In this document: one piece after another, positions 1-64,000 of the stretch
Numbering within the stretch: the stretch's first letter is position 1
Layout: every line of letters starts with the position of its first letter
DNA from: Massilia sp. Root418
GTDB lineage: Bacteria; Pseudomonadota; Gammaproteobacteria; Burkholderiales; Burkholderiaceae_D
NCBI RefSeq assembly: GCF_001425265.1
Contig: NZ_LMEC01000001.1
Span: forward strand, 826,036-890,035
Direction of reading: 5' to 3'
DNA length: 64,000 nucleotides
Program-made: the position numbers and the translations under genes
Notes under the pieces: generated by a model
Told to the model about the DNA's origin: nothing
What the model saw: the letters and a program-made list of their open reading frames with translations, nothing else
Database searches by the model: none

Positions 1-1166
1 TCGTTGATGTTCCACTTGGCGTTCCAGGCAATCTCGCGGGTTTGCGAGCGCCGGTCGTTATAGGTCTGGTTGGAGTTGAAACCCAGTCCGCCATCGACGA
101 AATTGTTCGCGCCCCGGCCGCCGATCGGAAAGGTGTACCTGGCCGACTGCAGCACGCCCTTGCTGTTGAACACCGGGTTGGTGAGCGTCACCTTGTAGGG
201 GTCCTCCACACCGGTGAACAGGGCGTTCTCGGTGCCGGTTTCCTTGTAGCCGGAGTGGAAATAGGTGAGCGCGGACGCCAGCCCGCCCTTCTTCCACTGC
301 AGCGCGGCATATGCGCCGACGCGGTCCGTCTCGCTGAGGTTGGTGCGCCACGAGGCCGATTTGGGCACCCACACGGTTTGTCCGGCGACGATATCGGTGC
401 GCGGAAAGTAGGCGTCAACTTGCACCGTATCGTTGTGGGAATTGCTCTGGTTGGCGGACAGGTTGAGCAGCGCACCCCATTGCCCGAAGTCGTTGTCCCA
501 GCGTTTCGAGACCAGGCCGGAGACAGCGGGCGATTTTTGCCGTCCGAGCTGGTTGTAGTTCAGGTAGGTCGAGGCTGCGAATTTGTCGCCCTTGTAATCA
601 AACGGCAGCGCGGTGCGCAAGTCGACCTGGCCGCTGACGCCGCCTTCGATCAACTCGGCCGGCGGATTCTTGTGCACGACCACTGCGGACATCAGTTCCG
701 CCGGAATGTCGCCCCAGCTCAATTCACGCCCCGGCCAGCCGGCCGAGAACGATTCGCGGCCGTTCAGGGTGGACGAACCCCAGGTCAAACCGCGCACCGA
801 AATGCCGGAACCCTCGACCGAGAAGTGTTCCGGGTCGCCGCGCGAGCGGTTGCGGTCCATGGTCACGCCGACGACGCGCTGCAGCACCTCGGTAATCGAC
901 TTGTCGGGCAGCTTGCCGGCCTCTTCGGCGACAACGCCGTCGACCACCTCCTCGGAATTCTGCTTGAGCTTGGCGGCCGACTGCATCGCCGCGCGCTGGC
1001 CCGTCACAACCACACTCACGGACTCCCCGTCCTTGGCGACCGGCGCCGAAGGCGCCGTCTGCGCCTGCACGGCGCCGCTATACAGCGCTGCGAGCTGCGC
1101 CGCCGCGAACGCCATCGCGGTCATCCTCATGGGTTTCCGCTTGCTCATTGCTACGATTGTCCTCAT
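1..1166 (-). CDS. TonB-dependent receptor, N-terminal part (runs off the left edge)
   Basis: Outer-membrane receptor for active uptake of a ligand, probably a glycan fragment. About 388 residues are visible and the barrel continues beyond base 1. A signal peptide with an Ala-rich core ends near AVQAQT. It is followed by a TonB-box-like SVVVTG and the plug domain, with EEAGKLPDKSITEVLQRVVG, VRGL, TLNGR and an EGGVSGQVDLRT stretch. These are typical of the large receptors called TonB-Xanth-Caul in proteobacteria that feed on polysaccharides. The start at 1166 has AAGAGG nine bases upstream; ATG at 1148 is an alternative. It lies 79 bases behind the lipoprotein gene on the same strand, so one operon is likely. 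The ligand cannot be told from this part. Confidence 0.9.
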   Translation of the reverse strand, partial: MRTIVAMSKRKPMRMTAMAFAAAQLAALYSGAVQAQTAPSAPVAKDGESVSVVVTGQRAAMQSAAKLKQNSEEVVDGVVAEEAGKLPDKSITEVLQRVVGVTMDRNRSRGDPEHFSVEGSGISVRGLTWGSSTLNGRESFSAGWPGRELSWGDIPAELMSAVVVHKNPPAELIEGGVSGQVDLRTALPFDYKGDKFAASTYLNYNQLGRQKSPAVSGLVSKRWDNDFGQWGALLNLSANQSNSHNDTVQVDAYFPRTDIVAGQTVWVPKSASWRTNLSETDRVGAYAALQWKKGGLASALTYFHSGYKETGTENALFTGVEDPYKVTLTNPVFNSKGVLQSARYTFPIGGRGANNFVDGGLGFNSNQTYNDRRSQTREIAWNAKWNIN

Positions 1167-1245
1167 TATCTCCATCCTCTTGAAATCATATTTTTCTTTT
1201 CGCTGCCCGCCGCGCCGCGCGGAGGCAGTAAATGGCGGTGCGCCG

Positions 1246-2538
1246 TCACTGGAAAGTGATCGGCCCGGTCAGCGTGATCGTGGTCGGGTAATTCGGCGGC
1301 GGCGCAGTCGGACTCGGCACCTTGAAGTTGCCGACCGGTGAGGCGAACCTGACCGCGACGACCGAATAGTCTTGCAGCTCGAACCAGGGGTTCAGACCGG
1401 TCAGTTCGCACGACTCCCCGACTGTGAAGTCCCTGAGCTTGAGACTGTAGTTCGCTGGCGCCGGCGAGCTTGGCTTGAAGGTCGCCCGCAAGTGCACATT
1501 GCACTCGTCGTTGTTCTTTTTGCGGTTGAAGTGGCCGAGGATCAGGTCGACTTCGACCTGGTTGTCCCCCGTGGCGAACCATTCCTGGTTCTGCGAGAAG
1601 TTGAACTTCAGCGCCGCCTGGGCGTCGATCCGCACGCCTTCCTGGGTATCCTTGCTGTTCGAGATCTGCGTCACGTGGGGCGCGTACACGTCGATTTCCG
1701 ACCACACCCGCCACCAGCGTCCGTCCGTGTAGGGCTGGTTCTTGTAGGTGTAGGTATTGGTGATGCTGCTGCCGTCCGCGGCAACGCTGACATCGCACCA
1801 GCCCTTGCACCACCAGTCGGTCTCGCTGCTGCCGCCGCGCGGGTCCACTTTCCCATCCTCGCTGGTGGTCGTCGTATTCTTGTAGCCGCTCAAGAACTTG
1901 ATCTCGGGCGACAGCGCGTTACCGATCGGCAGGGTCTTGACCACTTTCACCGACTCGTAGATATCGCCGCCGTCCATCGAGGCGGTGACAGTGCATAGCC
2001 CATCGGCGAGTTTTTGCAGCGCGGTTCCGCTCACCGCGCACACTGCGGGCGTGCTGGTGGTAAAGACCGGGGGGGAGCCGGCCACGGAGGACTCCGCCAC
2101 CAGCTGCAAGGGCTGCGCGTCCAATGGCTGCGGCCCCGGGTTGCGGAAGAAGATGGCCGCCGGCCGCTTGGGAATGACAAACAGTTGGCGTTGCGTGGCT
2201 GCCGCGTAGCCATCCCCGCCGGCCTGGTTGGCGTTCACCGAGCACTCGCCCGCTTTCAGCAGCGATAGCGTGGCGCCACTGACGCTGCACGTGGCCGGCG
2301 TGTTCGACACGTAGGTAATCGGCCCACCGGAACTGGCCGTGGCCTTCAGCGTGATGGTCGCGATGGTCGGCGGCACAGCTACCGTCTCGCCGCCCGGGAA
2401 CGGGAAGGATACCGATTGCGCCATCCCGCCTGCGCCGCCGCCGCCACCACCGCCGCCACTGCCTCCGCAGGCAGCCAGCAGCGTGCCGCATGCCAGTGCT
2501 ACAGCCGTCAGCTGGAATCTCATTTCTTGTCCCCTCAT
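1246..2538 (-). CDS. Putative lipoprotein with two Ig-like repeats
   Basis: Not recognised as a named protein. The N-terminus is a signal peptide with a lipobox (LLAAC) followed by a Gly-rich linker, so it should be lipid-anchored. Roughly residues 45-210 hold two similar repeats, each with a TPA-C-VSG motif then AG/DG-C-V-A and a GGD-Y end. Such repeats are seen in bacterial Ig-like surface proteins. The C-terminal 200 residues are unassigned, rich in Trp and with a WWCKGWC cluster. The start at 2538 has AAGGAGG seven bases upstream; ATG at 2523 also has an acceptable site. It sits between a small coupled ORF and a TonB receptor. A surface ligand-binding partner of the receptor is an inference from position only. 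Confidence 0.75.
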   Translation of the reverse strand: MRGQEMRFQLTAVALACGTLLAACGGSGGGGGGGGAGGMAQSVSFPFPGGETVAVPPTIATITLKATASSGGPITYVSNTPATCSVSGATLSLLKAGECSVNANQAGGDGYAAATQRQLFVIPKRPAAIFFRNPGPQPLDAQPLQLVAESSVAGSPPVFTTSTPAVCAVSGTALQKLADGLCTVTASMDGGDIYESVKVVKTLPIGNALSPEIKFLSGYKNTTTTSEDGKVDPRGGSSETDWWCKGWCDVSVAADGSSITNTYTYKNQPYTDGRWWRVWSEIDVYAPHVTQISNSKDTQEGVRIDAQAALKFNFSQNQEWFATGDNQVEVDLILGHFNRKKNNDECNVHLRATFKPSSPAPANYSLKLRDFTVGESCELTGLNPWFELQDYSVVAVRFASPVGNFKVPSPTAPPPNYPTTITLTGPITFQ

Positions 2539-2540
2539 GT

Positions 2541-2720
2541 TTATGCCTCCTTCACGTTGCTTGCGCCACGGACGAGGCCGGAAACCTGATGCCTGCACTG
2601 AGACGTTCTTGCTGGTGACGGGTCCAGCCTGGCTGGATCGATGTTGATGGCCGTGGCTGCGAATGCCGGCGCGGTTGCCGGCATCGCAGGCGCCAGGACG
2701 CTGTTCTGCACTTCACTCAT
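2541..2720 (-). CDS. Small ORF (59 aa) coupled to the lipoprotein gene
   Basis: Short reading frame starting MSEVQNSVLAPAMPATAP and ending GASNVKEA. It has a strong ribosome site (GGAG five bases before ATG). Its TAA stop lies inside the spacing between the lipoprotein gene's AAGGAGG and its ATG, so translation of the two is probably coupled. The product is rich in Ala and Pro, has one Cys, and has no signal peptide or membrane segment. No family was recognised. It could be a real small protein or a leader peptide that tunes expression of the lipoprotein-receptor operon. Confidence 0.45.
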   Translation of the reverse strand: MSEVQNSVLAPAMPATAPAFAATAINIDPARLDPSPARTSQCRHQVSGLVRGASNVKEA

Positions 2721-2880
2721 GTCTTCTCCATTTTATTTTTGGGCGCGCTGTTCATTGACAGTTTGGCTTGTGCTTGCAGGACGGCGAGCAGACCGCAACC
2801 CGGCAAACGGGCCGAGTCTATCCCAAATAAATCGGCAAAAATACGTGCCAAAATGCCCCGCCGCAGGCCTTGGCGGCCGA

Positions 2881-2897
2881 GTGCAAAAATTCTGCAC
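2881..2897. promoter_or_regulatory. Palindrome 1 upstream of the receptor operon
   Basis: Inverted repeat GTGCA-N7-TGCAC with an A/T-rich centre, about 160 bases upstream of the small ORF. A related palindrome lies 15 bases further on. The pair looks like a repressor or activator site; the regulator is unknown. Confidence 0.4.
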
Positions 2898-2912
2898 AAC
2901 CGGCATGGGCGC

Positions 2913-2929
2913 TAGTGCAAATTTTGCTA
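2913..2929. promoter_or_regulatory. Palindrome 2 upstream of the receptor operon
   Basis: TAG-T-GCAAA-T-TTTGC-TA, an inverted repeat close in sequence to the site at 2881-2897 (both contain TGCAAA...T-TGC). The pairing of two similar sites in an intergenic region supports a regulatory role. Confidence 0.4.
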
Positions 2930-3310
2930 ATTGCCCGGAGTAGACGCCCGCAGCGTGCGCTGGCCGCCATTGGAGGCCCGTGGCTGCGGCGCCGTCGCCG
3001 CAAATCGGGGGCAAGGAAGTGAAAGGAAGTGCACTATCAATGCGATTATCTGCACGCTTCAATATCTTCACCATTCGCGCTACGCCTGCGCCCACCATCA
3101 GGCGCGGCCTGCAGCGTGAGCGCCGGCGAGGCATCAGGTTCAAAGGGGGGAATGGAGTTTCAGGCCTACGGTGCGGACTGCGCGTGGCCTGGCAGGGGCA
3201 GGCAGATGCGGACGCTTGCTGAACCCGGCGCGCGTCGCGGCGCCGGCAGGTACATCGATGAACATGGCAGCGCGCAGCGCCGCCAGCGAGCTACCGGCGA
3301 GCTATCGGCT

Positions 3311-4471
3311 TTATGCCGCCGGCTTCCGCGGCTCCTTTTTGCATATCTCGCGGAATGCCTTGGGGGTGCATTCGTATTCTTCCTTGAACAGCTTATTGAA
3401 ATACGAGGAATTCTTATACCCGACTGAATAAGCGATTTCCGCGATACTGGCGCTGGTCTTCTCCGCCAGCAGGCGCGATGCTTCGGTCAATCTGAGCTTG
3501 TTCAGGTAACCGATAAAGGTATACCCCATTTCCGCCTTCAATATGTCGTTGACCTTGTTGCGGTTAACGCCGGTTTCCGACACCACGGTTTCCAGGTCCA
3601 GTTCCGAATCCGCATAGCGTGTCGCCAGCAATTTCAAAATGGCGGATTTTTCCCTTTCGCGGTGGGGTTCCAGCGTCAGCTGCTGGTATGCCACCAGCGG
3701 CAGGTCTTTCTGCATCCGCGCTTGCAGGTCCTTGGCCAGGGCCAGCGCGTACTGCTTGACGAACCAGAACCCGAAACCAGCCCAGGCCAGTAACAGGAAC
3801 GCGGCGAGAAAATACAGGTAGCCGTATTTCCGCTCGTGCATTTCGATTCGCGCGATTTCAATACGCGACGGGGTGCTGACGCGGCTGGCATTGCTGGTGC
3901 CCACTTCGAACTGCGCAACCTTGGCAAGCGAGTAGCCCAGATCGGCTGGATTGAGTTTGTTCATGCCGACCCACCACTCCGGAATGGCCAAATGCGCCAG
4001 ATCGAGTTCGGCCCGGGTCCCATCCGGATTGCAGTTGATGTATGCCGATGGCGCGCGGTAGGTCATCAGGTCGTTCGGTTTGGACAGCTTGTCATCGAAG
4101 GTGTTCAGGCCGATCCGGATGGTACCGGCGGGGAAGCAGCGCGCTTCGAAACTGATCTTGTCGAACCCGGACCAGTCGAACAATGCCGGTTTGCCTTTGC
4201 TGTCTCTGAAGAACAAGGCGCTGGATACATAGGAATGCGGATTGCTGCCCGACAGGACGAATTCCATGATCAGGCGCGCGGCATCGACTTTCGCGCTCAG
4301 GTTGGTCGCTCCGTCGTTGGTGCTGTGCGTGCGCAACTCCCAGGAAAAATTCTCTTGCTCAAACAAGGGGGCGCGGTGATAGCTGCGGCTGACGCACAGA
4401 TACCCGATCAGAATACTGATCCCGAGAAGCAGGACCAGCCGAAGCAGTGCCTTTGAATATAACGCGTGCAT
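3311..4471 (-). CDS. Membrane-anchored AraC-family transcriptional regulator
   Basis: About 386 residues. Membrane segment near residues 8-28 (RLVLLLGISILIGYL), then a periplasmic domain of about 200 residues, a second membrane segment (YFLAAFLLLAWAGFGFWF) and a cytoplasmic C-terminal AraC DNA-binding domain. The last contains two helix-turn-helix units, including IAEIAYSVGYKNSSYFNKLF. The layout suggests a one-component sensor that binds a ligand, perhaps a sugar, outside the inner membrane. The periplasmic part resembles carbohydrate-binding beta-sandwich folds only in general character. The start at 4471 has no clear ribosome site, but longer starts would put a non-membrane stretch ahead of the first membrane segment. 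It likely controls the neighbouring receptor and Sde182-like genes (inference). Confidence 0.82.
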   Translation of the reverse strand: MHALYSKALLRLVLLLGISILIGYLCVSRSYHRAPLFEQENFSWELRTHSTNDGATNLSAKVDAARLIMEFVLSGSNPHSYVSSALFFRDSKGKPALFDWSGFDKISFEARCFPAGTIRIGLNTFDDKLSKPNDLMTYRAPSAYINCNPDGTRAELDLAHLAIPEWWVGMNKLNPADLGYSLAKVAQFEVGTSNASRVSTPSRIEIARIEMHERKYGYLYFLAAFLLLAWAGFGFWFVKQYALALAKDLQARMQKDLPLVAYQQLTLEPHREREKSAILKLLATRYADSELDLETVVSETGVNRNKVNDILKAEMGYTFIGYLNKLRLTEASRLLAEKTSASIAEIAYSVGYKNSSYFNKLFKEEYECTPKAFREICKKEPRKPAA

Positions 4472-4678
4472 ATAAATAAAAGTTGATGGTCGGACAACGG
4501 CAAGCCCGCACGCCGGTGCGGAGGCAGTCGTCAGGTCTGGCAATGTACAGCATGTCATGCCGCCTGTCACTGCGGGACTCCCGCATACCACAGGGCATGC
4601 AAGCATTGACTTCCGCCAGCCCTCGCAGCGGCACCATCATGTACTTCTGGACGCCGGGCACGCGGCGTTCCTGGCGGT

Positions 4679-6124
4679 TCAGGGAGTAGACGGCACGAAA
4701 GTGACGACAACGCGCCGGTAACGCGTCAGCGCCGGGCTGCCTTTATCGATAACCTTGACGATGAAGTGGGCGGTCTGCGGCTTGCTGACCACGGGCGCCT
4801 GCCCCCAGACGGTATGGTGATTGTCCGCGTACCCCAGCTTGATCAGCTCCTTGCAGCTGCCGGCTTCGGGATACTGGAACCACAGGTAGCTCAAGCTGTC
4901 TCCATCGGGGTCGGAGCTGCCGGCGGCGGTCATCATGAAATTCTCGCCGGATTTGACGGTCAGCCGGTCGCCGTGGCCGAGCTTGACCACTGGCGGATGA
5001 TTCGCCTCCTTGTACGGCTTGGTGCTCCAGTCCATGCGCGCAGCGAAATCGTTCTGGAAGTCCTTGCGCCAGCGCCAGATGGTGGTCCTGTACCCGGTGG
5101 AGACCTTGTCGTGGGCTTGCACGTTGCGGCCATACTCGTTGTAGACCACGGGCCGGTAACTGTCCACGGCGTTGGTCCAGATGGGGCGCGGCTCTTGCAA
5201 TACCGGGACGTTGCCGGTGAAGCCCTCCGGATTGGTGGCCGCCAGCGCTGGCGTGTACAACGCGTAGCGCCCTCCCCAGCCGCCCCAGTCCGGGTGCTCG
5301 GGCGCGTTCAGGCCGTTCGGTATCAGGGACAGGAAGGATGGCGTATCGCCCTCCACGCCAAACGAGACATCCGGATACACCGCGCCCAGCGGGCCATGCC
5401 CCTGCTGGATATGGGCCGCGAGCCAGTTGTTGCTCACCTCCGTGCTGTCGAAGCCCGGCTCGGTCGAGTGCATGCCGGTCCAGGTGCCATTGCCGTACCC
5501 GCCGGGGCTGACGATGTAGAACAGATCGGGGAACCTGGTGCGCATCCAGATACCGGTGTCGTCCTGATCGGAGATCGTGTAGACGCGCAGCTTGTTCCTC
5601 AGGCGCGCGGCCTGCTCCGGCGTCCTGTCGCGGTCGATGCGGTACAACGCCTGGGCAAGCGTATTGGCACCACCCCACACGGCAACCCACAGGGGACGCG
5701 TGTCATTTTTTTCCAGGGCCCGGATGATGGCGTCCGATCCCGGCGAGTCCTTGCCGTCGCCGACACCTTGCATGCCGTAGCGTTGGGAGCCAGAACGCAC
5801 CAGCGCTTTGAGCGCCGCCGCCTTCGGAAAACCCGGTTCGTGCTTCAGCAGGTTGGGTTGCACGCGGCCGTAGGCGTCGATGATCGCATGCATGGATGCC
5901 GGTGCGATGCGCGACTTCTGATGCGTGGAGGTGGTGGCGACAATGCCTTCGATATCGATCTGGTTCGCGTACAGCAGCAAGCGCACCAGCGACTGGCTGT
6001 CATCGGGATCGGCCTCGATATCGCTAAGGACAATCAGGCGCTGTTTCGGCTCGGCGAGGCTAACGGCAGGCGCGAAGATCAGAAACGCCGTCAACATGGC
6101 AGTGATTGGGAATAGTCGCATCAT
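4679..6124 (-). CDS. Sde182-like secreted protein (DUF1593, nucleoside-hydrolase-like fold)
   Basis: 481 residues with a signal peptide cut near VSLAEP. The mature N-terminus has RLIVLSDIEADPDDSQSLVR, the Asp-rich nucleoside-hydrolase-type motif of DUF1593. It continues with WVAVWGGANTLAQAL and SDQDDTGIWMR. The last 90 residues form an Ig-like C-terminal domain (GSSDPDGDSLSYLW). This two-domain layout matches the family named after the Saccharophagus cellulose-binding protein Sde182. Members are found in polysaccharide-degrading loci; the true substrate is not established. It follows the AraC sensor gene on the same strand with a gap of about 200 bases. Two adjacent ATG codons (6124 and 6121) are possible starts. 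Confidence 0.88.
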   Translation of the reverse strand: MMRLFPITAMLTAFLIFAPAVSLAEPKQRLIVLSDIEADPDDSQSLVRLLLYANQIDIEGIVATTSTHQKSRIAPASMHAIIDAYGRVQPNLLKHEPGFPKAAALKALVRSGSQRYGMQGVGDGKDSPGSDAIIRALEKNDTRPLWVAVWGGANTLAQALYRIDRDRTPEQAARLRNKLRVYTISDQDDTGIWMRTRFPDLFYIVSPGGYGNGTWTGMHSTEPGFDSTEVSNNWLAAHIQQGHGPLGAVYPDVSFGVEGDTPSFLSLIPNGLNAPEHPDWGGWGGRYALYTPALAATNPEGFTGNVPVLQEPRPIWTNAVDSYRPVVYNEYGRNVQAHDKVSTGYRTTIWRWRKDFQNDFAARMDWSTKPYKEANHPPVVKLGHGDRLTVKSGENFMMTAAGSSDPDGDSLSYLWFQYPEAGSCKELIKLGYADNHHTVWGQAPVVSKPQTAHFIVKVIDKGSPALTRYRRVVVTFVPSTP

Positions 6125-6243
6125 GTCTCTGGTGAATTAATCGGTAGCTCGCAAGCAGGGATTGTGATTCACAAGAAGCGGGAAGACAATTATGAAATCC
6201 GCCAACGGCTGCAACGATTTGCTCTCGGGGCAGGCGCCGCCGG

Positions 6244-6444
6244 TCAGCGCCGGCCGTAGCGCCCGCACTGACCCGACAGTGCTTCGGCAAGCCAGTCCGG
6301 CTTCATGGCTTTGCTGGCCGGCACAGCGGCAGGCGCGGCCGCATGTTCCGCCGGCGTGCCGGATGCCGCAACAGCGGGCCGATACAACACGTCCCGCTGC
6401 CGGCTACATAGCCCTGCGGGTGCCTCGCAAATTCGATTGCGCAT
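6244..6444 (-). CDS. Small hypothetical protein downstream of the ABC importer
   Basis: 66 residues starting MRNRICEAPAGLCSRQRDV. AGGAG lies seven bases ahead of the ATG, and the gene begins 54 bases after the LivF stop on the same strand. There is no signal peptide or membrane helix. The middle is Ala/Pro rich and the end is basic (CGRYGRR), with three Cys overall. No family recognised. The good ribosome site supports expression, but no comparison was possible. Confidence 0.4.
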   Translation of the reverse strand: MRNRICEAPAGLCSRQRDVLYRPAVAASGTPAEHAAAPAAVPASKAMKPDWLAEALSGQCGRYGRR

Positions 6445-6498
6445 GAGGTTCTCCTGAGCTGGTCGTGGCGGGTGGGCCAACGCCGCTGGCCCACTGCT

Positions 6499-7224
6499 TC
6501 AGTCGTCCGTGCCGCCGCCAAGGTAAGTGGCATGCACCCGCGCGTCCCGGGCCAGCTCGGGGGACGCGCCGGCCAGCGACACCTGCCCCAGCTCCAGCAC
6601 CACGCCCCGGTCGGAGCTGCGCAGCGCTGCCAGCGCATTCTGCTCGACCAGGATGATAGAGATGCCGTCGTCCCGCAGCGCGCGCACGATGGCCAGGATT
6701 TCCGTGACGATCTTCGGCGCCAGGCCGAGGCTCGGTTCATCGAGCATCAGCACGCGCGGCTCCGCCATCAGCGCGCGGCCCAGCGCCAGCATCTGGCGTT
6801 CGCCGCCGGACAGCGTGTTGGAGCGCTGGGTGCGCCGCTCGGCCAGGCGCGGGAAGCGGTGGTAGACGCCGTCGAGCTTGCGCCGGCGTGCCGCCGAGGA
6901 ATCCCGTTTGCTGTAGCTGCCCAGCAGCAGGTTGTCCAGCACCGACATGTCGCCGAACAGTTCGCGCTGTTCCGGCACCAGGCACAGGCCGCGGCGGACG
7001 CGCTCTTCGACGTCAACGCCGTCCAGCGACTCGCCGTCCATCCGCACGGCGCCGCGCGCGGGCAGCAGGCCGATGGCGGCCGCCAGCAGCGATGTCTTGC
7101 CGGCGCCGTTCGGTCCGATGACGGACACGATTTCCCTGGGCATCAGCTTCAGCGAGATGCCGCGCACCGCCTCGACCTGCCCATAGTTCACCTGCAAGTT
7201 CTCTATTTCCAGAATCGGGTTCAC
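6499..7224 (-). CDS. ABC transporter ATP-binding protein, LivF type
   Basis: One of two ATPases of a branched-chain-amino-acid-type (HAAT) importer; it binds ATP on the cytoplasmic face. Walker A is GPNGAGKTS, the signature is LSGGERQML and Walker B is VLMLDEPSLGLA. The GTG start at 7224 overlaps the stop of the LivM-LivG gene by four bases (GTGA) and has GGGAG upstream; a longer ATG-initiated form would lack that coupling. About 241 residues, normal for LivF. Because it is next to an aromatic catabolic island, the cargo may be an aromatic acid rather than an amino acid (inference). Confidence 0.93.
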   Translation of the reverse strand: MNPILEIENLQVNYGQVEAVRGISLKLMPREIVSVIGPNGAGKTSLLAAAIGLLPARGAVRMDGESLDGVDVEERVRRGLCLVPEQRELFGDMSVLDNLLLGSYSKRDSSAARRRKLDGVYHRFPRLAERRTQRSNTLSGGERQMLALGRALMAEPRVLMLDEPSLGLAPKIVTEILAIVRALRDDGISIILVEQNALAALRSSDRGVVLELGQVSLAGASPELARDARVHATYLGGGTDD

Positions 7225-9065
7225 GCTGCATCTCCCATGTACGCTGCCTGCTTCTTGTCGTCGCATTGTTCGTCGGCCAGGTCGCCGCCCAGGTAGGCCG
7301 CCTGCACGCTGGCGTCGCGCCGCACCGCGGCGGGAGCGCCCTCCATCAGTTTGCTGCCGAAGTTCATCACGACCAGGCGATCAACCAGCTTCATCACAAA
7401 GTCCATGTCGTGTTCGACGATCATGATCGTCACGCCCTGGCGGCGCAGTTGCTTCAGCAGTTCGGCCAGTTCCTGCTTTTCGCCATGGCGCAGGCCAGCG
7501 GCCGGCTCGTCCAGCACCAGCATCACCGGGTCGGCCATCAGCGCGCGGGCGATTTCTAGCAGGCGCTGCGTGCCGAGCGGCAGCGCGCCCGCCAGTTCAT
7601 GCTCGCGACCGGCCAAGCCGATGCGCGCCAGCTGCGTGCGCGCCTCGACGAAGATCTGCGCTTCCTCGCGCTGGTCCAGGCCCAGGCCCGCAGCGAGCAC
7701 GCCGCTGCGGGTACGCCCATGGGCGCCCAGCGCGACGTTGTCGAGCAGACTCATCTGGGGGCGCAGCTTGACGTGCTGGAAGGTGCGTCCCATGCCGAGC
7801 TGGGCGATGTCGCGCTGGGACAGTTTAGTCACGTCGCGGCCCATGAAGGACACCGCGCCGGAGCTGAGCCCGATGGCGCCGGTCAGCAGGTTGAACATGG
7901 TCGACTTGCCCGCGCCGTTCGGCCCGATCAGGCCCACGATCTCGCCGGCAGCGATGTCGAAGCTGACGTCGTTGACGGCCACCAGGCCGCCGAAGCGCCT
8001 GGTCACCTTGCGGGCACTGAGGATGGTCTTGCCGGCGGCCGGCTGGCTGCGCCGGGGCAGCGGCGGCAGATCGGCGCCCCCAGCCGCGCTCGCGGCAAGC
8101 GGCGCCCGGCGGTACCTGGCGGCCAGTTTCACCGCATAGCCGCACACGCCGGCCCGGGCATGGTGCAGCAGCAACAGGAAAAGCAGGCTGAAGGCGATGA
8201 CTTCCAGCTGGGTGCCGCGGCTTGACAGCAGCGGCAGCACATCCTGCAGGGTATTGCGCAGCAGGATGACGATGGCCGAGCCGACAATCGCTCCCGGCAG
8301 TTGCAGCAGACCGCCGACCACCGCCATCAGCAGGTAATTGATGCTGCCGTGGACATCGAACGTCGACGGGCTGATGTAGCGGCTGTTGTGCGCATAGAGC
8401 CAGCCTGCCAGGCCAGCCACCAGCGCCGAATAGACGAACAGGGTCAGGCGCAGGCGGTAGCCGTCCGCCCCCACGCTTGCCAACAGGCTGTTGCCTCCCC
8501 GCAGGCTGCGCATGGCGCGGCCCTGGCGCGAGCGCAGCAGATTGCTGCTGAACAGGTACACCAGGCCCAGCATGCCCCAGATCAGGTAGTACATGGCACC
8601 CGACGACGCGAGCGAAAAGCCGGCGACCTGGATCGGGGCGATGTCGCTCATGCCGGTATGGCTGCCCAGCGCCTCGATATTGCTCAGGACGAGCGGAACC
8701 GACAGGCCCCAGGCAATCGTGCTGATCGGCAGGTAGTGGCTGCCGAGCCGCAAGGTCAGCATGCCGATGACCAATGCCGCGCCGCCCGTCATGAGCAACG
8801 CGAACAACAGGCCCAGCCAGGGCGACAGGGCGTGCGCCGAGGTCAGCCACGCGGTCGAATAGGCGGCGATGCCGACAAAGGCTGCCTGGCCGAACGAGGT
8901 CACGCCGCCGACGCCGGTCAGCATCACCAGGCCCAGGGCGACCATGGCGCCGATGCCGATATCGTTCATCAGGCCGATGCCGAAATTGCCAAGTGCCAGC
9001 GGCAGCAGCAACAGCGCGGCGACGACCGCCAGCGGCGCGTGGCGGTGAAGGAAAATGCTGCTCAT
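7221..9065 (-). CDS. Fused ABC permease/ATPase, LivM-LivG type
   Basis: 614 residues joining two usually separate subunits. Residues 1 to about 315 are the hydrophobic LivM permease, with many membrane helices and the VMLTGVGGVTSFGQAAFVG region typical of LivM. Residues from about 345 to the end are a LivG ATPase with Walker A GPNGAGKSTMFN and Walker B VLDEPAAGL. The signature region reads LPLGTQRLLEIARAL. The linker is Ala/Pro/Arg rich. It overlaps livH by four bases (ATGA) and livF by four, so the three are one translation-coupled unit. Fusions of this kind are known in HAAT importers of proteobacteria. Confidence 0.93.
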   Translation of the reverse strand: MSSIFLHRHAPLAVVAALLLLPLALGNFGIGLMNDIGIGAMVALGLVMLTGVGGVTSFGQAAFVGIAAYSTAWLTSAHALSPWLGLLFALLMTGGAALVIGMLTLRLGSHYLPISTIAWGLSVPLVLSNIEALGSHTGMSDIAPIQVAGFSLASSGAMYYLIWGMLGLVYLFSSNLLRSRQGRAMRSLRGGNSLLASVGADGYRLRLTLFVYSALVAGLAGWLYAHNSRYISPSTFDVHGSINYLLMAVVGGLLQLPGAIVGSAIVILLRNTLQDVLPLLSSRGTQLEVIAFSLLFLLLLHHARAGVCGYAVKLAARYRRAPLAASAAGGADLPPLPRRSQPAAGKTILSARKVTRRFGGLVAVNDVSFDIAAGEIVGLIGPNGAGKSTMFNLLTGAIGLSSGAVSFMGRDVTKLSQRDIAQLGMGRTFQHVKLRPQMSLLDNVALGAHGRTRSGVLAAGLGLDQREEAQIFVEARTQLARIGLAGREHELAGALPLGTQRLLEIARALMADPVMLVLDEPAAGLRHGEKQELAELLKQLRRQGVTIMIVEHDMDFVMKLVDRLVVMNFGSKLMEGAPAAVRRDASVQAAYLGGDLADEQCDDKKQAAYMGDAA

Positions 9066-10117
9066 TGGTTGATCTCCTCGACTTCATCTTCGGAATGGAC
9101 GGCGTAGTACGAGCGCACCAGCAGCACTGGAATCAGGACGCTGAACACGATCACGTCCTTCAGGGCGCCGCTCCAGAAGGCCCCGAAGCTCTCCAGGATG
9201 CCGACTGCGACCGCGCCCAGCGCGGTCAGCGGGTAGCTCGTCAGGCCGCCGATGATGGCCGCGACAAAGGCTTTCAGGCCTATGGTGAAGCCCGAGTCGT
9301 AGTACAGGGTCGTGATGGGTGCGATCAGCACGCCGATCAGACCGGCAAGCAGCGAAGCGCACAGGTAGGCCATCAGTGCCGTGCGCGCCGGGCGCACGCC
9401 GACCAGGCGGGCGCCAACGCGGTTGACGGCGGTAGCCCGCAATGCCTTGCCGACAAGGGTGTATTCGAAGAACAGGAAGAACATCAGCCCCAGCAAGCCG
9501 GCGGCGCCCACCATCAGGACGGTTTGCATGGACACGGCGAAGGTCGCGCCCAGGTCACAGCTGCCGTCCAGCAGCACCTGCGTGCGGTGGCCTTCGGGAC
9601 CAAAGAACATCAGGCCCAGGCCGGCGAACAGGAAATGCATGACCAGCGCGGCCATCAGCAGCACCAGCGACGAGGCATCGGCGATCGGCTGCAGCAGGAT
9701 GCGCGCCGCCAGCGGAGCGATCGGCACCACCAGCAGGATGGCGCACAGCACCTTCAATGCTGCGGGCGCCTGGGTCCCCGCCAACGACCAAGCGGCCACA
9801 CAAGGCAAGGCGGGCAGGATGCCCCAGCCAAGCACGGCAGCCGGGATTTTGCCATAATCGTGCGCCCTGATCAGCCGCAGCACTTCCAGCCCCACCGCGA
9901 TGGCGGCCAGCAGCGCCACCATCCACACCGTGGGCGGGAGGTGGCCGCTTTCAAAAGCCGCCAGGCTCAGCGCGGCGAACACGGCCACGTCACCGAACGG
10001 CACGAACACAACCCGGGTCACGGAAAACACCAGCACCATGCCGATGCCGGCCAGCAGGTAGATCGCGCCATTGGCGACGCCATCCGTTAAAAGTATCAAT
10101 ATCACATCGCTATCCAT
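9062..10117 (-). CDS. ABC transporter permease, LivH type
   Basis: Inner-membrane permease of a HAAT importer, about 351 residues with many membrane helices. It begins DGVANGAIYLLAGIGMVLVF and carries GLKAFVAAIIGGLTS near the end, both family hallmarks. ATG codons at 10120 and 10117 are adjacent; GGAG is five bases from the second, so 10117 was chosen. It is first of a three-gene importer unit and follows the tautomerase gene by 89 bases on the same strand. The matching periplasmic binding protein is probably the one at 26189. Confidence 0.92.
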   Translation of the reverse strand: MDSDVILILLTDGVANGAIYLLAGIGMVLVFSVTRVVFVPFGDVAVFAALSLAAFESGHLPPTVWMVALLAAIAVGLEVLRLIRAHDYGKIPAAVLGWGILPALPCVAAWSLAGTQAPAALKVLCAILLVVPIAPLAARILLQPIADASSLVLLMAALVMHFLFAGLGLMFFGPEGHRTQVLLDGSCDLGATFAVSMQTVLMVGAAGLLGLMFFLFFEYTLVGKALRATAVNRVGARLVGVRPARTALMAYLCASLLAGLIGVLIAPITTLYYDSGFTIGLKAFVAAIIGGLTSYPLTALGAVAVGILESFGAFWSGALKDVIVFSVLIPVLLVRSYYAVHSEDEVEEINQ

Positions 10118-10206
10118 CATGTCTCCACATCTGCTCTCTGCTCTCTGCTCTTAATTGTTGTTAAGGTCGGTCCGGGTTGCAAGCTGCAGGCCTGCCCGCG
10201 CGCCTG

Positions 10207-10614
10207 TCAACGCGCTGCGGCCGCCATGGCGCTGCGGTCGATGCCCCTGCCTAGCGATTGGGCCGTCTGGCCGGCGATGCCGAAATCCGTATTGGGGATG
10301 TCCTTGATGATGATGCGGACGCCGCCGCTGTCGACGCCGGGCAGTGCCGCCATCACAACGGTGAGCCCCGCTATCAGGCGGCGCTTCTGCTCAATACTGC
10401 GGCCTGCGATCAGGAAAGCCTGGGCGACGCTGATCGCCGCGCCCGTCTTGCCGCCGATGCCCGCGTCATGGGTTGCCACTTCGTTCAGGATGACCCTGAT
10501 CGAATCGATGGGAGCGTCGATCGCGTCCACGACTGCGTGAGTCATGGCCTCGATAAGGTCGTGCTTTTGCCGGTGGCTGTATCCCTCGGCGATAAATGCT
10601 TCTATGGTCGGCAT
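10207..10614 (-). CDS. Tandem 4-oxalocrotonate-tautomerase-like protein
   Basis: About 135 residues, twice the usual 4-OT size of about 62. The first half starts MPTIEAF; removing Met exposes the catalytic Pro1 of this family. The second half (ISVAQAFLIAGRSIEQKRRL...) repeats the fold but has no N-terminal Pro, so only the first half can carry the classic catalytic base. Starting at 10614 rather than 10617 gives Met-Pro and puts AGGA seven bases upstream. Its place ahead of the importer and beside a catechol pathway suggests keto-enol isomerisation of a ring-cleavage or indole-derived intermediate (inference). Confidence 0.82.
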   Translation of the reverse strand: MPTIEAFIAEGYSHRQKHDLIEAMTHAVVDAIDAPIDSIRVILNEVATHDAGIGGKTGAAISVAQAFLIAGRSIEQKRRLIAGLTVVMAALPGVDSGGVRIIIKDIPNTDFGIAGQTAQSLGRGIDRSAMAAAAR

Positions 10615-10617
10615 CAT

Positions 10618-10962
10618 GTATTCCTGGAGTTAAAAACAGACATGCCAGCGGGCGCAAACGGCCGTTGAACCTGCGGCATCTGAGGAATACTATGCGGGGC
10701 ATGCGGATAAATCAAATTTATACCGTTGATGATATTCATTAGCTTGGCTTATTCACCGTAATGGTGCGTCAGGCGCGGCAATGCACCGGATTCCACCTTG
10801 CAGCAACGCTTTGGTGCATGAGTTCCATGGATGGGAATCATATTCCCCATCGATTGGATTAATCCGCTTATCACTCTTACCATTCCCTTGCTTCAACATT
10901 CATACGCCCGTGCCATGCCGCGGGCGGCCCCCATTGTTAGTTGTGTCAGGAGATAGCTGAAC
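10618..10962. promoter_or_regulatory. Divergent promoter region, tautomerase-liv operon and porin
   Basis: A 345-base region with no gene, between two divergent transcription units. It contains the shared 11-bp motif at 10711-10721 and two further palindromes, GGGAAT-CAT-ATTCCC at 10833-10847 and GGATTAATCC at 10856-10865. The two palindromes lie about 100-130 bases ahead of the porin start and may be its operators. Confidence 0.5.
10711..10721. promoter_or_regulatory. Shared motif copy A (ATCAAATTTAT)
   Basis: Sits inside the perfect palindrome ATAAAT-N3-ATTTAT, about 95 bases ahead of the tautomerase-liv operon. The same core (ATCAAATT-T/G-AT) recurs ahead of the reductase-cat operon and the SnoaL-amidase-Rieske operon. 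This is probably the recognition half of a LysR-type or other common regulator. Confidence 0.5.
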
Positions 10963-12018
10963 ATGAATAAGACTTTGCGCGCGCTGTGCGCCGCCCCGCT
11001 TTGCACGGCCGCGATGGCCCATGCGGACCCGGTTACGATCTACGGCCTCATCGATGCGGGCCTGACCCGCTATTCGGACAGTGCTGTCGGCACCGGCGGA
11101 CCGCGCCCGCTGACCAAGATGGATACCGGTGTCGCCAACGCGAACCGCATCGGCTTCAAGGGCACGGAACAGCTGGGCGATGGCGTGAGCGCGTTCTTCA
11201 CGCTGGAGACCGGCTACACGCTGGACGACGGCGCGCTGGGCCAGGGCGGACTGATCTTCGGCCGCCAGGCATTCGTCGGCATCGCCAACAAGGTCGGCAG
11301 TGTCAGTGTGGGGCGCCACTACGACTTCATGATCAACCAGAACGCCTACTCCACCGGCGCGGCGACAGTGGCCGGACTGCTCGCTTTTGGCCTGCACGCG
11401 AGCCCGCGCACGGCCGGGGTGCTGAACGACCGCATCTACGCGGGGGACCGGGTCAACAATTCGGTCAAATTCCAGAGCCAGAGCTTCGGCGGCTGGAGCG
11501 TCGGCGCGCTGTATGGCCTGGGTGAAGTGCCGGGCAACAGCGCGGCGGGACGCACCTGGAGCATGCGCCTCGCTTATGACGCCGGCCCGGCCAGCGCCGG
11601 CTTTGCGGTCACGGACCTGCGCGACGCGGCGGGCGTCTATACAACGCGCATCTACGGCCTGGGCGGCAGCTACAAACTGGGCAGCGTGCGCGCCTTCAGC
11701 CTGCTGACGCGGGTTACCAATAATAGCGGCCGCCAGCTCGAAGCGAACAATGCGGAGATCGGCGCCACCTGGTCCACCTCGCCCACGGTCGACCTTTCCG
11801 CCGGCGTGCAGCGTCAATCGCGCAACAACGCCATCCGCAGCGCAAACCAGCTCACCCTGGTTGCGAACTACAAGCTGTCGACCCGCACCAACGTGTACGC
11901 CGTAGGCGCATTCCTGCGCGACCGCGGCTTCCCCGCCCAGACCACTGCGGCGGTCGGCGTACCGGATGCGGACGGCACCCAGAACGCCCTGCGCATCGGC
12001 GTGCGCCACTTGTTCTGA
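10963..12018 (+). CDS. Gram-negative porin
   Basis: 351 residues. A signal peptide ends at MAHA, then the mature protein starts DPVTIYGLIDAGLTRYSDS, the typical opening of 16-strand trimeric porins of Burkholderiales. It contains NRIGFKGTEQLGDG and a C-terminal Phe (GVRHLF) needed for outer-membrane assembly. AGGAG lies ten bases ahead of the ATG. As part of the catabolic island it probably lets the aromatic substrate or other small anions cross the outer membrane; the substrate choice is inferred from context only. Confidence 0.92.
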   Translation: MNKTLRALCAAPLCTAAMAHADPVTIYGLIDAGLTRYSDSAVGTGGPRPLTKMDTGVANANRIGFKGTEQLGDGVSAFFTLETGYTLDDGALGQGGLIFGRQAFVGIANKVGSVSVGRHYDFMINQNAYSTGAATVAGLLAFGLHASPRTAGVLNDRIYAGDRVNNSVKFQSQSFGGWSVGALYGLGEVPGNSAAGRTWSMRLAYDAGPASAGFAVTDLRDAAGVYTTRIYGLGGSYKLGSVRAFSLLTRVTNNSGRQLEANNAEIGATWSTSPTVDLSAGVQRQSRNNAIRSANQLTLVANYKLSTRTNVYAVGAFLRDRGFPAQTTAAVGVPDADGTQNALRIGVRHLF

Positions 12019-12039
12019 GCGCGCGGCCGCCCCGCCCTG

Positions 12040-12975
12040 TCAGCCCTGGCGGCCGTATTCCTGCAGCAGGTCGACAATGGCCTGCCGCATCCAGCGGTTG
12101 CCGGCGTCGCCTTCGAAGTCCTGGTGCCAGTGCAGCGTCACCTCGACTTCCGGAATCGCAACCGGCAACCCGTACAGCGAAAACTGTTCCTGCGCATTGA
12201 ACAGCCGCGCGATCCGGTACGGCAGGGTCACCGCCAGGTCGGAACGGGCCAGGATGCTGGGCAGGACGGAGAAATGGGGAATATCGAGCGCGATGGGACG
12301 GTCGATGCCGTTGGCACGGAACACCTCCTCCAGCTGGTGGTGGCTGCTCTCGGCCGATTGCACCTGCACGTGGGACAGGCCAAGGAATTCCTCCACCCCG
12401 AGCGCCGGCCCGGCCGGCAGGCCCGGCCGCCTGCGCGTCAGGCAAACATAGGTTTCCCTGAACAGCAGCGTATGGCGCGTCATCGATTTGAGCAGCGGCA
12501 GGTTGCCGATGGCGAAGTCGAGCTGTCCCGTGCGCAACGATTCCTCGATTGCACTCTTGCGCACCTGCTCGACATGGATGCGCGCCAACGGCGCGTGTGC
12601 CCGCATGTATTCGCACAGCGGCGGCAGAAAGAACATCTCGGCAGCATCGGTCATCGACAGCGTGAATGTACGCGTGCTCAGCGCCGGCACGAACTGCTCG
12701 GCATAGCTGAGCGCATCTTGCACCGCCTGCAGCGCGCGGGTGATCGGCTTGGCCAGTTCCAGCGCCGCGGGCGTGGGCTGCATGCCGGTCTTGGTGCGGA
12801 TAAACAGCGGGTCGTTGAAGATCGTGCGCAGGCGCCGCAGCGCATAGCTGACCGCTGGCTGGGACAGGTGCAAGCGGTCGCCCGCCAGCGTCAGGCTGCG
12901 CTCATCCGAAATCGCCTGGAATACGCGCAGCAAATTCAGATCCATGTTGTTGAAGGTCGTCATACCAAAATCCAT
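12040..12975 (-). CDS. LysR-family regulator, NahR/PcpR-like (copy 1)
   Basis: 311 residues. The N-terminal helix-turn-helix includes SLTLAGDRLHLSQPAVSYAL, followed by NDPLFIRTKTGMQPT, which is typical of the NahR/NodD branch of LysR regulators that respond to aromatic acids. The C-terminal part is the effector-binding domain. It is divergent from the reductase-cat operon, with a shared motif copy in the 114 bases between them, a classic LysR arrangement. ATG codons at 12963 and 12945 are alternative starts. It resembles the regulator at 22728, so the island has two related regulators. Confidence 0.9.
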   Translation of the reverse strand: MDFGMTTFNNMDLNLLRVFQAISDERSLTLAGDRLHLSQPAVSYALRRLRTIFNDPLFIRTKTGMQPTPAALELAKPITRALQAVQDALSYAEQFVPALSTRTFTLSMTDAAEMFFLPPLCEYMRAHAPLARIHVEQVRKSAIEESLRTGQLDFAIGNLPLLKSMTRHTLLFRETYVCLTRRRPGLPAGPALGVEEFLGLSHVQVQSAESSHHQLEEVFRANGIDRPIALDIPHFSVLPSILARSDLAVTLPYRIARLFNAQEQFSLYGLPVAIPEVEVTLHWHQDFEGDAGNRWMRQAIVDLLQEYGRQG

Positions 12976-13000
12976 GCCGTTTATGCGAATAATATTTTAC

Positions 13001-13011
13001 ATCAATTTGAT
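13001..13011. promoter_or_regulatory. Shared motif copy B (ATCAATTTGAT)
   Basis: Perfect 11-bp palindrome between the divergent LysR gene and the reductase gene, 79 bases ahead of the latter. The minus strand reads ATCAAATTGAT, matching copies A and C. Its position fits a LysR-type recognition site. Confidence 0.55.
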
Positions 13012-13089
13012 AAATCTTCACCCGGTCCATAAAATGAATTCATCGTTGCAACAGGCTGGCGGCGCCGGCTTTCTACCGTAGGTGATGGC

Positions 13090-14049
13090 ATGAAAATGAT
13101 TGTTGAAAAAATCGTGGATGAAACAGCGGAAGTACGCTCGTTTCGCCTGGTGCGGGCAGATGGCGCGCGGCTGGAAGCGTATGAGCCGGGGGCGCACGTC
13201 GATGTGACAGCGCCCGGCGGCGTCACGCGGCAATATTCGCTCTGCGGCGCGCCCGGCGACGATCGCGCCTACACCATCGCGGTCAAAAAGGAGCCGCAAT
13301 CGCGCGGCGGCTCGCGCGCATTGCACGAGGCGGTCACGGTCGGCAGTGAACTGGAAGTGGGCACGGCGCGCAACCTGTTCGCGCTCGACCCGGCCGCTAC
13401 CGAGCACGTGCTCTTCGCGGCGGGCATCGGCATCACGCCGCTGCTGGCGATGGCGTACCGGCTGGTCGAGCGCAGCCACGCATTCACGCTGCACTACTTC
13501 GTGCGCAGCCCCGAGTACGCGGCGTTCGCCGACCTGCTCGCCGCGCCGCCATTCGCCCACCACGTGCGCTTCCACTATGGCGTGGCGCGCGCGGACATGC
13601 CCCGTTACATCGACGCGTGCATGAACGCGGCCAGCCCGCAGGCCCACGTCTATACGTGCGGCCCGGGCCCGTTCATGGACGCCGTGGTTGCCTGTGCGGT
13701 CCGCTCGCGCGGCGAGGAAGCGGTGCACCTCGAGCATTTCCAGGCCGCCGCGCCGGCCGCGAACGCGTCCGCCACCGGCGACGCCGCCTTCGAAGTGGCG
13801 ATCGCCAGTTCCGGCCAAGTCCTGCCGGTGCCGGCCGGCAGCACGATAGTCGATGTGCTGGCAGGCGCAGGCATCGTGATCGATACCTCCTGTCGCGAAG
13901 GCATCTGCGGAACCTGCGTGGTCCCGCTGCTCGGCGGCACGCCCGACCATCGCGACAACTGCCTGTCGAAAAAGGAGAAGGCCGCCAACGACCAGATCTG
14001 CCTGTGCGTTTCCCGCGCCTGCTCGCCAAGGCTGGTGCTCGATCTCTAG
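13090..14049 (+). CDS. PDR-type oxygenase reductase (IacF-like)
   Basis: 319 residues. Electron-transfer reductase passing electrons from NAD(P)H through flavin to a 2Fe-2S centre. Flavin-binding RQYSLCG near residue 48, nucleotide-binding GIGITPLLAM and TCGPGPFMDAV, and a C-terminal plant-type ferredoxin domain with Cys268, Cys273, Cys276 and Cys306. This domain order is that of phthalate dioxygenase reductase and vanillate demethylase reductase. It should feed the Rieske oxygenase encoded at 19108-20893. It leads an operon with catB, catC, catA and catD (gap of 31 bases to catB). IacF of indole-acetate clusters is of this type; an anthranilate- or benzoate-type reductase is the alternative. 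Confidence 0.88.
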   Translation: MKMIVEKIVDETAEVRSFRLVRADGARLEAYEPGAHVDVTAPGGVTRQYSLCGAPGDDRAYTIAVKKEPQSRGGSRALHEAVTVGSELEVGTARNLFALDPAATEHVLFAAGIGITPLLAMAYRLVERSHAFTLHYFVRSPEYAAFADLLAAPPFAHHVRFHYGVARADMPRYIDACMNAASPQAHVYTCGPGPFMDAVVACAVRSRGEEAVHLEHFQAAAPAANASATGDAAFEVAIASSGQVLPVPAGSTIVDVLAGAGIVIDTSCREGICGTCVVPLLGGTPDHRDNCLSKKEKAANDQICLCVSRACSPRLVLDL

Positions 14050-14080
14050 CCGGCGCCCTCCCCCCACCACGAAAGAACCC

Positions 14081-15223
14081 ATGAGCCATACACCTATTCC
14101 TATCGACAGCGTCGACGTCCTGCTGCTCGACCTGCCTACGATCCGGCCGCACCAGTTGTCGGTCACCACGATGCGCCGGCAAAAGCTTGTGCTGGTGCGC
14201 GTACGGGCCGCCGACGGCGTGACCGGCTGGGGCGAAGCGACCACGATCGGCGGACTTGCCTATGGCGAGGAAAGCCCGGAGAGCATGCGCGTCAATATCG
14301 ACGCCTATATGGCGCCATTGCTGCTTGGCGCGGACGCCACCAGCCCGGGCGCGCGCATGCGGGACTTACGCACCCACCTGCAAGGCAACCGGTTTTCGCT
14401 GTGCGCCATCGAAACCGCGCTGTACGACGCGCAGGCGCGCCGGCTGGGCGTGCCCCTGAGCAGCTTGTTCGGCGGCCGCGTACGCGACAGCCTGCCGGTC
14501 GCCTGGACACTGGCCAGCGGCGACACCGAGCGCGACATCGCCGAAGCCGAACGCATGCTGGAACAAAAGCGCCACCGCATCTTCAAGCTGAAGATCGGCG
14601 CGCGCGACGTGCTTGCCGACGTGGCACACGTGGCGGCCATCAAGCGCGCGCTAGGCGACCATGCCAGCGTGCGCGTCGACGTCAACCAGGCCTGGTCCGA
14701 AACCGACGCCATGCTGGGCATGGGCATGCTGGAACAGGCCGGGGTGGATCTCGTCGAACAGCCCATCGCCGCCGGCAACGACGAAGGCATGCGCCGCCTG
14801 CGCCGCATGAACCGCATCCCCCTGATGGCGGACGAAGCCCTGCACGGACCGACCGACGCCTTCCGGCTCGCCGAATGCCGCGCCAGCGATGTGTTTGCGA
14901 TCAAGATCACCCAGTCCGGCGGCCTGCGCGGCGCCCAGCAGGTGGCCGCGATCGCCGAGGCGGCCAATGTCGGCCTGTATGGCGGCACCATGCTGGAAGG
15001 CGCGGTCGGCACGATCGCCTCGGCCCAGCTGTTCTCCACGTTCACGGAACTGGCCTGGGGCACCGAGCTGTTCGGACCGCTGCTGCTGACCGAGGACATT
15101 CTGCGCACGCCGCTGGACTACCGCGATTTCTCGCTGCACCTGCCTTCCGGCCCCGGCCTGGGCATCGACATCGATGAAGAAAAGGTCGCCTTCCTGCAGC
15201 GCCGTTCCGGCCGTGGCGCCTGA
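14081..15223 (+). CDS. catB: Muconate cycloisomerase
   Basis: 380 residues, enolase superfamily. Converts cis,cis-muconate to muconolactone in the cytoplasm. Catalytic features are visible: KLK at Lys169/Lys171, metal ligands Asp200 (RVDVNQ), Glu226 (VEQP) and Asp251/Glu252 (MADEA), and Lys275 (IKITQSGG). Family length is normal. It lies between the reductase gene and catC, giving the order catB-catC-catA. Its specificity for plain rather than chloro-muconate is assumed from the neighbours. Confidence 0.95.
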   Translation: MSHTPIPIDSVDVLLLDLPTIRPHQLSVTTMRRQKLVLVRVRAADGVTGWGEATTIGGLAYGEESPESMRVNIDAYMAPLLLGADATSPGARMRDLRTHLQGNRFSLCAIETALYDAQARRLGVPLSSLFGGRVRDSLPVAWTLASGDTERDIAEAERMLEQKRHRIFKLKIGARDVLADVAHVAAIKRALGDHASVRVDVNQAWSETDAMLGMGMLEQAGVDLVEQPIAAGNDEGMRRLRRMNRIPLMADEALHGPTDAFRLAECRASDVFAIKITQSGGLRGAQQVAAIAEAANVGLYGGTMLEGAVGTIASAQLFSTFTELAWGTELFGPLLLTEDILRTPLDYRDFSLHLPSGPGLGIDIDEEKVAFLQRRSGRGA

Positions 15224-15250
15224 TCAAATACCACAACAAAGGACAAGCCG

Positions 15251-15541
15251 ATGTTATTCAAAGTGAGCATGACCGTCCGCCTGCCGCACACCATGCCGGC
15301 CGACGAAGCCGACCGCCTGAAAGCCAGCGAGCGGGCCGTCGCCGAAGCGCTGCAGCGCAGCGGCAAGTGGCGCCACCTGTGGCGCGTGGCCGGCCGCTAC
15401 GCCAACGTCAGCATCTTCGACGTCGCCGGCAACGCCGAGCTGCACGACCTGCTGCTGACGCTGCCGCTCTTCCCGTACATGGACATCGAGGTGCAAGCGC
15501 TGTGCCGCCACCCGTCGTCGATCCATGACGACGACCGCTGA
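15251..15541 (+). CDS. catC: Muconolactone delta-isomerase
   Basis: 96 residues, the usual length. Isomerises muconolactone to 3-oxoadipate enol-lactone. It starts MLFKVSMTVRLPHTMP and has the conserved RVAGRYANVSIFDV and LPLFPYMDIEV stretches. It begins 28 bases after catB with an AAGGA-type ribosome site. The active form in this family is a decamer of ferredoxin-like subunits. Confidence 0.96.
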   Translation: MLFKVSMTVRLPHTMPADEADRLKASERAVAEALQRSGKWRHLWRVAGRYANVSIFDVAGNAELHDLLLTLPLFPYMDIEVQALCRHPSSIHDDDR

Positions 15542-15584
15542 TTACACCACCCCGCACGACAACCCAGACCAAAGGAGACAACCC

Positions 15585-16496
15585 ATGGACCATCATGCCA
15601 TTGACGCACTGCTGCGCAAGATCGAGAGCACCGAGACCGGCAAAGGCAATCCCCGCGTGCAGGCCGCCGTCAACCGCATCGTGCGCGACCTGTTCGTCAC
15701 GATCGAAGAGCTGGACATCCAGCCGCACGAATTCTGGAGTGCCGTCAGCTACCTGACCGAGGCTGGCCGCTCCGGCGAGTACGGCCTGATTGCAGCCGGC
15801 CTGGGCTTCGAACATTTCCTCGACCTGCGCATCGACGAGGAAGAAGCCCGCCAGGGCATCAGCGGCGGCACGCCGCGCACCATCGAGGGGCCGCTGTACG
15901 TGGCAGGCGCGCCGGAGTCGCTGGGCAGCGCACGCCTGGACCAGGATCCGCAGCCGGGCGAGGTGCTGTTCATGCAGGGCACCGTGCGCGGCGCCGGCGG
16001 CCAGCCGCTGCCGGGCGCGCTGGTGGAGGTGTGGCACGCCAACCACCTGGGCGGCTATTCGTTCTTCGACCCGGCCCAGAGCCCCTACAACCTGCGGCGC
16101 ACCATCCGCACCGATGCGCACGGCCGCTACCGCTTCCGCAGCAGGGTGCCGGTCGGCTATAGCGTGCCGCCGGGCGGCGCCACCGACAAGCTGCTCACCC
16201 AGCTGGGCCGCCACGGCACCCGCCCGGCCCATATCCACTTCTTCGTGACGGCGCCGGGGCACCGCAAGCTGACCACGCAGATCAACATCGAAGGCGACCC
16301 ATACCTGTGGGACGACTTTGCGTTTGCCACCCGCGACGGCCTGGTCCCGGCGATGACCAAGGTCACCGACCCGGCCGCACTGCAAGCGAGCGAAGTGGAC
16401 GCGCCGTTCTATTCGATCGACTTCGATTTCGACCTGCATGCCCAGCGCGTAGGCCTGCCGGCCGACCAGATCGAGCGAGCGCACTTTGTCGCCTGA
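15585..16496 (+). CDS. catA: Catechol 1,2-dioxygenase
   Basis: 303 residues. Cleaves catechol between the hydroxyls (ortho) to cis,cis-muconate using non-haem Fe(III). Iron ligands are visible: Tyr168 (SPYNLRR), Tyr192 (PVGYSVP), His216 and His218 (RPAHIHFF). The helical N-terminal dimer domain typical of intradiol dioxygenases precedes the beta-sandwich. The start at 15585 is set by AAAGGAG; a longer frame from 15525 lacks this and reads as leader sequence. It shows that the island funnels its substrate to catechol. Confidence 0.96.
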   Translation: MDHHAIDALLRKIESTETGKGNPRVQAAVNRIVRDLFVTIEELDIQPHEFWSAVSYLTEAGRSGEYGLIAAGLGFEHFLDLRIDEEEARQGISGGTPRTIEGPLYVAGAPESLGSARLDQDPQPGEVLFMQGTVRGAGGQPLPGALVEVWHANHLGGYSFFDPAQSPYNLRRTIRTDAHGRYRFRSRVPVGYSVPPGGATDKLLTQLGRHGTRPAHIHFFVTAPGHRKLTTQINIEGDPYLWDDFAFATRDGLVPAMTKVTDPAALQASEVDAPFYSIDFDFDLHAQRVGLPADQIERAHFVA

Positions 16497-17310
16497 TTGC
16501 CTGCCAGCTGCGCGCATCCTGGCACCGGGCCCGGAACAGATCGCATACCGCCTGCAGGGGCCGACGGGCGCGCCCGTGCTGGTGCTATCGAACTCACTGG
16601 GCACCACGATGTCCATGTGGGATGCCCAGGCCGACGCGCTGTCCCGCCATTTCCGCGTGCTGCGCTACGACACCCGTGGCCACGGCGGCTCCGGTGCCGG
16701 CACGGATCCGGCGTCGGGCTACGCGCTGGACCAGCTCGGCAATGACGTGCTGCGCCTGATGGACGGCCTCGGGATCGCCAGGGCTGCCTTTTGCGGCATC
16801 TCCATGGGCGGCATCACAGGACTGTGGCTGGCCATCCACGCGCCCGGCCGCTTCGAGCGCCTGGTGGTCGCCAACAGCGCGGCGCGCATCGGCACCGCGG
16901 CTGGCTGGCGCGAGCGCGCTGCGCACGTCGCCTCGCGCGGCATGGACACGGTCGCCGAGAGTGCCGCGGGGCGCTGGTTCACATCCGGCTTCGTGCACCG
17001 CGAACCGGCGCTGGCCGGCAGCATGATCCACGGCTTGCGGCGCACCCCGCCCGCCGGCTACGCCGCCTGCTGCCTGGCGCTGGCCGAGGCGGACGTTCGC
17101 GAATCGCTGGGAACAATCGGCATTCCCACGCTGCTGCTGGCGGGCGCACACGATGCCGTCACCACCGTCGCGGACACCAATTTCATGCGCGAACGGATTG
17201 CCGGCGCCGCCAGCACGATCCTCGACGCTTCCCACCTGTCGAACATCGAAGCGGCCGCCGCTTTCACCGGACAGCTGCGCGCTTTCCTTGGCTGCCCACC
17301 GGCGACGTGA
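16486..17310 (+). CDS. pcaD: 3-oxoadipate enol-lactonase
   Basis: 274 residues, alpha/beta-hydrolase fold. Hydrolyses 3-oxoadipate enol-lactone to 3-oxoadipate, the last step encoded in this cluster. The nucleophile elbow is GISMGG, the Asp is in AGAHDAVT and the His in DASHLSNIE. SNSLGTTMSMWD near the start is the usual oxyanion region of PcaD/CatD. The start appears to be TTG, overlapping catA by 11 bases; no ATG fits. The later steps (CoA transfer and thiolysis) are not in the window. Confidence 0.92.
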   Translation: MSPDCLPAARILAPGPEQIAYRLQGPTGAPVLVLSNSLGTTMSMWDAQADALSRHFRVLRYDTRGHGGSGAGTDPASGYALDQLGNDVLRLMDGLGIARAAFCGISMGGITGLWLAIHAPGRFERLVVANSAARIGTAAGWRERAAHVASRGMDTVAESAAGRWFTSGFVHREPALAGSMIHGLRRTPPAGYAACCLALAEADVRESLGTIGIPTLLLAGAHDAVTTVADTNFMRERIAGAASTILDASHLSNIEAAAAFTGQLRAFLGCPPAT

Positions 17311-17341
17311 ATCCGTGAAATTCATGCACGGCATCCAAACC

Positions 17342-17352
17342 ATCAATTTGAT
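17342..17352. promoter_or_regulatory. Shared motif copy C (ATCAATTTGAT)
   Basis: Identical to copy B, 57 bases ahead of the SnoaL-like gene and just after the pcaD stop. It marks a separate promoter for the SnoaL-amidase-Rieske operon under the same control as the cat operon. Confidence 0.55.
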
Positions 17353-17409
17353 GAATACAACCCGCAATTCTAGAATCATCCACACCCTGCAATCACTTGA
17401 AAGATCCGC

Positions 17410-17931
17410 ATGACATCCGCTGAAACAACTGCCACAGCCAGCGCCCTGGCCAGCCGGCTCGACAGGCTGGAGAGTGCCCAGGCCGTCCGCACCGTCCTGG
17501 CCCGCTACATGCTGCTGTGCGACCAGCCCTGCGCCGACCGGAATTTTCCGCAGCTGCCCGACCTGTTTGCAGACGGTGCAGTGTGGGAGGGCGTGGGCCG
17601 GCACTACGAGGGCTCCTTCGGGCGCCACCAGGGGCGCGCGGCCATCGTCGCCTTCGTCGCCAGCTATCTGGCGCCGTCGCCCCACTTCGCGCGCAATCTG
17701 CATTTCCTCACATCCGACCAGGTGAGCGTGGCCGACGATGGCGCCACGGCGCGCGGGCAATGGCTGATGCTGCAGCTGTCCACGTACGGCGGCGGCGGAT
17801 CGGAAGCGATCACGGCGCGGCTGGACGTGGACTTCCAGCGCGCCGGCGACGGCAGCTGGCGCATCGCGCATTTCCGCACGGAGCGGCTCGAATGCATGCC
17901 GTGGGGCGTGGGCAAAGAGGCCTCCGCATGA
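17410..17931 (+). CDS. SnoaL-like/NTF2-family protein (IacI-like)
   Basis: 173 residues. A single cone-shaped NTF2/SnoaL-type domain, with LARYMLLCDQPCADRNF at the start and WRIAHFRTERLECMPWG at the end. Members include small hydroxylase- or hydratase-like enzymes and Rieske beta subunits. The gene overlaps the amidase start by four bases (ATGA). A SnoaL protein paired with an amidase and Rieske subunits is the pattern of iacI-iacH-iacC-iacD in indole-3-acetate clusters. The exact reaction is not settled in the family. Confidence 0.8.
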   Translation: MTSAETTATASALASRLDRLESAQAVRTVLARYMLLCDQPCADRNFPQLPDLFADGAVWEGVGRHYEGSFGRHQGRAAIVAFVASYLAPSPHFARNLHFLTSDQVSVADDGATARGQWLMLQLSTYGGGGSEAITARLDVDFQRAGDGSWRIAHFRTERLECMPWGVGKEASA

Positions 17932-19085
17932 GCGCCTGGGTAGAACGGCTCGATCGCGGCGCGGGTGGCCCGACGATCGCCATCAAGGACTGCATCGACA
18001 TCGCCGGCGTGCCCACGCGCGCCGGCTGCGCCGCGCTCGCCGATGCGCCGCCGGCCGAACGCGATGCGGACGTGGTAACCGCGCTGCTGCAGGCGGGCTG
18101 GCATATTACGGGCAAGACCGCCATGCATGAACTGGCGTACGGCATGAGCGGCATCAACGCCTGGGGCGGCACGCCGCTCAATCCGCAGGATCCGCTGCGC
18201 ATTCCCGGCGGCTCGTCGAGCGGTTCGGCCGCCGTGGTCGGCAATGGCGAGGCCGACGCCGCGCTGGGCAGCGATACCGGCGGCTCGATCCGGCTGCCGG
18301 CGGCCTGCTGCGGCGTGATCGGCCTGAAGCCGACCTTCGGCCGGGTCAGCAGGCGCGGCGCCTGGCCACGCACCAGCAGCCTCGATTGCGTCGGGCCGTT
18401 CGCGCGCGACGTGCCGATCCTGATTCGTGCCATGGCCGCCATCGCCGGAGGCTTCGATACCGCAGCCGCCACGGCGTCCATGGCCGGTGCGCGGGTCGGC
18501 CTGGTCGCCACCGCGAGCGACGACGCCGTGCAGGCGGCGCTGGCGGCGGCGCTGCAGGCGAGCGGCTGGTCCGCGCTGCCACGTGCGCTGCCCGGCATGC
18601 AAGCGGCCTTCGACGCCGCGATTGCCGTCATCAACAAGGAAACCTGGGATGCATTCGGCAGCCTGGCCGGCGACAGCCGGCTCGGCGCGGACGTCGCGCA
18701 GCGCCTGGCCGCAGCCGGCGCGACGACGCAGCGCGAACTTGTTCACGCGGAACAGGTGCGCGAACGCTTCGCCGCCGAAGTCGAGCGGGCACTGGACGGT
18801 GTGGACGCCCTGCTGCTGCCGACCCTGCCCGCGCTGCCGCCCACGCTGGCCGAGGTGGCCGCCGGCAAGCCGGTGGTCGCATTGAGCGCACTGATCCGGC
18901 CTTTCAATCTCAGCGGACATCCCGCGCTGAGCTACCCGATACCCGTACCCGCCGCAGCCGCGGCCGTCCCGGCGAGCAGCCTGGTCAAGGCGGGACTGCA
19001 ACTCGTCGGCCGGCACGGCGACGACGAGCGCCTCTGCGCCCTGGCGCTGCACCTGGAACACGCGCTGTGCGCATCGGACCGATAA
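17928..19085 (+). CDS. Amidase-signature hydrolase (IacH-like)
   Basis: 385 residues. Amidase-signature enzymes hydrolyse C-N bonds using a Ser-cisSer-Lys triad. Here Lys20 (IAIKD), the GGSSSGSAA Ser pair near residues 96-97 and Ser120 (GSDTGGSIRLPA) are all present, so it should be active. It starts in the stop of the SnoaL gene and is followed 22 bases later by the Rieske large subunit. In iac clusters an amidase of this kind is thought to act on an indole-ring-derived amide. Auxin-amide or other aryl-amide hydrolysis is an alternative. Confidence 0.87.
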   Translation: MSAWVERLDRGAGGPTIAIKDCIDIAGVPTRAGCAALADAPPAERDADVVTALLQAGWHITGKTAMHELAYGMSGINAWGGTPLNPQDPLRIPGGSSSGSAAVVGNGEADAALGSDTGGSIRLPAACCGVIGLKPTFGRVSRRGAWPRTSSLDCVGPFARDVPILIRAMAAIAGGFDTAAATASMAGARVGLVATASDDAVQAALAAALQASGWSALPRALPGMQAAFDAAIAVINKETWDAFGSLAGDSRLGADVAQRLAAAGATTQRELVHAEQVRERFAAEVERALDGVDALLLPTLPALPPTLAEVAAGKPVVALSALIRPFNLSGHPALSYPIPVPAAAAAVPASSLVKAGLQLVGRHGDDERLCALALHLEHALCASDR

Positions 19086-19107
19086 CTTCTTCCAACTGGA
19101 GCATCAC

Positions 19108-20397
19108 ATGAACGCCCCCTTACGCTTTTATCCGCGCACTGCGGATTCCCCCTACGGCAGCCTGGTGCAGGATGGCGCCGTCGACCCTGCCTTGTACACC
19201 GACGCGAAGATCTTCGACGCTGAAATGGAACGGATCTTTGCCCGCACCTGGGTGTGGGTGGCCCACGTCAGCGAACTGCCCAAACCCGGCGACTTCCGCG
19301 CCACCTTCGTGGGCCGCAACCCGGTGATTGTCGTGCGCGACCGCCAGGACACCATCCATGTCCTGGAGAACCGCTGCCGGCACCGCGGCGCCACGGTCTG
19401 CGAAAAGACCAGGGGCAACGCCACGGGCTTCACCTGCCCTTACCACAGCTGGTCGTACGGGCTGGATGGCAAGCTGCGCGGCCTGCCCTACTCGGACGGC
19501 TACGAAGACGTGATCGACAAGGCCGACCTGCCGCTCCGGAGTCTGCGCGTAGGCGTGTACGCCGGCATGATCTTCGCCAGCTACAACCAGGACATCGAGC
19601 CGCTCGAGGACTTTCTCGGCAACGCGCGCCACTGGATCGACCTGTTCATGAAACAGGGCGCCGGCTTCCCCGTCAGGACGCAGGGCGAACACAAGTTCAC
19701 GTTCAAGGGCAACTGGAAAATCCAGCTCGAGAACACCACCGACGGCTACCATTTCCCGGTAGTACATAAAACGTTCCTGCAATCGGTCGATGCCGAAACG
19801 TCGGAGATGCTGTCCTTCATGACGGACGAGGAAGCGATCACCCGTTCCCTGGGCAACGGCCACAGCGTGATGGTGATGGTGCCGGAACACGTGGACCTGG
19901 ATGTCGACGACGGCACCGAACAGCTGCAGGAGCGCTTCCAGCATGTGATCGAGGCATTGTCGAAAGACTATCCGGCCGAACAGGTGCGCCGCATCGTCCG
20001 CTCGCTGCACGGCGCCGGCTTCAACCTGAACCTGTTCCCCAACGTGGCAATGTCGATGTCGTTCTTCCGCGTGCTGCGCCCGGTCGCGGTCGACGAGACC
20101 GAGATCCGCCACATCGCGCTGGGCATGGACGGCGGCCCCGAGATTGCCAACCGCGAGCGCTTGCGCATCCATGAACACTTCCAGGGACCGTTCGGCTTCG
20201 GCAGCCCCGACGACGCGGAAGCGTGGGAACGGGTGCAAAGCGGCGCGCGCGCCGGACGGGATGTCCCCATTCTGGTCAATCGCGGCCTGAACCGTGAGTG
20301 GACGGACAGCAACGGCGACAAGGTGTCGCATTCGACAGATGAAACCGGCATGCGTGAAGCCTATGCCATGTGGAAAAGGATGATGAGCAATGACTGA
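19108..20397 (+). CDS. Rieske ring-hydroxylating oxygenase, large subunit (IacC-like)
   Basis: 429 residues. Catalytic subunit that hydroxylates an aromatic ring using O2 and electrons from the reductase at 13090. Rieske 2Fe-2S ligands are Cys90, His92, Cys110 and His113 (CRHRG and CPYHSW). Mononuclear iron ligands are His215 and His220 (DGYHFPVVH) with bridging Asp212, plus an acidic residue in SPDDAEAWE. Because catABCD are next door, the product is probably catechol. An IacC-type role in indole-acetate breakdown fits best. Anthranilate dioxygenase (AntA) or benzoate-type enzymes are alternatives that sequence alone cannot exclude. Confidence 0.9.
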   Translation: MNAPLRFYPRTADSPYGSLVQDGAVDPALYTDAKIFDAEMERIFARTWVWVAHVSELPKPGDFRATFVGRNPVIVVRDRQDTIHVLENRCRHRGATVCEKTRGNATGFTCPYHSWSYGLDGKLRGLPYSDGYEDVIDKADLPLRSLRVGVYAGMIFASYNQDIEPLEDFLGNARHWIDLFMKQGAGFPVRTQGEHKFTFKGNWKIQLENTTDGYHFPVVHKTFLQSVDAETSEMLSFMTDEEAITRSLGNGHSVMVMVPEHVDLDVDDGTEQLQERFQHVIEALSKDYPAEQVRRIVRSLHGAGFNLNLFPNVAMSMSFFRVLRPVAVDETEIRHIALGMDGGPEIANRERLRIHEHFQGPFGFGSPDDAEAWERVQSGARAGRDVPILVNRGLNREWTDSNGDKVSHSTDETGMREAYAMWKRMMSND

Positions 20398-20893
20398 ATC
20401 GACACTCCCCGTCGCCGACCTGACAACGCCGCTGGGCCGCGCGATCGCGTTCATCTGGCGCGAAGCCGAGCTGCTGGATAACAAGGACTACGACGCCTGG
20501 GGCGCCCTGTGGGCCGAGGACGGCCGCTACGTGGTGCCGATCGATCCCGACACGGACGACTTCGAGAGCCAGCTGAACTACGCCTACGACGATGCCCGCA
20601 TGCGCCGGCTGCGCATCGAGCGCTTCACGTCCGGCTATTCGATGTCGGCCGCCGACTCGGCCAGGACGGTCAGGACGGTGTCGCGCTTTTCGCTGGTGGG
20701 GATCGACAACGACATCGTCGAAGTGCGGTCGGCCCAGTTGCTGGCGGCGCACAAGCGCGGCGCGACCACGCTGTTCGCGGCGAACCTGACGCACCGGGTG
20801 CGCCTGCTGCCAGACGGCGCCCTGCTGGACCGGAAAGTGGTCCGGCTGATCAATTCACAGGAGGCGCTGAACGCGCTGGGTTTCCTGCTGTAG
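20390..20893 (+). CDS. Rieske oxygenase small subunit (IacD-like)
   Basis: 167 residues with the NTF2-like fold of ring-hydroxylating oxygenase beta subunits (FIWREAELLDNKDYDAWGAL near the start). It has a structural role in the alpha3-beta3 hexamer. The start overlaps the large-subunit stop by eight bases, so the two are made together. Family length is normal. Confidence 0.9.
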   Translation: MTESTLPVADLTTPLGRAIAFIWREAELLDNKDYDAWGALWAEDGRYVVPIDPDTDDFESQLNYAYDDARMRRLRIERFTSGYSMSAADSARTVRTVSRFSLVGIDNDIVEVRSAQLLAAHKRGATTLFAANLTHRVRLLPDGALLDRKVVRLINSQEALNALGFLL

Positions 20894-20987
20894 TACCCGC
20901 CCGGGCAGCCCTCGCAAGGGCCGCCCGTTGTTCCAACAAGGCCCTGCACCTGGACCTCTCATCACTATAACAATCGAAGGGTTAGAA

Positions 20988-22646
20988 ATGAGCATGAGCA
21001 CGAGCACGAGCAGAACAATGAAACGGCACTGCGCTGGTATCGGATCCACGTTGAGGCGCTGGCCCATGTCGCTGTGGCTGGCCGGGTCAACCGCGCTGAT
21101 GGCCGGCTGCGGCAGCCCGGCCGGCGACCGCACGCTCGTGACCGTTGAAAGCGGTGTCGTCCAGGGCGCGGAGGCTGATGGCGTACTGTCGTTCAAGGGC
21201 ATTCCCTACGCGGCGGCACCGGTGGGCAACCTGCGCTGGCGCGCCACCCAGCCGGCCACGGCCTGGACCGGGACCCGTCCGGCCACCAGCTTCGGCCGCG
21301 ACTGCATGCAGCAGGTCTATCCGGGAGATGCCCTGATGATCGCGACCACGCCATCTGAAGATTGCCTGTTCGTGAACGTGTGGCGCCCCACCAGCGAGGT
21401 GCCCGCGCGCGACAAGCTGCCCGTGCTGGTCTACATCCACGGTGGCGCCTATACGACCGGCGGCAGCTCGTCGCCTGTGGTTGACGGCAAGCAGTTCGCC
21501 AAGGAAGGCGTGATGCTGGTGACCTTCAATTACCGGCTGGGCCGCTTCGGCTTTTTCGCCCACCCGGCCCTGACCGCCGAGCAGCCGAATGAACTGCAGG
21601 GCAACTACGCCTACATGGATCAGGTCGCTGCGCTGAAATGGATACAACGCAATATTGCCGCCTTTGGCGGCGATCCGGCCAATGTCACCGTGTCCGGAGA
21701 GTCGGCCGGCGGCGAGTCGGTGCACTCGCTGCTGACAACTCCGCTGGCCAAAGGACTGTTCCGCAAAGCGATCGTCCAATCGGGCAATGGCCGCGAGAAC
21801 CAGGTGTACCGGCTGTACCTGCACCGCGACCCCAAGGGCATCGGCGCCTCCGGCGAAGAAATCGGGGTAACGTTTGCAAAGACCATGGGAATTAACGATA
21901 CCGGCGCCGCCGGCCTGGCCGCGTTGCGCGCGCTGTCCGCAGACCAGGTCCAGGCCAACCTCTACCTCGGCTACAACTACGCCGGCGGCCCCATGATCGA
22001 GGGCAGGATGGTGGTCGACGAACCCGGCGTGCTGTATGCCAGGGGACAGTTCAACCCCGCTGCGATCCTAATCGGCAGCAACGACCTGGATCTCGGCTTT
22101 CCCGCACCGGCCGCGACCAAGGATGAAGCGTACGCGGTCTTCGGCGCGCAAAACCTGCAGGCCGCACGGGCCGCTTTCGATCCTCTGGGTACGGCAAGCG
22201 TCGATGCGGTGCGGGGCCAGATCGCGCGCGTGCAGCTGATGGACGAGCCTGCGCGTTTCGTGGCACGGACCTTCGCTGCCCAGGGACTGCCAGCCTACGT
22301 CTATCGCTTCTCCTACGTGGCGCAGTCGATCCGCGACAAGGTGCCGGGCGCGGTGCATGCGGCCGAAATGCCGTACGTGTTCGGCACCCTGCCGGTCACG
22401 TACGGCGCCGCCGTGACCAGCCAGGACACGACGCTGTCAAGGCTGACCACGAGCTACTGGGCGCAGTTTGTCAAGTCGGGCAATCCAAACGGCGCCGGGC
22501 TCGCCGGCTGGCCAGCCTATGCGGGCGAAAAGAACGGCCTGATGGAGTTCACTGCAGCCGGCACCGCCAAGCCGTTTGAAGCCGATCCGCTGAAAGCCCA
22601 GCTTGATCTCGTACAGGCGGTCAGCGACCGGAAAGCCGCGCAATAG
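20988..22646 (+). CDS. Secreted type-B carboxylesterase, predicted lipoprotein
   Basis: 552 residues. The N-terminus has a signal with lipobox LMAGC, so it should be attached to a membrane outside the cytoplasm. The body is a type-B carboxylesterase: nucleophile elbow GESAGG, oxyanion GGAYTTGG, and VHAAEMPYVFG holding the likely catalytic His. AAGG lies eight bases ahead of the chosen ATG. It follows the Rieske subunits by about 95 bases on the same strand. Such an enzyme could free an aromatic acid from esters outside the cell before uptake, for example conjugated auxin. That is inference; typical iac clusters are not known to include it. Confidence 0.88.
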   Translation: MSMSTSTSRTMKRHCAGIGSTLRRWPMSLWLAGSTALMAGCGSPAGDRTLVTVESGVVQGAEADGVLSFKGIPYAAAPVGNLRWRATQPATAWTGTRPATSFGRDCMQQVYPGDALMIATTPSEDCLFVNVWRPTSEVPARDKLPVLVYIHGGAYTTGGSSSPVVDGKQFAKEGVMLVTFNYRLGRFGFFAHPALTAEQPNELQGNYAYMDQVAALKWIQRNIAAFGGDPANVTVSGESAGGESVHSLLTTPLAKGLFRKAIVQSGNGRENQVYRLYLHRDPKGIGASGEEIGVTFAKTMGINDTGAAGLAALRALSADQVQANLYLGYNYAGGPMIEGRMVVDEPGVLYARGQFNPAAILIGSNDLDLGFPAPAATKDEAYAVFGAQNLQAARAAFDPLGTASVDAVRGQIARVQLMDEPARFVARTFAAQGLPAYVYRFSYVAQSIRDKVPGAVHAAEMPYVFGTLPVTYGAAVTSQDTTLSRLTTSYWAQFVKSGNPNGAGLAGWPAYAGEKNGLMEFTAAGTAKPFEADPLKAQLDLVQAVSDRKAAQ

Positions 22647-22727
22647 CGCGGTGCCCTGCAAAAGACCCGCGCAAGTTGGCGCGCGGGCTCCCCGTACGCA
22701 GAGTGCGGCGCGCCGAGGGCAAAGAAA

Positions 22728-23660
22728 TCAGCGCGAACCCCCTGCGCAGAACATCTCCGCAATCGTCGCTCGCAGCCATGCTATGCCTGCATCCGCCGCG
22801 AACCGCTGGTGCACGTGCAGCTTGACTTCGATCGGCGGCAGGTCGAACGGGAGCGCGAGCAATCGATAGGCGCGTCCCCGGTTGAAGCGCTCCGCTATGC
22901 TGCGAGGGAACATCAAGGCCAGATCGGTGCTGCGCACAGTCTCCGGCGCGGCAATGAAATGCGGTAGCTTGAGCACCACACTGCGTTCGATATTCAACTG
23001 GCCCAGCCATTTCTCGGTCAGGCCATGGCCGGTCGCGCCACTGTCGGTTACCACGTACCGCAAGCGCCCCAGCGCCTCGCGGGTCAACGCGCGCTTGCCG
23101 AGCGGATGCCCCGCACGCAGCATGCACACATACTCATCATGGAACAAAGTCTGCGACTGACAGTCGCCGGACAGGCCTGGGACATAGCCCAGCGCTAGGT
23201 CGATCTCGCCCGAACGCATCCCGCTTTCGACGTTTGCCAAAGGGATCGGCACGATCTCGATCGCGATGCCCGGCGCGTTTTCCTGGAACGCAGACAGCAG
23301 CGGCGGCAGGAAGTAGAAAGCGGACATGTCCGACATCGAAATGCGGAACCGCCGGGTCGACGTCGCGGCGTCGAAGCCGGCATGGCGCTGCATCGCCCCA
23401 TACAGCATATCGAGCGCACGGTCGATCGGACCATGCAGGCGCATGGCCGCTTCCGTCGGCTGCATGCCCTCCGCGGTGCGCACGAAGAGCGGGTCGCCGA
23501 AGGCATCGCGCAAACGCCGCAAGCCGTGGCTGACAGCCGGCTGGGACAACGCAAGACGGTCCGCAGCGAGCGTCAGGCTGTGCGTCTCCCACACCGCCAG
23601 AAAAACCCGCATCAGGTTCAGGTCCACGGTACCAGTATTCATTTTCTGCATAGTGCCCAT
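22728..23660 (-). CDS. LysR-family regulator, NahR/PcpR-like (copy 2)
   Basis: 310 residues. The helix-turn-helix contains SLTLAADRLALSQPAVSHGL and then GDPLFVRTAEGMQPTEAA, close to the regulator at 12040. The remainder is the LysR effector-binding domain. It is divergent from the V4R-monooxygenase operon, from which 142 bases separate it. Two related regulators flanking one pathway may respond to different intermediates, or one may be a recent duplicate. Confidence 0.9.
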   Translation of the reverse strand: MGTMQKMNTGTVDLNLMRVFLAVWETHSLTLAADRLALSQPAVSHGLRRLRDAFGDPLFVRTAEGMQPTEAAMRLHGPIDRALDMLYGAMQRHAGFDAATSTRRFRISMSDMSAFYFLPPLLSAFQENAPGIAIEIVPIPLANVESGMRSGEIDLALGYVPGLSGDCQSQTLFHDEYVCMLRAGHPLGKRALTREALGRLRYVVTDSGATGHGLTEKWLGQLNIERSVVLKLPHFIAAPETVRSTDLALMFPRSIAERFNRGRAYRLLALPFDLPPIEVKLHVHQRFAADAGIAWLRATIAEMFCAGGSR

Positions 23661-23775
23661 TCCCGATCTTCAGTTGACGATAAATTACCGGAACGCCTAT
23701 CGTTCCTTATCGAGTCACCGTCCTGTCACAAAAAACGGGCCGGCTATCGGACTGCCTGACCCGCAGACAAACCAG

Positions 23776-23786
23776 ATAATTTTAAT
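23776..23786. promoter_or_regulatory. Shared motif copy D, weaker (ATAATTTTAAT)
   Basis: The minus strand reads ATTAAAATTAT, matching nine of eleven positions of copy A. It lies only 16 bases ahead of the V4R gene start, closer than the other copies, so a regulatory role is less certain. Confidence 0.3.
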
Positions 23787-23802
23787 CGACCGGGAGCACA
23801 AC

Positions 23803-24315
23803 ATGAGCGCATTTTGGGACCGCATCCGCATTGGCGATCCAGCCGGCAGCATCTTCGATGGCGATCGCCGCTACCTGATGATGCGCACCGACGTCCTGAT
23901 GGGCATGGTGCAGGAAATGCCAGCCGCGCTGCGCGCCCAAGCCCTCGATGCGCTGGCAGCATCGGCGTACCGGCACGGTGGCCAGAGCGTGCGTGCCTAC
24001 CGCGAGGCCGGCAGCCTTGACGGCCTCGCGCCTACGGTGATCGAAGGCGCCGCCGCATTCGGCTGGGGCACCTGGCACTTCACCGCAGGCCGGCTGCAGG
24101 CAGAACTCGAAGTCGAGAACAGCCCGTTTGCGGCCGGATACGGCCCGTCCGAGATACCCGTTTGCGCACCGATACGCGGCATCTTCCACAGCCTTGCACA
24201 GACTGTGCTGGGCAGCGACGTGGAGGTGGCCGAAACACACTGCGCCGCGCAGCACGGCGGCCGCTGCCGCTTCGTTGCACGGCGTACCGATCACATCAAC
24301 GCGCCGCTTTCCTGA
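23803..24315 (+). CDS. V4R (4-vinyl reductase) domain protein
   Basis: 170 residues made almost wholly of one V4R domain, with a C-terminal pair HCAAQHGGRCRF that may bind metal. V4R domains bind small hydrocarbon or aromatic ligands in XylR/DmpR-type regulators and also occur alone. No DNA-binding domain is present. The start at 23803 has GGGAG seven bases upstream. It precedes the monooxygenase gene by 58 bases in the same operon. A ligand-binding or carrier role for the pathway substrate is an inference. Confidence 0.78.
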   Translation: MSAFWDRIRIGDPAGSIFDGDRRYLMMRTDVLMGMVQEMPAALRAQALDALAASAYRHGGQSVRAYREAGSLDGLAPTVIEGAAAFGWGTWHFTAGRLQAELEVENSPFAAGYGPSEIPVCAPIRGIFHSLAQTVLGSDVEVAETHCAAQHGGRCRFVARRTDHINAPLS

Positions 24316-24373
24316 CCCCTACCCGGCGCAGCCTTTCAATCCACGAAAACCGCAGAACGACGAAGGAGACATC

Positions 24374-25558
24374 ATGTCCGCATCCACCCTGTACCATCCC
24401 GCCACACCCACCCCACCGGTCCCCTTAGTGCAGCCTATGTCCGGCGCGGCGCCGGCGGCGCTTGACAAGGTATTGCTCGAAGTGGCCCAGCGCCGGGAAG
24501 AATTCACCGCGCTCGGCCATGTGCCGCGCGAGGTGGTCGACAGCTTCAAGCAAGCCGGCATCTACCGCGCCGGCACGCCGCGCTGCTTCGGCGGCGACGC
24601 CATGCCGCCGGCACAGTTCCTGCGCATCGTCGAGCGCATCGCGGCCGTTGACGGCTCGGCCGCCTGGGTCGCCAGCTTCGGTTCGGCAAACACCTACCTG
24701 GCCGCGCTTCCGAAGGCAACCCAGGCGTTGATCTATGCGAGCGGCCCGGACCAGGTGTTCGCCGGCGCACTGTATCCGCCGCAGCCGGCGGTGCGCATGC
24801 CCGACGGCTGGCAAGTCACCGGCCAGTGGAAGTTCGCCAGCGGCTGCATGGGCGCCAGCTGGCTTGGCGTGGGCATCGGCGGCGGCCCCGGCGCCAAACC
24901 GCTGGCCGCGATCCTGCCGGCGGAGCGGGTCGAAATCGTCGAGAACTGGGATGTGGTGGGGCTGGAAGGCACCGGCAGCCACGACCTGCGCGTCAGCGGC
25001 CAGTTCGTGGCGGACGACTGGACGTTCCAGCGCGGCAGCGGCGCCGTCATCGATGAACCGCTGTACCGCTATCCCGCCACCTGTTACCAGGCGCAGGTCC
25101 ACGCGGCAGTCAATATCGGCCTGGCGCGCGCGGCGCTGGCAATCGTCAACGATATGTCGGCCGGCAAAGTCACCACCACCGGCGCGCCGCGCATGGCCGA
25201 CCGGGCCTACTTCCGTATTGAACTGGCCAGGGCGCAGGCGCAGTTCGACAGCGCGCGGGCGTACTTCTACGAATCCGCCGAGGCGGTCTACGACGCCATC
25301 GTCGCCGGCAATGACGCCTCGCCGGAGCAGGTGGCCACCTTGAAATTGAGTGCCACGCATGCCGCACAAACCGCCGCCGACGTGGTGCGGGACGCCTACC
25401 GCCTGGGCGGTATGGCTTCCATCTACAGCAAGCATCCCCTGCAGCGGATCGTGCGCGATTCGATGGTCGTGACACAGCACGCCTTCCTCAGCAGCGGCAA
25501 CTACGACGGCGCCGGCGCGGTACTGGTCGGTGTTCCACCCTTCCCCGGTTTCCTGTGA
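24374..25558 (+). CDS. Acyl-CoA-dehydrogenase-fold flavin monooxygenase (IacA-like)
   Basis: 394 residues. Group D two-component monooxygenase with the acyl-CoA dehydrogenase fold. It has IVERIAAVDGSAAWVASFGS near residue 80, a WKFASGCMGASW flavin-site region and a C-terminal helical domain (YRLGGMASIYSKHPLQRIVR). It needs reduced flavin, supplied by the reductase gene seven bases downstream. IacA, which makes the first attack on the indole ring of indole-3-acetate, and the indole oxygenases IifC/IndA are of this type. AAGGAG precedes the ATG. It is the key entry enzyme of the proposed pathway. Confidence 0.87.
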   Translation: MSASTLYHPATPTPPVPLVQPMSGAAPAALDKVLLEVAQRREEFTALGHVPREVVDSFKQAGIYRAGTPRCFGGDAMPPAQFLRIVERIAAVDGSAAWVASFGSANTYLAALPKATQALIYASGPDQVFAGALYPPQPAVRMPDGWQVTGQWKFASGCMGASWLGVGIGGGPGAKPLAAILPAERVEIVENWDVVGLEGTGSHDLRVSGQFVADDWTFQRGSGAVIDEPLYRYPATCYQAQVHAAVNIGLARAALAIVNDMSAGKVTTTGAPRMADRAYFRIELARAQAQFDSARAYFYESAEAVYDAIVAGNDASPEQVATLKLSATHAAQTAADVVRDAYRLGGMASIYSKHPLQRIVRDSMVVTQHAFLSSGNYDGAGAVLVGVPPFPGFL

Positions 25559-25565
25559 GGCAGCC

Positions 25566-26117
25566 ATGAACGCCGATACCGCACCAACTGCTGCGCACGA
25601 CGCCGGCCCCGAGGCGCTGCGCCTGCGCTTCCGCGAAGCGATGGCCAATCTGCCGGCGGCCGTCAATATCGTCACCACGGCCGGCCCGGCCGGCCGCTGC
25701 GGCATCACCGCCACGGCAGTCTGTTCGGTCAGCGACACGCCGCCCACGCTGCTGTTCTGCATCAACCGCAACAGCACCACGCTCTCGGCATTCGAGCAAA
25801 ACCGGCAGCTGTGCATCAACGTGCTGCCGGCCGAATGCGACGAACTGGCCAGGCACTTCGCGGGCATGAGCGGCCTGTCGATGGAAGAGCGGTTCCAGGC
25901 CGCGAACTGGATCGCCGGCGGCGCCGCCGTGCCACGGCTGGAACACGCTCTGGTCAGTCTCGCCGGCCGCGTGGTCGACGTGGCGCAGGTTGGCACGCAT
26001 GCGGTCATTTTCGCCCAGATCGACGACATCGCCATCCGCCAGCAGGCCGACGCGCTGGTGTATTTCGACCGCACTTTCCGCCGTGTTACGCGGCAAGCAG
26101 AAGCACAACCGGCGTGA
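25566..26117 (+). CDS. Flavin reductase (IacG-like)
   Basis: 183 residues, split-beta-barrel flavin reductase (GITATAVCSVSDTPPTLLFC, then FEQNRQLCINVLPAE). It uses NAD(P)H to reduce free FMN or FAD for the monooxygenase encoded just upstream, a standard two-component pair. The start at 25566 was chosen for GAGG five bases upstream and because it follows the monooxygenase stop by seven bases. Confidence 0.9.
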   Translation: MNADTAPTAAHDAGPEALRLRFREAMANLPAAVNIVTTAGPAGRCGITATAVCSVSDTPPTLLFCINRNSTTLSAFEQNRQLCINVLPAECDELARHFAGMSGLSMEERFQAANWIAGGAAVPRLEHALVSLAGRVVDVAQVGTHAVIFAQIDDIAIRQQADALVYFDRTFRRVTRQAEAQPA

Positions 26118-26188
26118 CGCCCCCGGCAGCACCGCGGCAATCGCCGGCATCATAACGATAAGATTCACTTACTTCAGGAGTCCGCACC

Positions 26189-27343
26189 ATGAAAAACCGC
26201 TCTCTCATCCGAATCGCCGCGCTGGCCGCGGTATTGTCCTCGCCATTGCTGGGCTGGGCCTCCGACCTCAAACTGGGTTTCATCACCTCGCTGTCGGGTC
26301 CCTCGTCCTCGCTGGGGATTCCCTACTCGAAGGGCTTGCAGGCCGGCGTAACGTTCCGGCCCGATATCGACGGCAAGAAGGTGCAGGTCGTGCAGCTCGA
26401 CGATGCTTCCGATCCGACCACGGCGGCGCGCAATGCCCGCAAGCTGATCGTGGAGGACAATGTCGACGCGCTGATCGGCACCGCGGGCACGCCATCGGGC
26501 ATCGCGATCGCCGGCGTCGCCCGCGAACTGAAGGTGCCCTTCATCTCGGTCGCCCAGGTCAAGCCCGACGCCGGTGCGGGCGGCTGGATGGTCAACGTAC
26601 CGCAGGCCACGCCGCTGATGGTCGAGACGCTCGTCGCGCACATGCAGCGCTCCGGCGTCAAGACCGTCGCCTACATCGGTTTCTCCGATGCGTGGGGCGA
26701 TATCGTCTACGACGCCCTGCTCGCCGCCGCGAAGAAGAACAACATCAAGGTCGTGACCAATGAACGCTATGCACGCAACGACAGCTCGGTGACCGGCCAG
26801 GCACTGAAAATCGTCGCTGCCAAGCCGGATGCGGTACTGAGCGGCACCTCCGGCACCCCCGGCGCGCTGGCCTACCTCGGACTGGCCGCGCGCGGATACC
26901 GCGGCAAGATCTACGGCACCCATGGCATCATCAATCCCGACTTCATCCGTGTCGGGGGGGCTGCGCTGGACAACCTGTATGCGCCCACCGGACCGGTGGT
27001 GGTGGCCGACCAGCTACCCGCCACTCATCCATCGCGTAAAATCTCGCTCGATTTCCGCAGCGCGTACAAGAAGACATTCCAGGCCGATGCGACCGATGCG
27101 TTCGCACCCTACGCGTTCGATGCCTGGCTGATCTTCCTGGATGCCGCGCAGCGCACGATGGCACAGAAGCAGCCCGGCACGCCGGAGTTCCGTGCGGCGC
27201 TGCTCAATGCACTCCTGTCCACCAATGAGCTGGTCGGCACGCAAGGGGTGTACAACTTCCGCCCAGAAAATATCTTCAGTACCGATCCGCGTTCGGTCGT
27301 CATGGTCAGGCTCGAAAAAGGCAAGTGGCAATACCTGCCCTGA
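26189..27343 (+). CDS. Periplasmic binding protein of the HAAT importer (LivK type)
   Basis: 384 residues. Signal peptide cut near LGWASD, then SDLKLGFITSLSGPSSSLGI, the opening of type-I periplasmic binding proteins. It carries GTAGTPSGIAIAGVA and HGIINPDFI. It should bring a ligand to the LivH/LivM-LivG/LivF importer encoded at 6499-10117, which has no binding protein of its own. It lies 71 bases after the flavin reductase on the same strand. The cargo is likely the aromatic substrate of the pathway (inference). Confidence 0.9.
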   Translation: MKNRSLIRIAALAAVLSSPLLGWASDLKLGFITSLSGPSSSLGIPYSKGLQAGVTFRPDIDGKKVQVVQLDDASDPTTAARNARKLIVEDNVDALIGTAGTPSGIAIAGVARELKVPFISVAQVKPDAGAGGWMVNVPQATPLMVETLVAHMQRSGVKTVAYIGFSDAWGDIVYDALLAAAKKNNIKVVTNERYARNDSSVTGQALKIVAAKPDAVLSGTSGTPGALAYLGLAARGYRGKIYGTHGIINPDFIRVGGAALDNLYAPTGPVVVADQLPATHPSRKISLDFRSAYKKTFQADATDAFAPYAFDAWLIFLDAAQRTMAQKQPGTPEFRAALLNALLSTNELVGTQGVYNFRPENIFSTDPRSVVMVRLEKGKWQYLP

Positions 27344-27367
27344 TCCACGCGCAGCGTTCCAAAGCCC

Positions 27368-27385
27368 GGCCGCGCAAGCGGCCGT
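27368..27385. other. Short hairpin between the binding-protein gene and trpC
   Basis: CGGCCG-CGCAAG-CGGCCG can form a stable hairpin in the 67-base gap. There is no U-tract, so it is more likely an RNA-processing or partial stop point than a full terminator. It may set trpC expression apart from the upstream genes. Confidence 0.35.
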
Positions 27386-27410
27386 CCGCACTTTTGTGAG
27401 ACCAATCACC

Positions 27411-28211
27411 ATGCCCGATCTATTGAATCGAATCCTCGCCGTCAAGCGCGCCGAAATCTCAGCCGCGTGCCGGCTGCAAGATTTGGCCAGCTTGCGCAGC
27501 GAGGTGGAATCCGCACCCGCAGCAGAGCGCCGGACCCGCGGCTTCCACGACAGCCTGCGCCGGAAAATCGCAGCCGGCCAATCCGGCGTGATCGCCGAGA
27601 TCAAGCGAGCCGCCCCATCGGCCGGCCTGCTGCAGCCCGATTTTCAGCCGGATGCGCTCGCCGCCAGTTACGCCGGCCACGGCGCCGCCTGCCTCTCGGT
27701 GCTCACCGATGCACAATTCTTCGGCGGCACGCCGGGCGACCTGCGCAAGGCGCGCACGGCCTGTGCGCTGCCCGTACTACGCAAGGACTTCATCATCAGT
27801 CCATATCAGGTGTACCAGGCGCGCGCATGGGGCGCCGATTGCATTCTGCTGATCGTGGCCGCGCTCGATCCGGCACTGATGGCCGACCTGGAGTGCCTGG
27901 CCCACGCGCTGGGAATGGACGTGCTGGTCGAGGCGCATGACCGGCAGGAACTCGATGCGGCCCTGCGGCTCCGCACACGGCTGATCGGTATCAATAACCG
28001 CAACCTGCGCACACTCGCCACCAGCGTGCAAACGACCATCGACCTGCGCTCCAGCATTCCACCGGACAGGTTGCTGGTCACCGAATCGGGTATCCGCACG
28101 CCCGGCGACGTTTCGCTGCTGCGCGACGCAGGCGTTCACGCCTACCTGGTGGGTGAGGCCTTCCTGCGCACCCCGGATCCGGGTGCGGAAATGGCCCGGC
28201 TTTTCGGATGA
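27411..28211 (+). CDS. trpC: Indole-3-glycerol-phosphate synthase
   Basis: 266 residues. Converts CdRP (carboxyphenylamino-deoxyribulose phosphate) to indole-3-glycerol phosphate in tryptophan synthesis. All catalytic residues are present: Glu63/Lys65 (IAEIKRAAPS), Lys125 (LRKDFI), Glu174 (LVEAHD), Asn195 (GINNRNL) and Glu225/Ser226 (TESGI). It is the normal family length and has no fused domain. It is unusual here: no other trp gene is near and it ends a catabolic gene series. Whether it is the only trpC of the genome or an extra copy cannot be told from the window. Confidence 0.93.
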   Translation: MPDLLNRILAVKRAEISAACRLQDLASLRSEVESAPAAERRTRGFHDSLRRKIAAGQSGVIAEIKRAAPSAGLLQPDFQPDALAASYAGHGAACLSVLTDAQFFGGTPGDLRKARTACALPVLRKDFIISPYQVYQARAWGADCILLIVAALDPALMADLECLAHALGMDVLVEAHDRQELDAALRLRTRLIGINNRNLRTLATSVQTTIDLRSSIPPDRLLVTESGIRTPGDVSLLRDAGVHAYLVGEAFLRTPDPGAEMARLFG

Positions 28212-28224
28212 GGCGCGGCCCCAT

Positions 28225-28251
28225 CCTGGCGCGCGTCCGCGCAATGCCAGG
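28225..28251. terminator. Hairpin between convergent trpC and GH127 genes
   Basis: CCTGGC-GCGCG-TC-CGCGC-AAT-GCCAGG, a long GC-rich stem with a small bulge, sits exactly between two converging genes. It lacks a T-run, so a two-way intrinsic terminator is only a possibility. Confidence 0.35.
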
Positions 28252-30585
28252 CTAACGCAGCAAACGCAGCCCGTACAATGCGCCCGTCATCGCCCCCGGC
28301 CTGGCAACGAACTTCACCGTCAGCGACCCGTTGAGCAGTTCAGACGGAATCGCCACATCCGTGCCGTAAAACGCCTGCGTGTTCTTCTCCAGTGTGACCG
28401 TGGCGATCTGCCGGCCATTGACCAGCACATCGAAAACAGGGCCGGAATCATCGCCGCTGAAGGTCAGCCTCAGGCTCTTCGCTTCCAGTTTTGGGTCCTT
28501 CAGCACATAGCTGAACCATCCGCTTGCACGGCGCCAATGCCTGTCCTTGGCGACGCCAGCATCGGCGCCCTCGGCCGCAAACGCGTGATCGGACTCCGGC
28601 TGCTGCTCGCCCGGCGCCACCTGATCGATGGTCTGCGCGTCGAGGGCGAGGCGCTCGGCTTCGGCCTTGGCCGCTGCGTCGCGTGTGGCCTTCTCGCCGG
28701 CCGGGGTCGAATACGGCCAGTAGATCGTATAGCGCGAATCGTGCAGCCGGAAGAACGGAACGAGTTTCATGTCCAGCGCGCCGACGCCCTGGATCAGCCC
28801 CGGCGCCGTGAACGTCATCGGCTCGCCCTTGACCGCCTTGAACTTCTTCACAAAGTCACGTGTGTCGCTCACGAACATCGGCGCCGCCGCCGCCGGACAC
28901 ACAGCCCCATGGGCGACATGCGAGCCCGAATCGCCCGCGAACACGTTGAGCTTCTCATTGGCGTGCAGCTGCGTCTTGGCCGCCAACACGATCGGCCCGC
29001 GCAGCACCGCATAATAGTCCGACCGGTCCGGCATGCGCTCCAGGGTCGTTTGCATCGGCACGGTCACGTCGATGCGGTCGCCCTTGCGCCAGTGGCGCTT
29101 GACGCTGACATAGCTGCCTGGCTCGCCATTGACCTTGACCGGCTTGCCATTGACCTTCACCTGCATGGCTGCGCGCGCAGTCCAGCCCGGATAGCGCAGC
29201 TTGACGGTAAATACGCCATCGCCGTCGACCTCCAGGCGGCTGGTGTCGGCATCCGGAAAGCGCGTCTTCTGTGTAATGCGCACACCCTTCTCGCGCCACT
29301 CCAACGTTGAGGACGTGTACAGGTTGACGAACAGAGCATCCTTCTCATGGGCGTAGATAAATTCGCCATACTTGGATTGGCTCTCGATCCCCGAGCCGAC
29401 GCAGCACCACATGGAGTTGTCAGCCTGCGAATACACGCGGTAGTGGTTCGGCCGCATCGGCGTGAAGTACACCAGGCCGCCGGTTTCCGGGTGCTGCGAT
29501 GACAGGATGTGATTGAAAAGCGCACGCTCCATGTAATCGGCGTAGCGCACGTCCGGGTCGCGGCGGAACAGCATTTCCGACAGGCGCAACATGTTGTAGG
29601 TGTTGCAGGTCTCGGGGCCTTCGACGGCGCTGATCATCGACGAGAAGTCTTTGTCGTCGTGGAAGTGCTCGCGGACGCTGTTACCACCGATGGCCACGGT
29701 GCGGTGATCGTGTACCGTGCGCCAGAAAAATTCCGCGGCCTTGTGCAGCTTCTGGTCGCCGCCCAGCGCGGCGATGCGCTCGAAGCCGATCACTTTCGGA
29801 ATCTGCGTGTTGGCGTGCATGCCGGTCAGCTTGTCCTTGCCCTCTTGCAGAGGCTGCAGCAAAACCTGATGCGAGAAGCGCTGCGCCAGCGCCAGGTATT
29901 TTTTATCGCCGGTCAGTTCGTATACATCGGCCAGCACTTCGTTCATGCCGCCATGTTCGGCGCGCAGCATGGACTGCATCTGCTCATCGCTCAGCGCCGC
30001 CGTCAGCTTGAGCGCCCAGTCGGCCATCCCGACCAACATGGCGCGCGCGTCCTGGCTGCCGCCATAGCGATAGGCGTCGCGCAGGCCGGCGTAGGTCTTG
30101 TGCAGGTTGTACCAGGGGACCCACTTGCCGTTAACGCCAAAGTTGTCGGCCCTGATCTCGCCTTTGGCGATGTCCTGCCACGCCTTGCTGCCTTCCGGGA
30201 CGCCGCCGATGTAGCCGTTGCCGTTGGCCTGCTGGCACTTCTTGAGTTCATTGACGAAGTAGTCGAGGCGTTCCTTGACCATGGCGTCGCCGGTCGACGC
30301 ATACAGCAGCGCCAGCGCCGACAGATAGTGGCCGCCGATGTGACCGTCCAGGCCGTGCGATTCCCAGTTGCCATAGCTCGGCGCTTTCAGCGGCAAACCG
30401 GCTTCTCGCTGGAAAGGCGCGAGCAGTTTGTCCTGATCGAGCGACATCAGGTAATGCAGATTGCGGTTCTGGGCATCGAGGAAGGGACCGGCGCCAAGAC
30501 GAACGTCGGCCAGCGGAAAGCGATCCGCGGCCGACGCCGTCAATGCCGTTGCTGCCAGCAGAAAACCGGCGAGGAGTTTGCTCAT
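28252..30585 (-). CDS. GH127 beta-L-arabinofuranosidase-type glycosidase, secreted
   Basis: About 777 residues with a signal peptide cut near LTASAAD. GH127 (formerly DUF1680) enzymes remove beta-L-arabinofuranose using a Cys nucleophile and a zinc site. The zinc and catalytic residues are visible in PETCNTYN (Glu, Cys) and WCCVGSGIES (paired Cys). The N-terminal half is an alpha/alpha barrel, followed by beta-domains and a C-terminal beta-sandwich. The start at 30585 was chosen because it begins the signal peptide. It stands alone on its strand; the likely substrate is plant arabinan or arabinogalactan side chains. Confidence 0.9.
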   Translation of the reverse strand: MSKLLAGFLLAATALTASAADRFPLADVRLGAGPFLDAQNRNLHYLMSLDQDKLLAPFQREAGLPLKAPSYGNWESHGLDGHIGGHYLSALALLYASTGDAMVKERLDYFVNELKKCQQANGNGYIGGVPEGSKAWQDIAKGEIRADNFGVNGKWVPWYNLHKTYAGLRDAYRYGGSQDARAMLVGMADWALKLTAALSDEQMQSMLRAEHGGMNEVLADVYELTGDKKYLALAQRFSHQVLLQPLQEGKDKLTGMHANTQIPKVIGFERIAALGGDQKLHKAAEFFWRTVHDHRTVAIGGNSVREHFHDDKDFSSMISAVEGPETCNTYNMLRLSEMLFRRDPDVRYADYMERALFNHILSSQHPETGGLVYFTPMRPNHYRVYSQADNSMWCCVGSGIESQSKYGEFIYAHEKDALFVNLYTSSTLEWREKGVRITQKTRFPDADTSRLEVDGDGVFTVKLRYPGWTARAAMQVKVNGKPVKVNGEPGSYVSVKRHWRKGDRIDVTVPMQTTLERMPDRSDYYAVLRGPIVLAAKTQLHANEKLNVFAGDSGSHVAHGAVCPAAAAPMFVSDTRDFVKKFKAVKGEPMTFTAPGLIQGVGALDMKLVPFFRLHDSRYTIYWPYSTPAGEKATRDAAAKAEAERLALDAQTIDQVAPGEQQPESDHAFAAEGADAGVAKDRHWRRASGWFSYVLKDPKLEAKSLRLTFSGDDSGPVFDVLVNGRQIATVTLEKNTQAFYGTDVAIPSELLNGSLTVKFVARPGAMTGALYGLRLLR

Positions 30586-30957
30586 GGAAGTTCTTTTACC
30601 TTTACTTTGAAAGCGGTCCAATTCTTTTGGGACGACCAGCGGCCTTCCGCCCCGTTTTTTCATGCCGTGCCGTCCCAGCGCCAAGTTCAGCTCGCACTGC
30701 TGCCAGTTCAGTTAAAATTCTTGGGCCGGCAAGGTTCTCATCGAATGCACGGCGCGTGCAATACCTGAAATCACCAACTATGCGAACGATTTTGACGCAC
30801 CTGCCATCAACCGCCTGAACCGCACAGCTCAGCGAAGCCCACAACCGGCTCGCTACCGGGCGGGATCCCAAACGGAGGAAGTGTAGTAATAACCAGACCC
30901 ATTCTCATTTTGCTGGCAGCCATGTCGATTTGGCCTTGCCTGGATTTCAGGCAATCG
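30586..30957. other. Intergenic region, nothing recognised
   Basis: About 370 bases ahead of the GH127 gene and behind the TetR-type gene. No gene, clear palindrome or terminator was seen. It must hold the GH127 promoter. Confidence 0.5.
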
Positions 30958-31578
30958 TCAACTGTAGAGCCGGAACAGCATGTCCACGCCGCGCCTGGCG
31001 CGCGACTCTATCTCCTGCTCCGTCATCGCCAGGGCAACTCTCAGGTTAATTCTGAGCACCCTGTTCCCATACCACAGGGCAGTGAGGTCCTCCGCCGCAG
31101 CTGCGGGATCATCGATCTTGAGGACTCCGTCGTCCGCGGCGCGGCTTAAGATCTGCGTTAGCAGGGAATAGCCCCGGCCTGGCCCGGCGTCATACAAACG
31201 AAGGGCAAGTTCGGGATAGATATCGTATGCCGATGCGATCAGGCGGTCCCAGCCCATCAAGCGCTGTTCGTTTGCAAATCGCAGGTAGCGAATGCCAAAC
31301 GCAAGCAAGGTTGCACCCAAGTCGTCGGTTTCAGCTTGCAGCAAGTCTTCCTCTGAAATCGTGCGCGCTGACTCCCGCAACAAAACCATTTCAATGAATG
31401 TTTCCTTGTCGCGGAAATATGTGTAAAACGTCGTCTTGGCTATGCCGGCTTGTGCAACGACTGCATCCACGGTTACGCGGATGCCGTAACTCAAGAGTAA
31501 TTCCCTGCCGACGTCCATTAACGTTTCTCTGCATTCGAGCTTTCTCGGACGGCCACGCTTACGCTTGATATCATTCAT
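30958..31578 (-). CDS. TetR/AcrR-family transcriptional regulator
   Basis: 206 residues. A basic KRKRGRPRK start leads into a TetR helix-turn-helix (VDAVVAQAGIAKTTFYTYFRDKE cannot be shown in full; AGIAKTTFYTYF is the recognition part). A helical ligand domain follows. The start overlaps the stop of the DoxX-like gene by four bases, so they are co-expressed. The TetR protein probably represses its own operon. Base composition of this pair is less GC-rich than the flanks. Confidence 0.88.
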   Translation of the reverse strand: MNDIKRKRGRPRKLECRETLMDVGRELLLSYGIRVTVDAVVAQAGIAKTTFYTYFRDKETFIEMVLLRESARTISEEDLLQAETDDLGATLLAFGIRYLRFANEQRLMGWDRLIASAYDIYPELALRLYDAGPGRGYSLLTQILSRAADDGVLKIDDPAAAAEDLTALWYGNRVLRINLRVALAMTEQEIESRARRGVDMLFRLYS

Positions 31579-31940
31579 CGGCTTTTAAGATAGTAAGCGC
31601 ATAGCAATAGGCCCCCCACCACGGTCAAGTGCTCCAGAGCGATATGGAGTTCGGCTGTACGGCGCGGTTCAGCGAATGTCCAAAACGCATGCCCAAATGG
31701 AATGGTCAGCAACGTAAACAGGGCCAGCGCGATGGCGCCGCACCAGCCAAAGCCGGCAAAATTTGAAATGACAAGCAGTGACCCTCCCAATTGAAGCGCA
31801 ATAGTCGCGGCGGCCAGCAGGCGCTCATTTGGCAGCCCTATCGCCTGCGCCTCTGCGGCTACGGCGGAAAAATTAAACAAACCAAAGATGCCTGCGCTCC
31901 AAAACAACACCGTCAACACGGCGCGCAATCCCATATCCAT
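31575..31940 (-). CDS. DoxX-like small membrane protein
   Basis: 121 residues with four likely membrane helices (AVLTVLFWSAGIFGLFNF at the start, LEHLTVVGGLLLCAYYL at the end) and the PFGHAFW-type loop of DoxX relatives. The biochemical role of the family is poorly defined; some members are linked to redox or thiol stress. It heads a two-gene unit with a TetR regulator. Confidence 0.75.
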   Translation of the reverse strand: MDMGLRAVLTVLFWSAGIFGLFNFSAVAAEAQAIGLPNERLLAAATIALQLGGSLLVISNFAGFGWCGAIALALFTLLTIPFGHAFWTFAEPRRTAELHIALEHLTVVGGLLLCAYYLKSR

Positions 31941-31999
31941 GACAACTCCTTTTAACTGAAAGAGGTCAATATATCGTACTTCCCAGTAGGAAAAATCGC

Positions 32000-32390
32000 G
32001 TCATGGAGTGCCCAGTCCTGGTCGTTCGCATAGGGATCGGCCACGCGCGCGTGCTGGCCATTGATGGCGAGCGGGAACACATAGGCAGCGGATGCGCGCC
32101 CGTCGGCCTGGAACAGCAACAGGTTGTTTTGATGGAAGGAGATGACCGTGATCGTGCTCCAATAATGCCATTTCAGCGGGCACCACGTTCAGCACGACCG
32201 GCGTCTTCGTGCTTGCGATCCCCGCCTGCATGCCAGAACATGGTCCAGGCCAAGGCGCGCGCCTCGGCCCCACACGCTGTAAAACGCCAGCTAGTGGTCG
32301 TAGAACGGCGCGGCGATGGCCAGCGCCAGCGCGCTCTTTTGTGGCGCGATACCGGCCAGAGCGTCTGTCAATTCGCCGTAAATATACTAA
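32000..32390 (-). pseudogene. Possible decayed gene remnant
   Basis: Minus-strand protein-like stretches appear in more than one frame: VVLNVVPAEMALLEHDHGHL in one and LLLFQADGRASAAYVFPLA then ANDQDWALHDAIFPTGKYDI in another. At least one stop falls earlier in the series. This pattern suggests a frameshifted relic rather than random sequence. The parent family was not recognised. It fills much of the gap between the DoxX-like gene and guaA. Confidence 0.35.
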
Positions 32391-32416
32391 GTGGATATAC
32401 CTGACGCACAAAAAAA

Positions 32417-32438
32417 ATCGGCTCCAAACGGAGCCGAT
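32417..32438 (-). terminator. Rho-independent terminator after guaA
   Basis: Read on the minus strand: ATCGGCTCC-GTTT-GGAGCCGAT followed by a run of seven or more T. A nine-base perfect stem makes this a clear intrinsic terminator for guaB-guaA. Confidence 0.9.
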
Positions 32439-32469
32439 ATTAATTAAAAACCACAATTTTTGTATTCTG

Positions 32470-34080
32470 TCATTCCCACTCGATGGTCGCTGGCGGCTTG
32501 CCGCTGATGTCGTACACCACGCGGTTCAGGCCGCGCACTTCATTGATGATGCGGTTGGACACCTTGCCCAGCAGCGCATGCGGCAGGTGCGCCCAGTGCG
32601 CGGTCATGAAGTCCTGCGTCTGCACGGCGCGCAGCGCCACCACGTATTCGTAGGTGCGGCCGTCGCCCATCACGCCCACCGACTTCACCGGCAGGAACAC
32701 GGCGAACGCCTGCGACGTCGCCTCGTACCAGTTCTTAGGCAGCTCTTCCGTATTCACGGCCTGGCCGGCCACGAACTCGTACGGGGTGTTGCGCAGTTCT
32801 TCGATGAAGATGGCGTCGGCCTGGCGCAGCAGGTCGGCGTATTCCTTCTTCACTTCACCCAGGATGCGCACGCCCAGGCCTGGACCCGGGAATGGATGGC
32901 GGTAGACCATGTCATGCGGCAGGCCCAGCGCCACGCCCAGCTTGCGTACTTCGTCCTTGAACAGTTCGCGCAGCGGTTCGAGCAGCTTGAGCTTCATGGT
33001 GTCCGGCAGGCCGCCCACGTTGTGGTGCGACTTGATGGTCTGGCCCTTCTTGCCCTTGCCGGCCGATTCGATCACGTCCGGGTAGATGGTGCCCTGCGCC
33101 AGCCACTTGGCGTTCACCAGCTTGCCCGACTCCACCTGGAACACTTCCACGAACTCGCGGCCGATGATCTTGCGCTTCTGCTCGGGATCGGTCACGCCGG
33201 CCAGGTGGCCCATGAACTGGTCGGTGGCATCCACGCGGATCACCTTCACGCCCAGGTTCTTGGCGAACATATTCATCACCATTTCGCCTTCGTTCAGGCG
33301 CAGCAGACCGTGGTCCACGAAGACGCAGGTCAGCTGGTCGCCGATGGCGCGGTGGATCAGCGCGGCAGCCACGGACGAGTCCACGCCGCCCGACAGGCCC
33401 AGGATCACTTCATCGCTGCCCACTTGCGCGCGGATCTTCTCCACGGCTTCGGAAATGTAGTCGGGCATGTTCCAGTCGGATTTGCAGCCGCAGATTTCGT
33501 GCACGAAGCGGCCCAGCATGGCCTTGCCCTGCTCGGTGTGCGTCACTTCCGGGTGGAATTGCACGCCGTAGAAGTTGCGCTCTTCGTCCGCCATGGCGGC
33601 GATCGGGCAGCTGGGCGTGTCGCCCATCAGCTTGAAGCCCGGCGGCATGTCCAGCACCTTGTCGCCGTGGCTCATCCACACTTTCAGCATGCCGTGGCCT
33701 TCCGGCGTGACGAAGTCGTTGATGCCGTCCAGCAGCTTGGTGTGGTTGCGGGCGCGCACTTCGGCGTAGCCGAATTCGCGCACCAGGCCGTTCTCGACCT
33801 TGCCGCCCAGCTGGGCCGCCATGGTCTGCATGCCGTAGCAGATGCCCAGCACCGGCACGCCCAGCTCGAACACCGCTTGCGGCGCGCGCGGCGAGTCGCC
33901 TTCCAGGGTGGAGTTGTGGCTGCCCGACAGGATCACGCCGGAGGCGCCGTAATTGCGCACGAAGTCGTCACCGATATCGTAGGGATAGACTTCGGAGAAC
34001 ACGCCGGAGTCGCGCACGCGGCGGGCGATCAGCTGGGTAACCTGGGAACCGAAATCGAGAATGAGGATTTTAGAGTGCAT
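32470..34080 (-). CDS. guaA: GMP synthase (glutamine-hydrolysing)
   Basis: 536 residues. Converts XMP to GMP with glutamine and ATP. The N-terminal class-I amidotransferase has Cys in GICYGMQTM and His-Glu in QFHPEV. The ATP pyrophosphatase P-loop is [12 protein letters not shown], and the C-terminal dimer domain ends [20 protein letters not shown] (final residues IEWE). Length and domains are standard. It follows guaB on the same strand with a hairpin in between. Confidence 0.98.
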
Positions 34081-34114
34081 GGATGAGCGCTAGAACTTAA
34101 GGGGAAGATATGAA

Positions 34115-34142
34115 AACGCCGGCGGAGCATGCCGCCGGCGTT
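34115..34142 (-). other. Hairpin between guaB and guaA
   Basis: AACGCCGGCGG-CATGCT-CCGCCGGCGTT on the minus strand, an 11-base perfect stem in the 71-base guaB-guaA gap followed by only a short T run. It may act as a partial terminator or processing site that lowers guaA relative to guaB. Confidence 0.5.
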
Positions 34143-34151
34143 TGGGGGAAG

Positions 34152-35615
34152 TTAGTCGCCGGAACGGTAGTTCGGCGCTTCCTTGGTGATCTGGACGTCG
34201 TGCACGTGCGATTCGCGCATGCCGGCCGAGGTGATCTCGACGAATTCCGCTTTCTCGCGCAGCTCGTCGATGGTGGCGCAGCCGCAGTAGCCCATGGACT
34301 GGCGCACGCCGCCCACCAGCTGGAAGATGATCGCCAGCACGCTGCCCTTGTAGGCGACGCGGCCTTCGATACCTTCTGGCACGAACTTGTCGGCCTTCAT
34401 GGTGGCGTCCTGGAAGTAGCGGTCGGCCGAGCCGTCCGACATCGCGCCCAGCGAACCCATGCCGCGGTAGGACTTGTAGGAGCGGCCCTGGTACAGGATC
34501 ACTTCGCCCGGCGCTTCTTCGGTGCCGGCGAACATGGAGCCCATCATCACGGTCGATGCGCCTGCCGCCAGTGCTTTCGAGATGTCGCCCGAGAAGCGGA
34601 TGCCGCCGTCGGCGATACACGGCACGCCGGTGCCGGCCAGCGCTTCGGCCACGTTGGAGATCGCGGTGATCTGCGGTACGCCCACGCCTGCCACGATACG
34701 GGTGGTGCAGATGGAGCCAGGGCCGATGCCGACCTTGACCGCGTCCGCGCCGTATTCCACCAGCGCCTTGGCGGCCGCTGCGGTGGCGATGTTGCCGCCG
34801 ATGACGTCCACGTGCGGGAAGCGGGTCTTGATCCACTTCACGCGGTCCAGGATGCCTTGCGAGTGGCCGTGGGCGGTGTCCACCACCAGCACGTCCACGC
34901 CGGCCGCAACCAGCAGCTCGATGCGTTCCTCGTCTTTCGCGCCCACGCCCACGGCCGCGCCCACCAGCAGCTTGCCGTGCTGGTCTTTGGATGCGTTCGG
35001 GTGCTCGGTGGACTTCTGGATGTCTTTGACGGTGATCAGGCCGCGCAGGTTGAAGGCGTCGTCCACCACCAGCACGCGCTCCAGGCGGTGCTTGTTCATC
35101 AGGCGCTTGGCTTCGGTCGTGTCTGCGCCCTCTTTCACGTACACCAGCTTGTCGCGTGGGGTCATCTTGGCGCGTACTTCAGCGTCCAGCTCCTGCTCGA
35201 AGCGCAAATCGCGGTTGGTGATGATACCAACTACTTGTTTATCCTCTACCACCGGGAAACCGGAAATGCCATACTGCTCGGTCAGCTTGATGACTTCGCG
35301 GATCTTCATGTCCGGCGGGATCGTGATCGGATCGCGCAGCACGCCTGCTTCGAATCGTTTTACGCGCGCCACTTCGCGGGCCTGGTCTTTCGGCTTCAGA
35401 TTCTTGTGGATGATGCCGATGCCGCCTTCCTGTGCCATGGCGATCGCCAGGCGGGCTTCGGTCACGGTATCCATCGCAGCCGACAGCAGCGGAATATTCA
35501 GCGAGATATTGCGGGTCAGGCGAGTTTTCAGAGACGTATCCGCAGGCAGAATATTGGAGTACGCAGGGACGAGGAGCACGTCATCGAAGGTGAGTGCTTT
35601 TTGAAGTAAACGCAT
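34152..35615 (-). CDS. guaB: IMP dehydrogenase
   Basis: 487 residues. Oxidises IMP to XMP with NAD+, the rate-setting step of guanine nucleotide synthesis. The TIM barrel is split by a pair of CBS domains (about residues 95-205). The catalytic Cys is in [18 protein letters not shown], followed by [10 protein letters not shown] and the flap region. It starts the guaB-guaA operon. Confidence 0.98.
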
Positions 35616-35644
35616 AGTACGATTTCCTATAGGCGCAAAAGTCG

Positions 35645-35650
35645 ATTATA
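35645..35650 (-). promoter_or_regulatory. Probable -10 element of guaB
   Basis: TATAAT on the minus strand, about 30 bases ahead of the guaB ATG. No good -35 box was found at the expected spacing, so the call rests on the perfect -10 alone. Confidence 0.4.
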
Positions 35651-35758
35651 CAGTAAGTCACGTCCTACGTCTTTACCCCGGGGAAAAATGGCCGGGCGGG
35701 TTGACAGCACTGGCAAAGCATGGAAATCTGCCGCAAGGAATAAAGGGATCTATCCACC

Positions 35759-36301
35759 ATGAAACTTTACCGAACGGCCCAGAGGTTGCCACTGCTGCTG
35801 CCGCTCCTGCTGGCGCTCGCTGCGCTGCCGATGCTGTCCCACGCCCAGTATATGTGGCTGGATGAAAAAGGCATGAAGCAGCTCTCCGACCAGCCGCCGC
35901 CGCCGTCGGTGCCGCAAAGCCGCATCCTCAAGCAGCCGCGCGGGCAAGGCATGGCCGCGCCGGCAGCCGGCGTCGCGGCTAGCGCTGCCGCCGAGGGCAC
36001 CGCGCCGGAGGGCACCGAGGCCAAGGTGAAGCGCCCGCCCACGCTGGCCGAGCGCAACGCAGACTTCGCGAAGCGCAAAGCCGAAAGCCAAGCGGCCGAG
36101 CAGAAGGCCGCGCAGGAAGCGGCGCAGCTGGCCGAGCGCGCCGCCAATTGCGACGCCGCGCGCAGCAACCAGGCCGCGCTTGACTCGGGCATCCGCATCA
36201 CCGAATACGACAAGGACGGCCAGCGCGGCTTCCTCACCGACGAGCAGCGCGCCGAGCGCGCCAGGCGGACGCAAAAGACACTCGCCAATTGCGCGAAATA
36301 A
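35759..36301 (+). CDS. DUF4124-domain protein, exported
   Basis: 180 residues. Signal peptide ending near LSHAQ, then YMWLDEKGMKQLSDQPPPP, the typical DUF4124 start. A low-complexity Ala-rich linker and a charged coiled-coil-like segment rich in Ala, Glu and Lys follow. Role unknown. It is divergent from guaB, which is its common neighbour in related betaproteobacteria. Confidence 0.85.
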   Translation: MKLYRTAQRLPLLLPLLLALAALPMLSHAQYMWLDEKGMKQLSDQPPPPSVPQSRILKQPRGQGMAAPAAGVAASAAAEGTAPEGTEAKVKRPPTLAERNADFAKRKAESQAAEQKAAQEAAQLAERAANCDAARSNQAALDSGIRITEYDKDGQRGFLTDEQRAERARRTQKTLANCAK

Positions 36302-36321
36302 GGCGCCGCGGCAGTATAGAA

Positions 36322-36338
36322 TGATGTTACCGCTACCA
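36322..36338. promoter_or_regulatory. GntR-type operator ahead of the repressor gene
   Basis: TGTTACCGCTACCA at 36325-36338 is an imperfect palindrome like the known gluconate-repressor operators (TGTTACC-GGTAACA type). It lies about 20 bases ahead of the repressor start and shares CGCTACCA with the gntK operator, which suggests self-regulation. Confidence 0.5.
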
Positions 36339-36358
36339 AACACCAAGAAAAATACCGG

Positions 36359-37387
36359 ATGACCAAACCATATAATGGCAAGAGCCGCGCCAGCGGCCGC
36401 GTAACCCTGGCTGCAGTTGCAGCACGCGCAGGCGTGGCGACGATGACCGCCTCGCGTGCCATCAGCCAGCCCGAACTCGTCTCGCCCATGCTGCGTTCGC
36501 GCGTCGAACTGGCGGTGGAGGAACTGGGCTACGTGCCCAACCGCGCCGCGCGCGCCCTCGCCTCCTCGCGCTCGAACGTGATCGTGGTGCTGGTGCCGTC
36601 CCTGTCGAACGCCGTGTTTACGGCCGTGCTGCAAGGCATCCAGGACGCGCTCGATCCCTACGGCTACCAGATCCTCATCGGCAACACACGTTATTCGGAT
36701 GCCGAAGAGGAAAAGCTGCTCAACGTCTACATGCAATCGAATCCGGACGGCATCCTGCTGTCGGGCATGTCGCACAGCAAGGGCGTGCAAAAGATGCTGG
36801 AAACCTCGCGCACGCCGGTGGTGTCGATGATGGACCTGTCGGCCGATCCGGCCCAGCTGTCGGTCGGCTTCTCGCAAGTGCAAGCCGGCTACACCATGGC
36901 GCGCTACCTGATCGACAAGGGCTACAAGCGCATCGGCTTCATGGGCGCGCAGCTCGACGAGCGCACCATCAAGCGCGCCGAGGGCTACCGCAAGGCCATG
37001 GAAGAAGCCGGCCTGGCCGACCCCAGGCTGGAACTGATGGTGGCGGACCCGTCCACGATTGCCCTGGGCGCCGAGCTGGTGGGCCGGATGCTGGCGGTCG
37101 TGCCGGACCTGGACGCCATTTTCTGCTGCAATGACGACCTGGCGCACGGCGCCATCTACCAATGCCAGCGGCGCGGCATCAGCGTGCCAGAGCAGCTGGC
37201 CATCTGCGGCTTCAACGACCTGCCCGCCTCGGCCTGGATGAATCCCTCGGTGACCACCATTGGCACGCCGCGCTACCGCGTCGGCTTCGAAGCGGCCACT
37301 CTGCTGCGCAGCGTCATCCGCGGCGAACAGCCGCCCGCCCAGCAGATCGACCTCGGCTTCACCCTCATGGCCCGCGAAAGCGCCTGA
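36359..37387 (+). CDS. gntR: LacI-family repressor of the gluconate type
   Basis: 342 residues. The LacI helix-turn-helix is VTLAAVAARAGVATMTASRA with the hinge LGYVPNRAARALAS. The C-terminal ligand domain includes FCCNDDLAHGA and ICGFNDLPASAWMNPS, close to GntR of the gluconate system. Its neighbours (gluconokinase, transporters, GH94 and GH3) and a perfect palindrome ahead of gntK make gluconate or a gluconate derivative the likely inducer. It likely represses the whole 37.5-46.7 kb series. Confidence 0.88.
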   Translation: MTKPYNGKSRASGRVTLAAVAARAGVATMTASRAISQPELVSPMLRSRVELAVEELGYVPNRAARALASSRSNVIVVLVPSLSNAVFTAVLQGIQDALDPYGYQILIGNTRYSDAEEEKLLNVYMQSNPDGILLSGMSHSKGVQKMLETSRTPVVSMMDLSADPAQLSVGFSQVQAGYTMARYLIDKGYKRIGFMGAQLDERTIKRAEGYRKAMEEAGLADPRLELMVADPSTIALGAELVGRMLAVVPDLDAIFCCNDDLAHGAIYQCQRRGISVPEQLAICGFNDLPASAWMNPSVTTIGTPRYRVGFEAATLLRSVIRGEQPPAQQIDLGFTLMARESA

Positions 37388-37418
37388 CCCCATCCCCGCC
37401 TTCCCAGGCAACAGCAAG

Positions 37419-37479
37419 CTGAGCCGCATGTCCTACAAATTCGGGGTCAGACCCCGATTTTGTAGGACATGCGGCTCAG
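37419..37479. repeat. 61-bp palindromic element (REP-like)
   Basis: Two 30-base arms, 37419-37448 and 37450-37479, are inverted copies with one mismatch around a single A. The centre is GGGGTC-A-GACCCC. Such GGGGTCAGACCCC palindromes are dispersed in many proteobacterial genomes and resemble REP elements moved by RAYT transposases. It lies between gntR and gntK and could form a strong RNA hairpin. Confidence 0.75.
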
Positions 37480-37517
37480 TTCGGCTGGATATTTGTGCGG
37501 CGCAGCATCGAAATCGC

Positions 37518-37545
37518 TTTACATTTTTTCGGGCCGCGTTAAACT
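37518..37545 (+). promoter_or_regulatory. Probable promoter of the gntK operon
   Basis: TTTACA (37518-37523) and TAAACT (37540-37545) separated by 16 bases resemble sigma-70 boxes. The operator palindrome begins 11 bases after the -10, where a bound repressor would block transcription. Confidence 0.45.
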
Positions 37546-37556
37546 TCGGCCACTGA

Positions 37557-37577
37557 TAGCGCTAACAGTTAGCGCTA
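37557..37577. promoter_or_regulatory. Operator palindrome ahead of gntK
   Basis: Perfect inverted repeat TAGCGCTAAC-A-GTTAGCGCTA, 16 bases ahead of the gntK ATG and just downstream of a likely promoter. The form and place fit a LacI-family repressor site, most likely for the adjacent GntR. Confidence 0.7.
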
Positions 37578-37593
37578 CCAAACCGGGCGAAAT

Positions 37594-38109
37594 ATGACAG
37601 GTAAAACGAAAACCAGCCGTTGGGTTGTGATGGGCGTGTGTGGCTGCGGCAAGAGCTCGGTGGGCGGCCGGCTGGCCGAAGCGATCGGCGCGAGATTCCT
37701 GGAGGGCGACGCCTTTCACTCGCCGGCGAACGTCGCCAAGATGTCGGCCGGCACGCCGCTGAACGATGCCGACCGCGCGCAGTGGCTGCTGCAGCTGATG
37801 GCGGAGATCCGCAACGCGCGCGAACGCGGCGAGAGCCTGGTGCTGTCCTGCTCGGCACTGAAGCGCCGTTACCGCGACCTGCTGCGCGAGGGCGACCCGG
37901 AACTGCGCTTTGCCCACCTGAACGGGGACCGGGAACTTATCGCTACCCGCATGCTGGCCCGTATCAACCATTACATGCCGCTGTCCCTGCTGGACAGCCA
38001 GCTGAACGTGCTGGAGCCGCTGCAGGCGGACGAGGCCGGTATCACGCTGGACATCCGCAAAGAGCCGGCGCAGCTGATCAGCGACATCCTTAGCAACAAC
38101 AATCAATAA
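37594..38109 (+). CDS. gntK: Gluconokinase
   Basis: 171 residues, shikimate-kinase-like P-loop kinase. The Walker A motif is GVCGCGKSS. It has FLEGDAFHSPANVAKMSAG (substrate site) and SCSALKRRYRDLLR, all diagnostic of GntK. It phosphorylates D-gluconate to 6-phosphogluconate with ATP. It is first of an operon with the TonB receptor 22 bases downstream. It would use the gluconate released by the GH94 phosphorylase. Confidence 0.95.
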   Translation: MTGKTKTSRWVVMGVCGCGKSSVGGRLAEAIGARFLEGDAFHSPANVAKMSAGTPLNDADRAQWLLQLMAEIRNARERGESLVLSCSALKRRYRDLLREGDPELRFAHLNGDRELIATRMLARINHYMPLSLLDSQLNVLEPLQADEAGITLDIRKEPAQLISDILSNNNQ

Positions 38110-38131
38110 CTAAAGCCTTCACGGAGACAAG

Positions 38132-40567
38132 ATGCTTACTACCCGTAACAAGATTCTCACCACCTCGCTGGTGGCCATGGCCGCCCATATTTCCAGCGCT
38201 TACGCGGCCGATGAGCCGCAAGCCGCGCCAGCCGCGCAGTCTGCGCAAGGCGCAGCGAAGGCGGCCGACAACGGCAACGTGGCCGAGGTGATCGTCACCG
38301 CCACCAAGCGCTCGACTTCGCTGCTGAAAACCCCGCTGGCGATCACGGCCCTGAGCGGCGCCGCGCTGGACGATGCGCACGTGAAGAACCTGGAGGACCT
38401 GACCCACCTGTCGCCGAGCTTCCAGGCCACCAGCCAGGGCGACCACGCGGTGCTGCTGCTGACCATGCGCGGCATCGGCAACGACGGCGCCAAGACCGAG
38501 CAGGCCGACCCCGAAGTGTCGGTCTACGTGGACGGCGTCTATTCGCCGCGCGCCGAGGGCGCCACCGCCCTGCTCTACGATATGGACCGTGTGGAAGTGA
38601 TGCGCGGCCCGCAAGGCACGCTGTGGGGCCGCAATTCCACCGCCGGCGCGGTGAACATGGTGACCGCCAAGCCGAAGTTCGGCATGACCGAGGGCAGCGC
38701 CGAGCTCACCGTGGGCAATTACAACCGCACCGGCACGCGCTTCATGTACAACCTGCCGCTGTCGGATACCTTCGCGCTGCGCGTAGCCTACGCCGGCGAG
38801 TCGCACGACGGCTATGTGGATTATCAGCAGCCGCCGAATATCCCGGGCCTGGACAAGAACGCCTTCGTCACCAGCGGCGATAAGTACAACGCGCAGGACC
38901 AGAAGGCGCTGCGCCTGTCGGCCGCCTGGCAGCCGACGGCCAGCCTGCGCACCGACCTGTCCTTCGAGACCTTCCGCGACGACGGCACGCCGTCCATGAA
39001 CCTGAACCAGGAGCCGCGTCCAGGCGAGAAGCTGTGGTCGGCGCTGATCCAGATCGCGCCTTACCTGCACCGCAAGGTGGACACCATTCGCACCCGCACC
39101 GACTGGAACGTGAACCAGGATATCGACCTGGCCTTCATCGCCGGCGCCCAGCGCACCGACGGCGCCATGCAGTTCGACGCACGCGGCGGCTATACCGTCC
39201 CCACCAGCAATACCACCGGCGGCGTGCTGCGCAACACTCGCATCAACTGGGAGCACTACACCAACGCCAGCGCTGAGCTGAACCTGAAATCCGCCGGCAA
39301 GAAGACGGTGGACTGGCTGGTGGGCGCCTACGTCTTCCACGAGAAGGCCGGCATCCGCCTGGACCAGCCGGCATGGTCCGGCACCCAGGCCGGCTATGGC
39401 TGCACCACCTGCGGCTGGCCGGCCCTGACCCAGAACAGCTTCGTGCAGCCTAACCAGGATACCAAGTCGCACGCCTTGTTCACCCAGGATACCTGGAACG
39501 TGGCGGACAACTTCCGTATCACCGGCGGCTTGCGCAAGACCTGGGACGAGAAGCACAATCGCGGCGGCACCAATTTCTATTGCCCGACCACGCAGCCCGG
39601 CACCACCAAGCCCTGCCTGCCGATCACGGCGCAGGACGATCCGCGCACCGTGGGCTTCGTGCCCAATCCGTCGGTGATCGGGCCGGACGGCAAGCCGGCG
39701 CTGAACAACGAGGGCCAGCACAAGTGGAGCAAGCCGACCTGGCTGCTGAAGGCCGACTATGACGTGACCAAGGACATCATGGCCTACGCCAGCGTGAGCA
39801 CCGGCTACAAGTCCGGCGTGCTGACCGACGGCGGCGTGCACACGGCGCCTGAAACGCTCACCAGCTACGAGCTGGGTGCGAAGGGCAAGCTGATGGGCGG
39901 CAAAGTCACCTGGGCCACCTCGCTCTATTATGCGGACTTCAAGGGCTACCAGATCTCGGTGCCGACCACCTTCCCGAACGGCGCCAGCTTCCTGCTGACG
40001 GCCAACGCGAAAGGCGCCACCGCCAAGGGCTTCGAGGGTGAACTGACCGCGCGCGTGACGCCGGTGGACACGCTGAACGTGGCCATGTCCATCCAGCGCA
40101 CCGAGATGGATACGCTGCTGACGGCGGACCCGAACAACTCCAGCTACAACACCCTGCCCGGCCCGAACGGCGGCAAGGTGCGCGACCTGAAGGGCAACGA
40201 GCTGCCGCACGCGCCGCACTTCTCGCTGAACGTGGGTTATCAGCACCATTTCAACCTGGATAGCGGCGCACGCATCTCGCCGCGCATCAATACGCACTAC
40301 GAGACCGCGAGCTGGCTGGACGTGTTCAACGACGGCGCGCCGGACCGCCAGAAGGCATACACTCGCAGCGACTTCACCGTGCGCTACAAGCCGGCCGGCG
40401 ACAAGCATTGGCAGGTGGAGGCTTTCGTGCAGAACCTGGAGAACAAGGACATCAAGACCACGGTCAATATCGTGAACCTGCCGCCGGCAGCAAGCGACCG
40501 TCCGGTGTGGCAGGCGATGTACCTGGCGCCGCGCACCTATGGCGTGCGGTTGACGGCTGATTTCTGA
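38132..40567 (+). CDS. TonB-dependent receptor of the cellobionate locus
   Basis: 811 residues. Signal peptide ending SSAYAAD, TonB box (EVIVTATKR) and plug domain (MRGIGNDGAKTEQADPEVSV then RVEVMRGPQGTLWGRNSTAG). A 22-strand barrel follows and ends RTYGVRLTADF with the C-terminal Phe. GGAG is five bases ahead of the ATG. It lies in the gntK operon and should take up an oxidised or neutral cello-oligosaccharide across the outer membrane (inference from neighbours). Confidence 0.93.
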   Translation: MLTTRNKILTTSLVAMAAHISSAYAADEPQAAPAAQSAQGAAKAADNGNVAEVIVTATKRSTSLLKTPLAITALSGAALDDAHVKNLEDLTHLSPSFQATSQGDHAVLLLTMRGIGNDGAKTEQADPEVSVYVDGVYSPRAEGATALLYDMDRVEVMRGPQGTLWGRNSTAGAVNMVTAKPKFGMTEGSAELTVGNYNRTGTRFMYNLPLSDTFALRVAYAGESHDGYVDYQQPPNIPGLDKNAFVTSGDKYNAQDQKALRLSAAWQPTASLRTDLSFETFRDDGTPSMNLNQEPRPGEKLWSALIQIAPYLHRKVDTIRTRTDWNVNQDIDLAFIAGAQRTDGAMQFDARGGYTVPTSNTTGGVLRNTRINWEHYTNASAELNLKSAGKKTVDWLVGAYVFHEKAGIRLDQPAWSGTQAGYGCTTCGWPALTQNSFVQPNQDTKSHALFTQDTWNVADNFRITGGLRKTWDEKHNRGGTNFYCPTTQPGTTKPCLPITAQDDPRTVGFVPNPSVIGPDGKPALNNEGQHKWSKPTWLLKADYDVTKDIMAYASVSTGYKSGVLTDGGVHTAPETLTSYELGAKGKLMGGKVTWATSLYYADFKGYQISVPTTFPNGASFLLTANAKGATAKGFEGELTARVTPVDTLNVAMSIQRTEMDTLLTADPNNSSYNTLPGPNGGKVRDLKGNELPHAPHFSLNVGYQHHFNLDSGARISPRINTHYETASWLDVFNDGAPDRQKAYTRSDFTVRYKPAGDKHWQVEAFVQNLENKDIKTTVNIVNLPPAASDRPVWQAMYLAPRTYGVRLTADF

Positions 40568-40581
40568 TCGGCTCAGCAACG

Positions 40582-40614
40582 GCGGGTTACGCGGTTCCCG
40601 CTAACCCGCCCTAC
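40582..40614. repeat. Dispersed hairpin repeat, left copy
   Basis: GCGGGTTACGC...GCTAACCCGCCCTAC, itself able to fold as a hairpin. An inverted relative lies at 40708-40737 and related copies lie at the right end of the window. It could end transcription after the receptor gene. Confidence 0.65.
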
Positions 40615-40620
40615 GAACCG

Positions 40621-40710
40621 CCAACGGCAGGACCGTGGCGGTACGAACCCCCAACGGAATTACCGTGGCGGTATGAAACCCCGGCGGCATTACCGTGTCG
40701 TGGGGCTGTA
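40621..40710. repeat. 30-bp tandem repeat, three units
   Basis: Three consecutive 30-base units (40621-40650, 40651-40680, 40681-40710). The first two are near identical (CCAACGG...ACCGTGGCGGTA-GAA-CC) and the third is diverged. They fill the space between two inverted hairpin repeats, making a composite non-coding element. Confidence 0.7.
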
Positions 40711-40737
40711 GGGCGGGTTAGCGAAGCGTAACCCGCC
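40708..40737. repeat. Dispersed hairpin repeat, right copy
   Basis: GTAGGGCGGGTTAGC-GAA-GCGTAACCCGCC, inverted with respect to the copy at 40582-40614. It lies 54 bases ahead of the symporter start. Confidence 0.65.
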
Positions 40738-40791
40738 GCGCTCCGCCAATACATTAAACTCGCCATCGTCCCCTATCACCGAAAGCACTCC

Positions 40792-42147
40792 GTGGCTGCA
40801 GTACTCAACACTCCCTTGTCGTGGCGCGAGAAGTTCAGCTACGGCATTGCCGATATGGGTTTCAATTTCTATTGGACCAATATCGCCACCTTCCTGCTGT
40901 TCTTCTACACCGACGTCTTCGGCATCTCGGCAGCCGCGGCAGCCTCCATGCTGTTCATGATCAAGATCGTCAACGCCTTCACTGACCCGCTGATCGGCGC
41001 GCTGGCGGACCGCACCACCACGCGTTTCGGCAAATTCCGTCCCTACCTGGTGTGGATGGCGCTGCCGCTGGGCACCGCCGCCGTGCTCACCTACACCACC
41101 CCGGACCTGGACCACGACGGCAAGATCGCCTGGGCCTACGGCACTTATCTGCTGATGATGGTCTGCTACACCGCCATCAACATCCCCTACAACGCGCTGT
41201 CCGGCGTCATGTCCGGCGACCCGCAGGAGCGCTCCACCATCAACGGCCTGCGCTTCATCTTCGCCTTCGCCGGCAGCACCCTGGTGACCGCCGCCACGCC
41301 CTTCCTGGTGCGCCTGCTGGGCGGCGGCGACGATGAACGGGGCTGGCAGCTGACCATGCTGGCCTGGGGCCTGGCCGCCTCCGCGCTGTTCGCGCTCACC
41401 TTCTTCAACACGCGCGAGCGCATCGCTCCCGCCGCCACGCAAAAGAGCAACGTGGCGCAGGACATCCGCGACCTGGCCCGCAACGGCCCCTGGCTGGTGC
41501 TGTTCTTCCTGGCGCTGATCATCATGATCACCATCACGCTGCGCACCTCCACCGCCGTTTACTACTTCAAGTACTACGTGGGCCGCCCCGAGCTGATGGC
41601 GACCTTCGTGCCGGCCTACATGATGGCCGCAGCGGCAGGCGCCTCGCTCACGCCGCTGATGACGCGCCACGTGGACAAGAAGAAGCTGCTCATCATCCTG
41701 ATGGGCTGCACCACCGTGCTGTCGAGCGCCTTCTTCTTCGTCGGCAAGGACCAGGTGTGGCTGATGTATGCGCTGCAGATCGCGCTGGGCTTTGTGCTCG
41801 GCCCCAAGTCGCCGCTGGCCTTCTCCATGTATGCGGACACCGCCGACTACAACGAGTGGCGCACCGGCCGCCGGGCCACCGCCATGACCTTCGCCGCCGC
41901 CACCTTCTCGCAAAAGCTCGGCACGGCGCTGGCGGTGGCGGTGATCGGTTCCCTGTTCACGGCGCTGGGCTATGTGCCCAACGCGGCCCAGAGCACCGGC
42001 TCGCAGGCGGGCATCGTATGGCTGATGTCGCTGATCCCGGCGTTCTTCGCCGGGCTGGCGGTGGCCGTGATGTTCTTCTACAACCTCGACAAACAAAAAC
42101 TGGCGCTGATCCAGTCCGAACTGGCCGTCCGCAAGGCCGCGCTGTAA
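40792..42147 (+). CDS. GPH-family sugar:cation symporter (MFS)
   Basis: 451 residues with about 12 membrane helices. It has the GPH (glycoside-pentoside-hexuronide) features SWREKFSYGIADMGFNFYWT, NAFTDPLIGALADRT-TRFGKFRPY and NIPYNALSGVMS. It starts with GTG and has only a weak ribosome site. It precedes the GH94 gene by 24 bases, so it should bring the disaccharide acid through the inner membrane. Confidence 0.92.
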   Translation: MAAVLNTPLSWREKFSYGIADMGFNFYWTNIATFLLFFYTDVFGISAAAAASMLFMIKIVNAFTDPLIGALADRTTTRFGKFRPYLVWMALPLGTAAVLTYTTPDLDHDGKIAWAYGTYLLMMVCYTAINIPYNALSGVMSGDPQERSTINGLRFIFAFAGSTLVTAATPFLVRLLGGGDDERGWQLTMLAWGLAASALFALTFFNTRERIAPAATQKSNVAQDIRDLARNGPWLVLFFLALIIMITITLRTSTAVYYFKYYVGRPELMATFVPAYMMAAAAGASLTPLMTRHVDKKKLLIILMGCTTVLSSAFFFVGKDQVWLMYALQIALGFVLGPKSPLAFSMYADTADYNEWRTGRRATAMTFAAATFSQKLGTALAVAVIGSLFTALGYVPNAAQSTGSQAGIVWLMSLIPAFFAGLAVAVMFFYNLDKQKLALIQSELAVRKAAL

Positions 42148-42171
42148 GCCCAAGCTATTCCGGAGATACCC

Positions 42172-44526
42172 ATGCTACGCCCTACCCACGATGGCGACCG
42201 CTACGAACTGACCAGCCCCACGGCCATGCCGAAGGCGGGCGGCTTCCTGTGGAACCAGAAAATGATGATACAAGTGACCTGCCGGGGCTACGCCACCGCG
42301 CAGTTCATGCAGCCCGAGCCTGCCAAGTATGCCTACGCGCCCAATTTGGAGGCCAAGACCTTCATGCAGCCGGAGCAGAATTACTACGCCCACCACCCGG
42401 GCCGCTTCGTCTACGTCAAGGACGAGGAGACCGGCGAATTCTTCTCCGCGCCCTACGAGCCGGTGCGCGCGCCGGTGGACAGCTTCCGTTTCTCGGTCGG
42501 CAAGAGCGACATCGAATGGACCGTCGAGCACCTCGGCATCCGCGTCGAGCTGACCCTGAGCCTGCCCACCCAGGACGTGGTGGAGCTGTGGTCCGTCAAG
42601 GTGGTGAACCTGTCCGGCCGCCAGCGCAAGATCAGCGTCTATCCCTATTTCCCCATCGGCTATATGTCGTGGATGAACCAGTCCGCCGAGTACCGCGTGG
42701 ACCTGGGCGGCGTGGTGGCCAGCTGCGTCACGCCGTACCAGAAGGTGGCGGACTACTTCAAGAACAAGTTCTTCAAGGACCGCACCTACTTCCTGTGCGA
42801 GAGCCCACCCGATTCCTGGGAAACCATGCAGCAGGCCTTTGAGGGCGAAGGCGGCCTGCATGCGCCCTCCGCCGTGCAGCAAGACGAACTGTCCCGCAGC
42901 GACGCGCGCTACGAGACGCCCGCCGCCGCCGTGCAGTACCGCCTGACGCTGGACGGCGGCGCGGCGCGCGAGCTGCGCTTCATCTTTGGCCCGGCCTTCG
43001 ACGACGCCGAGATCCGCGCCATGCGCGGCAAGTACCTGAGCCAAGCCGGCTTTGCGGAAGCCCGGCGCGACTACGCGTGGTACATCGAGCAGGGCCGCGG
43101 CGTGCTGCAAATTGAAACGCCGGATGCGGAACTGGACAATTTCGTCAACAACTGGCTGCCGCGCCAGGTGTACTACCACGGCGACGTAAACCGCCTCACC
43201 ACCGATCCGCAGACCCGCAACTACCTGCAGGACAATATGGGCATGAGCTTCATCAAGCCCCAGGTGACGCGGGCGGCCTTTGTGCACGCGCTGTCGCAGC
43301 AGGAGGCCAACGGCGCCATGCCGGACGGGATCCTGCTGGTCGAAGGCGCGGAGCTGAAGTACATCAACCAGGTGCCGCATACCGACCATTGCGTGTGGCT
43401 GCCGGTCTGCCTGAAGACCTACCTGGACGAAACCGCTGACTACGCGCTGCTGCGCGAAACCGTACGCGGCGAGGACGGCACGCAGCAGACCGTGTTCGAG
43501 CGCATCTCGCGCGCCATGGACTGGCTGCTGGAGGCGCGCGACGAGCGCGGCCTGAGCTACATCGCCCAGGGCGACTGGTGCGACCCGATGAATATGGTGG
43601 GCTACAAGGGCAAAGGCGTGTCCGGCTGGCTGACGGTGGCCACGGCCTACGCGCTGAACCTGTGGGCGGACATGTGCGCCCAGGTGGGCCGGGACGAGCG
43701 CGCGGAGCACTATCGCGCCGGCGCGGCGGAAGTGAACGCCGCTGCCAACACCCACTTCTGGGACGGGGACTGGTTCTCGCGCGGCATTACGGACGATGGC
43801 GTCACCTTCGGCACGAAAAAGGACAAGGAAGGCCGCATCTGGCTCAATCCGCAAGCCTGGTCCATTCTCGGCGGCGCCGCCAGCGCGGAGCAGCGCGCCA
43901 AAATGCTTGTGCAGGTGGACGAGCAGCTCGGCACCCCCTACGGCGTGGCCATGTTCGCGCCGCCGTTCAGCGCCATGCGCGAAGACGTGGGCCGCGTCAC
44001 GCAGAAGCATCCCGGCTCGGCGGAAAACGGCGCCGTGTACAACCACGCTTCCGTGTTCTACATCTACAGCCTGTACACCGTTGGCGAAAAGGACCGCGCC
44101 TATAAGCTGCTGCGCCAGATGATCCCCGGCCCTACCGAGGCGGACTACCTGCAGCGCGGCCAGCTGCCGGTATTCATCCCCAACTATTACCGGGGCGCTT
44201 ACCACCAGTACCCCAAGCAGGCGGGCCGCTCCAGTCAGCTGTTCAACACGGGCACCGTGTCCTGGGCCTACCGCTGCTTCATAGAAGGCCTGTGCGGCCT
44301 GCAGGGCGACGCGGACGGCTTGCGCATCAACCCGCAGCTGCCGGCAGGCTGGGACGGCATCAAGGTCACGCGGCTGTTCCGCGGCGCGAAGTTCGTGCTG
44401 AACATCCGCCGCACCGACGTGAAGGAAGTGATGGTGATGCACGCCGGCCAGTTCCTGCCGTCCGCCCACATCGCCAACATCGCACCGGGTGCCACCTACA
44501 ACCTCAGCGTGTTCGTGCCGGCATGA
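42172..44526 (+). CDS. GH94 phosphorylase, probable cellobionic acid phosphorylase
   Basis: 784 residues, no signal peptide, so cytoplasmic. GH94 enzymes split beta-glucosides with phosphate to glucose-1-phosphate. The N-terminal beta-sandwich starts [19 protein letters not shown], and the (alpha/alpha)6 barrel holds [17 protein letters not shown] with the likely acid Asp. Later conserved parts are [14 protein letters not shown] and [16 protein letters not shown]. Size and opening fit cellobionic acid phosphorylase (EC 2.4.1.321), whose products are glucose-1-phosphate and gluconate. The adjacent gluconate repressor and kinase support this strongly. Cellobiose or laminaribiose phosphorylase are alternatives. 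GGAG precedes the ATG. Confidence 0.85.
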
Positions 44527-46721
44527 CGGCCCGCCGCGCAGCGCGCTCCGGCGCCGGATGGATCGCCGCAGTGGCGCTGGCCTGCCCCGTGCAGGCCGCG
44601 CCAAGCGCCGATGAGCGCGCCGCGCGCGTGGTGGCGGACATGACGCAGGAAGAGAAGCTGCGCCTCGTCTTCGGCTACTTCGCCACCGATTTCCCGCCGA
44701 AGAAGCACCTGGCGCCCAAGGAGGCGCGGCGCGACTCGGCCGGCTATGTGCCGGGCGTGCCGCGCGCCGGCCTGCCGCCGCAATGGCAGGCGGACGCGGG
44801 CATCGGCGTGGCCACGCAGAGCAGCTCCACCCGGCCGTATGAACGCACGTCGCTGCCGTCCGGCCTGGCCACCGCCGCCACCTGGAACCCCGCGCTGGCT
44901 TACGCGGCCGGCGCCATGATAGGCAAGGAGGCGCGCCTGTCCGGCTACAACGTGATGCTGGCGGGCGGCGTAAACCTGATGCGCGATCCGCGCAACGGCC
45001 GCAATTTCGAGTACGCGGGGGAAGACCCGCTGCTGGCGGGCGTGATGGCGGGCGAGCAGATACGCGGCATCCAGTCCAACCACCTCATCGCCACGGTCAA
45101 GCACTTCGCCTACAACGGCCAGGAAACCAACCGCTTCACGGTGAGTTCGGAGCTGGACGACGCGGCGGCGCGCGTGTCCGACCTGCTGGCCTTCCAGATC
45201 GCTATCGAGCGCGGCGACCCGGGCGCCGTCATGTGCGCCTACAACCGCGTGAACGGCGTGTACGCCTGCGAAAGCCCCTACCTGCTCAAGGAGGTGCTGA
45301 AGCAGGACTGGAACTTCCAGGGCTACGTGATGTCGGACTGGGGCGCCGTGCACTCCACCATCCCCGCCGCCAACGCGGGGCTGGACCAGCAGTCCGGCTG
45401 GCCCTTCGACAAGTCCGCGTATTTCGGCGAGGCGCTGGGCGAAGCCGTCGCCAACCGGCACGTGCCGGAAGCGCGGCTGGACGACATGGCGCACCGCATC
45501 GTGCGCGCCATGTTCAAGCACGGCGTGATGGACCACCCGGTGGCGGCCGAACCGGCCGGCGGCATCGACTTCGAAGCGCACGCCGCCGCGACGCAGGCCG
45601 CCAGCGAAGAGTCCATCGTGCTGCTGAAGAACAGCGGCGCCCTGCTGCCGCTCGCAGCCGGCACGCGCGCCATCGCCATCATCGGCGGCCATGCGGACAA
45701 GGGCGTGCTGTCGGGCGGCGGCTCGTCGCAGGTGCATGCGCACGGCGGCATGGCGGTGCCGAACGAGGGCCCGGCGCATTTCCCCGGCCCCATGGTGTAC
45801 CACCCGTCCTCGCCCATGCAGGCGCTGGCCGCGCGCAGCAAGGCGCGCCTCACTTACCTGGACGGCAAGGACATCGCCGCTGCCGCCACGCTGGCCGCCG
45901 CCAGCGACGTGGCCATTGTGTTCGCCACGCAGTGGACCGCCGAGAGCGTGGACGCCGCCTCGCTGTCGCTGCCGGGTGCGCAGGACGAATTGATTGCTGC
46001 CGTGGCGCGCGCCAATCCGCGCACGGTGGTGGTGCTGGAAACCGGCGGCCCTGTCACCATGCCCTGGCTGGACAGCGCGGGCGCCGTGCTGCAGGCCTGG
46101 TATCCGGGCACGCGCGGCGGCGTGGCGATTGCGCGCGTGCTGACGGGCGAAGTGAACCCCTCCGGCCGCCTGCCCGCCACCTTCCCTGCCGCCGAGGCGC
46201 AGCTGCCGCGCCCCGCCATCCACCCGGACCAGCAGCGCGCCGACTACAACATCGAAGGCGCGGCGGTCGGCTACAAGTGGCACGATCTCACGGGCCGCAA
46301 GCCGCTGTTCGCCTTCGGCCATGGCTTGTCGTACACCAGTTTCGCCTACGGCGGCCTGGCGGCGCAGTTCAGGGACGGCGCGCTGTCGGTCTCTTTCATG
46401 GTGAAGAATACCGGGCCGCGCGCCGGCAAGGCTGTGCCGCAGGTCTACCTCGCGCCGGCGGCCGGCGGCTGGGAGGCGCCTAAGCGCCTGGGCGGATGGG
46501 ACAAGCTGGCCCTGCAGCCGGGCGCCAGCGCCAGCACGACGCTGACGGTGGACCCGCGCCTGCTGGGCGTGTACCACAGCGCCAGCAAGACCTGGCGGAT
46601 CGCCGACGGCGAGTATGTGATCACCCTGGCCAGCGCCGCCGACGCACCGGCCGCCACGGTGCACGTGCGTCTGCCCGCCATCACCCTGGACGTCCGCGGC
46701 CGCCGGCTGGCGCCCCGCTAG
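44523..46721 (+). CDS. GH3 beta-glucosidase, exported
   Basis: 732 residues. The start overlaps the GH94 stop by four bases (ATGA) and begins a signal peptide ending CPVQAAP. The N-terminal GH3 barrel has the nucleophile Asp in [11 protein letters not shown] and [12 protein letters not shown]. The second alpha/beta domain ([11 protein letters not shown]) and a C-terminal fibronectin-III-like domain follow. It removes glucose from the non-reducing end of beta-glucosides in the periplasm. Translational coupling to the phosphorylase shows they work on the same sugar. Confidence 0.94.
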
Positions 46722-46753
46722 CCGCCGCGTGGCAAGCAGCCACCCGGCGGCGC
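46721..46753. terminator. Hairpin between convergent GH3 and DUF899 genes
   Basis: GCCGCC-GC-GTGGC-AAGCA-GCCAC-CC-GGCGGC forms a long GC-rich stem starting in the GH3 stop codon. There is no T-run; its place between convergent genes suggests a two-way stop. Confidence 0.4.
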
Positions 46754-46763
46754 GTCCGCCACC

Positions 46764-47459
46764 TCAGTCGTAGTCAAGCTGGGGATACCAGTCCTTGCCC
46801 CGCCCTGCCGGGGTGAGGTCGAGGATGTTCCACAGCGGCGTGGGGTCGGGCGCCAGGCGCGGATCCTGGCCGGGGTCCTGCGTGCCGCCCGCCTCAGCAC
46901 CCCAGAAGTGACGCACCTTGTCACCATCTTTCACCCACACGTCGAACGCCGGCCACTCGCTACCGTCCGGCGCCAGGCCGCGATAATCGCGCGCGAAATC
47001 GTCGCCCACGGTGGCATAGAACTTCAGGTTGCGCCAGCCGCGCTCGCGCGCAAACGCCAGTTGCCGCTCCACCGGGGAGCGGCCCAGCACCGCCAGCGCC
47101 ACCTTCTGGGTGATGTCGCGCGCCGGAATGTCCAGCGAGCCGAGGAAGGCCGTACACATGGGGCACGGCCGCTCGCGCTGCGGGCCGTACATCCAGAAGT
47201 AGGTCACCAGCGTGTCGTGCTTGCCGAACAGCGCGGCCAGCGGCACGGTGGCCCCATTTTCGTCCTTGAACAGGTATTCGCGCGCCTCGCCGCCGGGCGG
47301 CAAGGCGCGGCGCTGCTCGGCCACGCGTTCTATATGGCGGCGCAGTTCGACTTCTTCCGCCAGCAGCGCGGTGCGCGCGGCGCGGTATGCGGCGCCGTCG
47401 TTGGGATAAGGCTTGCTCGCGGCGGCGGCGAGTTCCGAGGCGGGTTTGAGCTGGTTCAT
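46764..47459 (-). CDS. DUF899 thioredoxin-like protein
   Basis: 231 residues. A thioredoxin-like domain with a CPMC redox pair (RPCPMCTAFLGSLD) and the family stretch TYFWMYGP. It ends WNILDLTPAGRG-W-PQL-Y as usual for DUF899. Function is unknown, presumably thiol chemistry. The start at 47459 has GGAG six bases upstream; an earlier ATG at 47582 would add a stretch without family character. Confidence 0.88.
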   Translation of the reverse strand: MNQLKPASELAAAASKPYPNDGAAYRAARTALLAEEVELRRHIERVAEQRRALPPGGEAREYLFKDENGATVPLAALFGKHDTLVTYFWMYGPQRERPCPMCTAFLGSLDIPARDITQKVALAVLGRSPVERQLAFARERGWRNLKFYATVGDDFARDYRGLAPDGSEWPAFDVWVKDGDKVRHFWGAEAGGTQDPGQDPRLAPDPTPLWNILDLTPAGRGKDWYPQLDYD

Positions 47460-47599
47460 CGCGGACTCCGGACGAAGTAGTGGATCGCGCCACGGTATCC
47501 GGGCCGAAGCCAGTTCACTGTGCGCGGCCCCACATATCTGAGGTATGATGGGTTTGCAACAAGCAAGTTTCCCCTCATTCACGCAGTTCCAGCCCCGCC

Positions 47600-48724
47600 A
47601 TGAGACTCTCCCTGTTCATTACGCAGCACCTCGAGAGCATCCTCGCCGAGTGGGAAGCGTTTGCCGGCACCCAGCTGCCGTCGGCCACCCATATGTCGTC
47701 GCTGGCCTTGCGCGACCACGCCAAACTGATCCTGACCACCATCGCCACCGAAATCGATATGGCCCAGACACCGCACCAGCAGCAGGAAAAGTCGCGCGGC
47801 CTGGCACCGGACGCGCCCGGGGAGGAAAGCGCGGCAGCCACCCACGGCACCCTGCGGCAACTGAGCGGCTTCTCGCTGATCCAGCTGACGGCCGAGTTCC
47901 GCGCCCTGCGCGCCACCGTGCTGCGGCTCTGGCTGCCCAGGCTGTCGGCCGTCACGGCCACCACCGCCAGCGACATGGTGCGCTTCAACGAAGCCATCGA
48001 CCAGGCCCTGGCCGAATCCGTGGTCACCTACACCCGCCGCGCGGGGGCCGCGCGCGACACCTTCCTGGCCATCCTCGGCCACGATTTGCGCAGCCCGCTC
48101 GCCACGGTGGCCCTGGCGGGGGCCTACCTGGTGGCCGCGCCGCCGGACCCCGATAAAATCCGCGAAATCGGCAAAAAAGTGCAGCGCGGCGCGGCGTCCA
48201 TGACCTCCATGGTCAACGATCTGCTTGAATATGCGCGCGTGCAGCTCGACGGCGAGATACCGATCGCCGCCGAGATGATGGATTTGATGGAGATATGCCA
48301 GCCAGCGCTGGAGAATGCGCGCGCGGTGCACCCGGCCTGTCCGTTCGAGTTCGCCGCCACAGGCGACCTGCGGGCGCGCTTCGACCGGCACCGCATGCAG
48401 CAGGTGCTGTCCAACCTGCTGAACAACGCAGCCCAGTACCGCGACCAGAGCGCGCCGGTCAGGATGACGGCGGCGGGCGAAGCGGACGCGGTGGTGGTCA
48501 CGGTGCAGAACTACGGCCAGCTGATTCCGCCGGACGCGCGCCAGGCCATTTTCGATCCCATGGTGCGCCTGCCGGACGACGACGGGGGCAACGGACGCTC
48601 GCTGCGCAGCATCGGCCTGGGCTTGTTCATCGCGCGTGAAATCACGGCCGGCCACGGCGGGACGCTGGAAGTGGAGTCGGATGCGCAACGCGGCACGGTG
48701 TTCACCGTGCGCATTCCGCGCTGA
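47600..48724 (+). CDS. Soluble sensor histidine kinase with RsbRD-like N-terminus
   Basis: 374 residues without membrane helices. The N-terminal 150 residues resemble the RsbR/RsbT co-antagonist-type sensory domain. Then come a dimerisation/phosphoacceptor domain (FLAILGHDLRSPLATV, His in GHD) and an ATPase domain with an N-box (LSNLLNNAAQYR) and G-box (GLGLFIAREI). No response regulator is adjacent, so it is an orphan kinase. No clear ribosome site was seen. Confidence 0.88.
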   Translation: MRLSLFITQHLESILAEWEAFAGTQLPSATHMSSLALRDHAKLILTTIATEIDMAQTPHQQQEKSRGLAPDAPGEESAAATHGTLRQLSGFSLIQLTAEFRALRATVLRLWLPRLSAVTATTASDMVRFNEAIDQALAESVVTYTRRAGAARDTFLAILGHDLRSPLATVALAGAYLVAAPPDPDKIREIGKKVQRGAASMTSMVNDLLEYARVQLDGEIPIAAEMMDLMEICQPALENARAVHPACPFEFAATGDLRARFDRHRMQQVLSNLLNNAAQYRDQSAPVRMTAAGEADAVVVTVQNYGQLIPPDARQAIFDPMVRLPDDDGGNGRSLRSIGLGLFIAREITAGHGGTLEVESDAQRGTVFTVRIPR

Positions 48725-48743
48725 TCCGCGCCAGGTGCGGCGG

Positions 48744-49031
48744 CTATTCGGCCTTGCGTACCCTGCGGCGGCGGGCGTTTTTCGGATCGGCGATCAGGGG
48801 GCGGTAGACTTCCACCCTGTCGTGCTCGCGCAGCACGGTGTCTAGCGTCTTTTTCTTGCCGTAGATGCCGACCGCCATGGCGGCCAGGTCGATGCCGGGC
48901 ACTTCCAGCGCCAGGCCGCTCACGTCCAGCGCCTGCTGGATGGTGGCGCCGCTCTCCAGCCGCAGTTCGCGCAGGAACTGCAGCGTGTCGGTGGCGTAGC
49001 ACACCTGGACGTTGATTTGTTCAGCCGCCAT
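48744..49031 (-). CDS. rnfH: RnfH-family protein
   Basis: 95 residues, beta-grasp (ubiquitin-like) fold of UPF0125. It starts INVQVCYATDTLQFLREL and has VGIYGKKKTLDTVLREHDRV and EVYRPLIADPK. Despite the name it is usually linked to ratA rather than to the Rnf complex. The start overlaps the ratA stop by 11 bases. Confidence 0.93.
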   Translation of the reverse strand: MAAEQINVQVCYATDTLQFLRELRLESGATIQQALDVSGLALEVPGIDLAAMAVGIYGKKKTLDTVLREHDRVEVYRPLIADPKNARRRRVRKAE

Positions 49032-49455
49032 AGACCGTGTCAGCCCGCTTGCAGAAAGAGTCCACCATGCTGTTGGCGATGATGCCGAACACCGGGCCCA
49101 CCACCTGCTCCAGCAGGCGGCTGGAGAATTCATAGTGCAGGTCCAGCTCGACCTTGCAGGCGTCCTCGCGCAGCGGCTTGAAGGTCCAGGTGCCGTCCAG
49201 GGTCTTGAAAGGGCCGTCCACCAGCTTCATCTTCATGCTGTGCGGCGGCGTATTCACGTTGGCCGTGGTAAAACTCTGGTGGATGCCGTGATAATGGATG
49301 GCCAGGCTGGCCACCACGGTGTTTTCGCCGCGCTCGCGTACCTCGACGCCGCCACACCATGGCAGAAATTTGGGATAATCTTCGACCTTGGCCACCAGCT
49401 CGAACATCTGTTCCGCGCTGTAGCCCAGGATAACCGACTTGTGCACTACTGCCAT
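49021..49455 (-). CDS. ratA: RatA-family/COQ10-like START-domain protein
   Basis: 144 residues. A START/polyketide-cyclase-like domain beginning VHKSVILGYSAEQMFELV and YPKFLPWCGGVEV, typical of RatA/COQ10. E. coli RatA was reported to block ribosome-subunit joining; homologues also act in ubiquinone binding. It is divergent from smpB, the usual neighbour. Confidence 0.93.
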   Translation of the reverse strand: MAVVHKSVILGYSAEQMFELVAKVEDYPKFLPWCGGVEVRERGENTVVASLAIHYHGIHQSFTTANVNTPPHSMKMKLVDGPFKTLDGTWTFKPLREDACKVELDLHYEFSSRLLEQVVGPVFGIIANSMVDSFCKRADTVYGG

Positions 49456-49547
49456 TGTGTTACCGTTTGCTATGATGTTGGTTTATCCGCGCTCCGCGCG
49501 CGGCGAAACCGTAGTTTAACCGACCCGCACTGTTTTACCCACCACCC

Positions 49548-49997
49548 ATGACTATTGCCGATAACAAAAAAGCCTTTCACGATTTCTTCATCGAGGACCG
49601 CTATGAAGCGGGCCTGGTGCTCGAAGGCTGGGAAGTGAAGGCAATCCGCGACGCGCGCGTGCAGATCAAGGAAGCCTACGTCACCATCAAGGGCGACGAG
49701 CTGTTCCTGTTCGGCGCCCACATCAGCGCCCTGCCCACGGCGTCCACCCACATCAGCCCGGAAGCCGTGCGCACCCGCAAGCTGCTGCTGCACCGTAACG
49801 AGATCGACAAGCTGATCGGCAAGGCAACCCGTTCCGGCTACACCCTGGTGCCGCTCAACCTGCACTACAAGGGCGGCCGCGTGAAATGCGAGATCGGCTT
49901 GGCCAAGGGCAAGAAGCAGCACGACAAGCGCGCCACCGAGAAGGACCGCGACGCCTCGCGCGAAGTGGCTTCCGCCATGAAACAGCACCGTCGTTAA
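49548..49997 (+). CDS. smpB: SsrA-binding protein
   Basis: 149 residues. Binds tmRNA and takes it to stalled ribosomes for trans-translation. It has [28 protein letters not shown] at the start, [16 protein letters not shown] in the middle and a basic tail ([16 protein letters not shown]). Standard length and neighbours. Confidence 0.97.
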
Positions 49998-50040
49998 TGT
50001 GCCACGCCGGCGCCACTTCCTTCCGCCGGCGCCTCGATCT

Positions 50041-50058
50041 AGTTTCTATCTAGAAACT
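50041..50058. promoter_or_regulatory. Palindrome between smpB and the lipoprotein genes
   Basis: AGTTTCTA-TC-TAGAAACT, a perfect eight-base inverted repeat 51 bases ahead of the lipoprotein start. Its A/T-rich symmetric form suggests an operator. A GC-rich repeat (CGCCGGCG twice) lies between it and the smpB stop and may end smpB transcription. Confidence 0.4.
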
Positions 50059-50108
50059 GCCATGGTAAACTGCCGTGGCAAGACTCTTTAACGACGGCGA
50101 GGAAGAAC

Positions 50109-50816
50109 ATGGTGACGAAAACCGCAGCAATCCTGATTTCCGGCGCGCTGCTGGCCGGCTGCGCGGGGCAGCAGATCCCCCAGACGCCATACAGCCCGGT
50201 GCCGGTCGCCAGCAATTTCCCCACCTCCAGCCAGTACACGCTGCAGGCTGCGGCGCATTGGGGCGCCATTGCCCAGCACATTGAAAAAGGCCTGGCAGCG
50301 GACTTGAAAAAGAGCCCGCCGCGGCCGTTCTACATCGCCGAACCGTCGCCGCAAGCCTCGCCGTTCCAGCGCGCGCTCGCCGCGCAGCTGGTGTCCGCGC
50401 TGGTGCGTGACGGCCATATCGTCTCGCGCACGCCGGCCGGTTCGCTGAAAGTGGACATCGACGTGCAGGCCTACACCTTTGCGCCCGGCCGCGCGCAGTT
50501 CCGCTACCCGGGCGAGCCGACCGCCATCACCGCAGGCGTGCTGGCGCTGACCGTGCTGGAGCCGGTGGCTGGCGTGCTTGCCGGCGTGGCCGCTTTCGAC
50601 GCCTACCAGTACCAGCATGCCAAGTTTGCCTCCGGCGCCACGCCGCAGACCGAGTTGCTGGTGACGGTGTCGGTGTCCGACCAATACCGCTATTACGCGC
50701 GCAACAGCACGGCCTATTACGTGGCCGACGGCGACCGCACGCTGTACGGCATTGCGGCAGATGTGCCGGCCGAAGCCAAATTGATCAAAACGTACCAAGT
50801 CCGGGGTGACCGATAA
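50109..50816 (+). CDS. Hypothetical lipoprotein, operon partner of the FlgO-like protein
   Basis: 235 residues. Signal peptide with lipobox LLAGC. The mature part has a hydrophobic segment near residues 135-160 (ITAGVLALTVLEPVAGVLAG) and no recognised domain. It ends in TAATG, sharing a base with the next gene start, so the two lipoproteins are co-translated and probably form one envelope complex. Confidence 0.78.
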   Translation: MVTKTAAILISGALLAGCAGQQIPQTPYSPVPVASNFPTSSQYTLQAAAHWGAIAQHIEKGLAADLKKSPPRPFYIAEPSPQASPFQRALAAQLVSALVRDGHIVSRTPAGSLKVDIDVQAYTFAPGRAQFRYPGEPTAITAGVLALTVLEPVAGVLAGVAAFDAYQYQHAKFASGATPQTELLVTVSVSDQYRYYARNSTAYYVADGDRTLYGIAADVPAEAKLIKTYQVRGDR

Positions 50817-51376
50817 TGCGCAAACTCGCGCCGCTGTGCGCCTTGCTGGCTGCCACTTCGCTGCCGCTGCTGCTGGGCGCCTGCTCCAGCACGCCCGCCA
50901 AGGAAGAAACCAACTACGCCACCGTCTCGTCCAACCAGTTCATCGCCTCGAACTACAAGGCGGCGGACGTGCTGCTGTCGCAGCTGAACGGCAAGCTGCT
51001 GGCGGACAAGCCGCTGATCATGGCCACCGTGGTCAATATCGACGCGCTGGAGCAGACCACCACGCTGGGCCGCCTGGTGTCCGAACAGATTTCCACCCGC
51101 CTGGCACAGGGCAACCTGAACATGGTCGAGATGAAGCTGCGTAACAACGTCTACCTGAAGCGCGGCCAGGGCGAGCTGATGCTCACCCGCGAAATCGGCC
51201 AGGTGGCGCAGACCCACAATGCACAGGCCATCGTGGTCGGTTCTTACGCGGAGACGAGCGACATGGTGTTCGTGAACGTGAAAGTGATCCAGCCGAACAC
51301 CAACTTCGTGCTGGCCGCGCATGACTTCGCGCTGGCCAAGGAAGGCATCGTGCGTTCCATGCTGATGCAGCATTAA
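50816..51376 (+). CDS. FlgO-family outer-membrane lipoprotein
   Basis: 186 residues. Signal peptide with lipobox LLGAC, then a FlgO-type domain (SNYKAADVLLSQLNGKL, ATVVNIDALEQTTTLGRLVS, AIVVGSYAETSDMVFVNVKV). FlgO is an outer-membrane protein of the sheathed flagellum in Vibrio, but related domains are found away from flagellar genes, as here. The role is therefore uncertain. Confidence 0.85.
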   Translation: MRKLAPLCALLAATSLPLLLGACSSTPAKEETNYATVSSNQFIASNYKAADVLLSQLNGKLLADKPLIMATVVNIDALEQTTTLGRLVSEQISTRLAQGNLNMVEMKLRNNVYLKRGQGELMLTREIGQVAQTHNAQAIVVGSYAETSDMVFVNVKVIQPNTNFVLAAHDFALAKEGIVRSMLMQH

Positions 51377-51400
51377 GCCCCTCGCCGCGCCGCAACCGCC

Positions 51401-52246
51401 CTAAGTCCGGCTGGCCAGCAGCGCCAGCACCTGCCCGGCGGACGCCGTAACCTTCAGCGACAGCAGATCGTCCGCCCGCGTCACGCCGGCATTGATGGCG
51501 GCGATCGGCTTACCCGTTTCCGCTGCCAGCTTGCAGAAGCGGTAGCCGGAAAACACCATCAGCGACGACCCCACCACCAGTAGCGCGTCCGCGTCCGCCA
51601 TGGCTTGCAGGGCCGCTTCCGTTCGCGGCTTGGGGATGGTGTCGCCAAAGAACACCACGTCCGGCTGCAGCACGCCCTCGCAGCGCGCGCAGTGCGGCAC
51701 GTGAAAATGCTCCAGCTCCTCGGGCTCCAGCTGGGCATCGCCGTCCGGCAGCGGCTGGGCGTCGCTGCCGGCCAGTCGGGGATTTTCACGCAGCAGCTGC
51801 TGCTGGATGTCGGCGCGGGCATACTGCGTGCGGCACGCCAGGCACACCACGCCGTGGATATTCCCGTGCAGTTCAATCAGCTCGCGGGTGCCGGCGCGCT
51901 GGTGCAGCCCGTCCACGTTCTGCGTGATGACGGTCGCCACGCGGCCGCCCTGCTCCAGCACCGCCAGCGCGTGGTGGCCCTCGTTGGGCGCGGCCTGCGC
52001 CAGGGTGGGATAGCCGACCATGCTGCGCGCCCAGTAGCGGCGGCGCACCGCGTCCGAACGGCGGAACTCCGGCCCTTGCACGGGAGCGCGGCCGCGCCGC
52101 ACGCCGTCCTTGTCGCGGTAATCGGGAATGCCGGAGGCGGTACTCAGGCCGGCGCCGGTGAGCACCAGGACCTGACCGTGGCGGCCCAGAAAATCATCCA
52201 GGGCCGCGGCGCCGCTGCCTGCTTCGTGTTCGGAAAAAATCTGCAT
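51401..52246 (-). CDS. Sirtuin NAD-dependent protein deacetylase
   Basis: 281 residues. The NAD site [15 protein letters not shown], catalytic region [12 protein letters not shown] and [12 protein letters not shown] (catalytic His), and a zinc site of two Cys pairs (CLAC and CARC) are present. [10 protein letters not shown] and [13 protein letters not shown] complete the fold. It is a class II-like bacterial sirtuin. It removes acyl groups from lysines in the cytoplasm; targets are unknown. Confidence 0.95.
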
Positions 52247-52270
52247 GCCGCCATGCTAACCGAAAGCGCT

Positions 52271-52804
52271 TTACTTCGCCTGCGGGAAGCTGAAGCCTGC
52301 CTGGTACTGGTGGTAGCCGTCGAAATCCTCTTTGCCCACGGGGACGCCGTGGCTGCGCAGGATGGCGTGCGCGGTAACGAGGTGGAAGAAGAAGTTGGGC
52401 AGCGCATAGGAGACTACATAGTCGCGCCCGGAAAAGACCGGCGACACCAGGCCGGCGGTGGTCACTACCTGCATGTTCTCAGCAGCGTCGATGCGCTCTT
52501 CCGGCACTTCCTCCAGGAAGTCCACGGTGGCGGCGATGCGGGCGCGCAGCTGGTCCCAGTCCTGGTCGCCCCCGCCCAGCACCGGCAGATCAGCCGACAG
52601 CAAGGGGCAGCAGGCGCGCACGGCGAAGCTGCACGCGGTCGTCACCTGCTGCGCGAAGGGAAACATCCCTTCCGCCAGCGCCGCGCGCACCAGCTGCCTG
52701 CCGGTGCGCCGCTCGTGGTTTTCCGCCACGCGCAGCGTTGCATGCATCTGCTGCAAATAATGAATTAGCACCGGCACGCTGGCCGTATAGAGCGTGGTCC
52801 CCAC
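52271..52804 (-). CDS. DUF1993 family protein
   Basis: 177 residues, helical (DinB-like) fold expected. It opens LYTASVPVLIHYLQQM and ends with the family motif NFFFHLVTAHAILRSHGVPVGK-DF. Function unknown. The start is GTG at 52804, which matches the family N-terminus; the next ATG would cut off 19 conserved residues. Confidence 0.85.
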   Translation of the reverse strand: MGTTLYTASVPVLIHYLQQMHATLRVAENHERRTGRQLVRAALAEGMFPFAQQVTTACSFAVRACCPLLSADLPVLGGGDQDWDQLRARIAATVDFLEEVPEERIDAAENMQVVTTAGLVSPVFSGRDYVVSYALPNFFFHLVTAHAILRSHGVPVGKEDFDGYHQYQAGFSFPQAK

Positions 52805-52907
52805 GATAATCTCTGTTTTATTGACGACAAGCTACACTCTGCCATTGTGGACAGGCAATAGCAATGTCCGTGACGACAAGCGTCGTTTTACAGTGTTATC
52901 AATGCGT

Positions 52908-53342
52908 TCACTCACCCGCTGATGCGCTGATGCGCTGCTTCAGTTCGTCAACGGAAGCGCGCCAGTCTTCATAGTGCTCGCTGTCCTGCCACAATTCGCG
53001 CAGCTCGGAGCGCTCGGACAAAATGTGCCCGATGGCGCGCTGCGATTTCTCGATCAGGTCCGCGCGGCGCTTGGTGGCCTTCTTGCTCACCTCTTCCACC
53101 CACGCATCCACGTCTTTCGTGTTCTCGTCTTCCGCGCCCGGCTTGCCGTACAGGCGCGCCAGCACCTCGATGGCCGCCAGCCCTTCGGCTGCGAATGGCG
53201 CCTCCAGGTAGTCCGCGCTGTCGGGGGACAGCACGTTGTTCAGCGTGTCCTCGATGAAGAACAGATCCTTCGATTCCTGCAGATCCTGCGCCCAATCCAG
53301 CGCGAAGTCATTGCCGAATGCGTCCACCGCCCATGTGCCCAT
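52908..53342 (-). CDS. DUF4259 family protein
   Basis: 144 residues. It begins MGTWAVDAFGNDFALDWAQD, the diagnostic DUF4259 opening, and is helical and acidic. Function unknown. AAGGA precedes the ATG. It stands alone between DUF1993 and the LysR gene. Confidence 0.85.
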   Translation of the reverse strand: MGTWAVDAFGNDFALDWAQDLQESKDLFFIEDTLNNVLSPDSADYLEAPFAAEGLAAIEVLARLYGKPGAEDENTKDVDAWVEEVSKKATKRRADLIEKSQRAIGHILSERSELRELWQDSEHYEDWRASVDELKQRISASAGE

Positions 53343-53388
53343 GATATTCCTTAGTAAATTTCACGAGATCATACGCCGGGAACCGGCG

Positions 53389-54303
53389 CTACGCCAACTT
53401 GCAATCCGGCTCTTGCTGGAAGATCTCGGTGAGCCATCCGGCAAAAACGCGCAGCTTGGGCGCAGCCATGCGGCCCTGCGGATACAGCAGCGAAATCGGC
53501 ATGGGCGTGGGCGGCCACGCGGAAAGCACTTCCACCAGCTCGCCGGCCTGCAGATGGGGACGCGCCTGGTAGGCGCCGACCTGCGCCAGGCCCAGGCCCT
53601 GCAAAGCGCAGGTCAGGTAGGCATCCGCGTCGTTGACGGAGATGGCGCCGGCCATGTCCACCTTCACCACCTTGCCGTCCACCTGGAAATCCCAATCGAA
53701 AGCGCGGCCGGTGCGGCCGGAGAAGTGGATCACGCCCTTGTGCGCGCGCAGTTCCTCCAGCTCGGCGGGAATGCCGTGCCGCGCCAGGTAGGCGGGTGAG
53801 GCACAGGTGAGAAAGCGCATACTGCCGATCTGGCGTCCCACCAGCGAGGAGTCCTGCAGCTGGCCGACGCGCAGCGCGCAGTCTATGCCTTCCTGTACCA
53901 CGTCGACGATGCGGTCGGTGAGGCTGAGCACCAGCTCCACTTCGGGATAGGCGGCGGTGAACTCGGCCACGCGCGGCATGACCAGGCGGCGTCCCAGGGT
54001 GCCCGGCAGGTCGATGCGCAGCTTGCCCCTCGGCTTTCCTGCGCTGGCGCCGCGAAAGCCGGCTTCGGCAGCCTCCACCGCGCCCAGGATCTCGACACAC
54101 TGGCGGAAGTAATCGGCCCCGTCCGGCGTGAGCGACAGGCGGCGCGTGGTGCGCTGCAGGAGCTTGGTGCCGAGGAAGGCTTCCAGGTTCTGCATGGTGG
54201 CCGTCAGCGCGGCGCGCGGCAGGTTCAGCGTCTCGGCCGCCTTGGTGAAGCTGTTCGCTTCCACGATGCGGACGAAGGTCTGCATGGCCTTCAGTCTATC
54301 CAT
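53389..54303 (-). CDS. LysR-family regulator divergent from an MFS pump
   Basis: 304 residues. The helix-turn-helix is NSFTKAAETLNLPRAALTAT followed by LGTKLLQRTTRRLSLT, the CrgA/AphB-like branch common next to efflux or SDR genes. The effector domain follows. It is divergent from the MFS gene, with 126 bases between, and probably controls it and the SDR gene. Confidence 0.9.
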   Translation of the reverse strand: MDRLKAMQTFVRIVEANSFTKAAETLNLPRAALTATMQNLEAFLGTKLLQRTTRRLSLTPDGADYFRQCVEILGAVEAAEAGFRGASAGKPRGKLRIDLPGTLGRRLVMPRVAEFTAAYPEVELVLSLTDRIVDVVQEGIDCALRVGQLQDSSLVGRQIGSMRFLTCASPAYLARHGIPAELEELRAHKGVIHFSGRTGRAFDWDFQVDGKVVKVDMAGAISVNDADAYLTCALQGLGLAQVGAYQARPHLQAGELVEVLSAWPPTPMPISLLYPQGRMAAPKLRVFAGWLTEIFQQEPDCKLA

Positions 54304-54429
54304 GTTCGTTCACATCCTGCATTCGCATTGTTCATATAAAACGAAAAGTGTGTGTAGATTATGCCCTAATTATCTTCTGATGGCTTCTCCCTAGAATGGC
54401 CTTATCGCATTCAAATCCGAGAGGCAAAT

Positions 54430-55647
54430 ATGAACAAGGACATTTCCAAGGGCATGGTCTGGCTGCTGGCCATTGCCTGCGGCCTGATCGTGGCCAATCT
54501 GTACTACGCGCAAACGCTGGTGGGGCCGATCAGCGCCGCCACCGGGCTGTCGCCGCAGGCCGCCGGCCTGATCGTCACGCTCACCCAGGCGGGTTATACG
54601 GTGGGGCTGCTGTTCGTGGTGCCGCTGGGCGACCTGCTGGAGAACCGCAAGCTGGTGGTCGGCGCCCTGCTGTTCACCGCCGTCGCGCTGGCGGCCGCCG
54701 CCACCAGCACCAGCGCCTGGACTTTCCTGGCCGCGGCGCTGGCCATCGGCCTGGGCTCCGTCGCCGCGCAAGTGCTGGTACCCTTCGCGGCGCACCTGTC
54801 GCATGAAGCCACGCGCGGCCAGACGGTGGGCAAGGTGGTCAGCGGCCTGCTGATGGGCATCATGCTGGCGCGTCCGGTGGCCAGCCTGGTGGCGGACGCG
54901 TCCAGCTGGCACGTGGTGTTCGGCGGCGCCGCGGTCGCCATCGTGGCACTCGCGGCCGTGCTGCGCCGCAAGCTGCCGGAGCGTGTGCCCGCATCGCCTG
55001 TGCCTTACACCAAGCTGATGGCGTCCTTGTGGCATCTGTTCCTGAGCCAGCCGGTGCTGCGCCGCCGCGCCGCCTACCACGCCGGCCTGTTCGGTGCCTT
55101 CAGCCTGTTCTGGACCGTCACGCCCATGATGCTGGCCTCGCCTGCCTTCCACCTGTCGCAGACCGGCGTGGCGGTGTTTGCCCTGGTCGGCATGGCGGGC
55201 GCCGTCGCCTCCCCCATTGCCGGCAAGCTGGCGGATGCCGGCCACACGCTGATGGCCACCGCCGCCGCACTGGCGCTGGGCGTGGTGAGCTTCCTGCTGC
55301 CGCTGCTCGCGCCGGACTCGCCCGCCATGCGCAATGCGGCGCTGGCCATCCTGACCGTGGCGTCCATCGTGCTGGACATGGGCGTGGCGGCCAACCTGGT
55401 GCTGGGCCAGCGCGCCATCTTCAGCCTGGGCGCCGAAGTGCGCAGCCGCCTGAACGGCCTGTACTTCGCCCTGTTCTTCGCCGGCGGCGCGCTGGGTTCG
55501 GCGGTGGGCGGCTGGATCTACGCCAGTTACGGCTGGCATGCGGCCCTGCTGGCCGGCGCGGCCTTCCCTGCCCTTGCGCTGCTGTACTGGATGTCCGAGT
55601 ACCTGGCCAGCCACGGCAGTGCCAGCAGCATTGATTACACGATGTAA
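54430..55647 (+). CDS. MFS transporter (drug/metabolite efflux type)
   Basis: 405 residues, about 12 membrane helices. The N-terminus GLIVANLYYAQTLVGPIS and LTQAGYTVGLLFVVPLGDL are typical of YnfM-like exporters. It is next to a LysR regulator on the other strand. A diverged copy of its last 90 codons lies at 57551-57817. Confidence 0.92.
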   Translation: MNKDISKGMVWLLAIACGLIVANLYYAQTLVGPISAATGLSPQAAGLIVTLTQAGYTVGLLFVVPLGDLLENRKLVVGALLFTAVALAAAATSTSAWTFLAAALAIGLGSVAAQVLVPFAAHLSHEATRGQTVGKVVSGLLMGIMLARPVASLVADASSWHVVFGGAAVAIVALAAVLRRKLPERVPASPVPYTKLMASLWHLFLSQPVLRRRAAYHAGLFGAFSLFWTVTPMMLASPAFHLSQTGVAVFALVGMAGAVASPIAGKLADAGHTLMATAAALALGVVSFLLPLLAPDSPAMRNAALAILTVASIVLDMGVAANLVLGQRAIFSLGAEVRSRLNGLYFALFFAGGALGSAVGGWIYASYGWHAALLAGAAFPALALLYWMSEYLASHGSASSIDYTM

Positions 55648-55729
55648 CAACAGTAGGGCCTGACGCTGTCTTTATCGGCAAGGTTGTTGGAAGTAAAGTC
55701 CTTCACACCAACAACCTCAGGAGTTCATC

Positions 55730-56458
55730 ATGGCCCAGCAGCAAAAAACCATCATCGTCACCGGCGCCTCGCAAGGCATAGGCGCAGGCATCGTTGAAGC
55801 GTTCCTGGCGCGCGGCTACAACGTGGTCGCCACCTCGCGCAGCATCAGCAAGTCCGGCACCTTCCAGCCGTCCGGGCAGTTGGCGCTGGTCGATGGCGAC
55901 ATCGGCGACGCGGCCACCGCAGCCAGGGTGACCGCCGCCGCCGTGGAGCGTTTCGGCGGCATAGACGGCCTGGTCAACAATGCCGGCATCTTCATCGCCA
56001 AGCCCTTCCTGGACTACACGGCGGAGGACTTCGCCGCGCTGTCGCACACCAACCTGGAAGGCTACCTCTACATCAGCCAGCTGGTGGTGAAGCAGATGCT
56101 GGCGCAGGAATGCGGCGGCAGCATCGTCGGCATTTCCAGCACCCTGGTTGGCAGCCCGAACCGCGCACTGACCGCCGCCGTGCCCATGATTACCAAGGGC
56201 GGTATTGAAGCCCTCACGCGCAGCCTGGCCTCCGAGTTCGCGCCGCAGGGCATCCGCGTGAACGCGGTGGCGCCCGGCATCGTCGACACCCCGCTGACCA
56301 ACGGCATTCCGTCCGACTTCCTGAAGTCGCTGGCGCCGAACAATTCCACCGCCAGCGTTGAGGATATCGCCAACGCTGTGGTATATCTGACGGAAGCCAA
56401 ACAAGTCAGCGGCGAAGTGCTGCGCGTTGATGGCGGCGCCCATAACGGTAAATGGTAA
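55730..56458 (+). CDS. SDR-family oxidoreductase, atypical active site
   Basis: 242 residues. It has the Rossmann motif TGASQGIGAGI, NNAG and the C-terminal LTEAKQVSGEVLRVDGGAH of classical SDRs. The usual Tyr-xxx-Lys is not intact: the region reads AAVPMITKGG, with Pro where Tyr should be, although Ser (GISSTL) and Lys remain. It may have weak or different activity. It is followed 13 bases later by a DUF1330 gene. Confidence 0.88.
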   Translation: MAQQQKTIIVTGASQGIGAGIVEAFLARGYNVVATSRSISKSGTFQPSGQLALVDGDIGDAATAARVTAAAVERFGGIDGLVNNAGIFIAKPFLDYTAEDFAALSHTNLEGYLYISQLVVKQMLAQECGGSIVGISSTLVGSPNRALTAAVPMITKGGIEALTRSLASEFAPQGIRVNAVAPGIVDTPLTNGIPSDFLKSLAPNNSTASVEDIANAVVYLTEAKQVSGEVLRVDGGAHNGKW

Positions 56459-56471
56459 TCGAGGAGGCAAT

Positions 56472-56774
56472 ATGAACAAGGGATACTGGGTAGTCGCCTA
56501 CCGGTCGATTTCGGACCAGGCGAAAGTGAAGGCCTACGCGGAACTGGCGCGGGCTCCGATTGAAGCAGCCGGCGGCCGCGCCCTGGTATTCAACACACGG
56601 CCCACGGTGGAGGAAGCAGGCGTGCAGCAACTGACGGTGGTGATCGAGTTCCCCTCCGTCGAGGCGGCGCGCCAGGCCTACGACAGCCCGGCTTACGCGG
56701 TCTCGCTGGAGGCGCTGGGCGACGGCGCGGAGCGCGACTTCCGTATCGTGGAAGGCCTGCCGCAACAAGGCTGA
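56472..56774 (+). CDS. DUF1330 family protein
   Basis: 100 residues, ferredoxin-like alpha/beta fold. It starts GYWVVAYRSISDQAKVKAYA and has VVIEFPSVEAARQAYDSPAY, the DUF1330 hallmark. AGGAGG lies six bases before the start. It forms an operon with the SDR gene. Function unknown. Confidence 0.9.
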   Translation: MNKGYWVVAYRSISDQAKVKAYAELARAPIEAAGGRALVFNTRPTVEEAGVQQLTVVIEFPSVEAARQAYDSPAYAVSLEALGDGAERDFRIVEGLPQQG

Positions 56775-56799
56775 CGCGGCGGCGGCGGCCTCGGGCCGG

Positions 56800-57478
56800 C
56801 TATTTCGCGGCCTTGCCCTGCTTGCCGTCCGGCTGCAGCTGCGCCACTTTGGGCAGCATGGCGGTCAGGTCGGCGATGCGGGTCTGGTCGGAAGGATGGG
56901 TGGACAGGAACTCCGCCGGTCCGCTGCCTTTGGACAGCTTCGCCATCTTTTCCCACACTGACACCGCCGCGCGCGGGTTGAACCCCGCGCGCGCGCCAAG
57001 TTCCATCCCCATGCGGTCGGCCTCGGATTCGTGTTCGCGCGAGTTGGGCAAAGTGAACAGGTAGTGGCTCACCTCGTCGGCGAGATCGATCTGGGCGGAC
57101 TTTCCGGGCGCCAGCGCCAAGGCGATCTGTCCCGCCTTGCCCTTGGCACGCGCTTGCGACAGGCGCTCCCGGCCGTGCTCGCGCAAGGCATGCGCGATCT
57201 CGTGGCCCATCACCATGGCGATCTTATCGTCGGTCAGCTTGAGCTGCCGGATCAGGCCACTGTACATGGTCACCAGGCCGCCCGGCGCGCAGGTGGCGTT
57301 CAGCACCGGGGCGTCGATCAGCGCCAGGCGCCAGGTCCACTTCGCGGCGTCCTCGCGGAAGGCCGGCACCTGCGCCTGCAGGCGTTTCGAAATGCGGTTC
57401 AGGCGGTCGTACTCTGGCCCGGCCACCACCCGCTCGCCCGCAGCCTTGGCTTTCTGGTTCTGCTGGTTGAAGCTGGTT
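56800..57478 (-). pseudogene. M48 metalloprotease, 5'-truncated
   Basis: The coding sequence has the zinc motif MGHEIAHALREHGRER and third ligand EHESEADRMGME, and the family end LSTHPSDQTRIADL. These are features of periplasmic M48 lipoprotein proteases (LoiP/YcaL-like). The N-terminus with signal peptide is missing: upstream of about 57478 the DNA changes to a partial nfeD copy. The frame stays open to an ATG at 57543, but that start lies in the foreign piece and gives no export signal. It is most likely a non-functional remnant. Confidence 0.7.
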
Positions 57479-57552
57479 CGCGTATGGTGTACAGGCCCGG
57501 CGCGTGCAGCGCGGATGCGCTCGGTGCCAACTCCACGTCCCACAGCGCGCCA
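57479..57552 (-). pseudogene. Partial nfeD-like fragment
   Basis: The stretch ATGGTGTACAGGCCCGGCGC and CTCCACGTCCCACAGCGCGCC matches, with changes, the part of the nfeD gene at about 59788-59850 in the same orientation. It is joined directly to the M48 remnant on one side and the MFS fragment on the other. Confidence 0.6.
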
Positions 57553-57817
57553 TGGGCGTGGCCGCTAGCCTGTGCCGGGCCAGTGCGCCATCTTCAGCCT
57601 GGGCGCCGAGGTGCGCAGCCGCCTGAAAGGCCTGCACTTCGCGCTGTTCTTCGCCGGCGGCGCGCTGGTCGCGGCTGTCGGCGGCTGGCTCTACGCCAGC
57701 TGCGGCTGGCACGCCGTCCAGCTGACCAGCACCGACTTCCCCGGCCTGACGCTGCTGCACAGGGTTGCCGAATACGCGTCTGCTCTGGGCACAGCGAAAA
57801 GCACGTTTAAAGCATGA
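57551..57817 (+). pseudogene. 3'-terminal MFS transporter fragment
   Basis: The translation AIFSLGAEVRSRLKGLHFAL and AGGALVAAVGGWLYASCGWHA closely follows the C-terminus of the transporter at 54430-55647. Homology begins at the GGGCGTGG that matches base 55380 and a one-base loss breaks the frame near 57568. It is a diverged partial copy, or the tail of a lost paralogue. Confidence 0.7.
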
Positions 57818-57938
57818 CGCTTATCAATCCATGCTGGCGACTAACCGTCTCCTTTGACTTCTCCCAAATCTCATCCCCCGGCCGAGTCCTACAGTGGACC
57901 TTGGTTCGCTTTGAACCGGCACGGAAAAGGGAATTCAA

Positions 57939-58325
57939 ATGGCCTATGAGTATAGAAAAGTCGATGACTTGGAAAAACATGAGCTAGTGGGCTCACATCA
58001 ATGTGTCGCACTCGTACAGCTATATGCTGGTGCGCCTCGAGCATTAAGCTGGAAGCAGGGAAAGGCAGTTCTGGGCAACACTCTGCTGAGAAAGGGAACG
58101 GCAATAGCCACTTTCGTCAATGGCCGATACCAAAACCTTAGCCATGGCAACCATGCCGCGCTGTACCTGCGGCAAGGAATCAACGGCATTTACGTCATGG
58201 ACCAGTGGAAAAACAAGAAGGATCAAATGATAACGTCTCGATTCATCCCATCTCTCGGAAAGGACAAAAATGGAAAATTTGTCTCCCCAAGCGATAATGC
58301 CGACGCCTTCTTTGTAATTGAATGA
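57939..58325 (+). CDS. BPSL0067-like putative amidase effector
   Basis: 128 residues. Cys in GSHQCVALVQLY and His in SHGNHAALYL give a papain/NlpC-P60-like Cys-His pair, as in the BPSL0067 family, whose members are linked to type VI secretion amidase toxins. There is no signal peptide. The region is clearly lower in GC than the flanks, suggesting recent transfer. The start of the next gene overlaps its stop by four bases, the usual toxin-immunity arrangement. No T6SS structural genes are in the window. Confidence 0.72.
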   Translation: MAYEYRKVDDLEKHELVGSHQCVALVQLYAGAPRALSWKQGKAVLGNTLLRKGTAIATFVNGRYQNLSHGNHAALYLRQGINGIYVMDQWKNKKDQMITSRFIPSLGKDKNGKFVSPSDNADAFFVIE

Positions 58326-58747
58326 GCGATATGAACACGCCGCCCATCTTCTGCCTCCTGATTGCCGCAACGGCTCACGCTGCCATCGCGGCACCGGTAC
58401 AGTTCAGCTGTCCGTCATCCGTTCCCGTTTCTACAGTGCAGGTCCCCGGCTGGACCGCAACCGTAGCATCCGAGCTTTTTCTGAACTCTGCAGCCCCGAT
58501 CAGCGGCCCGCCCGAAATGCGCGGAGACCTCGCGGAATTTGCCAGCAAGCCCGGCAAACTGGAATGGTCATATACGTATGACCTTGACAGACCCTTTCCA
58601 AACGGGAAGTGGCTAGAGTGCGGCTACGGCGCCCACAATGAAGTCACGCTCGCGAGGCCGCTCCCTGAAAAGCTGAAATCGTGCTCATTTACGTATGGCA
58701 AGGGCGCCAAGGCAGGCCAGCATGCGATCAAGATTTCCTGCATCTAA
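58322..58747 (+). CDS. STY0301-like periplasmic protein, putative immunity protein
   Basis: 141 residues. Signal peptide ending AAIAAP, mature protein with four or five Cys, and C-terminal CSFTYGKGAKAGQHAIKISC. It resembles the STY0301 family found beside amidase effectors. Periplasmic location and overlap with the Cys-His gene fit an immunity protein that blocks cell-wall cleavage in the periplasm. Confidence 0.65.
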   Translation: MSDMNTPPIFCLLIAATAHAAIAAPVQFSCPSSVPVSTVQVPGWTATVASELFLNSAAPISGPPEMRGDLAEFASKPGKLEWSYTYDLDRPFPNGKWLECGYGAHNEVTLARPLPEKLKSCSFTYGKGAKAGQHAIKISCI

Positions 58748-58792
58748 GGCGGGCAGGGGCGCCGCCCGGAGGGAGATGGGCATGCGCGGCAA

Positions 58793-59716
58793 TCAGCTCT
58801 TTTGCGTTTTCACCACCTGCATCGCAGTGGCGATCAGGCCGCTCATGTCGCCCAGGTTGGCGGGCACGATGAGCGAGTTGTTGGTCTTGGCCAGTTCGGC
58901 GAAGGCTTCAACGTATTTCTCAGCCACTTTCAGGTTCACCGCGTCCGAGCCGCCGGGCGACTGGATGGCGGCGCCGACTTCGCGCAGCGCGCCGGCGGTG
59001 GCGTCGGCAATCGCCGTGATGGCGGCTGCCTCGCCCTGGGCGCGGTTGATGGCGGCCTGCTTCTCGCCTTCGGAACGCGCGATCGACGCTTCCCGCTCGC
59101 CGGTGGCGATGTTGATCTGCTCCTGCTTGCGGCCCTCGGAGGCGGCGATCAGTGCCCGTTTGCTGCGCTCGGCGGTGATCTGCGCCTGCATGGCGTGCAG
59201 GATCTCGGTCGGCGGCGTCAGATCCTTGATCTCGTAGCGCAGCACTTTCACGCCCCAGTTGGCGGCCGACTCGTCGATGGCGTTGACGATGGCGGTGTTG
59301 ATGTGCTCGCGCTCCTCGAAAGTCTTGTCCAGCTCCATACGGCCGATCACCGAGCGCAAGGTGGTCTGCGCCAGCTGGGTAATCGCGGCGATGTAGTTGG
59401 ACGAGCCGTAGGACGCGCGCATGGCGTCGGTGATCTGGAAGTACAGGATGCCGTCCACTTGCAGCTGCGTGTTGTCCTTTGTGATGCAGACCTGCGGCGG
59501 CACGTCGAGCGGGATTTCCTTGAGCACGTGCTTGTAGGCGATGCGGTCCACGAAGGGCACCACGATGTTGAGGCCCGGCCCGAGCGTGGCGTGGTATTTG
59601 CCCAGCCGCTCCACCACCCAGGCGTGCTGCTGCGGCACCACGTTGATGGTCTTGAAGACGAATACCAGCGCCAGGATGAAGATGACGAAGCTGACGTTGC
59701 CGATGCCGATTTCCAT
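58793..59716 (-). CDS. SPFH/stomatin-like membrane protein
   Basis: About 307 residues. One N-terminal membrane helix (VSFVIFILALVFVF), then the SPFH domain (VPQQHAWVVERLGKYHATL, GPGLNIVVPFVDRIAYK) and a coiled coil rich in Ala, Glu and Arg. It belongs to the paraslipin/QmcA group. It is paired with nfeD upstream, the classical stomatin-NfeD operon, and is thought to organise membrane microdomains. ATG at 59716 has GGAG six bases ahead; 59728 is the alternative. Confidence 0.93.
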   Translation of the reverse strand: MEIGIGNVSFVIFILALVFVFKTINVVPQQHAWVVERLGKYHATLGPGLNIVVPFVDRIAYKHVLKEIPLDVPPQVCITKDNTQLQVDGILYFQITDAMRASYGSSNYIAAITQLAQTTLRSVIGRMELDKTFEEREHINTAIVNAIDESAANWGVKVLRYEIKDLTPPTEILHAMQAQITAERSKRALIAASEGRKQEQINIATGEREASIARSEGEKQAAINRAQGEAAAITAIADATAGALREVGAAIQSPGGSDAVNLKVAEKYVEAFAELAKTNNSLIVPANLGDMSGLIATAMQVVKTQKS

Positions 59717-59750
59717 AAAGTTCTCCATGTTTTGTCTGTTCTTTCAGGGT

Positions 59751-60170
59751 TCAGGCGCCGACGATCAGCCGGCTGCCGCGTACTTCACGGATGGTGTACA
59801 AGCCCGGCGCCGGCGAAGCGCCCGGCGCCAGTTCCACGTCCCACAGCGCGCCGCGGTACATCACGCGCGCCATGCCGTCCTGCCAGGCCGGTACGCTGAC
59901 GGTCTGGCCGATGTCCATGTTCACGTTCGGGTCCACGGCCGCGTCCACGCCGCTGTGCCTGCCGTACTTGCTGCGGTACAGCAGCCCGGTGGCCAGCACG
60001 CCCACTACGGCCGCCGTCACCGTCTGCAGTGGTCCGGACGCGCCGGCGAACGCCACCGCTGCGCCCGCCGCCAGCCCGACCGCGATCATCAGCAGGTAGA
60101 AGGTGCCGGTGAGCAGCTCCAGTACCACCAGCACGCCTGCGGCCAACAGCCACATGCTCCAGTCAGACAT
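59751..60170 (-). CDS. NfeD-family membrane protein
   Basis: 139 residues. Two or three N-terminal membrane helices (WMLLAAGV-type start, LLTGTFYLLMIAVGLAAGAA) and a C-terminal OB-fold domain (GALWDVELAPGASPAPGLYT). It works with the stomatin encoded 34 bases downstream. GAGGAGG precedes the ATG at 60170; a longer frame includes the upstream terminator and is not credible. Confidence 0.92.
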   Translation of the reverse strand: MSDWSMWLLAAGVLVVLELLTGTFYLLMIAVGLAAGAAVAFAGASGPLQTVTAAVVGVLATGLLYRSKYGRHSGVDAAVDPNVNMDIGQTVSVPAWQDGMARVMYRGALWDVELAPGASPAPGLYTIREVRGSRLIVGA

Positions 60171-60189
60171 GATGCCTCCTCGTTGTGAA

Positions 60190-60235
60190 AAATAAAAAAC
60201 CCCCGTTGCCTGCGAAGGCGACGAGGGTTCTTGCT
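60190..60235 (-). terminator. Rho-independent terminator after ppsA
   Basis: On the minus strand ACCCTCGT-CGCC-TTCGCA-GGCA-ACGGGGGT is followed by TTTTTTATTTTT. The outer eight pairs and most inner pairs match, giving a strong hairpin with a T-run that closes ppsA ahead of nfeD. Confidence 0.88.
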
Positions 60236-60318
60236 GCAATGTGTAAGGTGTTGATGATTTTTTGCTAAACGTTTCAATAACTCCAGTCTAACTCAAATCC
60301 CCCTTACGTCAACTTGTT

Positions 60319-62748
<2,430 letters not shown>

Positions 62749-62905
62749 AGTGACACCTTTACTGATGATAGAAATCTTTGCGCAGGCTGGCCGATATTGT
62801 TTCTTGTTATTCTTAGCATCGTGCAGCACAATCTTACCGTTGCTGTGCATTCTACAGCCTGCGGCGCAAATTGACGATTCACAACATAGCTCTGAGCACT
62901 TCCCC

Positions 62906-63754
62906 ATGACACAAGAACAACGCCAGCCCCTCCCCGCCGCATCGCGCACCGTGTTTTTCGTCTCCGACGGCACGGGTATCACTGCGGAAACTTTTGGCCA
63001 TTCCGTGCTGACGCAGTTCGAGTTACGCTTCCGCCAGATCCGCTTACCGTTTATCGACACGCTGGACAAGGCTTATGACGCGGCCCGCAAGATTAATGAA
63101 GCGGCGGCCAGCGACGGCCAGCGACCGATTATCTTTTCCACGCTGGTGAAGAGCGAACTGTCGGAAGTGATCCGCAAATGCAATGGCATGCATATGGACC
63201 TGATCCAGACTTTCGTGGCACCGCTGGAGCAGGAATTGGGCGTGATGTCGACCCATACCATCGGCCGCTCGCATAATATCGTTGATAGCGAAGAATATAA
63301 GAACCGCATCGAGGCGATTAACTTCTCGCTGGCGCATGACGATGGCCAGTCGCATAAAAACCTGTCGTCGGCCGATGTGATCCTGGTGGGCGTATCGCGC
63401 TCCGGCAAAACCCCCACCAGCTTGTACCTGGCGATGCAGTACGGTATCAAGGCGGCCAATTACCCGTTGATCCCGGACGATTTCGAGCGCGGCAAACTGC
63501 CCAGTTCACTCTATCAATTCAAATCGAAGATTTTCGGGCTGACCATTACCCCGGAGCGGCTGGCCGAGATCCGCAACGAGCGCCGCGCCGGGAGCAAATA
63601 CGCATCGATTGAGAACTGCCGCTACGAAGTGAATGAGGCGGAAATGATGATGAAGCGCGAAGGCATTCGCTGGCTGTCGTCGACCACCAAGTCGATTGAG
63701 GAGATTTCGACCACCATCCTGCAAGAGATCAAACCGAACCGGCGCGAATACTAA
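62906..63754 (+). CDS. ppsR: PEP synthase regulatory protein (kinase/pyrophosphorylase)
   Basis: 282 residues. DUF299 family: turns PEP synthase off and on by ADP-dependent phosphorylation and phosphate-dependent dephosphorylation of a Thr next to the catalytic His. It begins [20 protein letters not shown] and has the P-loop [11 protein letters not shown] and the end [17 protein letters not shown]. Divergent from ppsA as in many beta- and gammaproteobacteria. Confidence 0.96.
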
Positions 63755-63773
63755 GTCCCCGGATCGCCACAGC

Positions 63774-63797
63774 CCGCAGCAATGCGGGTTTTTTTTC
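63774..63797 (+). terminator. Rho-independent terminator after ppsR
   Basis: CCCGCA-GCAA-TGCGGG followed by eight T, 20 bases after the ppsR stop. A classic intrinsic terminator. Confidence 0.92.
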
Positions 63798-63858
63798 GCC
63801 AGGCGAGCTCTAATCTAGCATGATTGCACCAATATTTGGCATAATACTGCGGCAAAAG

Positions 63859-63895
63859 GCCGGCGGGTTACGGCTTCGCCTAACCCGCCCTACGG
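63859..63895. repeat. 37-bp dispersed repeat, left copy
   Basis: GCCGGCGGGTTACGGC...CTAACCCGCCCTACGG. An inverted copy with one mismatch lies at 63963-63999 and a partial one (GCCGTAACCCGCC) near 63930. Each unit can fold on itself. Related to the repeats at 40582 and 40708. Confidence 0.7.
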
Positions 63896-63962
63896 AAAAA
63901 CGGAGGATGCGCGGGGCGGGGAAGGCACAGCCGTAACCCGCCAGTTGCGGAAGAACGGTGGA

Positions 63963-63999
63963 CCGTAGGGCGGGTTAGGCGTAGCCGTAACCCGCCGGC
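63963..63999. repeat. 37-bp dispersed repeat, right copy
   Basis: Inverted copy of 63859-63895 with a single difference. The pair and the half copy between them form a cluster after the ppsR terminator that continues to the window edge. Confidence 0.7.
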
Positions 64000-64000
64000 G

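What the first reader, a model, noticed from the sequence alone, without database searches (positions are those of the whole stretch)
6499..28211. Variant indole-3-acetate-type (iac) catabolic island without iacB, iacE or a MarR regulator
The window shows IacA-, IacG-, IacH-, IacI-, IacC-, IacD- and IacF-like genes plus catB-catC-catA-pcaD, which is the known iac core leading to catechol. The usual short-chain dehydrogenase (IacE), the small IacB and a MarR-type IacR are not visible. In their place are two NahR-like LysR regulators, a tandem tautomerase, a V4R protein, a secreted esterase and a HAAT importer. The route may differ in its middle steps, or the substrate may be another indole.
Basis: partly seen in the sequence, partly recalled or inferred. 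Interest (0 to 1): 0.85.

Follow-up and report, generated by a model that had tools for sequence, protein, structure and literature searches.

The report
Auxin-degradation gene island without IacE
A bacterium related to Pseudoduganella carries a gene island that likely degrades an indole acid such as the plant hormone auxin to catechol, yet two standard proteins of that route (IacB and IacE) were not found in its genome, and a small protein predicted to bind aromatic compounds is encoded next to the first enzyme instead.

Summary
Window 6499-28211 encodes IacA, C, D, F, G, H and I homologues, catB-catC-catA-pcaD, a HAAT importer, a porin and two LysR regulators. No IacB or IacE was found in the whole genome: IacB has no match, and SDR hits are at most 41% identical to IacE. 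Missing MarR control is not special: relatives and the published LB400/PsJN systems use LysR. The distinctive part is LysR2//V4R-iacA-iacG-SBP. In 74 genomes of the genus, three IacA genes sit with IacB-IacE and three with V4R; none has both or neither. V4R has the fold and the Cys-Glu-Cys-Cys residues of the MopR/PoxR phenol sensor, without AAA+ or DNA-binding parts. The Rieske oxygenase is IacC-type (92% to Massilia sp. HP4), so the lower pathway is probably normal. Most likely the island takes IAA or a close relative to catechol, with the IacE step (Ox-IAA to DOAA) done by IacA/V4R; step and substrate are inferred. Cautions: LB400, whose IacA is of a related group, has IacB and IacE; two strains carry the V4R module beside a full IacA-IacB-IacE set, which favours another substrate. 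New variant of a known kind.

The parts
6499..7266 (-). HAAT importer ATPase
   Evidence: Pfam ABC_tran; 93% in G681, 85% in G700
7221..9065 (-). HAAT importer permease-ATPase fusion
   Evidence: Pfam BPD_transp_2 + ABC_tran
9062..10120 (-). HAAT importer permease
   Evidence: Pfam BPD_transp_2
10207..10617 (-). tandem 4-oxalocrotonate-type tautomerase
   Evidence: Pfam and NCBIfam; also in loci with IacB and IacE at 41-52%
10963..12018 (+). porin
   Evidence: Pfam Porin_4
12040..12975 (-). LysR1, counterpart of the LysR regulator near the iac genes of relatives
   Evidence: Pfam; 63-71% in loci L009-L024
13090..14049 (+). iacF, oxygenase reductase
14081..15223 (+). catB, muconate cycloisomerase
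   Evidence: TIGR02534 over cut-off
15251..15541 (+). catC, muconolactone isomerase
   Evidence: Pfam MIase
15525..16496 (+). catA, catechol 1,2-dioxygenase (start approximate)
   Evidence: TIGR02439 over cut-off
16486..17310 (+). pcaD, enol-lactone hydrolase (start approximate)
   Evidence: TIGR02427 over cut-off
17410..17931 (+). iacI, SnoaL-like
17928..19085 (+). iacH, amidase
   Evidence: Pfam Amidase; 45% to A. baumannii IacH
19108..20397 (+). iacC, Rieske oxygenase alpha subunit
   Evidence: 92% to Massilia sp. HP4, 96% in G681
20390..20893 (+). iacD, Rieske oxygenase beta subunit
20988..22646 (+). type-B carboxylesterase with a lipobox-like N-terminus
   Evidence: Pfam COesterase; 79-83% in G681 beside iacD
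22728..23660 (-). LysR2, divergent from V4R-iacA-iacG
   Evidence: 41-90% in the other loci with this IacA type
23803..24315 (+). V4R protein, detached MopR/PoxR-type sensor domain
   Evidence: Pfam, PDB hit MopR E 2.4e-4, model pLDDT 92.7 and Foldseek PoxR E 1e-9
24374..25558 (+). iacA, group D-type flavin monooxygenase, V4R-associated subgroup
25566..26117 (+). iacG, flavin reductase (HpaC type)
   Evidence: TIGR02296 over cut-off
26189..27343 (+). HAAT periplasmic binding protein
   Evidence: Pfam Peripla_BP_6; 94% and 77% after iacG in G681 and G700
27411..28211 (+). second trpC (indole-3-glycerol phosphate synthase); role here unexplained
   Evidence: NF001373 over cut-off; 60% to the genome's other TrpC

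Best explanation
The island likely degrades indole-3-acetate or a closely related indole acid to catechol by the iac route, in a genome in which no IacB or IacE was found, with a V4R-IacA-IacG module predicted to carry out the oxidation that IacE normally completes. Shown: the gene set and its order, the failure to find IacB and IacE genome-wide, an IacC-type Rieske oxygenase, and the exclusive pairing of IacA with either IacB or V4R in the genus. Inferred: the porin and HAAT system import the acid; IacG supplies reduced flavin to IacA, which hydroxylates C2 and then C3 to reach DOAA directly; V4R, an aromatic-binding domain with a likely zinc site and no DNA-binding or ATPase part, holds the unstable 2-hydroxy intermediate for the second attack; the amidase IacH, IacI and the IacCD-F oxygenase open and cut DOAA to catechol as in other iac strains; CatA, CatB, CatC and PcaD take catechol to 3-oxoadipate. 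LysR1 likely controls the lower genes and LysR2 the V4R-iacA-iacG-SBP operon.
For: IacB/IacE not found. In 74 genomes of the genus there are six IacA genes at E<=1e-60: three adjoin IacB and IacE (G700:C27, G712, G715) and three adjoin V4R (window, G681, G700:C18). In 96 loci given to, 90 IacA places were found; IacB lies within 2.5 kb of 78 (two loci counted twice, so 76 of 88 distinct places), V4R beside 5 of the other 12, never both; IacE lies within 4 kb of 26 of the 78 and 0 of the 12. V4R fold and conserved residues.
Against: No expression, growth or biochemical datum. An IacA of the neighbouring group g3, sharing Q239/H243, is by length and strain the listed IacA of P. xenovorans LB400, which has IacB and IacE and degrades IAA; so this broad IacA type does not by itself dispense with IacE. 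V4R also occurs beside other flavoproteins on two plasmids, and 6 of the 15 long V4R contigs, the Massilia putida chromosome among them, match no listed IacA hit. Fifty SDR matches could in principle include one with IacE activity. Seven of the 12 IacB-free IacA places have no V4R either.
Confidence: 0.45

Rival explanations
1. The module serves a different indole, most plausibly 2-oxindole-3-acetate (the plants' own oxidised auxin) or an ester-linked form cut by the esterase; one C3 hydroxylation by IacA then gives DOAA and IacE is not needed.
For: Two strains carry the V4R module in addition to an IacA-IacB-IacE set, so its job there is not the one already done. In G700 and G681 it has its own binding protein and LysR. 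IacE's known task is Ox-IAA to DOAA (PMC7225977, sections 10 and 17). [quoted passage not shown]
Against: No ligand data. The IacA tested in print acts on 3-substituted indoles, IAA included. The link from esterase to conjugates is a guess from gene position.
Confidence: 0.28
2. Ordinary IAA catabolism: IacA makes Ox-IAA and one of the genome's unlinked SDRs does the IacE step; V4R is only a ligand sensor that helps LysR2.
For: LB400 IacA is of the related g3 group and its strain grows on IAA. Fifty SDR matches in the genome, up to 41%, and IacE proteins themselves can differ to 46%. V4R's nearest structures are regulator sensor domains.
Against: In the genus, IacE at E<=1e-50 is found only beside IacB (3 of 74; up to 37 candidates scored per genome). 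V4R has no output domain and is co-oriented with iacA and iacG in the window, G681, G700 and RV1423, and follows iacA in Rhizobium rhizoryzae.
Confidence: 0.2
3. A decaying or partly assembled iac island: IacA with V4R came from an unrelated pathway and the route is not complete.
For: In the loci with the nearest Rieske (91-92%), IacA is only 55-58% identical to the window's; the arrangement differs in G681.
Against: No frame has an internal stop, and the same set is kept in P. albidiflava with iacC 96% and iacA 88% identical.
Confidence: 0.07

Closest known systems
iac (indole-3-acetate to catechol) clusters of Pseudomonas putida 1290, Caballeronia glathei and Acinetobacter
   Same: IacA, C, D, F, G, H, I homologues and cat genes; Rieske subunit of the IacC type (56-92% to loci with IacB).
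   Different: No IacB and no IacE found in the genome; IacA of another subgroup; V4R protein beside IacA; LysR instead of MarR.
Split iac system of Paraburkholderia phytofirmans PsJN / P. xenovorans LB400 (iacF-catCABR-iacRCDT1BIHE plus iacT2AG)
   Same: LysR regulator at iacC; IacA-IacG as a separate module with its own transporter; the LB400 protein P0250 shares Q239/H243.
   Different: LB400 has IacB and IacE; MFS transporters instead of a HAAT importer; no V4R in the published gene list (PMC11676955, passages).
iad clusters of Variovorax
   Same: Aerobic, Rieske oxygenase in auxin breakdown.
   Different: There the Rieske oxygenase itself attacks IAA and the pathway leads to anthranilate (PMC10374108, PMC9613470, passages); here IacA, IacG, IacI and cat genes are present and no indolepyruvate-oxidoreductase genes are.
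MopR / PoxR / DmpR phenol sensors
   Same: V4R protein has the sensor-domain fold (TM 0.73-0.81 to the 18 best chains) and aligned Cys-Glu-Cys-Cys residues.
   Different: No AAA+ ATPase and no DNA-binding domain; 170 residues; in an enzyme operon.

Membership tests
iac-type cluster | iacA, a marker gene (PMC9613470) | tested here: met
   24374-25558, 41-64% to IacA of the IacB-linked group, but in a separate subgroup
iac-type cluster | iacI, a marker gene (PMC9613470) | tested here: met
   17410-17931, 46% to A. baumannii IacI
iac-type cluster | iacB, a marker gene (PMC9613470) | tested here: not met
   no match in window or genome
iac-type cluster | iacE | tested here: not met
   only SDRs of 23-41% identity, none in the cluster
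iac-type cluster | adjacent iacC and iacD of the iac type | tested here: met
iac-type cluster | iacF, iacG and iacH | tested here: met
iac-type cluster | MarR regulator IacR (LysR in PsJN) | tested here: inconclusive
   no MarR in the cluster; LysR1 and LysR2 instead; the LysR form is known in print; MarR genes elsewhere in the genome were not searched
iac-type cluster | IAA is degraded to catechol | not testable with these tools
   no biochemistry here
iad-type cluster | iadA/iadB (indolepyruvate oxidoreductase) marker genes | tested here: not met
   no such domain among the 22 genes scanned; closest Rieske relatives are in loci with IacB; IadD by name was not compared
MopR-type aromatic sensor domain (V4R protein) | fold and zinc-site residues | tested here: met
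   that these residues bind zinc in MopR is recalled
MopR-type regulator (V4R protein) | AAA+ and DNA-binding domains | tested here: not met
   170 aa, V4R only

The most novel reading that the evidence does not exclude
A detached aromatic-sensor domain has become a working partner of a flavin monooxygenase: V4R holds the 2-hydroxyindole intermediate so that IacA hydroxylates C3 with O2 and makes DOAA in one stop, replacing both IacB and the dehydrogenase IacE. This would be a third aerobic auxin-type route beside iac and iad, and a new use of the MopR sensor fold.
Probability: 0.22. Interest if true: 0.75.

Novelty: new variant of a known kind. Interest (0 to 1): 0.55.

Why it matters
The chemistry between IAA and catechol is unsettled in the papers seen: IacB has no known role and purified IacE could not be shown to work (PMC7225977, passages and section 17). 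A natural system that lacks both, yet keeps IacA, IacG, IacH, IacI and IacCDF, is a ready-made test of which step each protein does. It also gives a marker (V4R beside IacA) by which such strains can be told from ordinary iac strains; surveys that use IacB (PMC9613470) or IacE (PMC11630574) as markers could miss or misclassify them.

Tried and rejected
Considered an iad-type or anthranilate pathway: rejected, because the Rieske subunits and the gene set are iac-type. Considered that the IacA2 residues (Y134, Q239, H243) mark a non-IAA enzyme: weakened by my own test, since a 405-residue IacA of the IAA-degrading P. xenovorans LB400 carries them and lies in the neighbouring group. Considered IacE elsewhere in the genome: no orthologue found. 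Considered indole or skatole oxygenases as the true kin: PMC7225977 (section 17) places IifC in group E and IacA in group D, and PMC13101512 (passages) places SkaA in group E, so they are another class; they were not compared by sequence here. Considered MarR loss as the key oddity: rejected, LysR is usual in relatives.

The IacB model (pLDDT 84.9) looks like a ferredoxin-like fold but Foldseek support is weak (best E 8e-4), so I did not build on a likeness to the EthD protein beside IacA in Caballeronia. Alignment A2 held a useless two-base row and was not used. The second TrpC was searched in 74 genomes: no close second copy elsewhere, one weak one in G710 (39%); its role stays unexplained. 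Three published papers sections aside, no text on Donoso 2017 (PsJN) could be read.

Weak spots of the counts: the 80 loci are the best 80 of 426 relatives, chosen by Rieske similarity, and mostly Pseudomonas; 0 of those 80 carries V4R within the DNA held. Of the 30 plasmid records with the best IacC matches (H41-H70; 54% identity or more), 26 have IacB and four do not; only one of the four, R. rhizoryzae, has V4R, so IacB can be missing without V4R. P. unamae (L026) and Burkholderia sp. 4M9327F10 (L061) lack IacB and IacE only within the DNA held. The trees used 40, 49 and 54 rows; most Pseudomonas rows, several Herbaspirillum and Rhodococcus rows, duplicates and, on, some Cupriavidus and Oxalobacteraceae rows were dropped, and the Acinetobacter row was left out of these three. 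Of the 31 rows called the IacB-linked group, 21 have a locus in which IacB was seen and 10 are database proteins of unknown context; of the 9 V4R-clade rows, three have V4R in view, two more share a contig length with a V4R protein, four are unknown.
Full report
What is there. The interval 6499-28211 is a compact catabolic island. On the minus strand: a HAAT importer (ATPase, permease-ATPase fusion, permease) and a tandem tautomerase; then a porin (+), LysR1 (-), and a plus-strand run iacF-catB-catC-catA-pcaD-iacI-iacH-iacC-iacD-carboxylesterase; then LysR2 (-) and the divergent run V4R-iacA-iacG-SBP-trpC. The flanks (nucleoside-hydrolase-like Sde182 protein and AraC regulator upstream, GH127 glycosidase and TetR regulator downstream) look unrelated. 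tblastn of the A. baumannii set supports each assignment: IacC 60%, IacI 46%, IacH 45%, IacA 42%, IacF 40%, IacD 38%, IacG 28%.

What is missing. IacB finds nothing in the window and nothing in the genome (best E 0.5; none with another IacB), and an IacB profile scores at noise in the window's six frames. IacE finds 50 short-chain dehydrogenase matches of 23-41% identity, the five best by E-value at 35-39%. IacE of Cupriavidus shares 64% with that of Streptomyces and 46% with that of A. baumannii, so identity alone leaves some room; but within the genus IacE is 81% conserved, and at E<=1e-50 it is present in 3 of 74 genomes and not in the own one (with at most 37 candidates scored per genome; one search scored all 75). 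The genome is rated 100% complete.

Relatives. The closest Rieske oxygenases (91-92%) are in Massilia sp. HP4, M. niastensis and Janthinobacterium sp. PC23-8, and their loci carry IacA-IacB-IacE with LysR1 at 65-66%. Pseudoduganella namucuonensis has the same HAAT, porin, LysR1 and catBCA-pcaD block (64-85%) but with IacA-IacB-IacE (L078). So the lower pathway looks like an ordinary iac one and the upper module is what differs. IacA of the three nearest loci is only 55-58% identical to the window's; over the whole IacB-linked group the range is 41-64% in the rows compared.

The V4R module. Within the genus (74 genomes) IacA occurs six times at E<=1e-60: beside IacB and IacE in G700:C27, G712 and G715, and beside V4R in the window's genome, G681 and G700:C18. 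G681 (contig length equal to Pseudoduganella albidiflava) has the full island, rearranged, without IacB, IacE or a second TrpC. G700 (P. namucuonensis) and G292 (Herbaspirillum sp. RV1423) have V4R-IacA-IacG on one contig and IacA-IacB-IacE on another. Rhizobium rhizoryzae has iacA-V4R followed by an ABC importer, iacCDFG, iacI, iacH and cat genes, no IacE in the 21.9 kb held, and no IacB on the whole 1.2-Mb record at E<=1e-5. V4R is rare: strong hits in 2 of 294 family genomes, 1 of 399 in the order and 3 of 74 in the genus, the own genome counted each time; weak hits bring these tallies to 3, 2 and 5. Outside iac contexts V4R also sits beside other flavoproteins on two plasmids. Of 15 close V4R homologues on contigs of at least 5 kb, 9 share the contig length of a listed IacA hit and 6 do not, the Massilia putida chromosome among the latter. 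This fits a link to flavin enzymes, mostly but not only IacA.

IacA phylogeny. Three groups come out: an IacB-linked group (31 rows, 100/97; IacB seen in the locus of 21, context unknown for 10 database proteins), a V4R clade (9 rows, 100/100) and a third group g3 (9 rows, 99/98) with Burkholderiales modules, R. rhizoryzae, a Paracoccaceae plasmid and Herbaspirillum RV1423. V4R adjacency thus occurs in two of the three groups. The last two groups share Q239 and H243 in 18 of 18 rows where the 31 others have A and L; the distant Acinetobacter IacA also has A and L. I first took these residues for a sign of another substrate. The test went against that: the LB400 protein P0250 (405 aa, on a 3.36-Mb replicon) has the same residues and falls among g3 rows; the published LB400 IacA, Bxe_B2308, is 405 aa and on C2 (that C2 is 3.36 Mb is recalled), and LB400 degrades IAA with IacB and IacE on C1.

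V4R itself. The 170-residue protein matches the MopR sensor domain (E 2.4e-4, nearly all of the score from residues 110-160). Its model is confident (pLDDT 92.7) and its 18 best structural neighbours are PoxR, MopR and DmpR phenol-sensor chains (E 1e-9 to 2e-8, TM 0.73-0.81). C121, E144, C147 and C155 are invariant in 53 of 53 homologues and align with MopR C155, E178, C181 and C189; that these bind zinc in MopR is recalled, not read. There is no output domain. A role as carrier or partner of IacA is inference; a role as sensor for LysR2 is the plain alternative.

Mechanism. In print IacA makes Ox-IAA, IacE turns it into DOAA with the new oxygen from water, IacB has no known role, and the path from DOAA to catechol is open (PMC7225977, passages, sections 10 and 17; PMC9613470, passages). 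With IacC kept at 92-96% the DOAA-level intermediate is probably still the entry to the lower path. Something must therefore reach DOAA without IacE. The conserved extra gene in the operon is V4R. I commit to IacA with V4R doing the second oxidation, at moderate confidence, and give a different starting indole such as Ox-IAA real weight, because two strains keep the V4R module beside an IacA-IacB-IacE set.

Literature. The listings showed me no paper that links V4R with iac genes or describes an iac island without IacB and IacE; no listed paper held all of indole-3-acetic acid, iac, V4R and catabolism. The library holds open-licence papers only. PMC11630574 was read in outline and the first part of its results; [quoted passage not shown]

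Verdict. Real, well delimited, a new variant of the iac kind. The biochemical claim is a testable proposal.

Noticed in passing
27411-28211: A second, intact-looking trpC (indole-3-glycerol phosphate synthase) closes the island, 60% identical to the genome's own TrpC; of 74 genomes in the genus only this one has two close copies. Why an indole-making enzyme sits in an indole-degrading island is unexplained.
   Followed up: partly
20988-22646: Type-B carboxylesterase with a lipobox-like N-terminus beside iacD, kept in P. albidiflava; might release acids from ester conjugates.
   Followed up: no
L006 3823-19685: Burkholderia multivorans carries two IacA genes in one cluster: one with IacB and IacE, one with IacG and LysR2.
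   Followed up: partly
L110 11944-14774 and L108 18930-22423: In Caballeronia an EthD-family protein is encoded near IacA; three kinds of small protein (IacB, EthD, V4R) thus occur near IacA enzymes.
   Followed up: no
L097 22579-24479 and L098 15910-18952: Stand-alone V4R genes lie next to FAD-linked and LLM-class flavin oxidoreductases in a Paracoccaceae and a Novosphingobium plasmid.
   Followed up: no
6001-28000: Ten of eleven 2-kb bins of the island have G+C of 64-69%, against 61-63% in the three bins upstream and 57-63% in the four bins downstream; but from 36 kb on most bins are again 64-70%, so this says little about origin.
   Followed up: no
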